The translations under genes and the position numbers were made by a program. Below, one piece after another: positions 1-43,677 of a stretch of 43,677 bases of DNA; the stretch's first letter is position 1; the number at the start of each line of letters is the position of its first letter. This stretch comes from an uncultured Actinomycetes bacterium (lineage in GTDB: Bacteria; Actinomycetota; Acidimicrobiia; Acidimicrobiales; Ilumatobacteraceae). The stretch is taken from NCBI GenBank assembly GCA_903872155.1, contig CAIQJP010000033.1, positions 1 to 43,677 on the forward strand. The letters run 5' to 3'. Under the pieces are notes generated by a model. The model had not been told where the DNA came from, did not search any database, and was given only the letters and a program-made list of their open reading frames with translations.

Positions 1-1
1 A

Positions 2-523
2 CTTGATGATGACGCGAATCGCACCCCAACGATTGGACAGAACTACGGCATCACGCGACTCAGCGACGGATTCGCTGCCGTCTCCGTTGTGAGCGATAGC
101 GAATTCCGTGGACTATGCCAAACCTTTGGTCATCCCGAACTCGCCGATGACGAACGTTTTGCCACGATGGCCGGACGCACGATGAATGCCTCAGAATTGG
201 TTCCTCTGATGACTGAACTCTCAGCCCAACAGCCCACCGAAGAATTCGTCAAGCGTGCTCAATCATTCGACGTTCCGGCCGCATCTGTCGTGACGCTGGC
301 CGATCTGCCACAACAGCCCCAAATTCGCAACAACGAGGTCTTCATCGAACGCGAGCACCCTGTTGCTGGTCGAATTCGCGAACCTCGTCCGGCCGCGCGG
401 TTTTCGGCAACCCCAGCCCAGGCTGGCAGCCTCGCCCCCAGCCCAGGTCAACATAGCGACGAAGTGGTCTCCGAAGTTGGACTTGATGCTGCAGCATTGC
501 GGGCAGCCGGAGTCATCTTTTAG
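2..523 (+). CDS. CaiB/BaiF-type CoA-transferase (family III), 3' part
   Basis: The reading frame is open from the first bases of the window and ends at the TAG at 521-523, so only the C-terminal ~173 residues are present. Family III CoA-transferases move CoA between acyl groups in the cytoplasm, typically in carnitine, bile-acid, oxalate or aromatic-acid metabolism. The visible part has the usual C-terminal pattern: DGFAAVSVVSDSEFRGLC, then a 'HPELADDERFATMAGR' block, the 'VPAASVVTLADL' segment, and a closing 'EVGLDAAALRAAGVIF'. The catalytic Asp lies in the missing N-terminal half. A GTG at 89 could look like a start but is internal to this conserved block. The substrate cannot be told from this fragment. 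The next gene starts 112 bases downstream and is unrelated. Confidence 0.88.
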   Translation, partial: LDDDANRTPTIGQNYGITRLSDGFAAVSVVSDSEFRGLCQTFGHPELADDERFATMAGRTMNASELVPLMTELSAQQPTEEFVKRAQSFDVPAASVVTLADLPQQPQIRNNEVFIEREHPVAGRIREPRPAARFSATPAQAGSLAPSPGQHSDEVVSEVGLDAAALRAAGVIF

Positions 524-597
524 TGACATGTCGCAAGGTATGAACTCTTCTTAACAATTTCCTGACAATTCAGAACCGTCCTCGTGCCGATGAATGA

Positions 598-612
598 CGT
601 GTTGAAAACACG
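598..612. other. Small perfect inverted repeat upstream of pilin operon
   Basis: CGTGTT, a GAA spacer and AACACG form a 6-bp perfect dyad 23 bases before the first pilin start codon. It could be an operator or a weak hairpin in the leader. It lacks a U-tract and so is unlikely to terminate transcription. No clear -35/-10 pair was recognised in 524-635. Confidence 0.25.
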
Positions 613-635
613 ACATTCACCGAAGTAGGACCACC

Positions 636-1130
636 ATGAGAGAACACGACCGAGGCTCAAGCCTCATTGAAGTCGTCATTGCCGTTGCCTTAATGGGCAT
701 CGTCGTCTCAGGTGTTCTTGGCGCAATGTGGTCAGCCATTCGAATGTCCTCATTTTCGGACGATCAAGCCAAAGTCGAAGCAGTACTTGGAAGCGCGGCC
801 GATCGATTAGCGAACTACGCCTACATTCCTTGCCCAACTAACAACACCAACGGCGGCTATCTCCCCATCATCCAAGCGGCCGCCGGAACCGTTGATTGGC
901 CGACGAGTTCAGTCACGTTGACCGGAATGTATTTCTGGAATCCATCATCTACATCAGCTGGCACCTGGCTCACTACCAATGGTCTGTCAGGAAATGAATG
1001 TAATGAAACTGCTTCACTCACAACCGCGCGAACTCTGCAACGCATCACCTTCACAGTGACATCACCGTCTGGCTATGCAAAAACGTTAGAGGTGGTGAAA
1101 AGCAATGTCTTCCCGCGCTCAATTTCGTAA
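636..1130 (+). CDS. Type IV pilin-like protein (PilV/GspI-like minor pilin)
   Basis: A 164-residue protein with a class III (prepilin) signal: a short charged leader MREHDRG, a predicted cleavage after Gly7, then SSLIEVVIAVALMGIVVSG as the hydrophobic helix with Glu12 at the +5 position of the mature protein. PilD-type peptidases cut and N-methylate at this site, and the product would be a minor subunit of a type IV pilus or a pseudopilus at the cell surface. The globular part has two cysteines about 38 residues from each other in the C-terminal half and no recognised enzyme domain. An AGGA sits 6 bases before the ATG. The 3' end overlaps the next pilin gene by 26 bases, indicating an operon of three. 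The exact minor-pilin class is inferred from size and order only. Confidence 0.8.
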   Translation: MREHDRGSSLIEVVIAVALMGIVVSGVLGAMWSAIRMSSFSDDQAKVEAVLGSAADRLANYAYIPCPTNNTNGGYLPIIQAAAGTVDWPTSSVTLTGMYFWNPSSTSAGTWLTTNGLSGNECNETASLTTARTLQRITFTVTSPSGYAKTLEVVKSNVFPRSIS

Positions 1131-2829
1131 AGCCCCATCTGAGTCCGTTCAACGAGATCGAGGAATGACTCTGGTCGAACTGCTCATTACTGTCACCATT
1201 CTCGGAATCATCATGACCAGCTTGTCTGCGGCGACAATTGTCATCTTGCGAACAGAACGTCCCATTAAAGATCATTTATCTGAGTCCAAAGACATCACGT
1301 TTCTGCAAGCTTGGATACCAAATGATCTTGCTTCTGCGACGAGTCGAAATATTGACCCGCTCTACCAACCAACCACCACAAAGAAATTGCCTGGCACGAA
1401 CGTGCTCTCGCTGAATCGTGCCGATATTTCAGAAACTGGCATCACCACCAACTACGTCGTTTCATATCGCTACGTGCAGGTCGGCGATGAATGGCAGTTG
1501 CAACGCTATGAAATTCGCAATGTAGGACTCGCTACTCAAGTCATCACTCAAGTGGGCGTCGCGCACCAACTTGCCGCTCCTCCAACAACTTGGAATGCCA
1601 CACAATCTCCAACGCATGCTGTCACCGTCACTTCACGCAACCAAGTAGTGCTTCGTCCCATCGGCGAAGATGTCCAAGTTGTTTTTGGCAGCGGAGAAGA
1701 CTTCACCACTGGCGGCGCAGGACTTTCATCACAAGATCAGCTACCAACCGATTACACCGGTGGAATTATCGATCCATCGGCACCACCAACCCGGTGCGGA
1801 GGAACGGTCACCGTTGTCCTTGACACGTCGAGTTCGATACCGACCCAAAGTGGTGCAACATCACTCGTAAACGCTGCACTCGGATTTATTGATGCATTTT
1901 CGGGAACGCCCACATATTTGCGCATTGTGGGATTTGATGTTTCTGCATATTCGTATTACCCGACGACCGCAGGTCAATACGTCAATATTCTCAATCCTTC
2001 AACTGATCTCACTGCAATGCGAACAAAGGTTGATAACCAAGATTTAGCCACAGCACGTTGGGGATCAGGTACAAACTGGGAAGACGGCCTGTGGCAAGCC
2101 TTTCGCACGACTAGCGGTACAACATTCTCGCAATTACCCGAACTCGTGGTCTTTATTTCTGATGGCGAACCAAACCGCAACCGCACCAACACCCCCAACG
2201 ACGGAGATGCGCGCTTCAATACCACTGACCTTTCGCGAGCAGTAACTGCTGCCAACTACGGTCGCGGCACTGGTGCCCGCATTGTTGGCATATTGGTTGG
2301 CAGCGATGCCATCACAACCAACCAAGATCGAATGAAGTCAGTCGTTGGGAATGTTGTCTGGAATGGGACGGGACCCTCAAGTCCAGGCAACGCCGCCGCC
2401 GCAGACTTCTTCTTGCCAGCAAACTCTGCTTCATTTGCCCAACTCGGCAATGTGTTGCGTTCCATCAGTGCAGCGGTATGTGGTGGCACTGTCACCGTGC
2501 AAAAACGAATTGAACAAGCTGGGGTACTTTCCGAGGCCACCGGTACTTGGTCGTACACAACTGATGTTGGCGTTCGTGCCCTCAATACTTCACAGACTTC
2601 TTCTGCAACGTTTGATTACACGTTCCCCAATGGAACGACTACTCGAACAGTGCAAATCACTGAAACTCCAAAATCGGGTTTTACCTTTTTACGAGCCGAA
2701 TGTTCTTCTGGTGGCATAGCTCTGCCAGCAAGCCGATTACGAACTCCAACTGATGGTTCACCAGGAGTCGTCATAACTTTGACTCCTGATGAAGCCGTTT
2801 CTTGTTTGATGGTGTCACGACCAACATGA
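1105..2829 (+). CDS. Minor pilin (PilW-like) with von Willebrand factor A domain
   Basis: A 574-residue protein. The N-terminus is a prepilin signal: basic leader, cleavage expected after Gly20, then MTLVELLITVTILGIIM with Glu25 at mature +5. Residues ~55-230 are a pilin-like globular part. Residues ~231-458 are a von Willebrand A domain with a complete MIDAS metal site: DTSSS at 240-244, Thr323 in the GTN segment and Asp353 in ISDGEPN. The domain is bracketed by two CGGTVTV motifs (Cys231, Cys459). Residues ~460-574 look like a beta-sandwich of the SpaA/prealbumin type. A metal-dependent adhesin displayed on a pilus tip is the natural reading, by analogy with PilY1 and with vWA tip pilins of Gram-positive sortase pili. 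It overlaps both neighbours, so it is translationally coupled. Confidence 0.82.
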   Translation: MSSRAQFRKAPSESVQRDRGMTLVELLITVTILGIIMTSLSAATIVILRTERPIKDHLSESKDITFLQAWIPNDLASATSRNIDPLYQPTTTKKLPGTNVLSLNRADISETGITTNYVVSYRYVQVGDEWQLQRYEIRNVGLATQVITQVGVAHQLAAPPTTWNATQSPTHAVTVTSRNQVVLRPIGEDVQVVFGSGEDFTTGGAGLSSQDQLPTDYTGGIIDPSAPPTRCGGTVTVVLDTSSSIPTQSGATSLVNAALGFIDAFSGTPTYLRIVGFDVSAYSYYPTTAGQYVNILNPSTDLTAMRTKVDNQDLATARWGSGTNWEDGLWQAFRTTSGTTFSQLPELVVFISDGEPNRNRTNTPNDGDARFNTTDLSRAVTAANYGRGTGARIVGILVGSDAITTNQDRMKSVVGNVVWNGTGPSSPGNAAAADFFLPANSASFAQLGNVLRSISAAVCGGTVTVQKRIEQAGVLSEATGTWSYTTDVGVRALNTSQTSSATFDYTFPNGTTTRTVQITETPKSGFTFLRAECSSGGIALPASRLRTPTDGSPGVVITLTPDEAVSCLMVSRPT

Positions 2830-4298
2830 CAAACGTTCAACGCCTCACAAAACAAAAATCTGAACGCGATCACGGGTCGGCCCTTTTACTCGTGCTCATC
2901 TTGATGGTTGTCGGCAGTGTGATCGCCATCGGATTACTCACGTTTACGCGAGTCTTACTCGACACCCGACCTGCGCTCCACGAGCAGAATTCTGCAGCTG
3001 AGGCTGTGAAATCGGGGACTCGAATGGCAATTACATTGCAACGCGATTTCGGACCTTCGGCTTGCTTCGCCGCTTCAGTGAATTGGTCGCTCAATGGATA
3101 CAACGTCAACTCAACATGTACCACCGTCACGAGTTACACGTCGGGTGCAAATCGTTACGGAACAATCACCACCCTTAACTCGGGAACCACGACGAATATC
3201 TCGACCCCATCTTGGGCTGGCGCAATCACGACAGCTTTGAATGGCAACATTCTGATCAATGCGGGCACTGCAACTGCACCACTGAGCAGCAACCTCACCA
3301 ATGATGGATCAACAAGTTGGACCAGCATTGGCAAACAATGGTGGCAATTAGCCGGAGATAATCCCACTGGAACAGCCTGGAACTATCCACAACTTCCGCA
3401 AATTCCTAGTTTTGAAAGACCAGGATCACAAGCATCCATTGGCACTTGTTCGTTGTACTTTCCCGGGCGCTATCTCGGCACCACCCCACTCACGCTCACG
3501 GGGGGAACTCACTACTTTGCTTCGGGCATCTATTACTTTGAACGACCTCTCATCATTACTGGCGGCGCACAAGTGGTCTTTGGTGAAGGAAGTTACAGCG
3601 GATGCGCAGTTGACGCTCAGGCCGCCTATGCCTCGACTGCTCCAAAAAGTCACGAAATCACTGGCAAGGGTGCAACTTTGCTTTTGGGAAGTGCCGCAAC
3701 GTTGACCGTTCAAGAATCTTCGGTTCGTTTTAATCGACGTGTTTCCACTTCAACAACACGCGGCAGTGAAGGTGTGTCTATCCGTACTGTGAACTTTGGA
3801 CAAAGTAATTCCTCTGTCGTGATTCCTGCTGACACGGTCTTACTTCCTGACGGAACGACGACCGCCGTTGCAAGCCATTCAATTATTCCTGTTGCCAATG
3901 CCACGCCCGTCTCATACTTAACATCGACCCTCGCACCAAGCACAACGTTTGGTGTTGACGTCCGACTCAACGGAACAGTTTCAACGACCAACCGTTTCCT
4001 TGTCGATGGCTATATCTTCGTCCCAAATACTGGAGTGCGCGCAACGAGCACTACTGCCGCATACCAATTTGGCATGACGGGAGGTCTTGTCGCCGCAAAA
4101 CTTCAACTTGCATTGTCACTTGCACCGAGCCAAGGAGCAACCTCATACAAAGTCGGAGTGATTAGTCAAACCATTCAACGAAAGGTTCGGCTTGCGATAT
4201 CAACGACCGGTGGCGTACGACATGCGGTCTCTACAGCAATCATTGAAGTGCACGCCGACAAAAGTTACGCCATCAATTCGTGGGTCGTTGATCCGTGA
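2826..4298 (+). CDS. PilX-like pilus-associated protein with long beta-rich ectodomain
   Basis: I chose the ATG at 2826, which overlaps the previous stop codon as ATGA. A TTG 24 bases upstream would add eight residues. The product is 490 residues: a charged leader with RDHG, then SALLLVLILMVVGSVIAIGL as a single N-terminal membrane helix (residues ~18-40), the arrangement of PilX N-terminal domains. It lacks Glu at +5, as PilX proteins often do. The remaining ~440 residues are rich in Thr, Ser, Gly and Val. They include turn-rich stretches around LTLTGGTHYFASGIYYF that suggest a beta-helix or beta-sandwich, with few cysteines. It is the last gene of the three-gene pilin operon and presumably a surface-exposed minor component. 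No catalytic motif was seen. Confidence 0.7.
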   Translation: MTNVQRLTKQKSERDHGSALLLVLILMVVGSVIAIGLLTFTRVLLDTRPALHEQNSAAEAVKSGTRMAITLQRDFGPSACFAASVNWSLNGYNVNSTCTTVTSYTSGANRYGTITTLNSGTTTNISTPSWAGAITTALNGNILINAGTATAPLSSNLTNDGSTSWTSIGKQWWQLAGDNPTGTAWNYPQLPQIPSFERPGSQASIGTCSLYFPGRYLGTTPLTLTGGTHYFASGIYYFERPLIITGGAQVVFGEGSYSGCAVDAQAAYASTAPKSHEITGKGATLLLGSAATLTVQESSVRFNRRVSTSTTRGSEGVSIRTVNFGQSNSSVVIPADTVLLPDGTTTAVASHSIIPVANATPVSYLTSTLAPSTTFGVDVRLNGTVSTTNRFLVDGYIFVPNTGVRATSTTAAYQFGMTGGLVAAKLQLALSLAPSQGATSYKVGVISQTIQRKVRLAISTTGGVRHAVSTAIIEVHADKSYAINSWVVDP

Positions 4299-4316
4299 TT
4301 TCTTTGCAACAACGGA

Positions 4317-5186
4317 CTAGCCAGCAAGTACAGCGCGGGCGACGAGATCAGTTCCGAATGCGGTCAAAATTGCCAGATACATCAGTCCAGTTGCTGCCAT
4401 CACTGCTGAATAGGCGCGTTCTTGAAGGGCCTTCAACGTCACGACACTTAACACTCCCGTTGTGATTGCGCAAGCCGCCCAAAACCAACCAAGTTGTCCG
4501 CTCCAGCCATCGTCGATTGTTCCCGAAAAGACACTGAACATTCCGGTTGGAATCAACATCACAATGACTTCAAGTGGCCAAATGACAAGAAACGTACGCA
4601 CGATGTCATTGACATGCCGCCGCGGAAGTCCTGGCTGAACGAGATACCAATGACCAAGCAACATTGCATCGGATACAAAACCTAAAAAGGCCGCACCTAC
4701 GATCGTCCGAGCAATGGCTACGGCATCGTTGCCACCATCTGAAACTCCGGCAGCAATTAACGCAACGAGCCCAACCGCCACCGGCAACAAATCAGTGAGT
4801 GGTTCAAATTCTTTGCCGCCACCTAAGTCTTTCGCAGAATCATCACGATCGATGCCGGTCATTTCAGCGATCCGTTGTGATCGCCGATCATGCTCATAGA
4901 CGTAGCCACTCACTCCAGCCTTGCGCCGAACAATGCTTTGACCGAGACCAAGCGCAATTGCAATCGCCGCAGCGATCGCTCCGAAGTCGCGAATCGTTGC
5001 TGAAGTCGACGACGAAGCAGAGGCAAATCCGATGTAAGCCGAGGCCGCCGCCATCAACACATAGGTTCCACGCAATAACCAGCCGTATCCGAGGCCGACT
5101 TCACGATGCCGAGTTGTGTACCAACACCCCAACATTCCGCCAACTGCCCATTGCAGCAGGACCGTCGAGGCATCAAGTTCAATCAC
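4317..5186 (-). CDS. Polytopic membrane protein of unknown function
   Basis: A 289-residue integral membrane protein starting with GTG. By eye there are about eight hydrophobic segments: at residues ~10-25, 38-56, 66-84, 133-148, 160-180, 196-215, 235-252 and 262-288. They are separated by a soluble loop near residues 88-130 containing an acidic/basic stretch, YEHDRRSQRIAEMTGIDRDD. I do not recognise the family. A conserved-looking motif, LLGHWYLVQPGLPRRHVND, lies between two helices near the middle. It is convergent with the pilin operon (18 bases between stops) and divergent from the lipoprotein gene, so context gives no functional clue. No signal peptide is apparent beyond the first helix. 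Confidence 0.7.
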   Translation of the reverse strand: MIELDASTVLLQWAVGGMLGCWYTTRHREVGLGYGWLLRGTYVLMAAASAYIGFASASSSTSATIRDFGAIAAAIAIALGLGQSIVRRKAGVSGYVYEHDRRSQRIAEMTGIDRDDSAKDLGGGKEFEPLTDLLPVAVGLVALIAAGVSDGGNDAVAIARTIVGAAFLGFVSDAMLLGHWYLVQPGLPRRHVNDIVRTFLVIWPLEVIVMLIPTGMFSVFSGTIDDGWSGQLGWFWAACAITTGVLSVVTLKALQERAYSAVMAATGLMYLAILTAFGTDLVARAVLAG

Positions 5187-5268
5187 GTTCTTTACGCTAC
5201 GAGAACAAGGTGCTCAGAAAACAATTTCTGTTCAGGTTTCGATTGTTATTTGACTCTAGGATTTGAGA

Positions 5269-5925
5269 GTGAATTTGCATCGACTCGTCAGGTTGCTCGC
5301 TAGCGCCAGTATCAGCACCCTTGTACTGAGTGGTTGTTTTACCGGCGAACGACCAACCTTGATGCCCGACGAAACTGTCCCCGCAGTATCCGATTCCGCC
5401 ATTCAAGAAGTCATCGCCATTTTGGATTCAACCCCAACTAGCAACTTCACAATTGCCTACGAAGTTGTGACCAAATTTGGAGACTTGCACACCGCAGCAA
5501 CGCTGGCATACGACTCGTCTTTCGGGACAAGCATCACCATTGCCGAGGTTCGATACATCTACTCAGTCAATGGCACCACCTTGACCTGTTCAACGATCAC
5601 CAGTGACTGCACACCGGGGATAGACGAGTCTCGAGTTTCTGACCGCCAGTTAGTTTCAACAATTTTCAAGAATGCGACCATCGAACGCATGCAACAAGAT
5701 GCGCGAGTTGCGGTCGGTTCTGCCGTTGCATCATCTGAGGTCATCGTTGACAACAATGCAACGTGTAGCGCCATCCCCGTCGTTGATAGCAATGGCGCCA
5801 CTCAGTCGAAGACTTATTGTGCCTTCAACGATTTCGGAGTCGTGGCCTCAATGGACACCGCCGATCTTGCGATCACAGCACTCTCCTTCACAGCAACAAC
5901 AACGGCCGATCAATTCTCGGCATAA
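5269..5925 (+). CDS. Putative lipoprotein, unknown function
   Basis: The preferred start is the GTG at 5269, because an AGGA lies seven bases upstream; TTG at 5263 is an alternative. The 218-residue product begins with a basic n-region, a hydrophobic stretch and the lipobox LSGC with Cys23, so it should be a diacylglycerol-anchored exported lipoprotein. The mature part is rich in Thr, Ser, Ala and Val. It contains four cysteines in the CSTITSDC and CSAIPVVDSNGATQSKTYC segments that could form two disulfides outside the cell. No domain was recognised; a small secreted beta-rich fold is likely. It is divergent from the membrane protein and convergent with the NlpC/P60 gene, with five bases between stops. 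Confidence 0.72.
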   Translation: MNLHRLVRLLASASISTLVLSGCFTGERPTLMPDETVPAVSDSAIQEVIAILDSTPTSNFTIAYEVVTKFGDLHTAATLAYDSSFGTSITIAEVRYIYSVNGTTLTCSTITSDCTPGIDESRVSDRQLVSTIFKNATIERMQQDARVAVGSAVASSEVIVDNNATCSAIPVVDSNGATQSKTYCAFNDFGVVASMDTADLAITALSFTATTTADQFSA

Positions 5926-5930
5926 GCCGT

Positions 5931-6611
5931 TTACTCGGTGGGATCTCCAAAGGTGCTGCGATTCATTGAACGAGTCGCAAGAATTCTCACTTCAACGAAT
6001 TGACGCGGTTGCGGCGAGTGAATCACTGCTTGACCCACACCGAGCCACATCATGACGTGACCGGGATAGCGCAGTAAGTCACCGGCCTGCGCGGTTTCTC
6101 GTGTGCGTGGGTCAGCTGCACGAATTTGGCGAGTCGAGTTATGAGGAAGATTGAATCCGGCTTGCCCCCAGGCAAACGACGTGAGGCCAGAACAATCAAA
6201 ACCGACACCAGGCTTCATGGCAAATTTCTTGTAGGGAACACCCACCTGAGTTAATGCTGCAAGTAGCGCCGTTTGATGGTTGATATCCGCATCAGCCCAC
6301 GCGGCTTCTAACTCGTCAGGGTCGAGTTCCAAGCGGTCAGCAACAAGCTCAACCGTCGAACGACGCAGACGGGCAAAGGCAGCGCTTGTTTCACCTGCAC
6401 CGTCAAAGCGGACGAGATCGTCACGAAGTTGTTCAAGTGCTCGATTGGCCGAAATCGCCAACGGATCAATGTCGGGGATAACGACCGCCCTAGCGACGAC
6501 CGATTGGGCCGATGCAACTGACGTCGTCATCCCACTTGAGATGAGAACAACCACGATGCCCACAATGGCGATCAATCGACGCCCGAAGTTATACATGTAT
6601 GAACTGTTCAT
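5931..6611 (-). CDS. NlpC/P60-family peptidoglycan hydrolase, secreted
   Basis: A 226-residue protein with an N-terminal signal peptide: hydrophobic residues ~12-30, with likely cleavage near VASAQS. A helical region follows at ~45-115, and a C-terminal NlpC/P60 domain at ~118-215. The catalytic cysteine is Cys140 in GVGFDCSGLT and the catalytic histidine is His185 in PGHVMMWLG. A further His in AVIHSP occupies the usual third position. These enzymes cut D-Glu-gamma-DAP or related peptide bonds in the cell wall and act in cell separation or remodelling. The length is typical of small actinobacterial family members. The start is either ATG 6611 or the ATG at 6596. The upstream region is shared with the MocA-like gene and holds repeated CATATTTG elements. 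Confidence 0.88.
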   Translation of the reverse strand: MNSSYMYNFGRRLIAIVGIVVVLISSGMTTSVASAQSVVARAVVIPDIDPLAISANRALEQLRDDLVRFDGAGETSAAFARLRRSTVELVADRLELDPDELEAAWADADINHQTALLAALTQVGVPYKKFAMKPGVGFDCSGLTSFAWGQAGFNLPHNSTRQIRAADPRTRETAQAGDLLRYPGHVMMWLGVGQAVIHSPQPRQFVEVRILATRSMNRSTFGDPTE

Positions 6612-6666
6612 ATCTCATCTCGAATCAACCACCCGAAGGATTTTTGACACGATATCGCAACACAAA

Positions 6667-6697
6667 TGTCATATTTGTTGCGCCCCTGACATATTTG
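6667..6697. promoter_or_regulatory. Two direct repeats TGwCATATTTG, 20 bp apart
   Basis: TGTCATATTTG at 6667-6677 and TGACATATTTG at 6687-6697 differ at one base and are offset by 20 bp, about two helical turns. They lie in the promoter region upstream of the NlpC/P60 gene, on the side shared with the MocA-like gene. This is the pattern of a response-regulator binding site, but no regulator can be named from the sequence. Confidence 0.4.
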
Positions 6698-6716
6698 GGT
6701 CAAAAAATCCCTCGAT

Positions 6717-6740
6717 TCATGACATAAGTGCTGGTCATGA
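6717..6740. promoter_or_regulatory. Inverted repeat over the start of the MocA-like gene
   Basis: TCATGAC (6717-6723) and GTCATGA (6734-6740) form a perfect 7-bp dyad with a 10-bp gap. The right arm covers the ATG at 6737. Binding here would block initiation or transcription of the MocA-like gene. It is only a candidate operator. Confidence 0.3.
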
Positions 6741-7366
6741 GGCAAGATGGCAACGTGGATATTTCCCCAGAACATGGGTCACAGACCCCTCCAGCAGGCA
6801 CCGTGGCCGTTCTTTTGGCCGCTGGAGCTGGGTCGAGATTCTTGGGCTCTGGACACAAGCTTCTCGCGACCTTGCCCCACGATGGTGGGACGAGCATTTT
6901 TGAGTTATCCCTACAACAGGTTCTCGCCGCTGGCTTCACCACCATTGTGGTGGTCACCGGCGCCGCCGATATCCCCCCATCCATGCTCGCGTATCCCCAT
7001 GTCACCGTTGTTCACAACAACCGCTGGGCCGATGGACAAAGTGGGTCGGTTTTGATGGGGATTCGCGAGGCTCAGCGCCTGAAGGCCAGTGCTGTTGTCA
7101 TCGGACTCGCCGACCAACCTTTCGTCACCGCCGAGGCTTGGCGACGCGTTGCCAATGCGCCGACTCCCATTGCCGTGGCGACATATTTTGGCCGAAATGG
7201 AAATCCGGTTCGACTTCACGAATCAATCTGGCCTTTGTTACCAAAATCTGGTGACTCTGGAGCCAGAGATCTGATCCGCCTGCGTCCCGAGCTCGTTTCG
7301 CAAGTAGATTGCCCTGGTTCCGCGGCCGACATCGACACGCAGGAGGACCTTGCGCAATGGACCTAA
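6737..7366 (+). CDS. MocA/MobA-like molybdopterin nucleotidyltransferase
   Basis: A 209-residue protein (ATG 6737; GTG 6728 would add three residues). It has the NTP-transferase signature VLLAAGAGSRFLGSGHK near residues 25-41, with the lysine that binds the nucleotide. The IGLADQPFVT motif, containing the DQP typical of MocA, the CTP:molybdopterin cytidylyltransferase, lies near residue 125. The family attaches CMP or GMP to the molybdenum cofactor in the cytoplasm; MocA-type members serve xanthine dehydrogenase and CO dehydrogenase enzymes. The next gene, a CoxG-like protein, overlaps its end by ten bases, which supports a role in maturation of a CoxL-type hydroxylase. No such hydroxylase subunit is in this window. 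Which nucleotide it uses is not visible. Confidence 0.82.
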   Translation: MRQDGNVDISPEHGSQTPPAGTVAVLLAAGAGSRFLGSGHKLLATLPHDGGTSIFELSLQQVLAAGFTTIVVVTGAADIPPSMLAYPHVTVVHNNRWADGQSGSVLMGIREAQRLKASAVVIGLADQPFVTAEAWRRVANAPTPIAVATYFGRNGNPVRLHESIWPLLPKSGDSGARDLIRLRPELVSQVDCPGSAADIDTQEDLAQWT

Positions 7367-8067
7367 ACCACACCTTCACCGTCAACCAACCCATCGCCGA
7401 AACCTGGGTTGTTCTCACCGATCTTGAGCGCATCGCTCCATGTTTGGCTGGTGCCGAACTCCATGAAGTTCATGGCGATGTCTTCAAAGGCGGAGTCAAA
7501 ATCAAGGTTGGGCCAATCGTCGCTCAATTCAAAGGTGAAGCTCAATTCGTTGAACTTGACGCGGTGAACTTTCGGGCTCACCTCAAAGCATCTGGTCGTG
7601 ACATCGGCGGCAAAGGCAATGCTTCGGCAACGATCACAGCCCAACTCACTCAAATCACTCCGACGAGCACGTCCGTCAACGTCGTGACCGATCTCGCGAT
7701 TACTGGCAAGGTCGCACAATTTGGACGCGGCGCACTTGCCGACATCAGCGAAAAACTCATCGCACAATTTGCTGACAACTTGAACGCACTGATTGATCGT
7801 GAAGGCGGTGCACCTGCACCTTCAGCGAGTGCACCGATGACTGACGGTGCAACGACCAAGACTTCAACAGCGGGTCAAGTCACTGATGCATCATCTGATG
7901 AACCCAAGATTCGCAAAATCGAAGGTCCTGCGGCCGAACCGTTGAACCTGCAGTCAGTTGCTGGCGGCGCCATGATGAAGCGACTTCTTCCCATCGCCGG
8001 AGCAATCTTGGGCATCTTGTTGTTCATCGTGCGTCCGTTCCGTCGTCGTCGCAATCGCGAGAGTTGA
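7357..8067 (+). CDS. CoxG-like SRPBCC-family protein
   Basis: The start is ATG 7357, preceded by a perfect AGGAGG at 7341-7346. The product is 236 residues. Residues 1-~148 are a carbon monoxide dehydrogenase subunit G domain of the SRPBCC/START fold: a FTVNQPIAETWVVLTDLERI start, KVGPIVAQFKGEAQF in the middle and GRGALADISEKLIAQF near the end. A Ser/Thr/Ala-rich linker follows, and a single C-terminal helix, LLPIAGAILGILLFIVRPF, ends in an Arg-rich tail that would hold it to the inner face of the membrane. CoxG anchors CO dehydrogenase to the membrane in Afipia (Oligotropha). The coupling with a MocA-like gene fits, but the partner hydroxylase is not here. Confidence 0.82.
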   Translation: MDLNHTFTVNQPIAETWVVLTDLERIAPCLAGAELHEVHGDVFKGGVKIKVGPIVAQFKGEAQFVELDAVNFRAHLKASGRDIGGKGNASATITAQLTQITPTSTSVNVVTDLAITGKVAQFGRGALADISEKLIAQFADNLNALIDREGGAPAPSASAPMTDGATTKTSTAGQVTDASSDEPKIRKIEGPAAEPLNLQSVAGGAMMKRLLPIAGAILGILLFIVRPFRRRRNRES

Positions 8068-8528
8068 ACAACGACTTCGTTGCCAGTCCTCACGATCGCG
8101 AGATAGTTGCCCAACTTCTCGGACGCGAGCCCAATGGTTTATTTGCTGTTGTCGTTCGTGACAACGATGGAGTTCCAGTTGTCATCAAAAATGCACCGTT
8201 CCTCGCCGATGGAACACCAATGCCGACCTTGTATTGGCTGTGTTCGCCCGAAGCGCTGATAGCAGTCAGTCGCCTAGAAGCAGCAGGCGGGGTCAACGAT
8301 GCCGAAGCCGACGTTGATTCGGTCGCACTTGACAATGCTCACCGTAAATATCAGGCCGAACGTGACGCCTACATCCCGCTTGATCATGTTGGCCCTCGCC
8401 CGTCGGGCGGAGTTGCCGGCACTCGAATCGGAGTGAAGTGCTTGCACGCTCACTATGCATGGCATCTCGCTGGTGGAGATGATCCAGTAGGTCGTTGGGT
8501 CGCCGAGCGGATCGAAATTGGCTCGTGA
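8064..8528 (+). CDS. DUF501 protein
   Basis: A 154-residue protein beginning with a TTG that overlaps the previous stop (TTGA). The family is recognised from the REIVAQLLGREPNGLFAVV opening, PTLYWLCSPEAL in the middle, and the C-terminal GPRPSGGVAGTRIGVKCLHAHYAWHL with conserved Gly, Cys and His residues that could bind a metal. DUF501 proteins have no established function, but they sit next to ppx (and often eno and ftsB/divIC) across Actinobacteria, as here: the exopolyphosphatase gene follows with a GTGA overlap. Cytoplasmic, no signal peptide. Identity of the family is fairly secure; the role is unknown. Confidence 0.85.
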   Translation: MNNDFVASPHDREIVAQLLGREPNGLFAVVVRDNDGVPVVIKNAPFLADGTPMPTLYWLCSPEALIAVSRLEAAGGVNDAEADVDSVALDNAHRKYQAERDAYIPLDHVGPRPSGGVAGTRIGVKCLHAHYAWHLAGGDDPVGRWVAERIEIGS

Positions 8529-9454
8529 ATACCACAATGCAAGGCACGGTCGCCGCGATTGACATCGGAACTAACTCAACCAATTTATTGATCGTTGATC
8601 GCGATGGACGCACTCTTGAACGTCGAGTAACCGTTACTCGGCTCGGTCAAGGCGTTGATCAATCGCGCCGTCTGTCACCCGAAGCCGTCGAACGAACAAT
8701 CAATTGCCTTTCGGCTTATCGGGATTTGCTTGATCAACACGACTCACCACGTGTGCGAATCGTCGCATCAAGTGCATCACGCGATGCACTGAACCGTGAA
8801 GAATTCTTTGATCAAGCAGAAAAGGTATTAGGAGTTCGACCAGAACTTGTGAGCGGGGACGAAGAAGCCCAACTTGCCTACCGGGGTTGTACCTCGCAAC
8901 TTGTACCCGACCCCAATGGCCACCTCATCATTGACATCGGCGGTGGTTCAACCGAACTCATCATGGGCACTTCGCAGCTTTCGCAGGCTCACAGCATCGA
9001 TGTTGGTGCAGTCAGAATGACCGAACGACACTTGCGCCATGATCCTCCTCAACCCGAAGAACTGTTAAATGCCATTGGCGAAGTCGAAGATTTCTTCGAG
9101 GATGTCCTTCGAACGAATCCTTCATTGAAGCATGTGCGTCAGATCATTGGCACCGCAGGAACGATCGTGACAGTTGCGGCAATCGAAATCGGTCAACAAA
9201 TATTCAATGCCAACGAACTTCACGGATTCATCCTGACTCGTGATGCCATTGAAGATGTCTTTCGAACCTTGGCGACAGAGTCTTTAGGTGATCGACGACA
9301 TAATCCCGGACTTCCCCCCGAACGTGCTGATGTCATTGTTGGCGGCTGCTGCGTACTTGTTGCATTAATGCGATCGCTGGACGCCAATGAATTAACTGTC
9401 TCCACGAACAACATCCTTGATGGTGTTTGTGCTGAACTATTGAACGACCTATGA
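8525..9454 (+). CDS. ppx: Exopolyphosphatase / guanosine pentaphosphatase (Ppx/GppA)
   Basis: A 309-residue protein starting at a GTG that overlaps the DUF501 stop as GTGA (ATG 8537 is an alternative). The ASKHA-fold phosphate loops are clear: AAIDIGTNSTNLLIVD at the N-terminus and LIIDIGGGSTELI in the second lobe. The catalytic glutamate is expected in the SGDEEAQLAYRG segment, and GTAGTIVTVAAIE lies in the third block. It lacks the C-terminal HD-like extension of the long E. coli Ppx and matches the short single-unit actinobacterial form. It would release phosphate from polyphosphate ends and/or hydrolyse pppGpp in the cytoplasm. Substrate preference cannot be read from the sequence. Confidence 0.92.
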   Translation: MNTTMQGTVAAIDIGTNSTNLLIVDRDGRTLERRVTVTRLGQGVDQSRRLSPEAVERTINCLSAYRDLLDQHDSPRVRIVASSASRDALNREEFFDQAEKVLGVRPELVSGDEEAQLAYRGCTSQLVPDPNGHLIIDIGGGSTELIMGTSQLSQAHSIDVGAVRMTERHLRHDPPQPEELLNAIGEVEDFFEDVLRTNPSLKHVRQIIGTAGTIVTVAAIEIGQQIFNANELHGFILTRDAIEDVFRTLATESLGDRRHNPGLPPERADVIVGGCCVLVALMRSLDANELTVSTNNILDGVCAELLNDL

Positions 9455-9461
9455 GCGACGT

Positions 9462-10088
9462 ATGAGCAATTTTGATTCGCATCCAGCTCGCGCTCATGCG
9501 GGCATTCGTTTGTATGGACGACGAGTTCTCTTACGCCCATTAGTGCCATCTGATTTCGCAGCGTGGTCAGAAGTACGTCGGCGCAACCGCGAGTGGCTCA
9601 CCGTATGGGAACCCCAAAAAATCAAACATGCCCCTGACCCCGAAACGGACCGAGATGCATTCAGCGCAAGGTGCAGTATTCGCGACCGCGAACGCCAAAA
9701 CGGCACCGCATATACATTTGGCTTGTTCGTCAATCAAAACTTTGCTGGCGAAGTCAATCTCAATTCGGTACAACGCGGCGCATTAATGACAGGCACCATT
9801 GGTTACTGGATTGACCAAGGCCAAGCCGGACAGTCATACATCGCCGAGGGTGTTGTCACGATCTGTCGCTACGCACTCGAAGACCTCGGTTTGCACCGTA
9901 TTGAGATCTGCATTGTCCCGCGCAATAGCAATAGTCGTCGAGTGATGGAAAAGTTAGATATCCGTGACGAAGGCACTGCACTTCGATTCCTCGAAATTAA
10001 CGGCGTGTGGGAAGACCACGTGCGTTACGCAATCACGGCCGAGGAATGGAATGAGCGGCGCGACGAACTATCGGAACGCTGGCTCTAA
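9462..10088 (+). CDS. GNAT-family N-acetyltransferase (RimJ/RimL-like)
   Basis: A 208-residue protein with the RimJ-type layout: GRRVLLRPLVPSDFAAW at the start, a central FGLFVNQNFAGEVNL strand pair, the IGYWIDQGQAGQSYIAEGV acetyl-CoA region and LGLHRIEICIVPRNSNSRRV near residue 145. Such enzymes acetylate N-terminal residues of ribosomal proteins or small molecules. The gene starts seven bases after ppx, so it is probably in the same transcript. There is no specific substrate clue; rimJ would be an over-call. Confidence 0.87.
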   Translation: MSNFDSHPARAHAGIRLYGRRVLLRPLVPSDFAAWSEVRRRNREWLTVWEPQKIKHAPDPETDRDAFSARCSIRDRERQNGTAYTFGLFVNQNFAGEVNLNSVQRGALMTGTIGYWIDQGQAGQSYIAEGVVTICRYALEDLGLHRIEICIVPRNSNSRRVMEKLDIRDEGTALRFLEINGVWEDHVRYAITAEEWNERRDELSERWL

Positions 10089-10096
10089 AAGTTCAA

Positions 10097-10417
10097 TCAA
10101 GCCGATTGCGCAAGGTTGCGATACGCCTCGGCTTTTTGCCGGCGAACCGTCGTGCGACGCTTCCATTCCTTGACCTTCCAGTGACGCAAATTGCGATTGT
10201 GATCAAGTTTCTTCACCGCCTTAGCAGGATCGTGGTGATGGAGCGGCTTCCACTCGGCTCCGGGTTCAACCACATCATCGGGCTCGACTCCGTGGCTGAC
10301 CAGTTCGGCCAATTCGTGCAACTCGCTGTGAACGCGATGACGTTCGCCGTGGGCGTGGGCCCGCTGTTCGGCACGAGGTAGCGGTACCGCTTCCTGACTT
10401 CGATGGCGCTTGCTCAT
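10097..10417 (-). CDS. Small basic, His/Arg-rich hypothetical protein
   Basis: A 106-residue protein that I do not recognise. It is strongly basic and rich in His, Arg, Lys and Glu. The sequence runs from MSKRHRSQEAVPLPRAEQRA through an acidic HELAELVSHGVEPDDVVEP middle to a Lys/Arg-rich KLDHNRNLRHWKVKEWKRRT block. It has no cysteines and no membrane helix, and the composition suggests nucleic-acid or ribosome binding. It is very probably a real gene: a perfect AAAGGAGG lies five bases before the ATG, stronger than most in this window, so expression is expected to be high. It converges on the GNAT gene with eight bases between stops. Confidence 0.72.
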   Translation of the reverse strand: MSKRHRSQEAVPLPRAEQRAHAHGERHRVHSELHELAELVSHGVEPDDVVEPGAEWKPLHHHDPAKAVKKLDHNRNLRHWKVKEWKRRTTVRRQKAEAYRNLAQSA

Positions 10418-10422
10418 TCGGT

Positions 10423-10430
10423 CCTCCTTT
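10423..10430 (-). promoter_or_regulatory. Consensus Shine-Dalgarno AAAGGAGG
   Basis: Read on the minus strand, AAAGGAGG ends five bases before the ATG at 10417. It matches the 16S rRNA tail completely and decides both the reality and the start of the small basic protein gene. Confidence 0.8.
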
Positions 10431-10539
10431 AAAGGCTCCGTTGAACTCCCCTCAAAGTGAACCGTACAACAATTCTGAGAAAAAGCAAGTCACTTTTGTG
10501 GGGACGATAGTCCCGAATCACGCCCAGGCAGGAAGGCTT

Positions 10540-11307
10540 CTACTTCTTTGATGAGATCTGGTTTTGTAAGGCCGCAATACGTTCGGCGAACCATGGCTGA
10601 CGTGTGCTCCACAATTGAGGTGTGAGCTCACGCTCAACGGCAACAACATGCTCAGAGACATCGGCCATCGCTTGAATCGTCTTCTTCGTTTCAATGACCA
10701 ATTCACGCGGAGCCGACGCCGCTCGCGCCGCCATTACATGAGCGACCGCTTGCAATTGATCATCATCAACACAACGATGCACAATGCCCAGACGCTCGGC
10801 TTCTGCACCGTCAACAACCTCGCCAAAAATGACTGTTGCCATCGCCGTTTGTGGTCCGGCAATTCGACGCAACATCCACGTATGTCCGCCACCTGGATGA
10901 ATTCCGATTTGCAAGAAACGCGTGTCAAACTTCGCTCGACGCGCTGCAATGCGAACATCGCAGCCAAGCGCCAAATTCATTCCTGCTCCAACAGCAGCAC
11001 CGTTCACAGCAGCCAAAGTTGGCAAAGGGCTACGAGCAATACGCAAAAAGCCCTCGTAGATATTGCCCAGGCTTTCGGCCGAACTCTGTTGCAGATTGCC
11101 AAGATTCGCTCCGGCGCAAAACGCTGGTGCAGTACCCGTCACAACAATCGCACCAACATTGCTATCACTTTCAATGCGATCCATCGCCGAAATGATTTCG
11201 GCAACAAGTGGAGCAGTCAACGTGTTGCGTTCACCAGGATTGTTCAAGGTGATGGTTGCTACACCGTCGGAAATATCAAGTAGGACGAGAGAATCTGAAG
11301 AAGTCAC
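10540..11307 (-). CDS. Crotonase-fold (enoyl-CoA hydratase/isomerase family) protein lacking both catalytic Glu
   Basis: A 255-residue protein with a GTG start and a clear crotonase fold: ATITLNNPGERNTL, the CoA-binding APAFCAGANL oxyanion segment, AAVNGAAVGAGMNLALGCD and IHPGGGHTWMLRRIAG. Compared with rat mitochondrial enoyl-CoA hydratase, the two catalytic glutamates (Glu144 in the GGGCELA block, Glu164 in the GQPE block) are replaced by Asn in AGMNLAL and Phe in DTRFLQIG. Ordinary hydration of enoyl-CoA is therefore unlikely. A different crotonase reaction, or acyl-CoA binding only as described for mycobacterial EchA6, is more plausible. It has no operon partner: the small basic gene lies downstream on the same strand and the Nudix gene is divergent. 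Confidence 0.85.
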   Translation of the reverse strand: MTSSDSLVLLDISDGVATITLNNPGERNTLTAPLVAEIISAMDRIESDSNVGAIVVTGTAPAFCAGANLGNLQQSSAESLGNIYEGFLRIARSPLPTLAAVNGAAVGAGMNLALGCDVRIAARRAKFDTRFLQIGIHPGGGHTWMLRRIAGPQTAMATVIFGEVVDGAEAERLGIVHRCVDDDQLQAVAHVMAARAASAPRELVIETKKTIQAMADVSEHVVAVERELTPQLWSTRQPWFAERIAALQNQISSKK

Positions 11308-11390
11308 GGGGTTAGTCTCGCAGAATTCAGGCGTGATTCTGATATCGAAAAGATTCAGGTAACGGCGCCGACAAGCAATAAGGTTGAAAC

Positions 11391-12083
11391 ATGTCAGCCG
11401 ACCCGACCTCGCATGTCATCCCCGACCGCAAGAGTCGCCCAGCGGCCACCGTGATTTTGACTCGAGAAAATTCTCACGTCGAATGCGGCTTTGAAGTTTT
11501 AATGCTGCAGCGCAGCACGGTGGGTGCCTTCGCTGGAATGTGGGTTTTCCCTGGCGGCCGTATTGATGATGCGGACGAAGGCCATGATGATCTGTCGCGA
11601 GCTCGCTCGGCCGCCGTTCGTGAAGCCGCCGAAGAGGTTTCTGCTGCTGTCGATCATTCATCGCTAACGGTATGGAGCCATTGGACCCCGCCGTTGAATG
11701 CGCCAGCACGATTCACAACGTGGTTTTTTGTGGCCCCATGGGCCGGTGCGCAAGTCGGCATCGACAATCACGAGATTGTTGATTACCGGTGGATGGCGCC
11801 TGACCACGCCTTGACCTCAGGTATCCCCATGGCACCGCCAACCATCGTGACATTGCATGAACTTCTCGAAGCCGGCGGTCATGATGCGATTCATCGTGGA
11901 CGAGTCGACCCACCTTCGTATGTGACTCGCCCAGCTGTCGCCGCCGATGGTTCGTCAATCTTCTTGTGGCACGGCGACGCCGGTTATGAATCAGGTGACC
12001 CCGATGTTCCGGGTCCACGTAACCGATTGCTTTTACCCGAGGGTTTTGGTGGACCCGTGTTCACCTACATTCGGTCTGCCTAG
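11391..12083 (+). CDS. Nudix hydrolase (NUDT7/8/19-like layout)
   Basis: A 230-residue protein whose ATG is preceded by AAGG at seven bases. The Nudix domain spans residues ~18-150. FPGGRIDDAD opens the Nudix box, and REAAEEVSA supplies the metal-binding REXXEE core. The box carries a longer insert between the two halves than the standard 23-residue motif and ends in Ser instead of Gly. This longer layout occurs in NUDT7/8/19-type CoA or acyl-CoA diphosphatases, a role that would suit the acyl-CoA genes around it, but substrate assignment is only inference. No signal peptide. It is divergent from the crotonase-like gene and 36 bases upstream of the next gene. Confidence 0.83.
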   Translation: MSADPTSHVIPDRKSRPAATVILTRENSHVECGFEVLMLQRSTVGAFAGMWVFPGGRIDDADEGHDDLSRARSAAVREAAEEVSAAVDHSSLTVWSHWTPPLNAPARFTTWFFVAPWAGAQVGIDNHEIVDYRWMAPDHALTSGIPMAPPTIVTLHELLEAGGHDAIHRGRVDPPSYVTRPAVAADGSSIFLWHGDAGYESGDPDVPGPRNRLLLPEGFGGPVFTYIRSA

Positions 12084-12119
12084 AAGACTTGAGTCCATCG
12101 GGTTGTAGCGTCATGACCG

Positions 12120-12731
12120 ATGCTTGACCATGTTTTCACCGATGTCATTAGTGCATTACGTGATGCATTTGAAGGCGCATTTCTTGAACGTCAAGCCTTT
12201 GAAGAACACTTCCAAGTCGATATTCAACTCGGTGATGTGAGCTGGGAAACGAGTTACGGTTTGCCCGGCGAAGGTCAGCCACCTCGAATCGTCGCCCACA
12301 TTTCTTTTGATTGGCCCTCATGGAGTCAAACTGCATATCGCAAATGGTATGTCGATGAGTCAATTGATGAATTGCCCGCAATCGAAATGGAAATTGTCTT
12401 GCGTATTCAACGCATCAAAGACAATCCCGATCTTGCCGCGGTTCGGTCACTCTTACCTGTCTTGAGTCCACTCATTGGTAACGGTCGACTCGAACGAGCC
12501 GGTCTCACCGTTGAGGCTACGTACCTCGATGATGAGGCTCTCGCTGAACACGCAGTTGAAGCAACATATGAGGGAATGTACGAATTAGCCGAAGAATCAT
12601 TGGCCGATGGCGCAAACACTTTGTTAGACGAACATTTTGGTGCCCTCGGTGGCTGGGTCGCCGCGATGTTGGTCAAACTCGGTGACATTAAGTATTCATT
12701 TCTCCCAGCCGACACACCCGACAACGACTAG
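12120..12731 (+). CDS. Acidic protein of unknown function
   Basis: A 203-residue protein, acidic (many Asp and Glu), without signal peptide, cysteines or membrane helices. It has no motif I recognise. The N-terminal half contains an FDWPSWSQTAYRKWYVDES stretch with several aromatic residues that may form a hydrophobic core or ligand pocket. The C-terminal half is helical with ELAEESLADGANTLLDEHFG. The gene lies between Nudix and crotonase-type genes on the same strand, and spacing (36 and 29 bases) allows co-transcription. Function is unknown. Confidence 0.68.
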   Translation: MLDHVFTDVISALRDAFEGAFLERQAFEEHFQVDIQLGDVSWETSYGLPGEGQPPRIVAHISFDWPSWSQTAYRKWYVDESIDELPAIEMEIVLRIQRIKDNPDLAAVRSLLPVLSPLIGNGRLERAGLTVEATYLDDEALAEHAVEATYEGMYELAEESLADGANTLLDEHFGALGGWVAAMLVKLGDIKYSFLPADTPDND

Positions 12732-12760
12732 TTCTCGAACATATCAATAGAAAGACCATC

Positions 12761-13561
12761 ATGGCCCTCATCACTTCTGCCGACAGCGTTGTCCTTTTAG
12801 AGATCAGCGAACGCATCGCCACGATTACTCTCAATCGCCCATCCGCACGCAATGCGCTTTCGACTGAAGTATTGAAACTTCTTCCGCAACTGATGAAGCA
12901 AGCCGATGCATCTGAAGATGTCGACGTCATCATCCTCACGGGAAGTGATCCAGCATTTAGCGCGGGTCTCGATCTCAAAGAACTCGGTTCAACTGGCGAC
13001 AATCTCGGTGCCGGTACTGGGGCCGATGGTCGTCCAAACGCAGACGGAATTCGCGGACCGTTTCCCGCATTGAAAAAACCGCTCATCGGAGCGATCAATG
13101 GCGTCGCCGTGACTGGCGGATTTGAACTCGCACTGAATTGCGATTTTCTCGTTGCCTCTGAACACGCCAAGTTTGGCGACACCCACGCCCGAGTTGGTGT
13201 CATGCCCGGCTGGGGACTCACAGTTCTGCTCCCCCAAGCCATCGGTGTTCGCCGAGCCCGCGAAATGAGTTTCACCGGCAATTTCATGTTGGCCCCCGAG
13301 GCCTACGATCGCGGACTGGTCAATCACGTCGTCCCTCACGCTGATTTACTGCCGTTTACCCGCCAAATCGCCCGAGATATCGCGGGCAACGACCAGCCTG
13401 GTGTCCGCCAAATTCGCGGTACCTATGCCGAAATCCACGCCGAAACCGCTGGTTGGACCATTGAGGCACGCGATGGCGCGGTATGGCGCAAAGAGCAGTT
13501 CTCGACCGAGAAGGTCGAAGAACGTCGTCGCGCCATCCAAGATCGCGGTCGCCAGCAGTAG
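12761..13561 (+). CDS. Enoyl-CoA hydratase/isomerase family protein
   Basis: A 266-residue crotonase-family protein: IATITLNRPSARNAL, DPAFSAGLDLKEL for the CoA and oxyanion site, INGVAVTGGFELALNCDF and VGVMPGWGLTVLLPQ. Of the two catalytic glutamates of classical hydratases, the first is kept (Glu in GGFELAL) and the second is His in FGDTHARVG. It may therefore be an isomerase, a hydratase with altered mechanism, or a hydrolase. It acts on acyl-CoA thioesters in the cytoplasm. The C-terminal ~50 residues are rich in Arg and Glu. A weak AAAG precedes the ATG. A substrate cannot be named. Confidence 0.87.
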   Translation: MALITSADSVVLLEISERIATITLNRPSARNALSTEVLKLLPQLMKQADASEDVDVIILTGSDPAFSAGLDLKELGSTGDNLGAGTGADGRPNADGIRGPFPALKKPLIGAINGVAVTGGFELALNCDFLVASEHAKFGDTHARVGVMPGWGLTVLLPQAIGVRRAREMSFTGNFMLAPEAYDRGLVNHVVPHADLLPFTRQIARDIAGNDQPGVRQIRGTYAEIHAETAGWTIEARDGAVWRKEQFSTEKVEERRRAIQDRGRQQ

Positions 13562-13570
13562 GTTCGCGCG

Positions 13571-13599
13571 CCAAATGTTCAGCCACGCGTCACATTTGG
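13571..13599. other. Inverted repeat CCAAATGT...ACATTTGG
   Basis: An exact 8-bp dyad with a 13-bp loop, 10 bases after the crotonase stop and about 90 bases before the BMP lipoprotein gene. It has no U-tract, so it is either a weak transcript-end hairpin or an operator for the transporter operon. Confidence 0.35.
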
Positions 13600-13685
13600 G
13601 CGTTCTACGGCCATTCTGAGGTCGTGTAACCTTTGCCTACCGTTCGTTTGGCATTCCCGCCAATCGATTTAGGGGAGGAAAAAAT

Positions 13686-14747
13686 ATGCGTAAGAATGCA
13701 CGATTGCTGGCAGCATCAATTGCCGCACTCAGCCTCTTCGCTGCCGCTTGTGGCGGCGACGACAAGGGCACAACTACCGAAGCTCCGGCGGGCAGCGAAG
13801 CACCTGCAGGCAGTGATGCACCAGCAAGTGGCATCATCGCTGGCGTTGCTTTCGATACCGGTGGCCGTGGCGACGGAACATTCAATGACTCAGCAGCAAC
13901 TGGTGGCGAGCGTGCCGCTAGTGAACTCGGTGTAGAGATCAAAGAACTCGAAGCAACCGTTGACGAAGACCGTAAAGCCAACCTCGAATTGCTCGCAGGC
14001 GATGGCGCACAGGTCATCGTTGGTGTTGGTTTCATGTTCACCGATCCCATGACCGAAGTTGCTGCGGCTAACCCCGACATTCACTTCGGCATCGTTGACT
14101 CAGTCGTCGATGCTCCGAACGTGAGCAGTTTGTTGTTCGCAGCTAACCAGGGTTCATTCCTCGTTGGTGCAGCAGCAGCCCTCAAGAGCACGACCGGTCA
14201 CATCGGATTCATCGGTGGTCAGGAAATTGACCTCATCAAGGAATTCGAAGCTGGTTACACCGCAGGTGCAAAGTACGTCAATCCCGACATCATCGTGGAT
14301 GTGAAGTACCTCGGACCAGCCGGCGACAACTCCGCATGGGGCAACGTTGCTGGTGCTAAGGAAATCGCTGCTGGCTGGTACGCCGCTGGCGCCGACATCA
14401 TCTACACCGCTGCTGGCGGTTCAGGTGCAGGCACCATCGAAGCTGCTGAAGAAGCTGGCAAGTGGGCCATCGGTGTTGACAGCGACCAGTACTTGACCTC
14501 GGGTGACCCCAAGGCTCAGGCAGTCATCTTGACCTCGATGATCAAGCGCGTTGACGTTGCTGTGTTCGAGACCATCAAGGCTTCGGTTGAAGGTGACACC
14601 TCAGGTGGCATCAAGATGTTCGACCTCAGCAATGACGGTGTTGGCTATGCAACTTCAGGTGGATACCTCGATGATGTCGTCGATCAGCTCGACGCCATCA
14701 AGGCCAAGATCGTGGCCGGCGAAATCGAAGTTCCAACCAAGCCCTGA
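13686..14747 (+). CDS. BMP-family nucleoside-binding lipoprotein of ABC importer
   Basis: A 353-residue lipoprotein: signal peptide with lipobox FAAAC, Cys22 lipid-modified, a Thr/Glu/Ala/Pro linker to ~residue 48, then the basic-membrane-protein (BmpA/PnrA/TmpC) fold. Typical features are GRGDGTFNDSAATGGERA near the start, VIVGVGFMFTDPM, the GHIGFIGGQEIDLIKEFEAG hinge segment and WAIGVDSDQYL. Known members bind purine and other nucleosides outside the membrane. A strong AGGGGAGGAA precedes the ATG. Three transport genes follow on the same strand, separated only by a hairpin that probably keeps this gene's mRNA level higher than theirs. Adenosine deaminase and uracil phosphoribosyltransferase genes lie a few kilobases downstream and support a nucleoside substrate. 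Confidence 0.9.
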   Translation: MRKNARLLAASIAALSLFAAACGGDDKGTTTEAPAGSEAPAGSDAPASGIIAGVAFDTGGRGDGTFNDSAATGGERAASELGVEIKELEATVDEDRKANLELLAGDGAQVIVGVGFMFTDPMTEVAAANPDIHFGIVDSVVDAPNVSSLLFAANQGSFLVGAAAALKSTTGHIGFIGGQEIDLIKEFEAGYTAGAKYVNPDIIVDVKYLGPAGDNSAWGNVAGAKEIAAGWYAAGADIIYTAAGGSGAGTIEAAEEAGKWAIGVDSDQYLTSGDPKAQAVILTSMIKRVDVAVFETIKASVEGDTSGGIKMFDLSNDGVGYATSGGYLDDVVDQLDAIKAKIVAGEIEVPTKP

Positions 14748-14772
14748 TCTAGTAACAGGCATTTAGTTAGTC

Positions 14773-14801
14773 GAGGACCCGGGTCATTGACCCGGGTCCT
14801 C
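14773..14801 (+). terminator. Strong intra-operon hairpin (attenuator or mRNA stabiliser)
   Basis: GAGGACCCGGGTC, loop ATT, GACCCGGGTCCTC: a perfect 13-bp stem between the binding-protein gene and the ATPase gene. There is no U-run after it, so full termination is unlikely. Partial termination, or protection of the upstream mRNA end, would explain the excess of binding protein usual in ABC importers. Confidence 0.75.
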
Positions 14802-14834
14802 TGCTATAACGGGATATGCACTTCAAGGGGCGAC

Positions 14835-16388
14835 ATGACTGAGCATTCTCATTTAGGTAACCAATTAGCGGTTGAACTTCACGGCATCACCAAGCGATTC
14901 CCTGGCGTGATCGCTAACCACGACATCGAACTTCTCGTTCGCCCGGGGACAATTCACGCGATCGTTGGTGAAAACGGAGCTGGCAAGTCCACTTTGATGA
15001 AGACTTTGTACGGCATGCATCAACCCGATGAGGGCACAATCACCGTCAACGGCAACCTTGTGCAGTTCAAGACACCAACCGACGCAATCGCTGCCGGTAT
15101 CGGCATGGTGCATCAACACTTTATGCTCGCCGACAATCTCACGATCACTGAGAACATCATCTTGGGCGATGAACCAGTCGACGGTCGCGGCCGTATCAAA
15201 TTTAAAGAAGCACGCGAACGTATTGAAACTTTGATGAAGTCTCTCGGTGCGACGTTTGATCCAAATACAAATGTTTCTGAACTTGGCGTTGGTCAACGTC
15301 AACGAGTCGAGATTCTCAAAGTTTTGTACCGTGGTGCAAAAATTTTGATTCTTGATGAGCCAACTGCTGTACTCGTACCCCAAGAAGTTGATGAACTGTT
15401 CACAACGCTCAAGCGACTCGTCGCTGACGGAGCGACTGTCATCTTTATTTCACACAAGCTTGATGAAGTACTCGCCTATTGCGATGAAATCACCGTGATT
15501 CGTCAAGGTACGACTGTTGCTCATACAACGCCATCGCAAGTGAATCGACGTTCGCTTGCTGAACTGATGGTTGGCAGCGACCTCCCCGATCCTTCGGGTC
15601 GTGAAACGAAAATCGGAACCGATGTCCGCCTCCAAGTGACTGGCCTCAATCTGGCTGGTGAAATTGTTGGTGCCAAACTTGCGCTCGAAGACATCAACGT
15701 TGCTGTGCATTCCGGAGAGATTGTTGGAATCGCTGGAGTTGAAGGAAATGGACAATTTGAATTGTGCGAATCAATTTTGGGACTCCGCACTATTTTGAGC
15801 GGTTCAATCTCGGTGTGTGGGCAAGAGCTTTCGCATGCCGAAACTCGCGAACGTATCAACATGGGTTTGTCGTACATTCCTTTTGACCGTCATCGTGAGG
15901 GCTTGTTACTCGATGCTCCACTTTGGGAGAACACGTTCTTGGGCCGTGAAGAAAACTCGTCGCTCACAAATGGACCGTTCATTTCTCGAAGCAAGATTGA
16001 ATCTGATTGCCGATCAATCATCGATCGCTTTGGAGTTTTGACACCAAGCGAACAAGTCCCCGCATTTGCTCTTTCAGGGGGCAACCAACAAAAACTTGTC
16101 GTCGGACGCGAAATGGCGAGCGACCCCAAAGTCTTACTTGCTGCTCATCCAACTCGCGGAGTAGACGTTGGTGCACAAGCAGCCATTTGGGATGAATTAC
16201 GTCATGCCCGCGACAACGGTTTAGGGGTACTGCTCATTTCTGCCGACCTTGAAGAACTCATCGGTTTATCCGATCGCATTTTGGTGATGTTTGACGGTCG
16301 TGTCACCGCCCATCTCGACCCCGCGACGGCAACTCCCGAAATGCTGGGGACATATATGACGGGCGAAGAGCAAGGAGTAGCTCAATGA
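14835..16388 (+). CDS. Double ATPase of BMP-type nucleoside ABC importer
   Basis: A 517-residue protein; ATG 14835 follows AAGGGG. It has the RbsA-type two-domain form. Domain 1 (residues ~12-245) carries a canonical Walker A GENGAGKST with Lys51, signature LGVGQRQRVEILK, Walker B ILILDEPTAVL and switch His in FISHKL. Domain 2 (~260-510) has a degenerate Walker A, GVEGNGQFEL, but an intact signature LSGGNQQKLVVGREM and PTRGVDVGAQ. Such asymmetry is normal for the RbsA/YufO family, where one site may be inactive. It energises transport together with the two permeases that follow, the first overlapping by ATGA. Substrate is inferred to be nucleosides from the binding protein. Confidence 0.92.
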   Translation: MTEHSHLGNQLAVELHGITKRFPGVIANHDIELLVRPGTIHAIVGENGAGKSTLMKTLYGMHQPDEGTITVNGNLVQFKTPTDAIAAGIGMVHQHFMLADNLTITENIILGDEPVDGRGRIKFKEARERIETLMKSLGATFDPNTNVSELGVGQRQRVEILKVLYRGAKILILDEPTAVLVPQEVDELFTTLKRLVADGATVIFISHKLDEVLAYCDEITVIRQGTTVAHTTPSQVNRRSLAELMVGSDLPDPSGRETKIGTDVRLQVTGLNLAGEIVGAKLALEDINVAVHSGEIVGIAGVEGNGQFELCESILGLRTILSGSISVCGQELSHAETRERINMGLSYIPFDRHREGLLLDAPLWENTFLGREENSSLTNGPFISRSKIESDCRSIIDRFGVLTPSEQVPAFALSGGNQQKLVVGREMASDPKVLLAAHPTRGVDVGAQAAIWDELRHARDNGLGVLLISADLEELIGLSDRILVMFDGRVTAHLDPATATPEMLGTYMTGEEQGVAQ

Positions 16389-17470
16389 AAAGTCAACGCC
16401 TACAACGAATGGCTGTCACATCTGCAAGTTCGCTCCTCGCGGTTTTCGTTGCTCTGTGTATTTGCGCCGTCATCCTTTTGATCACTGGCAAAGACCCGAT
16501 TGAGGCGTACAAGACGCTGTTCGGTGCGGCTGGAGATACCAAGGTCCTCCAAGGTGCACTCAATCGCGCTACCCCGCTCATGATTTCAGCCGCTGCTGTC
16601 GCAATCGGATTCAAAATGAATCTCTTCAACATTGGCGTTGAAGGACAAATGAGAGTTTCACTTTTGGCCACTGCAGTTGCTGGTGCCGCGATTCGCCTAC
16701 CCGCACCCCTGCACGTTTTGTTCTGCTTAATCGTCGCAATGGCGACTGGCGCGCTATGGGCAGCTTTCGCTGGCTGGCTCAAAGTGAAACGCGGCGTGAA
16801 CGAAGTGATTTCCACCATCATGTTGAACTTCGTTGCGTTGAGTTTGGTCGCTTGGGCCTTTGACTCGTTCTTCCGCGTTGAAAGCACTACTGGCAGTTTG
16901 TTAGTGAAGACCAAAGAACTTCCGACTTCGGCGTGGTTCCCCGACATTGTTGATCGACGTTTAAATGGCATGTTCTTTATCGCCGTATTGGTTTTGGTGC
17001 TCTTCTATGTGTTGGTCTGGAAAACAAAGTTTGGATTCCAATTACGAGCGTCTGGAGCAAACCCTGGTGCGTCACGCGTTACTGGCGTGAATCCAAAGCG
17101 CATGATCATGATTTCAATGTTGCTCTCGGGAGCACTAGCTGGTCTTGTCGGAATGCGGGCACTTCTCGGTGATGTACACGCATATCAAAACAACCTCGCT
17201 GAACAACAAGGTTTCAACGGAATCGCTGTTGCGCTTCTTGGGCGAAATCATCCATTAGGTATTTTCATCTCTGCCCTCCTCTTCGGATACCTCGGCGAGG
17301 CCTCAGGTCGACTCCAATTGATTGACATTCCGAAGGAAATCACCACCATCATGACGGGCATCATTGTTCTTGCCGTCGTCATCATTAATGAGGCGGTGAA
17401 ACGCTGGGATGATCGGCGTATTCAACACAAGGCAGCCTTAGCTCTTGAAGCCGTGGCGGTGCCGGCATGA
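16385..17470 (+). CDS. ABC importer permease 1 (BMP/YufP-like)
   Basis: A 361-residue inner-membrane protein with about nine or ten hydrophobic segments of the BPD_transp_2 family. Motifs include AAAVAIGFKMNLFNIGVEGQ near residue 70, GVNEVISTIMLNF, and the ATPase-contact region around GANPGASRVTGVNPKRM with GFNGIAVALLGRNHPLG. This is the family pattern of nucleoside and sugar permeases YufP and RbsC. It overlaps the ATPase gene and the next permease gene by four bases each (ATGA), so all three are made in step. It forms the membrane pore with the second permease. Confidence 0.92.
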   Translation: MKSQRLQRMAVTSASSLLAVFVALCICAVILLITGKDPIEAYKTLFGAAGDTKVLQGALNRATPLMISAAAVAIGFKMNLFNIGVEGQMRVSLLATAVAGAAIRLPAPLHVLFCLIVAMATGALWAAFAGWLKVKRGVNEVISTIMLNFVALSLVAWAFDSFFRVESTTGSLLVKTKELPTSAWFPDIVDRRLNGMFFIAVLVLVLFYVLVWKTKFGFQLRASGANPGASRVTGVNPKRMIMISMLLSGALAGLVGMRALLGDVHAYQNNLAEQQGFNGIAVALLGRNHPLGIFISALLFGYLGEASGRLQLIDIPKEITTIMTGIIVLAVVIINEAVKRWDDRRIQHKAALALEAVAVPA

Positions 17471-18723
17471 AATTCTTCAAGTCTTTAACAACTGGACAAC
17501 GCACCGTTGCTTTGTCACTGGGCTTCATGTTGGTCTTGTCAATTGTTCGCCTTTTCACCAATGCCGACGACATCACAAGTTCGGGAACAATCTCATCGAC
17601 ATTGCGCGTTGCCACACCAATTTTGCTTGCTGGTCTTGCTGGCGTGTGGGCCGAACGAGTTGGCATTGTCAACATCGGTATTGAAGGCATGATGATTATC
17701 GGTACCTGGTTCGGTGGCTACGGAGCCTGGAAATGGGGATCTTGGGCAGGAATAGCACTGGCGATCGTTGCCGGATCCCTCGTTGGTTTGCTTCACGCCT
17801 TAGCCACCGTTCGATTTAATGTCAACCACGTCGTCTCGGGTATTGCCATCAACATTTTGGCTGCCGGCGCAACCGAGTATTTGTCCATCATTTTCTTCAA
17901 AGGCCAAAAGGGCGGTGGCGAAAGTCAATCGCCAGCCGGAAAAGGTGGTTACGGCGAATTCGATATGCCCTTCTTGTCTGGTGGGCGCATTGGCTCATGG
18001 CACAGTCCCGACATTTTGGGATGGATTGAAAAGAAGCATGATCTTCCTCTCCTTCCCGACCTCGCTGGGTTTGTTCGTGGACTTGTGAGCGATATCTATA
18101 TTCCGACCATTGTCGCAATCTCGCTTGTACCAATCACTGCATACATTTTGTGGCGCACTCGTTTTGGTCTACGCGTTCGGTCAAGCGGCGAGTCTCCACA
18201 AGCCGGCGAAAGTTTGGGCGTTCCCATTAATCGTTTGCGCTATCAAGCAATGGCAATCAGTGGCGGATTAGCAGCATTCGGCGGAGCGTACTTATCATGT
18301 GTGTTCACGAGCACTTATCGCCAGGGTCAAACTGGCGGCCAGGGTTACATTGGTTTGGCAACAACAATCTTCGGAAACTGGACACCATTCGGCGTTTTCC
18401 GTGGTGCCATCTTGTTTGGTTTCCCATCGGCGCTCAAGTTCCGCGATGAAAAGAATGTGCCCGCACTTCTGTTAGTGATTGCTGTCATTTTGGTTGCACT
18501 CGCCATTGTGAGTCTGCTGAAAAACAAGCAACTACTCGCGACCGGACTGCTGATCGGTGCAGCTGTTTCAGCAGCCACCTATTTCTTAGTTGACGAGGTA
18601 CCACAAGAATTTGTGGCGGCAACTCCTTACATCGTCACGATCTTGGTTCTTGCCGGAGCGCAACAACAGTTACGTCCGCCGGCTCATGCCGGTATCGCCT
18701 ACCGTGCCGGCGAAAATCACTAA
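17467..18723 (+). CDS. ABC importer permease 2 (BMP/YufQ-like)
   Basis: A 418-residue inner-membrane protein of the same BPD_transp_2 family: VATPILLAGLAGVWAERVGI, VNIGIEGMMIIG, a loop of ~60 residues with GQKGGGESQSPAGKGG, and the coupling region RSSGESPQAGESLGVPINRL followed by GQGYIGLATTIFGNWTP. It is longer than typical YufQ (~320 residues) because of this loop and about 70 extra hydrophobic C-terminal residues. It completes the importer. The 3' end converges on queF with 17 bases between stops. Confidence 0.92.
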   Translation: MKFFKSLTTGQRTVALSLGFMLVLSIVRLFTNADDITSSGTISSTLRVATPILLAGLAGVWAERVGIVNIGIEGMMIIGTWFGGYGAWKWGSWAGIALAIVAGSLVGLLHALATVRFNVNHVVSGIAINILAAGATEYLSIIFFKGQKGGGESQSPAGKGGYGEFDMPFLSGGRIGSWHSPDILGWIEKKHDLPLLPDLAGFVRGLVSDIYIPTIVAISLVPITAYILWRTRFGLRVRSSGESPQAGESLGVPINRLRYQAMAISGGLAAFGGAYLSCVFTSTYRQGQTGGQGYIGLATTIFGNWTPFGVFRGAILFGFPSALKFRDEKNVPALLLVIAVILVALAIVSLLKNKQLLATGLLIGAAVSAATYFLVDEVPQEFVAATPYIVTILVLAGAQQQLRPPAHAGIAYRAGENH

Positions 18724-18740
18724 CTGATTCAACAGTTTTT

Positions 18741-19178
18741 CTAGTGGCCCAAACTGGCAACGGTTTGAACTTCAATTCCGCCACGGGGACGTTGCGTCAA
18801 CGTCACAGTGACTTTGCGAGGCTTGGCTGTCTCCATGATTTCGCCAGCGATTTCGGCGGCTAGAGCTTCGGCGAATACTGCCCGATCGCGAAAGTTCCAG
18901 AGATACAACTTGAGACTTTTCGACTCAACGCACCATTCGAGTGGCTGATACTCAATCACCACATGTGAAAGGTCGGGCTGTCTGGTGACTGGGCACATCG
19001 ATGCCAATTCATCGGTCGTAAAGCGCACGAGATCGACGTTGGCTGGAGCCGGAAAGACTTCAACATGATCAACGGCCTCACGCACCGTATTCCCCAGAAT
19101 CGTTAACGAGGTTGTTGCCACTTCGGTAGATGGACCATTTTGTGAACTCATACCGACAGCGTAAAGGTCTTTCGTCAT
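18741..19178 (-). CDS. queF: NADPH-dependent 7-cyano-7-deazaguanine reductase, QueF (unusual active site)
   Basis: A short (type I) QueF of the T-fold class, 145 residues from ATG 19178; upstream TTG 19220 would add 14. It reduces preQ0 to preQ1 in queuosine tRNA-modification synthesis. The thioimide-forming cysteine is Cys62 in SMCPVTRQPD with Asp69 as proton donor, and the NADPH/QueF signature VESKSLKLYLWNFRDR follows at 84-99. The glutamate that binds the base is Glu104. By alignment from memory with B. subtilis QueF (Cys55, Asp62, His96, Glu97), the His is Ala103 here, a change of a normally conserved residue. No other queuosine genes are in the window, and it is convergent with a nucleoside importer. 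Confidence 0.88.
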   Translation of the reverse strand: MTKDLYAVGMSSQNGPSTEVATTSLTILGNTVREAVDHVEVFPAPANVDLVRFTTDELASMCPVTRQPDLSHVVIEYQPLEWCVESKSLKLYLWNFRDRAVFAEALAAEIAGEIMETAKPRKVTVTLTQRPRGGIEVQTVASLGH

Positions 19179-19240
19179 CTCCGCACCCGTATGCCCCTCT
19201 CCCGACCACACCTCGCTCAAACGCCCTCTAGAATTGGCCC

Positions 19241-20116
19241 ATGGGAGCCTTCCTCACCGATCAACAAATTGCCGATTACCACCGCGACGGGTTCTTGGTA
19301 CTTCCCGATTTTGCATCTCCTTCAGCCTGCGTCGCCCTCAAAGCTCAAGCCGAAGAAATACTGCACAATTTTGATCCCGACACCAATCGCAGCGTCTTTA
19401 CGACCAACGAGCAGTCACGACACGCCGATCAACAATTCATTGACTCGGCCACCGGAATCATTTGCTTCTTTGAAGAAGAAGCCTTTGATGACAAAGGTGA
19501 CTTGAAGCAGAGTAAAGAACTCAGCATCAACAAAATCGGTCACGCGATGCACGATCTTGATCCAGTTTTTGAATCATTCACCTACACCAAAGAACTTGCT
19601 GCTGTTGCTAGCGATATTGGAATGCCCGATGCTCTCGCGTTGCAAACGATGTACATCTGTAAGCAACCTCGTATCGGCGGTGAAGTGAGCTGTCATCAAG
19701 ATGCAACTTTCCTCTACAGCGATCCAATTACCGTGACCGGATTTTGGTTTGCTATTGAAGATGCGACACTTGAAAATGGTTGTTTGTGGGCCGCTCCTGG
19801 TGGACATAAAACCACGTTGCGAAAAACCTTCGTGCGCAACGAAGCGAACGACGGTGCAACATTTGAAGTTCTCGATGATTCTCCGCTTCCCATGCCACCA
19901 ACCGATCTGGTGCCTCTTGAAGTAAAAGCAGGAACGCTTGTTGTTCTACACGGATTGCTCCCGCACTGGAGCGACGTCAATCGCAGCGACAAGAGCCGAC
20001 ATGCGTATTCAATTCATTGCATTTCTGAATCGGCTGAATACCCAGAATGGAATTGGCTCCAGCGCAATGGCGAGTTGCCATTGCGCCGTCTCGACAAAGT
20101 GGCGGCATCGCTATGA
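19241..20116 (+). CDS. PhyH-family Fe(II)/2-oxoglutarate dioxygenase (PHYHD1-like)
   Basis: A 291-residue phytanoyl-CoA dioxygenase family protein with a cupin core. The iron ligands are His and Asp of [10 protein letters not shown] and the distal His of [12 protein letters not shown]; the 2-oxoglutarate-binding Arg is in KSRHAYSIH. The end, [17 protein letters not shown], closely resembles animal PHYHD1, whereas CoA-handling features of phytanoyl-CoA hydroxylase are not obvious. It would hydroxylate an unknown substrate in the cytoplasm using O2 and 2-oxoglutarate. The stop codon overlaps the start of the adenosine deaminase gene (ATGA). That coupling suggests a nucleoside or nucleotide link rather than lipid metabolism, but this is inference. 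Confidence 0.87.
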
Positions 20117-21207
20117 CCACAGCAACCCCAGAAATCTTGCGACGTGCGCCAAAAGCGCTCCTCCACGATCACCTTGATGGTGGCCTACGACCCGCAACGG
20201 TCATTGAACTTGCATCTGAATACGGTTACAAAAATCTGCCGACAACTGACGTTGCCGATCTTTCGAAATGGTTTCACCGAGGCGCCAAGCGCAATGATTT
20301 AGTCCTATACCTCGAAACATTTGCCCACACTGTTGGCGTCATGCAAGACAAAGATGCCATCGAGCGCGTGGCCTACGAATGTGCGTACGACTTAGCCGCC
20401 GAAGGTGTTGTGTACGCCGAAGTGCGAATGGCCCCCGAGTTGTGTACCGAAAAGGGTCTCACCCTTGATGAAGTCATGCAAGCAATTCTCGATGGCTTTG
20501 CTCGCGGAAGTGCCGGAACCGATCTCACGATCTATGCCATCTGCTCGGCAATGCGTACTGCACGTCGCAGTCTCGAAATTGCCGACCTCGCCGTTCGTTG
20601 GCGCGACCGTGGCGTCGTTGGCTTCGATATCGCGGGAGCTGAAGCCGGGCACCCACCGACACGTCACCTCGAAGCGTTCAACCATGTTCAACGCGAAAAC
20701 TTTCATTCGACAATTCACGCCGGCGAAGCATTTGGTTTACCCAGCATCTGGGAAGCCGTGCAATTGTGTGGCGCCGAGCGTCTCGGACACGGCGTTCGCA
20801 TTGTCGATGACATCTCCGGACCATCAGGCTCCGAACAACTCGGCCGGCTCGCCGCGTATGTTCGTGATCGCCGAATTCCGCTTGAACTGTGCCCCACGAG
20901 CAATGTCAACACCGGCGTCTGCGGCTCAATCGCCGAGCACCCGATCGGCATGTTGCGCCGTCTGCGATTTAGGGTCACGGTCAACACCGACAACCGCCTC
21001 ATGAGCGACACCAGCATGACCAAAGAGTTCGTGCAATTAGCCGAAGCGTTTGACTGGGGCCTTGAGGATTTTGAGTGGCTCACCCTGAATGCCATGAAGA
21101 GCGCCTTTGCCCCCTTCCCTGAGCGCCTGCGCATCATTAACGGGCTCGTGAAGCCCCGCTACGCCCTTTTGAAGGCCGAAGTTGCCATGGGGTCAAACGA
21201 CCGCTGA
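20113..21207 (+). CDS. add: Adenosine deaminase
   Basis: ATG 20113 overlaps the dioxygenase stop as ATGA; the product is 364 residues, the usual size. Zinc ligands His18 and His20 lie in LLHDHLDGG. Further motifs are HAGEAFG (zinc His and catalytic Glu), LGHGVRI (catalytic His), CPTSNVNTG and [16 protein letters not shown] (zinc Asp). The second Asp of the classical NTDDP motif is Asn, as in mycobacterial Add, which has the same NTDNRLMS sequence. It converts adenosine and deoxyadenosine to inosine forms in the cytoplasm. It is followed directly by upp (TGATG at the junction), giving a salvage pair. Confidence 0.95.
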
Positions 21208-21224
21208 TGCGCGACAATAGGTGC

Positions 21225-21875
21225 ATGGCTCAAACCCCAGGCACCGTCGAAGTCACCGTCGTCAATCATCCTTTAATTGCCGATTCGCTCACTCGCATCC
21301 GTGACGTCTCGACCCCAAACGCGTTGTTTCGCCAAGAACTTGAACGCGTCGGCACCCTGCTCCTGGCCGAAGCCACGCGCGACTTGCCGACCACAGAAAT
21401 CAAGGTTCAGACTCCGCTGACCGAAACGACAGGTCGCGTGTTGAGTAGTCAACCTGTCGTCATCCCCGTGCTTCGAGCCGGACTTGGTTTTGTTCATGCC
21501 GCACAAGAACTCATGCCGAATGCTGATGTCGGATTCATTGGCGTGAGCCGTGATGAGAAAACTTTTGAGCCCAAGCAATACGTCAACAAGTTGCCCGAGA
21601 CCTTGGCTGGTCGTACATGTTTCGTGCTTGATCCCATGTTGGCAACAGGTGGCTCGCTCGCGCACGCGTGCGAACTATTGATGGAACGCAATCCAACGGG
21701 ACCAATCACGGTGATCTGTGTTTTGGCAGCACCTGAGGGAATCGAGTTCTTGAAGACGACTGGGCTAAATCTACGAATCTTCACCGCGTCGATTGATGAG
21801 CGACTCAATGAGAGTGCATTTATCGTTCCCGGACTCGGCGATGCTGGCGACCGCCAATTCGGCGCGCCTCACTGA
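21225..21875 (+). CDS. upp: Uracil phosphoribosyltransferase
   Basis: A 216-residue protein from ATG 21225; the ATG at 21207, overlapping the add stop as TGATG, would add six residues, and either could be used. Family motifs are clear: VNHPLIADSLTRIRD at the N-terminus, PVLRAGLGF, the PRPP loop CFVLDPMLATGGS near residue 130, and the uracil-binding C-terminus PGLGDAGDRQFGAP. It makes UMP from uracil and PRPP in the cytoplasm. Its place after add and near a BMP nucleoside importer marks this as a nucleobase/nucleoside salvage block. Confidence 0.95.
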   Translation: MAQTPGTVEVTVVNHPLIADSLTRIRDVSTPNALFRQELERVGTLLLAEATRDLPTTEIKVQTPLTETTGRVLSSQPVVIPVLRAGLGFVHAAQELMPNADVGFIGVSRDEKTFEPKQYVNKLPETLAGRTCFVLDPMLATGGSLAHACELLMERNPTGPITVICVLAAPEGIEFLKTTGLNLRIFTASIDERLNESAFIVPGLGDAGDRQFGAPH

Positions 21876-21878
21876 TTC

Positions 21879-21893
21879 ACCAAACGTTTTGGT
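21879..21893. terminator. Possible bidirectional terminator hairpin
   Basis: ACCAAA, CGT, TTTGGT form a 6-bp stem exactly between the convergent upp and SDR genes. The stem is short and AT-rich with no long U-tract, so termination here is tentative. Confidence 0.3.
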
Positions 21894-22787
21894 TCACATG
21901 GGTGGGCCACCCCAAGCCGGCACACCTGAAGGTGAACCGCCAAAGAGTTGATCCTTCGCCGCAGCCAAACCTTCGACGGTCCACTTCTTGTCGCCACCTC
22001 TCACCGAGTTAGCAATTTCGGTCGGACGAATGCGATGTACTTGATCACCTAACACAATGAAAGTTTGCGCACTGATATCAGAGGCATGATCACTCGCCAA
22101 GAAAGCCACCATCGGACTGATGTTGGCGGGATCGTATTTGTCAAATCCAGATTCGGGCTTCGTGAATTTCGGATTCACTTCAGTCATTGGTGTGCGGGCC
22201 CGCGGCGCGATGCAGTTCACTGTCACGTTGTAGCGACCCAGTTCGCGAGCAAGGATTGTGGTCATCGTGATGATGCCACCCTTGGCCGAACCGTAGTTAC
22301 CTTGGCCGGGCCCACCGAACAAACCACTTTCACTCGTGGTGTTAATGATGCGACGTTGAGGCAATCCGCCTTCGGTGCCCTCAAGAACTTTGGCTTGGTT
22401 GCGCCAGTAGGCCGCCGCGAAATGCGCGGGAGCGAAGTGACCCTTCAGGTGCACCGAAACCACGCTGTCGAACGGCGCCTCTTCCATCGAGAAGCTCATC
22501 GCGTCGCGGATGAAGCCCGCGTTGTTGACCAAGATATGCAGATCACCGAACTCGGTGATGGCCCGTTGAACCAATGCTTCGGCGGCCGCCCAGTCACTCA
22601 CACTTCCGCGCTGTGCGACCGCTCGCCCACCACTCGCAACAATCGCCGCGGCAACAACATCTGCCGATTCGCCAAGATCATTGACCACGACCGCTGCACC
22701 TTCAGCGGCCAATAGTTCGGCATGGCATCGGCCGACACCTTGACCTGCTCCAGTAACTATGGCGACTTTGCCGGTTAATGCACCCAT
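21894..22787 (-). CDS. Short-chain dehydrogenase/reductase (SDR)
   Basis: ATG 22787 has GAGGAG nine bases upstream; the product is 297 residues. It is a classical SDR with NAD(P) motif TGAGQGVG near residue 13, NNAGF near 91, a catalytic Ser in NTTSESG, Tyr and Lys in NYGSAKGG, and CIAPRARTPM. The C-terminal tail of about 60 residues beyond the usual SDR core (VRGGDKKWTVEGLAAAKDQ onward) resembles the extended actinobacterial SDRs related to 3-oxoacyl-ACP reductase and MFE-2 dehydrogenase units. It probably oxidises a hydroxyacyl-CoA or alcohol. It shares a divergent promoter with the next SDR operon, where operator site A lies. Confidence 0.9.
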   Translation of the reverse strand: MGALTGKVAIVTGAGQGVGRCHAELLAAEGAAVVVNDLGESADVVAAAIVASGGRAVAQRGSVSDWAAAEALVQRAITEFGDLHILVNNAGFIRDAMSFSMEEAPFDSVVSVHLKGHFAPAHFAAAYWRNQAKVLEGTEGGLPQRRIINTTSESGLFGGPGQGNYGSAKGGIITMTTILARELGRYNVTVNCIAPRARTPMTEVNPKFTKPESGFDKYDPANISPMVAFLASDHASDISAQTFIVLGDQVHRIRPTEIANSVRGGDKKWTVEGLAAAKDQLFGGSPSGVPAWGGPPM

Positions 22788-22832
22788 GGCGTAACTCCTC
22801 GTGTTGAACGGCGCCCAAGAGCCCCGCAAAAT

Positions 22833-22855
22833 GTTTCTGATACCGTGTCAGAAAC
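22833..22855. promoter_or_regulatory. Operator site A of the island-wide palindrome
   Basis: The core TCTGATACCGTGTCAGA (22836-22852) is a 17-bp near-perfect dyad with one mismatched pair, extended to 23 bp by GTT/AAC. It lies in the 107-base gap between two divergent SDR genes and fits the TetR-type operator seen again at sites B, C1-C3 and D. Confidence 0.82.
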
Positions 22856-22894
22856 TAGTCGGGATTGAGCAAAGACCGATAACCGTTGGGGGCG

Positions 22895-23791
22895 ATGGTG
22901 AACACAAAAAACTTAAAACGCCGCCCAGTCGCGCTGATCACGGGCGCTAGTCGCGGCATCGGCCGCGGAATTGCCCTCTCCCTCGCCCAGTCGGGATATG
23001 ACCTCGTGATTACTGGTCGCACCGTTACTGAAGGTTCGGCAATCAACCCCGCAACCGGCCGCAGTTTGGGCGGAAGCCTTGAGGAAACTGCTCAACAAGC
23101 GCGTGCGTACGGTTCATCAGTTGACATTGTTGTCGCCGATGTCTTAGACCTCAGCGATGTCGTCGCATCATTTCATCGGTGCCTCGAAATCAGTGACGGT
23201 CACATCGACCTTTTGGTGAATAACGCGATCTATGTCGGGCCGGGCAATGATGTCCGTTTCGCCGACACCGATCCTGATGACATTGTTCGCAGATCAAACG
23301 GCAATCTCATTGCACCTCTGTTGTTGACTCAGGCATTTTTGCAACATGCACTTGCAAGCCCGGCGAACCCCACAACTTCGTTACGCGCGACGATTTTGAA
23401 TATCACCAGCGATGCCGGCAAACGAACACCTGAGCGAATGGCTGGAAATGGCGGATGGTCTTTGATGTACGCAGCGACTAAGGCCGGATTTCATCGCATC
23501 GCCGACATGTTGGCCCACGAATACGGCCATGAAGGAATTCGATGCCTCAATATCAATCCGGGTTTGGTTGCCACTGAACGCGTGCTCGATTCTGGGGCGA
23601 ACCTTGAGTGGATCGCTCGCTCTGGCGTTGCGCCAGAGATTATTGGTCGAGCCGTCGTTCAACTATTAAATGACCCGCTCATCGGCAATGGGGCTTATGT
23701 GCACGCTCAAGAATATTTGCGCGAAGCACTTGGCGACCTTGAATATGAACGCTTACTCTCGATCTCAAGCATGAATGGACAACCGCTATGA
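22895..23791 (+). CDS. Short-chain dehydrogenase/reductase (SDR)
   Basis: A 298-residue SDR (ATG 22895; TTG 22886 adds three). NAD(P) motif TGASRGIGRGIAL near residue 17, NNAIY in place of NNAG, a catalytic Ser in ILNITSDAG, YAATKAGF with Tyr and Lys, and LNINPGLVATERV. A GSAINPATGRSLGGSLEET insert follows the second beta strand, as in several SDRs of mycobacterial degradation clusters. It probably acts on a hydroxy- or keto-acyl-CoA or a ring ketone. The first gene of a three-gene operon with the amidohydrolase and CoA-ligase genes, each overlapping by four bases; operator A lies upstream. Confidence 0.9.
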   Translation: MVNTKNLKRRPVALITGASRGIGRGIALSLAQSGYDLVITGRTVTEGSAINPATGRSLGGSLEETAQQARAYGSSVDIVVADVLDLSDVVASFHRCLEISDGHIDLLVNNAIYVGPGNDVRFADTDPDDIVRRSNGNLIAPLLLTQAFLQHALASPANPTTSLRATILNITSDAGKRTPERMAGNGGWSLMYAATKAGFHRIADMLAHEYGHEGIRCLNINPGLVATERVLDSGANLEWIARSGVAPEIIGRAVVQLLNDPLIGNGAYVHAQEYLREALGDLEYERLLSISSMNGQPL

Positions 23792-25017
23792 GCAACTACG
23801 AAACCAACACGTATGTCATTGGGGCAACCAATCAAGACATGTTGTTACCCGAACCAGAAATATCGCCGATCTACTACACCTTGATTTCGGTTGATGACCA
23901 CCTCGTCGAACCACCCAATATGTTTGACGGTCGCTTACCGAAAGCACTTCAGTCGCAAGCACCTCGGCTCATTGTGAATGATCGCGGCCATCAAGTGTGG
24001 TCATTCGACAACCAAATCTTTAGCCAAGTCGGAATGAATGCAGTTGTCGGACGCAAGCCCGAACTTCGCTCACTTGAACCAGCTCGATTTGAAGATATGC
24101 GTCGTGGATGTTGGGATATCGATGAACGCATCAAAGACATGGACCTCATTGGTTGCTGGGCATCACTTAACTTCCCATCACAAGTCGCTGGTTTCGCCGG
24201 TCGTATTTTTAGTGCGTGCAAAGACCCCGAGGTTGGTCACGCAACAATGCGCGCGTGGAACGATTGGCTATACGAAGAATGGTGGCAGAAATACCCTGAC
24301 CGCATCATTCCGTGTGGAATCACTTGGCTTGCTCCTGGACCCGATGGCACAGCCAAACTTGGAGCCGACGAGATTCGACGCAATGCCGAACGCGGATTCG
24401 TTTCGGTGACATTGCCCGAACGGCCACACAACATTGGTTTTCCTAGCTTGTTTAGTGGTTGGTGGGATCCGATCATCGAAGCCTGCGTCGAAACCGACAC
24501 CGTGATCTCGTTGCATGTTGGTTCGTCAGGAATGTACGCGATGCCCGAAGGCGCACCTTCGCTTCAACTTGGTGCAACATTGTTCGGTCAACTGTCGCTC
24601 ACTGCGTGCGCCGAATGGCTGTGGAGCGGATACGCCTACAAGTACCCCACTTTGAAAATTGCGATGAGTGAAGGTGGCATTGGTTGGGTTCCGATGTTGC
24701 TTGACCGTCTCGAAAATGTCGTTGATCGCAGTGGCTATGGAGCCGGCTGGGATATTCGTCCTGCCGATTTATTGCGCCGCAACTTTTGGTTCTGCACCAT
24801 TGACGATCCATCGACGATCGATCTTCATGACGTCATCGGCGATGACCACATCATGGTTGAAATCGATTACCCCCATGGCGACAGCACCTGGCCGAACAGT
24901 CAATCCATATTGCGAGATGCGTGGGGGCACTTGTCTCCACAACTCCTTCGTAAGTTCTGCTGCGAAAATGCCGCCGCGCTCTACCGTCATCCCCTGCCCG
25001 CACGCATCGTTCCATGA
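23788..25017 (+). CDS. Amidohydrolase family 2 (ACMSD-like) protein
   Basis: A 409-residue protein, ATGA-coupled to the SDR before and the ligase after. It starts with the family's metal motif in variant form: LISVDDHLVEPPNMF, where the classical HxH is DxH. The remaining ligands are expected from a His in ISLHVGSSG, from the SEGGIGW region and from EIDYPHGDSTWP. This is the form of many uncharacterised amidohydrolases in actinobacterial steroid and aromatic catabolic clusters; relatives hydrolyse or decarboxylate ring-derived acids. An ordinary peptidase or urease-like role is unlikely. It is cytoplasmic. The reaction is unknown. Confidence 0.87.
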   Translation: MSNYETNTYVIGATNQDMLLPEPEISPIYYTLISVDDHLVEPPNMFDGRLPKALQSQAPRLIVNDRGHQVWSFDNQIFSQVGMNAVVGRKPELRSLEPARFEDMRRGCWDIDERIKDMDLIGCWASLNFPSQVAGFAGRIFSACKDPEVGHATMRAWNDWLYEEWWQKYPDRIIPCGITWLAPGPDGTAKLGADEIRRNAERGFVSVTLPERPHNIGFPSLFSGWWDPIIEACVETDTVISLHVGSSGMYAMPEGAPSLQLGATLFGQLSLTACAEWLWSGYAYKYPTLKIAMSEGGIGWVPMLLDRLENVVDRSGYGAGWDIRPADLLRRNFWFCTIDDPSTIDLHDVIGDDHIMVEIDYPHGDSTWPNSQSILRDAWGHLSPQLLRKFCCENAAALYRHPLPARIVP

Positions 25018-26675
25018 CCACTGTTGCCTCACTGATTCGTGCCAGAAAAGGCGACCAGCATCCTGGATACGTTTTCGAAGGTCGCACCTACACCTGGGAC
25101 GAAGTTGTTTCTGAGTCAGCTGTTCGTGCCTCCATTTTGGACGAACTCATTTCTGGTGATCGCCCGCCACACATCGGAATTCTCTTGGAGAACACCCCGG
25201 ACTACCTCTTTTGGATTGGTGGTGCAGCTCTCGTTGGCGCCTGCGTTGTTGGAATCAACCCGACCCGTCGGGGAAGTGAATTAGAACGCGATATTCAGCA
25301 CACTGATTGTCAGATCATCGTGAGTGACCAGAGTGGCATGGCGCTAATTGACGGCTTACATACCGGAGTTGACAAGAACAAAGTCATCGACGTTGATTCC
25401 ACTCAACACCACGATCAACTTTTGCAACATCGCGACGCAACACTCCCAGCGCACGAACCTGACGAGAACAGCATTCTTTTCTTGCTATTCACATCTGGCT
25501 CAACAAGTGCACCTAAGGCCGTCGTCTGCACCAATCAACGAATGGCCACCGCCAGCGTGCGAGCCGGGCAAATCTACGGAGTGACAGCAGACGAAGTTTG
25601 CTATTGCCCAATGCCACTCTTTCATGGAAATGCATTGATGGCATGTTGGGGGCCAGCACTCGCCGTAGGAGCAACCCTGGTTCTTCGGCGCAAGTTTTCT
25701 GCGAGCAACTTCATGTCCGATATTCGCGCTCATCAATGCACGTATTTCACCTATGTCGGTCGCACGATCGCATACATCCTTGGTCAGCCCATTTCAGATG
25801 AGGATCGAAACAACACCTTGCGTCTCGGATTCGGGACAGAAGCAAGTGCCCTTGACCGCGAACGCTTTCTAGAACGATTTGGCTGTGATCTCGTTGAGGG
25901 TTACGGATCAAGCGAAAGCGTTGTCGCAATCATTCGCACTCCCGACACTCCGGCGAACGCACTCGGCAAAGAGCGAGCCGACATGGCTGGCCAAGTCTGC
26001 ATCGTTGATCCCGACACCAATCGTGAATCCCCGCGCGTTCAGTTTGACGAGTTTGGGGCAATCAGTAACCCCGAATGCATCGGTGAAATCGTCAGCTTGA
26101 GTGGCGGCACGTCATTTGAGGGCTACTACAACAATCAAGAAGCCTCAACCGAACGTGTCCGTAACGGCTGGTATTGGACCGGAGACCTGGGCTACCGAGA
26201 TGACGCTGGGTTCTTCTATTTCGGCGGACGCAGCGCCGATTGGCTACGCGTTGATAGTGAGAACTTTGCTGCTGGTCCCGTTGAAAACATCGTCTCGCGA
26301 TTCCCTGGAGTCGTAATGGCCGCTGTCTACCCCGTGCCCGACCCAACAACCGGCGACATGGTGATGGTGGCGATTGAGATGAATGAAACTGCAGAGTTTT
26401 CACCACACGAGTTTGACGAGTTTCTGTCGCAGCAGCGCGACCTTGGCACCAAATGGTCGCCACAAATTGTTCGAGTGATTGAGGCAATGCCACTGACTGC
26501 GAACAACAAAGTACATAAGCCACCGCTACGTGCGAGTAAATGGTTGACGCCAGACATGCACTATTGGCGATCAGAACGCAATCAGCCTTTGCGACTCATG
26601 AACGAATCTGACAAGCAAGAACTTGCGGCGCGTTTTGCAGCGAATGGCCGAACGCAGATTCTGACCGCGCTCTAA
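25014..26675 (+). CDS. Acyl-CoA synthetase (AMP-forming, FadD17-like)
   Basis: A 553-residue ANL-superfamily ligase. ATP P-loop TSGSTSAPK from Thr160, the A5 motif EGYGSSES, A7 WTGDLGYRD, the hinge region after GRSADW, and catalytic Lys499 in ANNKVHK. The INPTRRGSELERDIQHTDCQ block matches mycobacterial FadD17, a member of the cholesterol gene region. It would activate a carboxylic acid to its CoA thioester at the start of the pathway. It has a paralogue at the other end of the gene group (29068-30765) with the same block; the two probably handle different acids or pathway stages. It is the last gene of the operon starting at 22895. Confidence 0.9.
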   Translation: MTTVASLIRARKGDQHPGYVFEGRTYTWDEVVSESAVRASILDELISGDRPPHIGILLENTPDYLFWIGGAALVGACVVGINPTRRGSELERDIQHTDCQIIVSDQSGMALIDGLHTGVDKNKVIDVDSTQHHDQLLQHRDATLPAHEPDENSILFLLFTSGSTSAPKAVVCTNQRMATASVRAGQIYGVTADEVCYCPMPLFHGNALMACWGPALAVGATLVLRRKFSASNFMSDIRAHQCTYFTYVGRTIAYILGQPISDEDRNNTLRLGFGTEASALDRERFLERFGCDLVEGYGSSESVVAIIRTPDTPANALGKERADMAGQVCIVDPDTNRESPRVQFDEFGAISNPECIGEIVSLSGGTSFEGYYNNQEASTERVRNGWYWTGDLGYRDDAGFFYFGGRSADWLRVDSENFAAGPVENIVSRFPGVVMAAVYPVPDPTTGDMVMVAIEMNETAEFSPHEFDEFLSQQRDLGTKWSPQIVRVIEAMPLTANNKVHKPPLRASKWLTPDMHYWRSERNQPLRLMNESDKQELAARFAANGRTQILTAL

Positions 26676-26684
26676 AGCAGCGAC

Positions 26685-27221
26685 TCAGTTATTTGCTTTC
26701 CAGGTTTGCCATGATTCAAGGCATTCGGGCAACTCTCCCCTGCCCGTTTGATTCAACGGCCAATTCGCATCATCAAGCCCGACTGGCGCGTTCGGCATGG
26801 TGTGTCCGTACCACAGCAAATGCTTGCGACGAGCAAACAACCAATGTCCATCAACGCACTTGTATGTGTCGTGATATTGAATTTGATGGATGATCCAATT
26901 TCCGTCGGCATCTTCAATTTCACCACGGCATGAAACAATTCCAGTTGCGCCGACTTGATCGGCTACATCAATCAAATGATTATTGACTTGCAGAATCACT
27001 CGACCTAGTGAATGCATCTGTCCATCAAAACTTTCTTTCAAAGCCTGCGTTCCCGAAGTTTCACGAGTCACCTTGATATCTGGGATAAACAACGCGGCAA
27101 GATTCTGCGTATCACGAGCACCGTAGAAAATTGCGTACCGACTTGCGAGTTGACGAATTTCCTCTGACGCAATCAGCCAAGCAAGCGGATCACTGTGCCG
27201 TAAGGCGTTCGAGTGACTCAT
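26685..27221 (-). CDS. SnoaL-like / NTF2-fold protein
   Basis: A 178-residue protein of the SnoaL_4/NTF2-like fold: an IRQLASRYAIFYGARDTQNL helix pair, LFIPDIKVTRE, then beta strands with NNHLIDVADQVGATGIVSCR, IIHQIQYHDTYKCVDGHWLF and KHLLWYGH. Relatives include ketosteroid isomerase-like enzymes, ring-hydroxylase beta subunits and the BaiE 7-alpha-dehydratase. Tyr and His (NNHL) occur at places reminiscent of BaiE, but the Asp after the first helix is Gly, so dehydratase function is uncertain. The ATG overlaps the SDR stop (ATGA), so both are made from the operator-B promoter. Confidence 0.83.
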   Translation of the reverse strand: MSHSNALRHSDPLAWLIASEEIRQLASRYAIFYGARDTQNLAALFIPDIKVTRETSGTQALKESFDGQMHSLGRVILQVNNHLIDVADQVGATGIVSCRGEIEDADGNWIIHQIQYHDTYKCVDGHWLFARRKHLLWYGHTMPNAPVGLDDANWPLNQTGRGELPECLESWQTWKANN

Positions 27222-28009
27222 GACTTAGGGCCTCCCGGAAGTGGATGCGGATGAGCGGTTGGTTGTAGTAACGCATCGGTGCCGCCATCAACAAACAAGA
27301 TTTGACCAACGACGTATGACGATTCATCCGATAACAAGAAGGCAACTGCAGATGCGATCTCTTCTGGCTTGCCCCAACGCCCACGCGGAATCGGAATCAT
27401 TTCTAGGGATTTTTTCACGTCTGGCATATCCAACAAAGGACGTGTCATCCCGGTATCAATGACACCAGGGGCAACTGCATTCAAGCGAATCCCCGATTTG
27501 ATCCAATCTGCAGATTGCATGCGCACCCAAAATGCAATCGCCAATTTTCCGGCCGGGTAAGCAATGTATTCATCTCTCACGTTGTGACGTGCGACGACTG
27601 CTTCTTCATCTTCATTGAGATATGCAAATGCTTCTTCCAATGACAACCCCGGAGTCATCGTCGTTGAGTTTGAAGAAATCATGACAACGGCCGGATTCGT
27701 TCCGCGTTCTAACGCTGGTCTCAATCCGTTCGTGATGGCTAAGGTCCCATAAAAGTTGACCCGCACTTTCAATTCATTAGGAGCCGGGTTGCTGACACCA
27801 GCACACGGAACAAGGCCATCCAAGACTCCCCCGCACAGTGCAGTGACTTCATCAACAATGCGTTGCCGATCTGCGGGCTTCGAAAGATCACCGCACACAT
27901 CGGCATCTCGAAGATCGACACCAATCACTCGATGGCCCTGAGCAACGAGTTTTGCCTTTGTTGCAGCACCAATTCCTGACGCCGTTCCTGTGACACAGAT
28001 TGTCCCCAT
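27218..28009 (-). CDS. 3-alpha-hydroxysteroid-dehydrogenase-like SDR
   Basis: A 263-residue SDR (ATG 28009 after GAGGGGC). The N-terminus has CVTGTASGIGAATKAKLVAQ and GVDLRDADVCGDLS, and CAGVSNP replaces NNAG. A ~25-residue helical insert (LSLEEAFAYLNEDEEAVVARH) precedes the active-site YPAGKLA, and the end is GQILFVDGGTDALLQPTAHP. These features, including the insert and the VDGG..A...PT end, match the layout of Comamonas 3-alpha-HSD/carbonyl reductase as I remember it. It would interconvert a ring hydroxyl and ketone using NAD(P). First gene of the two-gene operon with the SnoaL-like gene; divergent from the MDR gene with operator B between. Confidence 0.87.
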   Translation of the reverse strand: MGTICVTGTASGIGAATKAKLVAQGHRVIGVDLRDADVCGDLSKPADRQRIVDEVTALCGGVLDGLVPCAGVSNPAPNELKVRVNFYGTLAITNGLRPALERGTNPAVVMISSNSTTMTPGLSLEEAFAYLNEDEEAVVARHNVRDEYIAYPAGKLAIAFWVRMQSADWIKSGIRLNAVAPGVIDTGMTRPLLDMPDVKKSLEMIPIPRGRWGKPEEIASAVAFLLSDESSYVVGQILFVDGGTDALLQPTAHPHPLPGGPKS

Positions 28010-28035
28010 GACTGCCCCTCAATTCAAATTCCGTT

Positions 28036-28052
28036 TCTGACAGTGTGTCAGA
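28036..28052. promoter_or_regulatory. Operator site B of the island-wide palindrome
   Basis: TCTGACAGTGTGTCAGA, 7-bp arms with a three-base centre, 17 bp in all. It lies in the 79-base divergent gap between the 3-alpha-HSD-like SDR gene and the MDR gene. TTT flanks it on the left as at site A. Confidence 0.82.
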
Positions 28053-28088
28053 TCGTGGGAGTACTTCACGGATCGCTACGGTTGAAGC

Positions 28089-29063
28089 ATGCGTTCCATC
28101 GTTTGCAATCAGTTTGCCCCCCTGTCCGAATTACAGATCGAGGAAAAGCCCGCCCCCGAACTCTTCCCCGGGTCTGTTCGTATTGCCGTCACTGCATGTG
28201 GCGTCAATTTCGTCGATGCACTGTTTGTCCAAGGTAAATACCAAATCAAACCGCCGACACCATTTGTTCCAGGAATGGAAGTTGTTGGTCGCGTGACAGA
28301 GGTTGCTCCAGACATCACCGATGTGGCACTCGGTTCGCGAGTATTCGCCAATGTTGGCCTCGGAGGCTTTAGCTCTGAGGCAGTCGTCTCGGCCAAGCGC
28401 ATCATGCAACTGCCTGACACTCTCTCTGATGGACAGGCCGCAACGTTCATGCAGAGCTACCTCACCGCGTGGTTTGCGCTTGTCGAACGTGCGCATGTTG
28501 AACGCGATAAGCACCTGTTGGTTTTAGGCGCGGGTAGCGGAGTTGGTCTTGGCGCGGTTGATGTCGGTCGAGCACTCGGACTTCGGGTCATCGCCGCTGC
28601 TTCAACTGAAGAAAAGCGCAATCTTGCTCTCGAACGCGGAGCCTTTGCAGTGATTGATTCAACACTGTCGGCAGACGAAGTGAAGGAAGAAGCCAAGCGT
28701 CTCTCTGGTGGCGGTATTGACTACTTGTACGACCCAGTAGGTGGAGACCTCGGAGAAACCTGTTTGCGCGCGCTCACCGACGACGGTCAATATCTGGTGA
28801 TTGGCTTTGTGGCTGGCATTCCAAAACTTCCGGCCAATCAAGTGCTCTTGCGCAATCGTCGAGTCACCGGTGTTGATTGGGGCGGTTGGGCCGGCAAGAA
28901 CCCTGGGCTCAATGATCGGATGCTGGCTGAAGTCATGGAATTGATTGCAGCTGGAGAACTCCGACCCGTTGAGCCTCAGACATACCCGCTTGAACAAGCT
29001 GCTCAAGCGTTACAAGATCTCGAAGATCGAAAAGTTGCGGGAAAAATTGCGTTGATTCCGTAG
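28089..29063 (+). CDS. Zinc-free medium-chain reductase (quinone oxidoreductase / enoyl reductase type)
   Basis: A 324-residue MDR of the NADPH:quinone oxidoreductase (QOR) group. The GroES-like half has GVNFVDALFVQGKYQ and PFVPGMEVVGRV; the Rossmann half has LLVLGAGSGVGLGAVDVGRA, GAFAVIDS, YDPVGGD and LVIGFVAG. The cysteines of zinc-dependent relatives are absent. Such enzymes reduce quinones, enones or enoyl-CoA double bonds with NADPH in the cytoplasm. Control by operator B puts it in the island's pathway. It converges on the second ligase gene with four bases between stops. Which double bond it reduces is unknown. Confidence 0.9.
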   Translation: MRSIVCNQFAPLSELQIEEKPAPELFPGSVRIAVTACGVNFVDALFVQGKYQIKPPTPFVPGMEVVGRVTEVAPDITDVALGSRVFANVGLGGFSSEAVVSAKRIMQLPDTLSDGQAATFMQSYLTAWFALVERAHVERDKHLLVLGAGSGVGLGAVDVGRALGLRVIAAASTEEKRNLALERGAFAVIDSTLSADEVKEEAKRLSGGGIDYLYDPVGGDLGETCLRALTDDGQYLVIGFVAGIPKLPANQVLLRNRRVTGVDWGGWAGKNPGLNDRMLAEVMELIAAGELRPVEPQTYPLEQAAQALQDLEDRKVAGKIALIP

Positions 29064-29067
29064 CAAA

Positions 29068-30765
29068 TCAATCCAGCAATGCGCCACGATTGTTGGCCGC
29101 AAACTTTGCACGGAGCTCAGTTGCTTCAACCCGAGTGAATTGTGAAAAAGCGATTTCCTTGGATGGACGCCACCACAATTGAACATCGTCATTGCGTTCA
29201 ACTTCATGCCAACGTCGAAGAACAAGTTCACGTTTGATCACCTTGTTTGACGGGGTCATCGGGAACTCTTCAACGATCTGAATAAAGCTAGGAATCCATT
29301 TCGGCCCAAGGTCTGGCTGTGCTCGCAAGAACTCGGCGAACTCGCCAATGTCGAATGTCGTACCAGGTTGAACTTGCAGTGCCGCCATCACTCGATCGCC
29401 CATGTCAAAATCTGGGATTCCGTAGACCGCCGCCAAGATGACATCGGGATGACGCATCAAGATTCTTTCGATTGGAGCACCAGCAAAATTCTCGCCATCA
29501 ACGCGCATCCAATCGGCACTTCGACCAGCGAAATAGAAGAAGCCATTCTCATCGCGGTAGGCCAAATCGCCCGTCCAATAAGCGCCATCACGAATACGTT
29601 CGTTATTGGCAGCCGCGTTATTCCAATAACCCTCAAACGTTCCGCCGCCACCGTTCACAATCTCGCCGGTGGCTTCCTCTGAGTTCATTAAGCGACCTTC
29701 AGTGTCAAAGATTGCGCGTGGACACTCTTGATTAGTCGCTGGATCACGAACAGTGATTGTGGCCTGTGCCGCAACACCGAGCGAACCAGTAGGCATATTG
29801 GGAACCCGCACAATTGAAGCACCCGTTTCGGTTTGCCCGTAACCATCTGTGAGTTTGCAGTCGAAGCGTTCGGCGAATCGCAACAAATCAATTTCGGAGC
29901 CCTCATTGCCGAAACCACGGCGCAATGGATTGTCTCGATCGTCTTCGTGTTCGGGAGTTGCCAAGATGTACGTCAACGGCTTACCGACATAATTGAAATA
30001 CGTGGCACCGAACTTACGCACATCGTTGAGAAACTCGCTGGCTGAGAATTTACGGCGCAACGCGATCGTTGATCCGTAAACCAAACTTGGAGCCCAAGCA
30101 GTGAATAACGCATTTGAATGAAACAGTGGCATGCAAATGTACGTCGTATCTTCTGGCGTCAGTGCAATAATCATGTTCATTGACTGAGCCACAAAATTGA
30201 GTCGCTGGTGGCTCGTAATCACTGCCTTGGGCGCACCGCTCGTGCCTGAAGTGAAGAGTAACAAAAACGTGTCAGTCGGATTTACCGGACATTCCTGTGC
30301 AGTGGGCAACGAAGCGCCGATGTAACCCGCCAGTGCTTGCGCGTAATCGTCGGATTCAACAACCATGACGCCACCATCAGCGACACCGAGATCAAGCCCC
30401 TCAAGCAGTTCAACTTGGCTTGATTCAGTCACAACAATTTGACACGAGGTATGAGAGATATCACGAGCAAGTTCGGCACCACGTCGTGTGGGATTGATGC
30501 CAACAATCACCGATCCAGTGACGGCGGCAACCCCCAACCACATGGTGAACTCTGGAGTGTTTTCCAGCAATACTCCAATGTGCGGAGATGAACCCTCTGG
30601 TCGACTTCGCAAAATATCTAGCCACATTGCCGAACGTGACGCGACCCCCGAACACCATTCGCGATACGTCAATGACTCGTCATCAAAGAGAATTGCGACA
30701 TGGTCGTCGGTACTGCGAGCACGGACGTGATCGGCGAAGGTCAGAGCCGGTTTTTCAGAGCTCAC
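29068..30765 (-). CDS. Acyl-CoA synthetase (AMP-forming, FadD17-like), paralogue
   Basis: I chose the GTG at 30765, which overlaps the end of the upstream flavoprotein gene by 11 bases; ATG 30795 would add ten residues of poor similarity to the paralogue. The product is 565 residues: P-loop LLFTSGTSGAPK, DGYGQTETGA, YWTGDLAYRDENG, GRSADWMRVDGENFAG, and the catalytic Lys in TPSNKVIK. The NPTRRGAELARDISHTSCQ block is shared with the ligase at 25014 and with mycobacterial FadD17. It activates a carboxylic acid substrate to acyl-CoA. It is the last gene of the four-gene minus-strand operon beginning with the MFS-LivF fusion. Confidence 0.9.
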   Translation of the reverse strand: MSSEKPALTFADHVRARSTDDHVAILFDDESLTYREWCSGVASRSAMWLDILRSRPEGSSPHIGVLLENTPEFTMWLGVAAVTGSVIVGINPTRRGAELARDISHTSCQIVVTESSQVELLEGLDLGVADGGVMVVESDDYAQALAGYIGASLPTAQECPVNPTDTFLLLFTSGTSGAPKAVITSHQRLNFVAQSMNMIIALTPEDTTYICMPLFHSNALFTAWAPSLVYGSTIALRRKFSASEFLNDVRKFGATYFNYVGKPLTYILATPEHEDDRDNPLRRGFGNEGSEIDLLRFAERFDCKLTDGYGQTETGASIVRVPNMPTGSLGVAAQATITVRDPATNQECPRAIFDTEGRLMNSEEATGEIVNGGGGTFEGYWNNAAANNERIRDGAYWTGDLAYRDENGFFYFAGRSADWMRVDGENFAGAPIERILMRHPDVILAAVYGIPDFDMGDRVMAALQVQPGTTFDIGEFAEFLRAQPDLGPKWIPSFIQIVEEFPMTPSNKVIKRELVLRRWHEVERNDDVQLWWRPSKEIAFSQFTRVEATELRAKFAANNRGALLD

Positions 30766-32872
30766 GAGCAACCTGATTCGCGGTATGTATTGCACCTTCG
30801 ATGTAACCGATGTTCACGGCGTCTCCTACTACTTGAACTCGTATTCCTAGATTGCTGAGCGATTCTGCCAACTGCACATCTGGTTCAACTTGCGATGCGA
30901 TCACAACTGAATCACCACGAACTTCAAATTCGTTTTCTCCACTTCGATAGCGCACCGAAACTTTGTCGATAGAAACCACCACTGCATCGCGAATCAAGGC
31001 AACTCCATGTTTGGTGGCCTTATTTACCGCGGTCCATCGACGAGGCATTGCCATGGGAAGTCCCATATGAGGACCATCTTCCAAGACGGTGACATGTCGA
31101 CCTCGCTCAGCCAGAAACTCTGCGAGTTCAAGGCCGACCAAGCCGCCACCAATGACGACGACGCGCTTGCCTACTGGCATCCAAGTCTTCGAGAGCGTAC
31201 GAATACGATCAGCCGAGTTCAAAAGTCCAAGTGTTCTGCCCGTCGCCACCGCAACCTTCCCGAACGAACCTAGTGAGCGATGATCAGCCCCAGCCTCGCC
31301 GGTGATGACACCACGCAGCGCATCACCCGTGAGCACGTGAGGCAATTCGGCTCCCGGCACATCGGGCAATCCCCGACGCGCTCCAGTAGCCACGATGATT
31401 TCGTCGGCATTCAATGCAACGATGACCTCGCGAGTTGCCTCAGTTGACAACAAGACATCAACATCTAGTCGTTGAATTTCGTGAGTCAGCCAATCAACAA
31501 GCAATTGATTAGCCGGAGTCGTCAACTGCGAGAACCACATGGTTCCTCCAAGTCGAGAGCCCTTCTCAATCAAAGTGACTTTGGCGCCGCGAATTGCCGC
31601 TACTCGCGCGGCTTCCATTCCTGCCGGCCCGCCGCCGATCACGACAACATGTTTTGCCTTAGACATTGGAGCAAGAACAGAAACGCTTTCGTTACACAAT
31701 GCTGGGTTGACCGCGCATTTCGGATTGCCATCAAAGAAGTTTTGTTCAACGCACACGTAGCAGTTGATGCACGGGCGGACAGAACCCCGTTGCCCTTCGC
31801 GAATCTTGTTCACCAGTTCGGCATCGGCCAACAATTGGCGACCCATCGAGACAAAATCGCATTCTCCAAGTGCCAACATCTCATCGGCAATTTCGGGAAG
31901 CATTCGACCAACTGCAATGACCGGAATGGTCACATGCGTCTTGACCGTTTTGGCGTATTCACGATATTGAGCAACTTCAGATGGCAAGGGTCCTTGCGTG
32001 AAATCGGCAAACGGATTGTGCGCATTCGCCGACACGTGAATCGCATCCGCGCCAGCCTCTTCAATGAGCGCTGCTGCTCGCGCCGTCTCTTCTGGAGTCA
32101 GTCCATCTTCCAAACCAAATTCGAACCCATTGACCCGCACGAGAACCGGATAGTCGTCACCAACAACCTGCTTGACAGCCTTGACTACTTCGCAAGTGAG
32201 ACGTGCCCGATTTTCGAGCGAGCCTCCCCACCGATCGTCCCGCTTGTTGTATCCACGCGAAAGAAAGGTTGAAAGCAAGTAGCCGTGTGCCGCATGAATT
32301 TCTATTGCATCAACACCGGCTTGCTGCACACGTCGAGCCGCCTGAGCAAATTGGTCAATGACCCATGCCAGATCATCTTCATCAGCAATCTTGTACGTCG
32401 CCTTCTTTCCCTGCGTCGCGGTTGCCAAGCCCATGATCTCGGACATCGGATTGTCGCGGAGAGCAGACAGATCTGGCTTGCCCTCCAACAACGACGGGAC
32501 TAACTGCGGGCGTCCATCTGCGGTGTCCACACTGGCCGTCTTGCCGTGATGACACAACTGCATGCACAGTTTTCCACCAACAGCATGAACCGAGTCGGCG
32601 AGTCGTTTGATTCCCGGAATGAACTTGTCATCGGAGAAAGCAGGCTGATGCCGACTCGTTGCCCCAACTGGCCAGGCAACAGCCCCGGTGCCGGTGATAA
32701 CCATGGCAGTGCCGCCCGCGGCTCGAGCGGTGTAATGCGCAATTTCACCGTCACTGATTTCACCTTCGACGCAAAGATTCATATCCATCGCTGGAAGGAA
32801 CACACGATTGCTCAGATCAAGACCCGCAATCCGACCAGGAGCAAGAAGAGCACTGAAATTTGCGGTAGACAT
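30755..32872 (-). CDS. Old-yellow-enzyme/2,4-dienoyl-CoA-reductase-type flavoprotein (FadH/BaiCD/BaiH family)
   Basis: A 705-residue protein from ATG 32872. Residues 1-~360 are an FMN TIM barrel (NRVFLPAMDMNL, HHGKTA, HAAHGYLLSTFLS, SMGRQLLAD). The 4Fe-4S cluster ligands are Cys368, Cys371, Cys374 and Cys386 in CINCYVC...C. Residues ~400-705 form the FAD/NAD(P) domain with VVVIGGGPAGMEAARVAA and a second VVIGGGLVGLELAEFLAERG. This is the full three-cofactor form of 2,4-dienoyl-CoA reductase; BaiCD and BaiH of bile-acid metabolism, enoate reductases and trimethylamine dehydrogenase share it. It would move a hydride to or from a conjugated double bond. Co-transcribed with the transporter genes upstream and the ligase gene downstream, which links uptake with catabolism. 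Confidence 0.92.
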   Translation of the reverse strand: MSTANFSALLAPGRIAGLDLSNRVFLPAMDMNLCVEGEISDGEIAHYTARAAGGTAMVITGTGAVAWPVGATSRHQPAFSDDKFIPGIKRLADSVHAVGGKLCMQLCHHGKTASVDTADGRPQLVPSLLEGKPDLSALRDNPMSEIMGLATATQGKKATYKIADEDDLAWVIDQFAQAARRVQQAGVDAIEIHAAHGYLLSTFLSRGYNKRDDRWGGSLENRARLTCEVVKAVKQVVGDDYPVLVRVNGFEFGLEDGLTPEETARAAALIEEAGADAIHVSANAHNPFADFTQGPLPSEVAQYREYAKTVKTHVTIPVIAVGRMLPEIADEMLALGECDFVSMGRQLLADAELVNKIREGQRGSVRPCINCYVCVEQNFFDGNPKCAVNPALCNESVSVLAPMSKAKHVVVIGGGPAGMEAARVAAIRGAKVTLIEKGSRLGGTMWFSQLTTPANQLLVDWLTHEIQRLDVDVLLSTEATREVIVALNADEIIVATGARRGLPDVPGAELPHVLTGDALRGVITGEAGADHRSLGSFGKVAVATGRTLGLLNSADRIRTLSKTWMPVGKRVVVIGGGLVGLELAEFLAERGRHVTVLEDGPHMGLPMAMPRRWTAVNKATKHGVALIRDAVVVSIDKVSVRYRSGENEFEVRGDSVVIASQVEPDVQLAESLSNLGIRVQVVGDAVNIGYIEGAIHTANQVAREL

Positions 32873-32899
32873 CAATCGATCTTTCGCTGACTGCTGGTT

Positions 32900-35716
32900 C
32901 TATGTATTGCTTCGTTGAATAGCCCGCTCATCGGTTCCGAGATAACTCGCGATGACTGCAGGATTATTTCGTATGGCCGACGGAGTGCCTTCAGCGATGA
33001 CATGACCTGCCTCAAGGCAATAAATGCGATCAGAGATTGACATCACCATGGGCATGTCATGTTCAATGATCAAGATAGACGCACCAAGTTCTTCTTTGAT
33101 CATACGAATGAGTGGTCCGAAGGCTTCGGTTTCACGTTGCGCAACACCTGCGGTTGGCTCGTCAAGCAACATCAACTTTGAATCCAAGGCAATCAATGAC
33201 CCGAGTTCGACAATGCGACGAGTTCCTGTTGATAGTTCGCCCATCAACGAGTCGGCATAGCGACCCAATCCCAAGTACGAAATGATTTCGTCGGCTTCGC
33301 GACGCTTACGACCTTCATGTTGCGGAGAAGGTGGCAACGCAAAAATTGATGGAATCAAGATTGAACGTTGGCGTGATTCGAGGGCGACCATCAAAGTTTC
33401 GCGAACTGTCAGCGAGCTAAATAGCCGTGCATTTTGAAAGGCGCGACCCTGACCCAATCGAGCTCGTTTATACGCGGCGATTTTTGAAACGTCTTGACCG
33501 AAAAGCTCAATGATTCCCGATGACGGAACAAATCCAGAGACCGCATTAACGATCGTTGTTTTACCGGCTCCATTGGTTCCAATAAGGCCAACGACTTCAC
33601 CACTTCGCACTTCAAGCGAGACGTCATCAATGATCGTGCGACCGCCCAAAGTAACAAAGAGACTCTTCGTCACAAGCGGTGAGGCAGCCTCGGTCATCTG
33701 GCGACCCGTTCCAAGCGAGGCAACCGCTGCCCCTTGTTGTCGCACTGGTGGTGTCCAATTTGATCGACGAGCGATCCAGTTCAACAAATTGTCACGACCG
33801 GCATGAACAATAGAAATCAATCCACTCGGGAAATACAGAAGAACGATCAACATTCCGAAGCCACTTGCAAATAGTTCGACTTGCTTCGTGCCATCAAAGA
33901 AAAGCGGAACAGCAATGATCAAAAGTGTTCCCAGTACGGCTCCGGTGATTGAACCGATACCCCCGACAACAGCGACCGAAACAATGCGTAACGATTCATC
34001 AAAGTCGAAAAGCAATCCGTCAACTTTGAATTGAGCATTACGCGCGACGAGCGGCAAGAGTCCGCCAGCCAAAGCTGCAAGTCCACCTGATACCGCAAAG
34101 GCCAAGAGTTTGGCCCGATTTGGAGCGACCGTGTAGGCCGATGATGCGGTTTCATTGTCACGTGTTGCAATGATTGAACGCCCAATTCCAGTGCGACGAA
34201 TCCTCCACACCAAAACAATCGCCAAAACTGCCATCAACAAGACGAAGTAATACACGCCATCAAAGTTCTTGCCCTTAACCGTCCAGAAAATCAGACGGAA
34301 GCCCTTATTACGATCAACATTGAGTTGAGCACTGCCACCTCCACCCGGCGCAAATTTCTCACCGACGATGAACCATGAGCGAATCGCTAACCCAAACCCC
34401 AGTGTGACGACTGCAAGGTATAAACCCTTTACCCGTAAAGCAGGAATGCCGACAATGATCGCCGCGAGGACACCCCAAGTAATGCCAATGGGCAGCGCCA
34501 CTAAATACGGCAAGTCATTGGCGTAGTAGATCGTGAAGTACGAACCCAAGGCAACGAAACCAAATTGACCAAGTGAAAGTTGTCCACCCCATCCAGTCAC
34601 GACCGTGACCGATAGCGCAATGATCAAATACACCGGTATTGAAGAAAACTTCAACATGTCGCTGGCTTTATCGACTTGGCTCGGAAGGATGAGTGCTAGT
34701 CCGGCAATCAGCGCGAAACCCGAAAATGTCAATCCTCGATACAACGGATGCTTTGTGAGTTCAACCCGAGCAGCTCGAACTTTTGAAGTGAGTTGCCAGG
34801 TCTCATCTTTCATTGACGCTGAACGTCCTACCGTAAAGAGAACGACAATGATGACAACGAATAGCACTGCAATATTTGAGCCAGCTGGTAAGTCTCCGCT
34901 TAACGACCACGTAATCAAGAACCGATCAACGACACCGGCCAAGAGTCCACCGACAAGCGTCCAGGTAAACGACTTCATTCGTCCAACCATTGCTGCGACG
35001 AGTGACAGCAAAAGCATTTTGGGACCAAGCGCGTTTTGCACAGATGCGATCGAACCGCTTTGCAATGGAGCAATCAGCAACGCGCTCAACGCAGCAAGCA
35101 GTCCGGCTAACGCCCACACTTTGGTGGAGACGCTTCGCACCCCAATTCCGGCAAGACGAGCCGCAGGAAAGTTGTCAGCGGTGGCACGAACATTCATACC
35201 GAACGCGCTGCGATGAAATAGCCAACCCAAAAAGAGCATCAGTGCTGGCACAAATAGCAGAACTGTCAATTGGGGTCCCGTGACATTGACTCCTGCGACT
35301 TTCCAACTTCCGCTGATCAACACTGGAAAAGAAACGTTCGTGGCTTGTTCGTCGGGAATCGGCAAACGCAGTTGCAATAACTGAATGACTTGAGTGAGAC
35401 CAAGAGTTGCCACAAACAACAAAAGTCTTGGTTGAGTAAACAAACGTCGCAGCACTAACTCGGCAGCAACACCAAGCACGACGCCGCAAATCAATGCGAT
35501 GGGCAATGACAAACCATAAGCAATGTTGTAGCGAATTTGAAGGAGCGCCATGATGTAGCCGCCAAACGCTCCGATTTGTCCGTGCGCAAAGTTAATGACA
35601 CCAGTTGCTCGATAAATCAACAACAATCCGAAAGCCACGAGCGAATAGACAAGGCCTTGAATGAGTCCGTCAAACAAAATGTCGTTGGAGTAAGTCAAAG
35701 CGATTAATGCGTTCAT
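32900..35716 (-). CDS. LivH-LivM-LivG triple fusion: ABC importer permeases plus ATPase
   Basis: A single 938-residue protein joins three subunits that are usually separate. Residues 1-~290 are LivH-like (YRATGVINFAHGQIGAFGGY). Residues ~330-655 are LivM-like (GWGGQLSLGQFGFVALGSY; TRDNETASSAYTVAPNRAKL). Residues ~680-938 are the LivG-type ATPase with Walker A GTNGAGKTT (Lys719), signature LSTGTRRIVELG and Walker B LMLLDEPTAGV. The linker before the ATPase has an internal ATG (residue 674) without a Shine-Dalgarno sequence. The membrane part forms the pore for a branched-chain-amino-acid-type importer; in catabolic clusters these carry aromatic acids, amides or steroids. The start overlaps the MFS-LivF stop (ATGA), and the binding-protein gene is divergent. 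Confidence 0.92.
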   Translation of the reverse strand: MNALIALTYSNDILFDGLIQGLVYSLVAFGLLLIYRATGVINFAHGQIGAFGGYIMALLQIRYNIAYGLSLPIALICGVVLGVAAELVLRRLFTQPRLLLFVATLGLTQVIQLLQLRLPIPDEQATNVSFPVLISGSWKVAGVNVTGPQLTVLLFVPALMLFLGWLFHRSAFGMNVRATADNFPAARLAGIGVRSVSTKVWALAGLLAALSALLIAPLQSGSIASVQNALGPKMLLLSLVAAMVGRMKSFTWTLVGGLLAGVVDRFLITWSLSGDLPAGSNIAVLFVVIIVVLFTVGRSASMKDETWQLTSKVRAARVELTKHPLYRGLTFSGFALIAGLALILPSQVDKASDMLKFSSIPVYLIIALSVTVVTGWGGQLSLGQFGFVALGSYFTIYYANDLPYLVALPIGITWGVLAAIIVGIPALRVKGLYLAVVTLGFGLAIRSWFIVGEKFAPGGGGSAQLNVDRNKGFRLIFWTVKGKNFDGVYYFVLLMAVLAIVLVWRIRRTGIGRSIIATRDNETASSAYTVAPNRAKLLAFAVSGGLAALAGGLLPLVARNAQFKVDGLLFDFDESLRIVSVAVVGGIGSITGAVLGTLLIIAVPLFFDGTKQVELFASGFGMLIVLLYFPSGLISIVHAGRDNLLNWIARRSNWTPPVRQQGAAVASLGTGRQMTEAASPLVTKSLFVTLGGRTIIDDVSLEVRSGEVVGLIGTNGAGKTTIVNAVSGFVPSSGIIELFGQDVSKIAAYKRARLGQGRAFQNARLFSSLTVRETLMVALESRQRSILIPSIFALPPSPQHEGRKRREADEIISYLGLGRYADSLMGELSTGTRRIVELGSLIALDSKLMLLDEPTAGVAQRETEAFGPLIRMIKEELGASILIIEHDMPMVMSISDRIYCLEAGHVIAEGTPSAIRNNPAVIASYLGTDERAIQRSNT

Positions 35717-37917
35717 GCGCCAGCCCCTGACAAGAAGACGGCTCGCAACAGATCATCACGTTCAAGGAGCTCTTGCGCTGGTCCCTCAAACTTCACTTGA
35801 CCACGTTCCATAAACACTGCTCGGTCGGCAATTGAAAGAGCCACATTCACCGATTGTTCAACAATGACCATGGTGACTCCTTGCTCTTTGAGCTTCTCCA
35901 CAATCTTCAACAGATCTTGAACGACCACTGGGGCCAATCCAAGCGAAAGTTCGTCAATGCACAACAGTTCAGGATCAAGCATCACCGCTTTGGCTAACGC
36001 CAACATTTGCTGTTGACCGCCCGACAGTGATCCGGCCCGCTGATCTCTTCGCTGCCATAACATGTCAAAGGTTTCGTGGACTTGCGCCAATTTCTCTTTG
36101 CGTTTTCCGTGGTCGGCGATTTGACGGCTCCAGACGAGAAGGTTTTCTTCAACAGTCATCGAACTGAAGACTGCTTCGCCACCTGGAACTAAAACCAATC
36201 CCATTGACGCTCGGTATTGCGGCTCAACCAAGGTGATTGTGCGACCATTCATACGCACGACTCCCCGATCGGGCATCACCAGACCAGAGATCGCTTTCAA
36301 GATCGTTGACTTGCCAGCACCGTTGGTTCCGAGCAATGCAAGTACTTCGCCTTGACGAACATCGAAACCGACATCAAAGAGAACCTGAAGGTTTCCGTAG
36401 CTGACATCGACATTGCGAACCTGCAAAACCGGAATATTGCCAGGATCATTTTGCAAACGCAGCAATTCGGCTTGTTGCTCTTTCAACTCGCCAATCGTGA
36501 GCGCAATATCGCGCTTCATAAATCGACTGCCGTAAATAATGAGAAGTCCGCCAATCAGTGCAGCTGGTGGCACGACTGCAGTTAACGCCGTACGTTCGCC
36601 ATGCGCATCAGATAATCCACCAGCGAGCAAGCCGCCGAAGAAGCCGCCCATCAAAAAGATGTACACGCCAACCATGGCAAATGCTTGCGAACGCATTTGG
36701 TACGGAACGATGGCCGAAATAGCCGGACCCATCTGAGTAAATGCTGCACCCTGAAAGGCATTACCGATCGTGACAAACGCAATCATCACAACAGCACTAT
36801 GAAAGCGCAGTCCGACAGTCACAAAAACTCCGTAGAACAAAATGCACGTGCCCATCATTCGCAAGGCCGAAGGTGGATTGTTGCGGAACAACTTTTCACC
36901 GATTCGTCCAGCGAGTGGAATACCGATCAGAGCACCTGACCATGTAATTGCGCCAACCCATCCACGCGTGAAAGCGCTGTAGTTATAGGTGTTTTTCAAC
37001 AGCAAGTTGAATGCTCCTGGAACTGCAATCAGAGCAAAACCGAGAACGCCGATGCCGACCACTAAGAAATAGAAGGTACGCACTTTCTTCAATCGTTGAA
37101 AAGCCGCCGACAACAACACCGGGGGTTCAGCTTCAGCTTGAACAACGCTCTTGCCAAGAACTGCCTCTTGCTCTTGACGACCGCGCGTTGGTTCTTTCAA
37201 GGTGAATGACCACAAAATAGTCAGTCCTGCTGGGACGAGTAGCGCAAAGAAAACAACTCGCCAATCACCGGCATCATTACCTGCGGCAACCACTATTGCT
37301 CCAGCAAACAAAGGTCCGAGCACTTGGCCAAGTGGGCGACCAAGCGCTTCAATGGCAAAAATTCGCGTGCGCACTGCCATCGGATATTGATCGGCGACAA
37401 GAGACGGGCCGATGGGCACACGAGCCGATGCACCAAAGCCCGAGCCAGCGCGTGCCAATCCCATTTGGAAGGTATTGACGACCGACCCAGTGATTGCGAC
37501 GAATGCGAGCCATAAGGCCGATGCCGCCGACATCACTCGTACACGACGACGACGATCGGCCAACCAGGCAAATGGAAGAGTTGCCAAAACCAATACCACG
37601 CCACCAAAACTCTGCAAGCCGAGCAGAACAGTGTCTGATACTCCAAGAGTTGCCTGAATATCTGGTCCAAGAACCTGCATCGCGACTCGGTCAAATTCTT
37701 CGAAAACTGTAAACAGCAGCAAAACCGTCGCCACGCTGAATCCGCCAACACGCAGGCCGTTGCGCAACTTCATCGACTCTTGAGGGACCGCTTGGTCATC
37801 ACCGAAGTCGTCCACTTGGGCATCCCGATCCCGGCGATTTTGTTCATCAACCACGATGGACGATGCCAGTGCCGCAGCCGAAGGTACGGCGACTTGTTTC
37901 CCTTCAGATTCCTGCAT
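35713..37917 (-). CDS. MFS transporter fused to LivF-type ABC ATPase
   Basis: A 734-residue fusion. Residues 1-~50 are a charged, probably disordered tail. Residues ~55-470 are a complete major facilitator with about twelve hydrophobic segments, motif A LADRRRRVRVM and the second-half repeat near GRIGEKLFRNN. After a helical IGELKEQQAELLRLQ linker, residues ~500-734 are a LivF-type ATPase with Walker A GTNGAGKST (Lys536), signature SLSGGQQQMLALAK and Walker B LLCIDELSLGLAP. In Liv systems LivF pairs with LivG, which here is the tail of the next gene's product, so the MFS would be tethered to the ABC importer. GGGGGGA precedes the ATG, and operators C1-C3 lie just upstream. No characterised example is known to me. 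Confidence 0.92.
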   Translation of the reverse strand: MQESEGKQVAVPSAAALASSIVVDEQNRRDRDAQVDDFGDDQAVPQESMKLRNGLRVGGFSVATVLLLFTVFEEFDRVAMQVLGPDIQATLGVSDTVLLGLQSFGGVVLVLATLPFAWLADRRRRVRVMSAASALWLAFVAITGSVVNTFQMGLARAGSGFGASARVPIGPSLVADQYPMAVRTRIFAIEALGRPLGQVLGPLFAGAIVVAAGNDAGDWRVVFFALLVPAGLTILWSFTLKEPTRGRQEQEAVLGKSVVQAEAEPPVLLSAAFQRLKKVRTFYFLVVGIGVLGFALIAVPGAFNLLLKNTYNYSAFTRGWVGAITWSGALIGIPLAGRIGEKLFRNNPPSALRMMGTCILFYGVFVTVGLRFHSAVVMIAFVTIGNAFQGAAFTQMGPAISAIVPYQMRSQAFAMVGVYIFLMGGFFGGLLAGGLSDAHGERTALTAVVPPAALIGGLLIIYGSRFMKRDIALTIGELKEQQAELLRLQNDPGNIPVLQVRNVDVSYGNLQVLFDVGFDVRQGEVLALLGTNGAGKSTILKAISGLVMPDRGVVRMNGRTITLVEPQYRASMGLVLVPGGEAVFSSMTVEENLLVWSRQIADHGKRKEKLAQVHETFDMLWQRRDQRAGSLSGGQQQMLALAKAVMLDPELLCIDELSLGLAPVVVQDLLKIVEKLKEQGVTMVIVEQSVNVALSIADRAVFMERGQVKFEGPAQELLERDDLLRAVFLSGAGA

Positions 37918-37965
37918 ATTCCCCCCGAAACTTCCTTTGGAACAATAGTGCGAGTCGGCACAACT

Positions 37966-37982
37966 TCTGACGGCGAATCAGA
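37966..37982. promoter_or_regulatory. Operator site C1 (weaker copy)
   Basis: TCTGACGGCGAATCAGA keeps the outer TCTGA/TCAGA half-sites of the family but not the inner pairs. Its centre is at 37974, 49 bases before the MFS-LivF start codon, and 21 bp from the centre of C2. Confidence 0.72.
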
Positions 37983-37986
37983 AAAA

Positions 37987-38003
37987 TCTGACGGTCCGTC
38001 AGA
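37987..38003. promoter_or_regulatory. Operator site C2 (perfect palindrome)
   Basis: TCTGACGGTCCGTCAGA is a perfect 8+1+8 dyad, centre 37995, the middle of three tandem sites between the divergent transporter operon and binding-protein gene. Confidence 0.85.
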
Positions 38004-38004
38004 A

Positions 38005-38027
38005 GTTTCTGACGGACCGTCAGAAAC
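38005..38027. promoter_or_regulatory. Operator site C3 (perfect 23-bp palindrome)
   Basis: Core TCTGACGGACCGTCAGA at 38008-38024, extended by GTT/AAC on both sides to a perfect 23-bp dyad as at site A. Centre 38016, again 21 bp from C2, so all three sites face the same side of the helix. Confidence 0.87.
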
Positions 38028-38105
38028 TAGGTATTTTTCTGCTAAGTTGCCCATGCGGCTGGCTCAGTGGTCAACCGACTTCACAACATCCGAGGGGGAT
38101 ATCAC

Positions 38106-39572
38106 ATGAAGAAATCACGTATTGCGCTCGCGTTCGTCGCTGGCGCTTCTCTCATCTTCGCCGCTTGTGGCGGCGATGACGGAGGCTCAGCAACAACTGA
38201 AGCTCCCACCGCCAGTGAGGCTCCGGCCTCAAGCGAGGCTCCTGTGACTGAGGCACCAGCCGAAGAACTCACAGCCTCTGACGTCGGCATCACCGCCGAC
38301 ACCATCAAGATTGGCGTCGCTGTTTCCGACCTTGAAGCCATTCGCGCCATGGGAATCTCGATTCCCGAAACCTTGACGACTGACCATCTCTTCAATCGCT
38401 GGAACGTTTTCTTCGAAAAGTGGAACGCCGAAGGCGGAATTAACGGACGTATGGTCGAAGCAGTTCGCCTTGTTTGGAACCCGCTTGATCCGAGCACCTT
38501 TGACACACTTTGTTCAGCAGCAACTGTTGACAATGAATTGTTCATGGTGATCAACGGAACCGGATTGTCATCAACCGCCCGCAAGTGCTTGCTCGATGCC
38601 GGCACGCCAATCATGTACGGCGACGTCATGGGCCAGGCAGAACTCGACACTGGTCTCGCCATTTCTCTCGCAGCACCGTCAGAGACCGTTGCTGAAGCTG
38701 GCGTCACTGCTTGGATGAATTCAACTGATGCAGCACCAGGTTCAGTTGTTGGCATCTTGTCAAACAACACCGTTTCATTATCAGCTGCCGGAAAAGCTGC
38801 TGAAGCTGCTTTGACGGCTGGTGGATTCACTCCGAAGTTGATTGAGATCAACTCGACGCAGGGCGACGCAGCCGCAACCAACGAAGAGGGCGCAGCAGCA
38901 GTTGCTGTGTTCGAAGCCGAAGGCGCTGTTCAGACTTTCGTTGCAACACCATTCACCGAAACCCAAGGTTTCTGGGGTGCTGCTGCAGCTGCTGGTTTGA
39001 AGTTCTCGTTGCTTGATACTTCATCATCAGGTTGTTCAGCATTCGGTTTGAGCCGTGCACCAGCCGCTGCTGTAGGTAGCGATTGCGTCACCGCATACGA
39101 CCATGCAACTGACGGAACATCAATTCGTCCCGACACCGAGTTTGAAGCATCTTGCCGTGCGTTCTACGACGAAAGCTTCTCGGACTACTACGGTGGCCCG
39201 TCGAACCCCGGCGTTCCTGCTGGAAACGTCTACACCGACGTCAATGGCAAGACCTTGATTTCTGACTACACGCCGCAGGAATGTGCTTTGGCGAACATCA
39301 TGAATCTTGGATTGACTGCAGCGGGCGTTAACCCGACCCGTCAGTCATACATTGACGCAGTGTTGAACCTTGGCGAAGTGCCGTTGGCACTTGCTGGTGG
39401 CGGAACTGGCAAGTTTGCACCAGGTAAGCCGTATGCAGCCAATGCTTTGCACACCGTGCGAATCACTGCAGCCGCACTTGACACCGCACCAGATGCGAAC
39501 GGTTTGTACAACGGTTGTGCAGCTCCGGTCAACTGTGGTGTTGTTGTCAGCGATTGGGCACCAATTAGCTGA
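38106..39572 (+). CDS. LivK-type solute-binding lipoprotein of ABC importer
   Basis: ATG 38106 follows GAGGGGGAT; the product is 488 residues. A signal peptide ends in lipobox FAAC with Cys21, followed by a Thr/Ala/Glu/Pro linker to ~residue 55. The periplasmic-binding fold type I (Peripla_BP_6) follows: ADTIKIGVAVSDLEAIRAMG, FEKWNAEGGINGRMVEAV, VVGILSNNTVSLSAAGK, and several cysteines (DTLCSA, ARKCLL, SSGCSAF, SDCVTA, ASCRAF) suggesting disulfides. It captures the substrate outside the membrane for the fused Liv permease. Longer than LivK (~370 residues), as is usual for actinobacterial members in aromatic and steroid clusters. Divergent from the MFS-LivF gene across operators C1-C3, and followed by a strong terminator. 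Confidence 0.9.
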   Translation: MKKSRIALAFVAGASLIFAACGGDDGGSATTEAPTASEAPASSEAPVTEAPAEELTASDVGITADTIKIGVAVSDLEAIRAMGISIPETLTTDHLFNRWNVFFEKWNAEGGINGRMVEAVRLVWNPLDPSTFDTLCSAATVDNELFMVINGTGLSSTARKCLLDAGTPIMYGDVMGQAELDTGLAISLAAPSETVAEAGVTAWMNSTDAAPGSVVGILSNNTVSLSAAGKAAEAALTAGGFTPKLIEINSTQGDAAATNEEGAAAVAVFEAEGAVQTFVATPFTETQGFWGAAAAAGLKFSLLDTSSSGCSAFGLSRAPAAAVGSDCVTAYDHATDGTSIRPDTEFEASCRAFYDESFSDYYGGPSNPGVPAGNVYTDVNGKTLISDYTPQECALANIMNLGLTAAGVNPTRQSYIDAVLNLGEVPLALAGGGTGKFAPGKPYAANALHTVRITAAALDTAPDANGLYNGCAAPVNCGVVVSDWAPIS

Positions 39573-39613
39573 CCACAAGGTCGCATCTAAACGAAGTAGC
39601 AATAAACAAAGCA

Positions 39614-39661
39614 AAGTAATAAGGCAAGCAAGTAATAAGGCAAGCAAGTAATAAGGCAAGC
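39614..39661. repeat. Three perfect tandem copies of a 16-bp unit
   Basis: AAGTAATAAGGCAAGC occurs three times head to tail without a mismatch in the transcript tail of the binding-protein gene, just before its terminator. It looks like a slippage-derived minisatellite; copy number probably varies between strains. Confidence 0.9.
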
Positions 39662-39664
39662 AAC

Positions 39665-39708
39665 GAGGGCCGCCCTGGGAAATCTCCCACGGCGGCCCTC
39701 CCCTTTTT
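39665..39708 (+). terminator. Strong Rho-independent terminator
   Basis: GAGGGCCGCC (39665-39674) pairs with GGCGGCCCTC (39691-39700). The inside pairs again through GGGA/TCCC around an AATC loop, and TTTTT follows at 39704-39708. It ends the solute-binding-protein transcript and insulates the next gene. Confidence 0.92.
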
Positions 39709-39760
39709 CCGCCACTTTGGAATTTGTTTACCGCCTAGCGGTAGCCATAATCCAAAGTGG
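39708..39760. repeat. 53-bp palindromic repeat, left copy
   Basis: Outer arms CCACTTTGGA (39712-39721) and TCCAAAGTGG (39751-39760) and inner arms TACCGC (39729-39734) and GCGGTA (39738-39743) share one centre at 39736, so the element could form a long cruciform. It is 48/53 identical in direct orientation to the copy at 40766-40818; the two flank the nuclease-like gene. Confidence 0.88.
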
Positions 39761-39815
39761 GGAAATTGATGATCGGTCATCGCCCAATATCTCGGCTCGT
39801 TCCCACATCTTGGGT

Positions 39816-40748
39816 ATGGAAGACAAACTTTCGTTACTCATAAAAGTCGCACAACAACGATCCGGCCTCGTCTTGCTCGACGATCTCAAGCAAATGCATT
39901 TCAGTCCCAGTGCAATAACCCGACTTATCTCTCGGGGAATTTTACGTCGTGTTCATCGAGGCATGGTTTATGCGCTCAGCGATGCTCACTTGAACTTCGA
40001 AGCAGAAATTGCAGCGGCTTGTTTTGCGGTTCCAAACTCTTGGGCGTCGGGCGTAAGCGCCGCTCAGTACTGGGGAATCCGTCGAGTCCCCAAAGGAAGA
40101 GTTGAGATTTCTGTCAACACAGATTTTCATCCGAATCTCACCGGAGTTCGAATTCGCAGAGTCAACTTGCCCGAGCCAGAGATTGTCACATCAATCCATG
40201 GTTGGAGCGTCAGTTCACCCCAACAAACTCTCTTCGAGATCGCTCTTGAAGTTGACGACCGCACTTTGCTATCGGCGTATGAAGATTGCCTTAACCGAGA
40301 ACTAGTGACCTCGTCTGGAGTTCGGGAGTTTGGCAGTCGCGCTGTGAAAATGGGACGTCATGGGTCTGCTCGTTTTCGCAGAGTGATTTTGGGTCGACCC
40401 GATGAATTGCCGATCGCAATGAGTCATCCCGAACTTGAACTTGTTCGAGCATTGGAGGAACGTGATCCACGTTGGCAAAGACAATTTCCTATCGAAATTC
40501 CAGGAAGTCACACCATCCACGTGGATGTAGCCCGTCCTGACATCAAACTTGGCGTTGAAGTGGACGGCGAATTACACGACACCGTCGTCGCAATACATAG
40601 AGACAAACTTCGAGATATGCAGGCCGCACTATTGGGTTGGCAGATTCTCCGCCCTACAACCGACGATGTCACGGATCACTTAATGGAAGTGATTTCTATG
40701 ATCAGCCGCACCGCATCTCAACGCACCTTGCAGTTCAAAGTTGCTTGA
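39816..40748 (+). CDS. AbiEi/DUF559-like protein: winged-helix domain plus Vsr-like nuclease domain
   Basis: ATG 39816 gives 310 residues; the frame stays open upstream through the left palindromic repeat, but no good start lies there. Residues ~1-65 are a winged-helix of the AbiEi antitoxin type (GLVLLDDLKQ, SAITRLISRGILRRVHRGMVY). A middle domain follows with SAAQYWGIRRV. Residues ~225-300 are DUF559/Vsr-like with a PD-(D/E)xK pattern: Asp237 and Asp242 in HVDVARPDIK, Glu248 and Asp250 in GVEVDGELHD, then LLGWQILRPTTDDV. DNA cleavage or nicking is plausible but not shown; family members are common orphan genes in Actinobacteria. No toxin partner is adjacent. Bracketed by two 53-bp palindromes, so possibly a mobile or self-regulated cassette. 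Confidence 0.82.
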   Translation: MEDKLSLLIKVAQQRSGLVLLDDLKQMHFSPSAITRLISRGILRRVHRGMVYALSDAHLNFEAEIAAACFAVPNSWASGVSAAQYWGIRRVPKGRVEISVNTDFHPNLTGVRIRRVNLPEPEIVTSIHGWSVSSPQQTLFEIALEVDDRTLLSAYEDCLNRELVTSSGVREFGSRAVKMGRHGSARFRRVILGRPDELPIAMSHPELELVRALEERDPRWQRQFPIEIPGSHTIHVDVARPDIKLGVEVDGELHDTVVAIHRDKLRDMQAALLGWQILRPTTDDVTDHLMEVISMISRTASQRTLQFKVA

Positions 40749-40765
40749 CTCCCAAGCGACAATTA

Positions 40766-40818
40766 TCCGCCACTTTGGAATCTAGTTACCGCCTAGCGGC
40801 AGCCATATTCCAAAGTGG
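40766..40818. repeat. 53-bp palindromic repeat, right copy
   Basis: Outer arms CCACTTTGGAA (40770-40780) and TTCCAAAGTGG (40808-40818) with the same inner TACCGCCTAGCGG core, centre 40794, and the same arm spacing as the left copy. It lies in the 85-base gap between two convergent genes, where it could also act as a bidirectional terminator. Confidence 0.88.
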
Positions 40819-40833
40819 CAGGAATGGGGATGG

Positions 40834-42555
40834 TTAGCGGGCGAGGACGGTGAAGGTGTCTTTGCCGGACTTCAACACAGTCCCTGGCACTGCCCCATTG
40901 GCCATGCCGTTCTCCACAATCGTCACGCCATTCACCAGCACACGCTTCACACCAAACGATCCCGCTGTCAACCTTGACGAGTTACCCGGAAGGTCGGTCA
41001 CCAACATCGCTTCTTCAGATCCGATTTCATCTGGATTGAAAACCACGACATCGGCACAGGCGCCTTCACGCAGTTCGCCTCGGTCAACCAAGCCGAACAA
41101 TTTCGCTGGTTGCGAGGTCATCATCTTCACTGCGAATTCAACGGGCACCAACTTGCGACCACGAATACAGTCGGCAAGCCAACGAGTCGGGTAGGGAGCA
41201 CCACACATCCGGTCTAAGTGAGCACCGGCATCGGAGCCACCAATCATTGCTCGTCCGTCTTGCCACAATTCGGCACGCATTCTCCATGATTCAGCATCAT
41301 CGTCTTGCGGGGTCGGCCACAGAATCGTTTTCAATTCATCGGCGATCACGATGTCGAGCAATGTTCCGAACGAGCTCATTCCTCGCTCATTCGCGATATC
41401 GCGAACGACGCGACCCTTCAAACCTTCGTTTTCTGCCGAATACGTATCACCGATGACGTAATCGCCCCAATCGGCCAAACGACGGAACACGCCTGCGGCT
41501 TGCGACAAACTATTTTCAAGCATGCGCACTCGCGTATCGGGATCTTGCAGTCGCTGGATTCGTTCAGCCACCGGCACGCCCAAAATCTGTTGCCAACCTG
41601 GCAGCAACCACAAGCCACAAAAGCTCGAAAAGCTCATATTCATTGGTACCTGCACCGGCATCGTCAGGGCAACAACTTTGCCACCCAATTCAATTGAGCG
41701 ATCGTAAGCAGAAATCTGTCGCGGCACGCGATCGGATTCACGCGAGTCAACCGTCAAAACGTTCCAGTTCATCGGGCGGTTTGCCGCGGCACTCATAAGT
41801 CCGAGCAATTCAATTTCATCGTCAGCGAAACGATCTAAGCAACCGGGAACAATTCCTTCAAGAGTTGTTCCCTCGTGCAAACCAACTTCTTCACACAGCG
41901 CAATCAATTCATCGTGAGTTGCCCAACGACTTGCAACAGGCTCACCATCACCGTCGCTGTGTGATGTGCTGTTAGTAAACGAAAAACCTAAGGCACCCGA
42001 CTGAATTGATTTCGCAAGTTCAGTTCGCATTCCAGCAATATGTTCAATTGATGCTTCGGCGCCGACAGCAGCTGGCCCCATCACATAACGACGAATCGCA
42101 CAGTGGCCCACCAAAAATCCGGCGTTGACGGAAATGTTTCCTTCAAGGCGACCCAGGTATTCGGCAAACGTTTCCCAGGACCAGTCGGTTCCATTTTCGA
42201 GTGCAGCCAATGGCATACCTTCAACCTTGGACATCATCTTGCGTAGGTAGTCGGCGTCACCAGGAATCAGCGGAGCCAACGTGAATCCACAGTTGCCGCC
42301 AATAATCGTCGTCACTCCATGAACACTTGACGGACTTGCTGTTGGGTCCCATAAAAGCTGAGCGTCGTAATGGGTGTGTGGATCAACGAATCCGGGCGTC
42401 ACAATGCACCCCGTTGCATCAATCACCTCGGCTGCGTCTTGGTCAACAACTCCGATCGCGATGATGCGCCCGTCTTTAATACCGATATCGGCGACACGAG
42501 ACGGCGAACCCGTTCCATCGATCACTGTTCCGCCACGAATCACTTTGTCGAGCAT
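40834..42555 (-). CDS. N-acyl-D-amino-acid deacylase-like amidohydrolase
   Basis: ATG 42555 (TTG 42561 alternative); 573 residues. The amidohydrolase/D-aminoacylase layout is clear: MLDKVIRGGTVIDGTG start, the metal motif VDPHTHYDAQLLWDP, GGNCGF with the bridging Cys, GHCAIRRYVMG, and GGSDAGAHLDRM with the catalytic Asp. The C-terminal beta-sandwich ends in VKRVLVNGVTIVENG. Characterised relatives remove acyl groups from N-acyl-D-amino acids; actinobacterial catabolic clusters hold many uncharacterised homologues of this size. It is cytoplasmic and zinc-dependent. It is divergent from the aldehyde dehydrogenase gene with operator D between, so it belongs to the island's regulon. Confidence 0.88.
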   Translation of the reverse strand: MLDKVIRGGTVIDGTGSPSRVADIGIKDGRIIAIGVVDQDAAEVIDATGCIVTPGFVDPHTHYDAQLLWDPTASPSSVHGVTTIIGGNCGFTLAPLIPGDADYLRKMMSKVEGMPLAALENGTDWSWETFAEYLGRLEGNISVNAGFLVGHCAIRRYVMGPAAVGAEASIEHIAGMRTELAKSIQSGALGFSFTNSTSHSDGDGEPVASRWATHDELIALCEEVGLHEGTTLEGIVPGCLDRFADDEIELLGLMSAAANRPMNWNVLTVDSRESDRVPRQISAYDRSIELGGKVVALTMPVQVPMNMSFSSFCGLWLLPGWQQILGVPVAERIQRLQDPDTRVRMLENSLSQAAGVFRRLADWGDYVIGDTYSAENEGLKGRVVRDIANERGMSSFGTLLDIVIADELKTILWPTPQDDDAESWRMRAELWQDGRAMIGGSDAGAHLDRMCGAPYPTRWLADCIRGRKLVPVEFAVKMMTSQPAKLFGLVDRGELREGACADVVVFNPDEIGSEEAMLVTDLPGNSSRLTAGSFGVKRVLVNGVTIVENGMANGAVPGTVLKSGKDTFTVLAR

Positions 42556-42647
42556 GTCCAACCATCTTTCTGCAAGAACTATCCAGGCGCCCCGTAGCGG
42601 TCGGTTTCAACCCCCACAAAAGCAGTTATCAAACTCCGAAGAAATGG

Positions 42648-42668
42648 AATCTGACGGTGCGTCAGATT
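42648..42668. promoter_or_regulatory. Operator site D of the island-wide palindrome
   Basis: Core TCTGACGGTGCGTCAGA (42650-42666) with AA/TT flanks giving a 21-bp dyad. It lies 53 bases before the aldehyde dehydrogenase start and 93 before the deacylase-like start, between the two divergent genes. Confidence 0.82.
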
Positions 42669-42720
42669 GTAGCCTTGCCATGGCATTCGTGCCGTGGCGA
42701 GTCCGCACCTAGGGGGAAAT

Positions 42721-43677
42721 ATGTCAAGTTCAGGTTCAGCAGTTGACAAGACGTACAAGATGCTCATTGGTGGCGAATGGGTCCTTGGCGACGAGGGCAC
42801 AACCCCCATCATCAACCCCGCAACCGAAGAAATCGTGGGCTACGCCCCCGAGGCATCAGTTGCTCAGGCCGAAGCCGCCGCCCAAGCCGCCCAAGACGCT
42901 TTCCCCAAGTGGTGGCGCACTCCCCCGGCTGAGCGCGCTCGACTTTTGCAAGCCCTCGCCGACACCTTGCGCGAACGTCAAGGCGACCTCGTCCCATTGA
43001 TCATTAGCGAAACTGGCGCCACCGCAATGGTCGGTTCACGCATGCAAGTACCTGTCGCCATCGAACGCTTTGAGCGTTACGCCAAGAGCGCAGCGCGCAG
43101 CCTCGATATCGCCCTCCCACCGTCAGCAATGCAAGCCACTCCACTCGCTGCTGGTGGCCTCATCAGTGGCGTTGTTCAACGTCAACCAGTCGGCGTTGTT
43201 GCCTGTATCTCGCCCTACAACTTCCCCGTTGTCAACATGGCCGGAAAAATTGCTCCCGCGCTTGCAGTTGGTTGCACAGTTGTCATGAAGCCTGCGCCGC
43301 AAGATCCGCTTGCCGTCATTGAGCTTGCCGAAATCATGCATGAGGTTGGCTTCCCTCCCGGAGTTGTCAACATCATCACTTCATCAAGTCCCGCTCCTGC
43401 TGCCGCACTCACGACAAGCCGCAATGTCGACATGGTTTCGTTCACCGGTTCAACCGGTGTTGGTGTACGCATTATGGAAGCCGGCGCCGCAACGATGAAG
43501 CGTCAATTGCTTGAACTCGGAGGCAAAGGTGCCGGTCTTGTTCTCCATGATGCCGACATCGCCAAAGCAGTCGGTGCTATTCAAAGCGTGTGGGCTTTTC
43601 ATAGTGGTCAAATCTGCACGGCACCGACACGCGCAATCGTTCATCGCAGTCGTTACGACGAACTTGTTGCTGCTCTC
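42721..43677 (+). CDS. Aldehyde dehydrogenase (NAD(P)-dependent), 5' part
   Basis: ATG 42721 follows AGGGGGAA; the frame is open to the window end, 319 residues, with the last third missing. ALDH superfamily features: MLIGGEWVLGDEGTTPIINP, the WTxxPYNFP-type motif as CISPYNFPVVNMAGKIAPAL, VMKPAPQDP, SFTGSTGVGVRI, catalytic Glu in LELGGKGAGLVL, and catalytic Cys in FHSGQICTAPTR. It oxidises an aldehyde to the acid in the cytoplasm. Paired divergently with the deacylase-like gene across operator D. Substrate unknown. Confidence 0.93.
   Translation, partial: MSSSGSAVDKTYKMLIGGEWVLGDEGTTPIINPATEEIVGYAPEASVAQAEAAAQAAQDAFPKWWRTPPAERARLLQALADTLRERQGDLVPLIISETGATAMVGSRMQVPVAIERFERYAKSAARSLDIALPPSAMQATPLAAGGLISGVVQRQPVGVVACISPYNFPVVNMAGKIAPALAVGCTVVMKPAPQDPLAVIELAEIMHEVGFPPGVVNIITSSSPAPAAALTTSRNVDMVSFTGSTGVGVRIMEAGAATMKRQLLELGGKGAGLVLHDADIAKAVGAIQSVWAFHSGQICTAPTRAIVHRSRYDELVAAL

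Follow-up and report, generated by a model that had tools for sequence, protein, structure and literature searches.

A palindromic operator in catabolic promoters across an Acidimicrobiia genome, with a TetR-family protein as its candidate repressor

The window, by which we mean the whole stretch of 43,677 nt analysed here, is contig C33 of the source genome (G000; 2.81 Mb in 165 contigs, 97% complete). Genes were called with a simple custom caller, and operons were inferred from spacing. In the right half of the window, two SDR family oxidoreductase genes diverge from each other, at 21894–22829 (minus strand; Pfam PF00106/PF13561) and 22886–23791 (plus strand; PF00106). The second heads a spacing-inferred three-gene operon and is followed by genes for an amidohydrolase (Amidohydro_2; 23788–25017, plus; PF04909) and an AMP-binding acyl-CoA ligase (25014–26675, plus; PF00501/PF13193). 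Another divergent pair consists of an SDR family oxidoreductase gene (27218–28009, minus; PF13561), with a gene for a SnoaL-like protein behind it (26685–27221, minus; PF13577), and a zinc-type alcohol dehydrogenase/quinone reductase gene (28089–29063, plus; PF00107/PF08240). The transporter operon, on the minus strand, is headed by an MFS domain fused to an ABC ATPase (35713–37917; PF07690 and PF00005), continues with a branched-chain-amino-acid-type ABC transporter in which two permease domains and an ATPase are fused in LivH-LivM-LivG order (32900–35716; PF02653 twice, PF00005, and PF12399) and a flavoprotein of the Old Yellow Enzyme/2,4-dienoyl-CoA reductase type (30755–32875; PF00724 and PF07992), and ends with an AMP-binding acyl-CoA ligase (29068–30795; PF00501). 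The NCBIfam BaiCD and mycofactocin OYE models match the flavoprotein below their cut-offs. The window's transporter thus consists of two proteins that fuse LIV-type permeases and ATPases with an MFS domain. Divergent from this operon is a gene for a 501-aa protein (38067–39572, plus) that has orthologues at 70% to 93% identity and no match in Pfam or NCBIfam. Finally, an amidohydrolase gene (Amidohydro_3; 40834–42561, minus; PF07969) diverges from an aldehyde dehydrogenase gene (42721–43677, plus; PF00171) that is cut by the contig end and continues on contig C141.

The gaps between these divergent genes share a palindrome. The strict pattern TCTGAyrnnnyrTCAGA is present with zero mismatches at 22836–22852 (TCTGATACCGTGTCAGA, between the two SDR genes), 28036–28052 (TCTGACAGTGTGTCAGA, between the SDR and zinc-type dehydrogenase genes), 37987–38003 (TCTGACGGTCCGTCAGA), 38008–38024 (TCTGACGGACCGTCAGA), and 42650–42666 (TCTGACGGTGCGTCAGA, between the amidohydrolase and aldehyde dehydrogenase genes); no strand is assigned to the copies. 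Those at 37987 and 38008, both perfect dyads, form a tandem array with a third at 37966–37982 (TCTGACGGCGAATCAGA), which has perfect arms and one inner base outside the written consensus; the central copy lies 21 bp from each neighbour. Five of the six copies listed in a preliminary description of this DNA are therefore strict, and both of its perfect dyads stand. Its placement of the motif in all four right-half divergent gaps also agrees with our gene calls (22829/22886, 28009/28089, 37917/38067, and 42561/42721), and the left-half divergent gaps (e.g., 5186/5263, 6611/6728, and 11307/11391) contain none. Another near-palindrome, with two mismatches at 23621, is intragenic. When three mismatches are allowed, the window holds 21 matches where 16.2 are expected, no excess over chance, so it is the strict arms that carry the signal.

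Across the genome, the strict pattern occurs at 15 places and the reversed control pattern at none; with two mismatches allowed, the counts are 100 and 30. By gene calls each of the 15 exact matches falls in a gap upstream of catabolic-type genes, with start codons uncertain at four, and the motif is thus not spread inside genes at the same density, a possibility that the preliminary description had raised against its own reading. A one-mismatch scan added three perfect-arm copies in gaps (C20:8956, C33:37966, and C141:3935), which brings the set to 18 copies in 16 gaps on nine contigs; seven other one-mismatch places (C18, C46, C86, C87, C91, C93:27938, and C99:65972) lie inside called genes and were set aside as chance. 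The gene calls make 14 of the 16 gaps divergent (in the case of C8, by way of a small ORF), but not those at C20:20047 and C141:298. The longest ORF overlaps the site at C20:12626, C20:20047, C42, and C141:3935, where the matched family domain starts beyond the site and start codons are uncertain; two relatives likewise have frames that run uninterrupted through the C141:3935 site. Joining the window's genes into one regulon, as first proposed, is supported by these data, but the regulon is genome-wide and not a single 21-kb island. Nor does the island end with the window: C141 overlaps the last 772 bases at 97.8% and bears two more sites.

The families beside and behind the sites include AMP-binding acyl-CoA ligases, acyl-CoA dehydrogenases, enoyl-CoA hydratases, SDRs, luciferase-like monooxygenases, amidohydrolases, TauD-type dioxygenases, P450s, an aldehyde dehydrogenase, a RibD_C protein, an acyltransferase, and a lipid-transfer thiolase (above the NCBIfam cut-off) with a ChsH2-like partner. 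The second gene behind C20:12626 encodes a FadD3-family ligase above the NCBIfam cut-off, and the best model for an acyl-CoA dehydrogenase in a target operon is IpdE2, below its cut-off. Two distant genomes of the phylum that bear sites (G354 and G352) were also sampled: ten genes beside or near sites encode a ligase, two acyl-CoA dehydrogenases, Thiolase_C_1 and ChsH2-like proteins, an SDR, and a luciferase-like protein, but a subtilase, a glycerol-3-phosphate dehydrogenase, and a protein that matched no family are among them too.

Sites are also kept in orthologous gaps, whereas their absence there had been named in the preliminary description as a refutation; the comparison of the 22.8-, 28.0-, and 42.6-kb gaps covers relatives with fetched contigs. 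The 22.8-kb site is kept in G017 (L302), where both flanking genes have a match, and in G007 (L303), where one adjoining flanking gene does, the 28.0-kb site in G007 and G017 (both flanks) and G008 (one flank, at a contig end), and the 42.6-kb site in G013 and G017. A site also lies beside an amidohydrolase homologue in G038, a member of another family (L059). In all 18 genomes of the genus with upstream DNA, the transporter gap has at least one site and at most three, and multiple sites are spaced 21 bp apart. Outside the genus, a site is found upstream of the transporter homologue in just two of eight copies with upstream DNA (G040 and G051), so distant homologues would mostly lie outside the regulon.

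In the alignment of distinct sites, information spans about 19 bp symmetrically, WTCTGACRSNSYGTCAGAW; the extended symmetry noted in the preliminary description is there, but is slightly shorter than the 21 to 23 bp it gave. Dyad positions 7 and 11 match in 72.4% of the 185 distinct sites and in at most 63.2% in 500 shuffles, the sites not being independent of one another, and at positions 6/12 and 8/10 of the same sites dyad matching does not rise above shuffles.

A candidate for the protein that reads these sites is encoded outside the window. P0001, a 210-aa TetR protein (G000:C20:3841–4473, minus strand), is the last gene of a spacing-inferred five-gene operon (dehydrogenase, ligase, two SDRs, and TetR) with the site C20:8956 at its head, as expected from the earlier proposal of a TetR-type regulator elsewhere in the genome with its own copy of the site. 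The same layout, with a site 4.5 kb upstream of the TetR gene, is present in eight of ten other loci examined in the genus; the remaining two contigs end before that point. Although G000 has 24 TetR_N matches, only one protein is of the P0001 type. Its N-terminal helix-turn-helix matches PF00440 at 30.8 bits (cut-off 24), and its all-helical ligand/dimerisation domain matches PF19352 (TetR_C_38) at 64.0 bits (cut-off 23.9). An AlphaFold model with nine helices and a mean pLDDT of 92.5 finds TetR folds as its best matches. EthR is the closest match both by solved fold (Z 19.0, rmsd 2.8, 185 aligned) and by profile, and FasR, DesT, and FadR, some solved entries of which hold acyl-CoA, follow at Z 14.8 to 16.4. 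The quorum-sensing TetR regulators SmcR and HapR stand in the same fold list as these acyl-CoA binders, at Z about 15. Fold matches at this level extend to many TetR proteins that are not acyl-CoA binders; the case for CoA thioesters comes mainly from the target genes, and from these and the fold similarity the ligand is perhaps an acyl-CoA. Homologues of P0001 at 84% to 95% identity include lake records labelled acIV and Ilumatobacteraceae, and the source bacterium is probably a freshwater representative of this family. A C3 TetR gene beside one of the two-mismatch matches listed was weighed as a rival regulator and set aside, as that match is far off the consensus.

We propose, with a probability of about 0.86, that a single TetR-family repressor, P0001, has the palindrome as its operator, represses its own gene, and would be released, perhaps by a CoA thioester; in this proposal we infer direct binding, repression over activation, and the nature of the ligand. 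A P0001 dimer would bind WTCTGACRSNSYGTCAGAW over promoters for organic-acid uptake, CoA activation, and oxidation, as well as the promoter of the operon ending in its own gene, which would limit its own synthesis. Activation of an imported substrate would yield a CoA-thioester intermediate; with this in its pocket, the repressor would leave, and all of the promoters would open in concert. The transporter promoter has up to three sites at 21-bp intervals (two helical turns, on the same face), on which dimers could sit side by side and so shut this promoter most tightly. An improbable variant is that P0001 binds these sites but acts as an activator, or switches between activation and repression. 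In its favour, a consensus scan of 37850–38150, the only gap scanned, found no sigma-70-type promoter. Against it, single sites are often shared by two opposite promoters and lie no more than about 125 bp from matched gene starts; this sharing and the autoregulatory layout both fit repression. Most studied TetR proteins repress.

The connection between P0001 and the sites was followed at three taxonomic levels. The genus (24 genomes) holds 228 sites and 0 control matches, with a P0001 homologue in 20 genomes, the copy in G014 being a fragment at a contig edge. In the four genomes without a homologue, the site counts are one in G001, none in G010, one in G019, and five in G021 (60% complete). 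In the order, represented by 297 genomes at least 85% complete, the homologue is present in 68 of 70 genomes with at least two sites vs. 26 of the 227 others (Fisher p = 1.5e-42; this test and those below treat genomes as independent despite their shared ancestry); at genus level, it is present in 42 of 43 vs. 17 of 131. An unrelated TetR of G000 (C99), the one control run, was also associated with sites (17 of 70 vs. 16 of 227, p = 2.7e-4), and part of the association is therefore general. Strict sites are absent from 20 of the 94 TetR-bearing genomes of the order, while G040 (three sites) and G107 (five sites) have no P0001-type match at the cut-offs used. Where the TetR is variably present within a genus, sites follow it in g1, g36, g39, g43, and g73. 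The pattern breaks in g84, in which G107 has sites without a TetR match and G295 a TetR match without sites, and all three g44 genomes and two of four g89 genomes have the TetR without sites. In the phylum set (296 genomes), 21 of 26 genomes with a site have the homologue vs. 4 of 270 others, or 14 of 18 vs. 4 of 251 outside the order, and two of the 296 each have a single match to the reversed control. All 11 TetR-bearing genomes of g215 (6 to 10 Mb, probably Streptomyces to judge by named homologues) were examined, and eight have sites. The related-genome comparison suggested in the preliminary description thus finds TetR homologues co-occurring with sites across both order and phylum.

The TetR loci themselves hold the half-sites at one fixed distance. 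We fetched 80 loci from named contigs and 60 from the order, which after removal of seven duplicates left 133 distinct loci. In these, TCTGAC and GTCAGA with a 5-bp spacer occur 60 times, at 55 distinct places, and with spacers of 0 to 4 or 6 to 13 bp not at all. The exact site is present in 23 of the 80 named loci, five of these 23 belonging to a group of 17 contigs with proteobacterial, myxococcal, acidobacterial, or unnamed-bacterium labels. It is also present in 27 of the 60 order-level loci, a set of 60 that includes 18 from genomes without any strict site. Among 24 Streptomyces-type loci, one has the exact site and six have a close form such as TCTGATGTACCGTCAGA; in S. coeruleorubidus this form lies between acyl-CoA dehydrogenase and thiolase genes. 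The recognition helix SPATFYQYF is kept in 16 of 18 site-free TetR genomes fetched and does not separate these from site-bearing ones, and its presence in the 80 named loci is no evidence, because the peptide TFYQYFxD was used to select them. In G080, G150, and G237, which belong to the 18 site-free genomes, a near-copy ending in GTCAGC precedes the TetR match by 60 to 113 bp and may represent a variant operator.

These distributions also bear on a reading slightly less probable than activation, in which the operator is real but bound by another transcription factor and P0001 is a passenger gained and lost with the catabolic genes. Because P0001 sits within a target operon, co-occurrence with the regulon is expected even of a passenger. 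The MFS-ABC transporter gene likewise tracks the sites within the genus, being absent from G001, G010, and G019 and present in 19 of the 21 other genomes, and the sites of G040 and G107 without a P0001 match point the same way. Against this, homologues outside the order, at only 31% to 45% identity, are still found together with this 17-mer, and some contigs assigned to Deltaproteobacteria, Myxococcota, and Pseudomonadales have exact sites close to homologues, although such labels of metagenome bins may be wrong. The unrelated control TetR co-occurs with sites far less, and in 2- to 3-kb loci around all 24 TetR_N matches of G000, correctly spaced arms were found just once, inside an ORF (L022). 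An origin of the palindromes as RNA stem-loops, terminators, or copies of a dispersed repeat is very improbable. Two terminator-like structures were called in the triple array vs. 0.4 expected, but 14 of the 16 gaps are divergent and no transcript end is expected there, the arms are fixed in sequence and not merely paired, the flanks carry little information, and copies are kept in orthologous promoters.

As the proposed operator of P0001, the palindrome invites comparison with known TetR systems. KstR and KstR2 are TetR repressors of steroid catabolism in mycobacteria and rhodococci, and KstR has a palindromic operator in many divergent gaps before genes of CoA-thioester metabolism and is autoregulated. 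The system described here resembles them in its TetR protein, its palindrome in many divergent gaps, its CoA-thioester genes, and its autoregulatory layout, as well as in operons with a FadD3-family ligase, a lipid-transfer thiolase, a ChsH2-like partner, and a dehydrogenase closest to IpdE2 (below cut-off). However, the operator sequence appears to differ from the KstR motifs, and the fold of P0001 is closer to EthR than to KstR2 (Z 14.7). The steroid ring enzyme marker KshA_C (PF19298; the sole marker tested) reaches 21.8 bits at best in G000, below its cut-off of 23.3, and at most 24.4 bits across the genus, where three partial matches exceed the cut-off (G004, G010, and G011). Such marginal matches weaken a purely steroid role and speak against classical steroid ring degradation in the genus, as judged by this one marker. 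In other genera, six genomes with sites (G031, G038, G041, G054, G055, and G058) have strong KshA_C matches, so steroid use is possible there; such matches are found in site-free genomes as well (G030, G033, G035, and G050).

The acyl-CoA-responsive regulators FasR, DesT, and FadR share with P0001 its fold and a link to acyl-CoA metabolism, but P0001 is only 13% to 18% identical to them over the fold alignment, and the targets here extend beyond fatty-acid genes. EthR of Mycobacterium tuberculosis, to which P0001 is about 19% identical, mainly controls one neighbouring gene, whereas the predicted target set of P0001 is genome-wide. A likeness in site sequence is seen with the TetR protein SAV151 of Streptomyces avermitilis, for which one listed site starts with TCTGACA and ends with TGTCAGA (PMC10933834, Table 2); in that listed site, however, 10 bases separate the 6-bp half-sites, compared with five here.

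No description of this operator or its regulator was found among the matches listed from open-licence PubMed Central papers, in agreement with the earlier view that the regulon had not been described, and we regard it as a new regulon of a known type with an unusual breadth of operator conservation. A broader proposal, which could go either way, is that an operator kept nearly constant while the protein fell to about 35% identity marks a portable master switch for the catabolism of CoA thioesters other than those of fatty acids, spreading with its targets among Acidimicrobiia and Streptomyces as well as some Myxococcota and Proteobacteria. Most Acidimicrobiia have yet to be cultured, and little is known of their gene regulation. 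A regulator, its operator, and a list of targets would provide a direct handle on the compounds that these bacteria break down, as the target operons could be assigned to one physiological programme and the inducer searched for with one protein and one DNA probe.

The catabolic island in the right half of the window extends onto another contig of the same genome, C141, which carries two further operator sites. The last 772 bases of the window (42906-43677) overlap C141 with 97.8% identity, and the two contigs are separated by an unjoined assembly break within the aldehyde dehydrogenase gene.

Two adjacent minus-strand genes in the window encode proteins with fused Pfam domains, an MFS domain with an ABC ATPase (35713-37917) followed by LivH-LivM-LivG (32900-35716), and this domain content predicts a composite transporter of unusual make-up. 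Homologues of the MFS-ABC protein are present in 7 of the 38 genera examined (E values up to 1e-150). The triple operator array is adjoined by a called plus-strand gene for a 501-aa protein (38067-39572), which has no matches in Pfam or NCBIfam and is 70% to 93% conserved across the genus loci examined. Also within the island, there is an AbiEi-antitoxin-like gene (39717-40748, plus strand); of two relatives, G017 retains it, and comparison with the G013 locus did not find it at the corresponding place.

Genes for homologues of the candidate TetR repressor, P0001, also occur in metagenomic bins deposited as Bifidobacterium breve (L194, L195, L217, and L222). These TetR genes are of Acidimicrobiia type, with products 47% to 95% identical to P0001, and the species label is probably wrong. 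At three other loci (L140, L144, and L147), in genomes without strict operator sites, near-copies of the palindrome (TCTGAC-N5-GTCAGC) lie 60 to 113 bp upstream of the TetR match, and these may represent a variant operator for the same regulator family.
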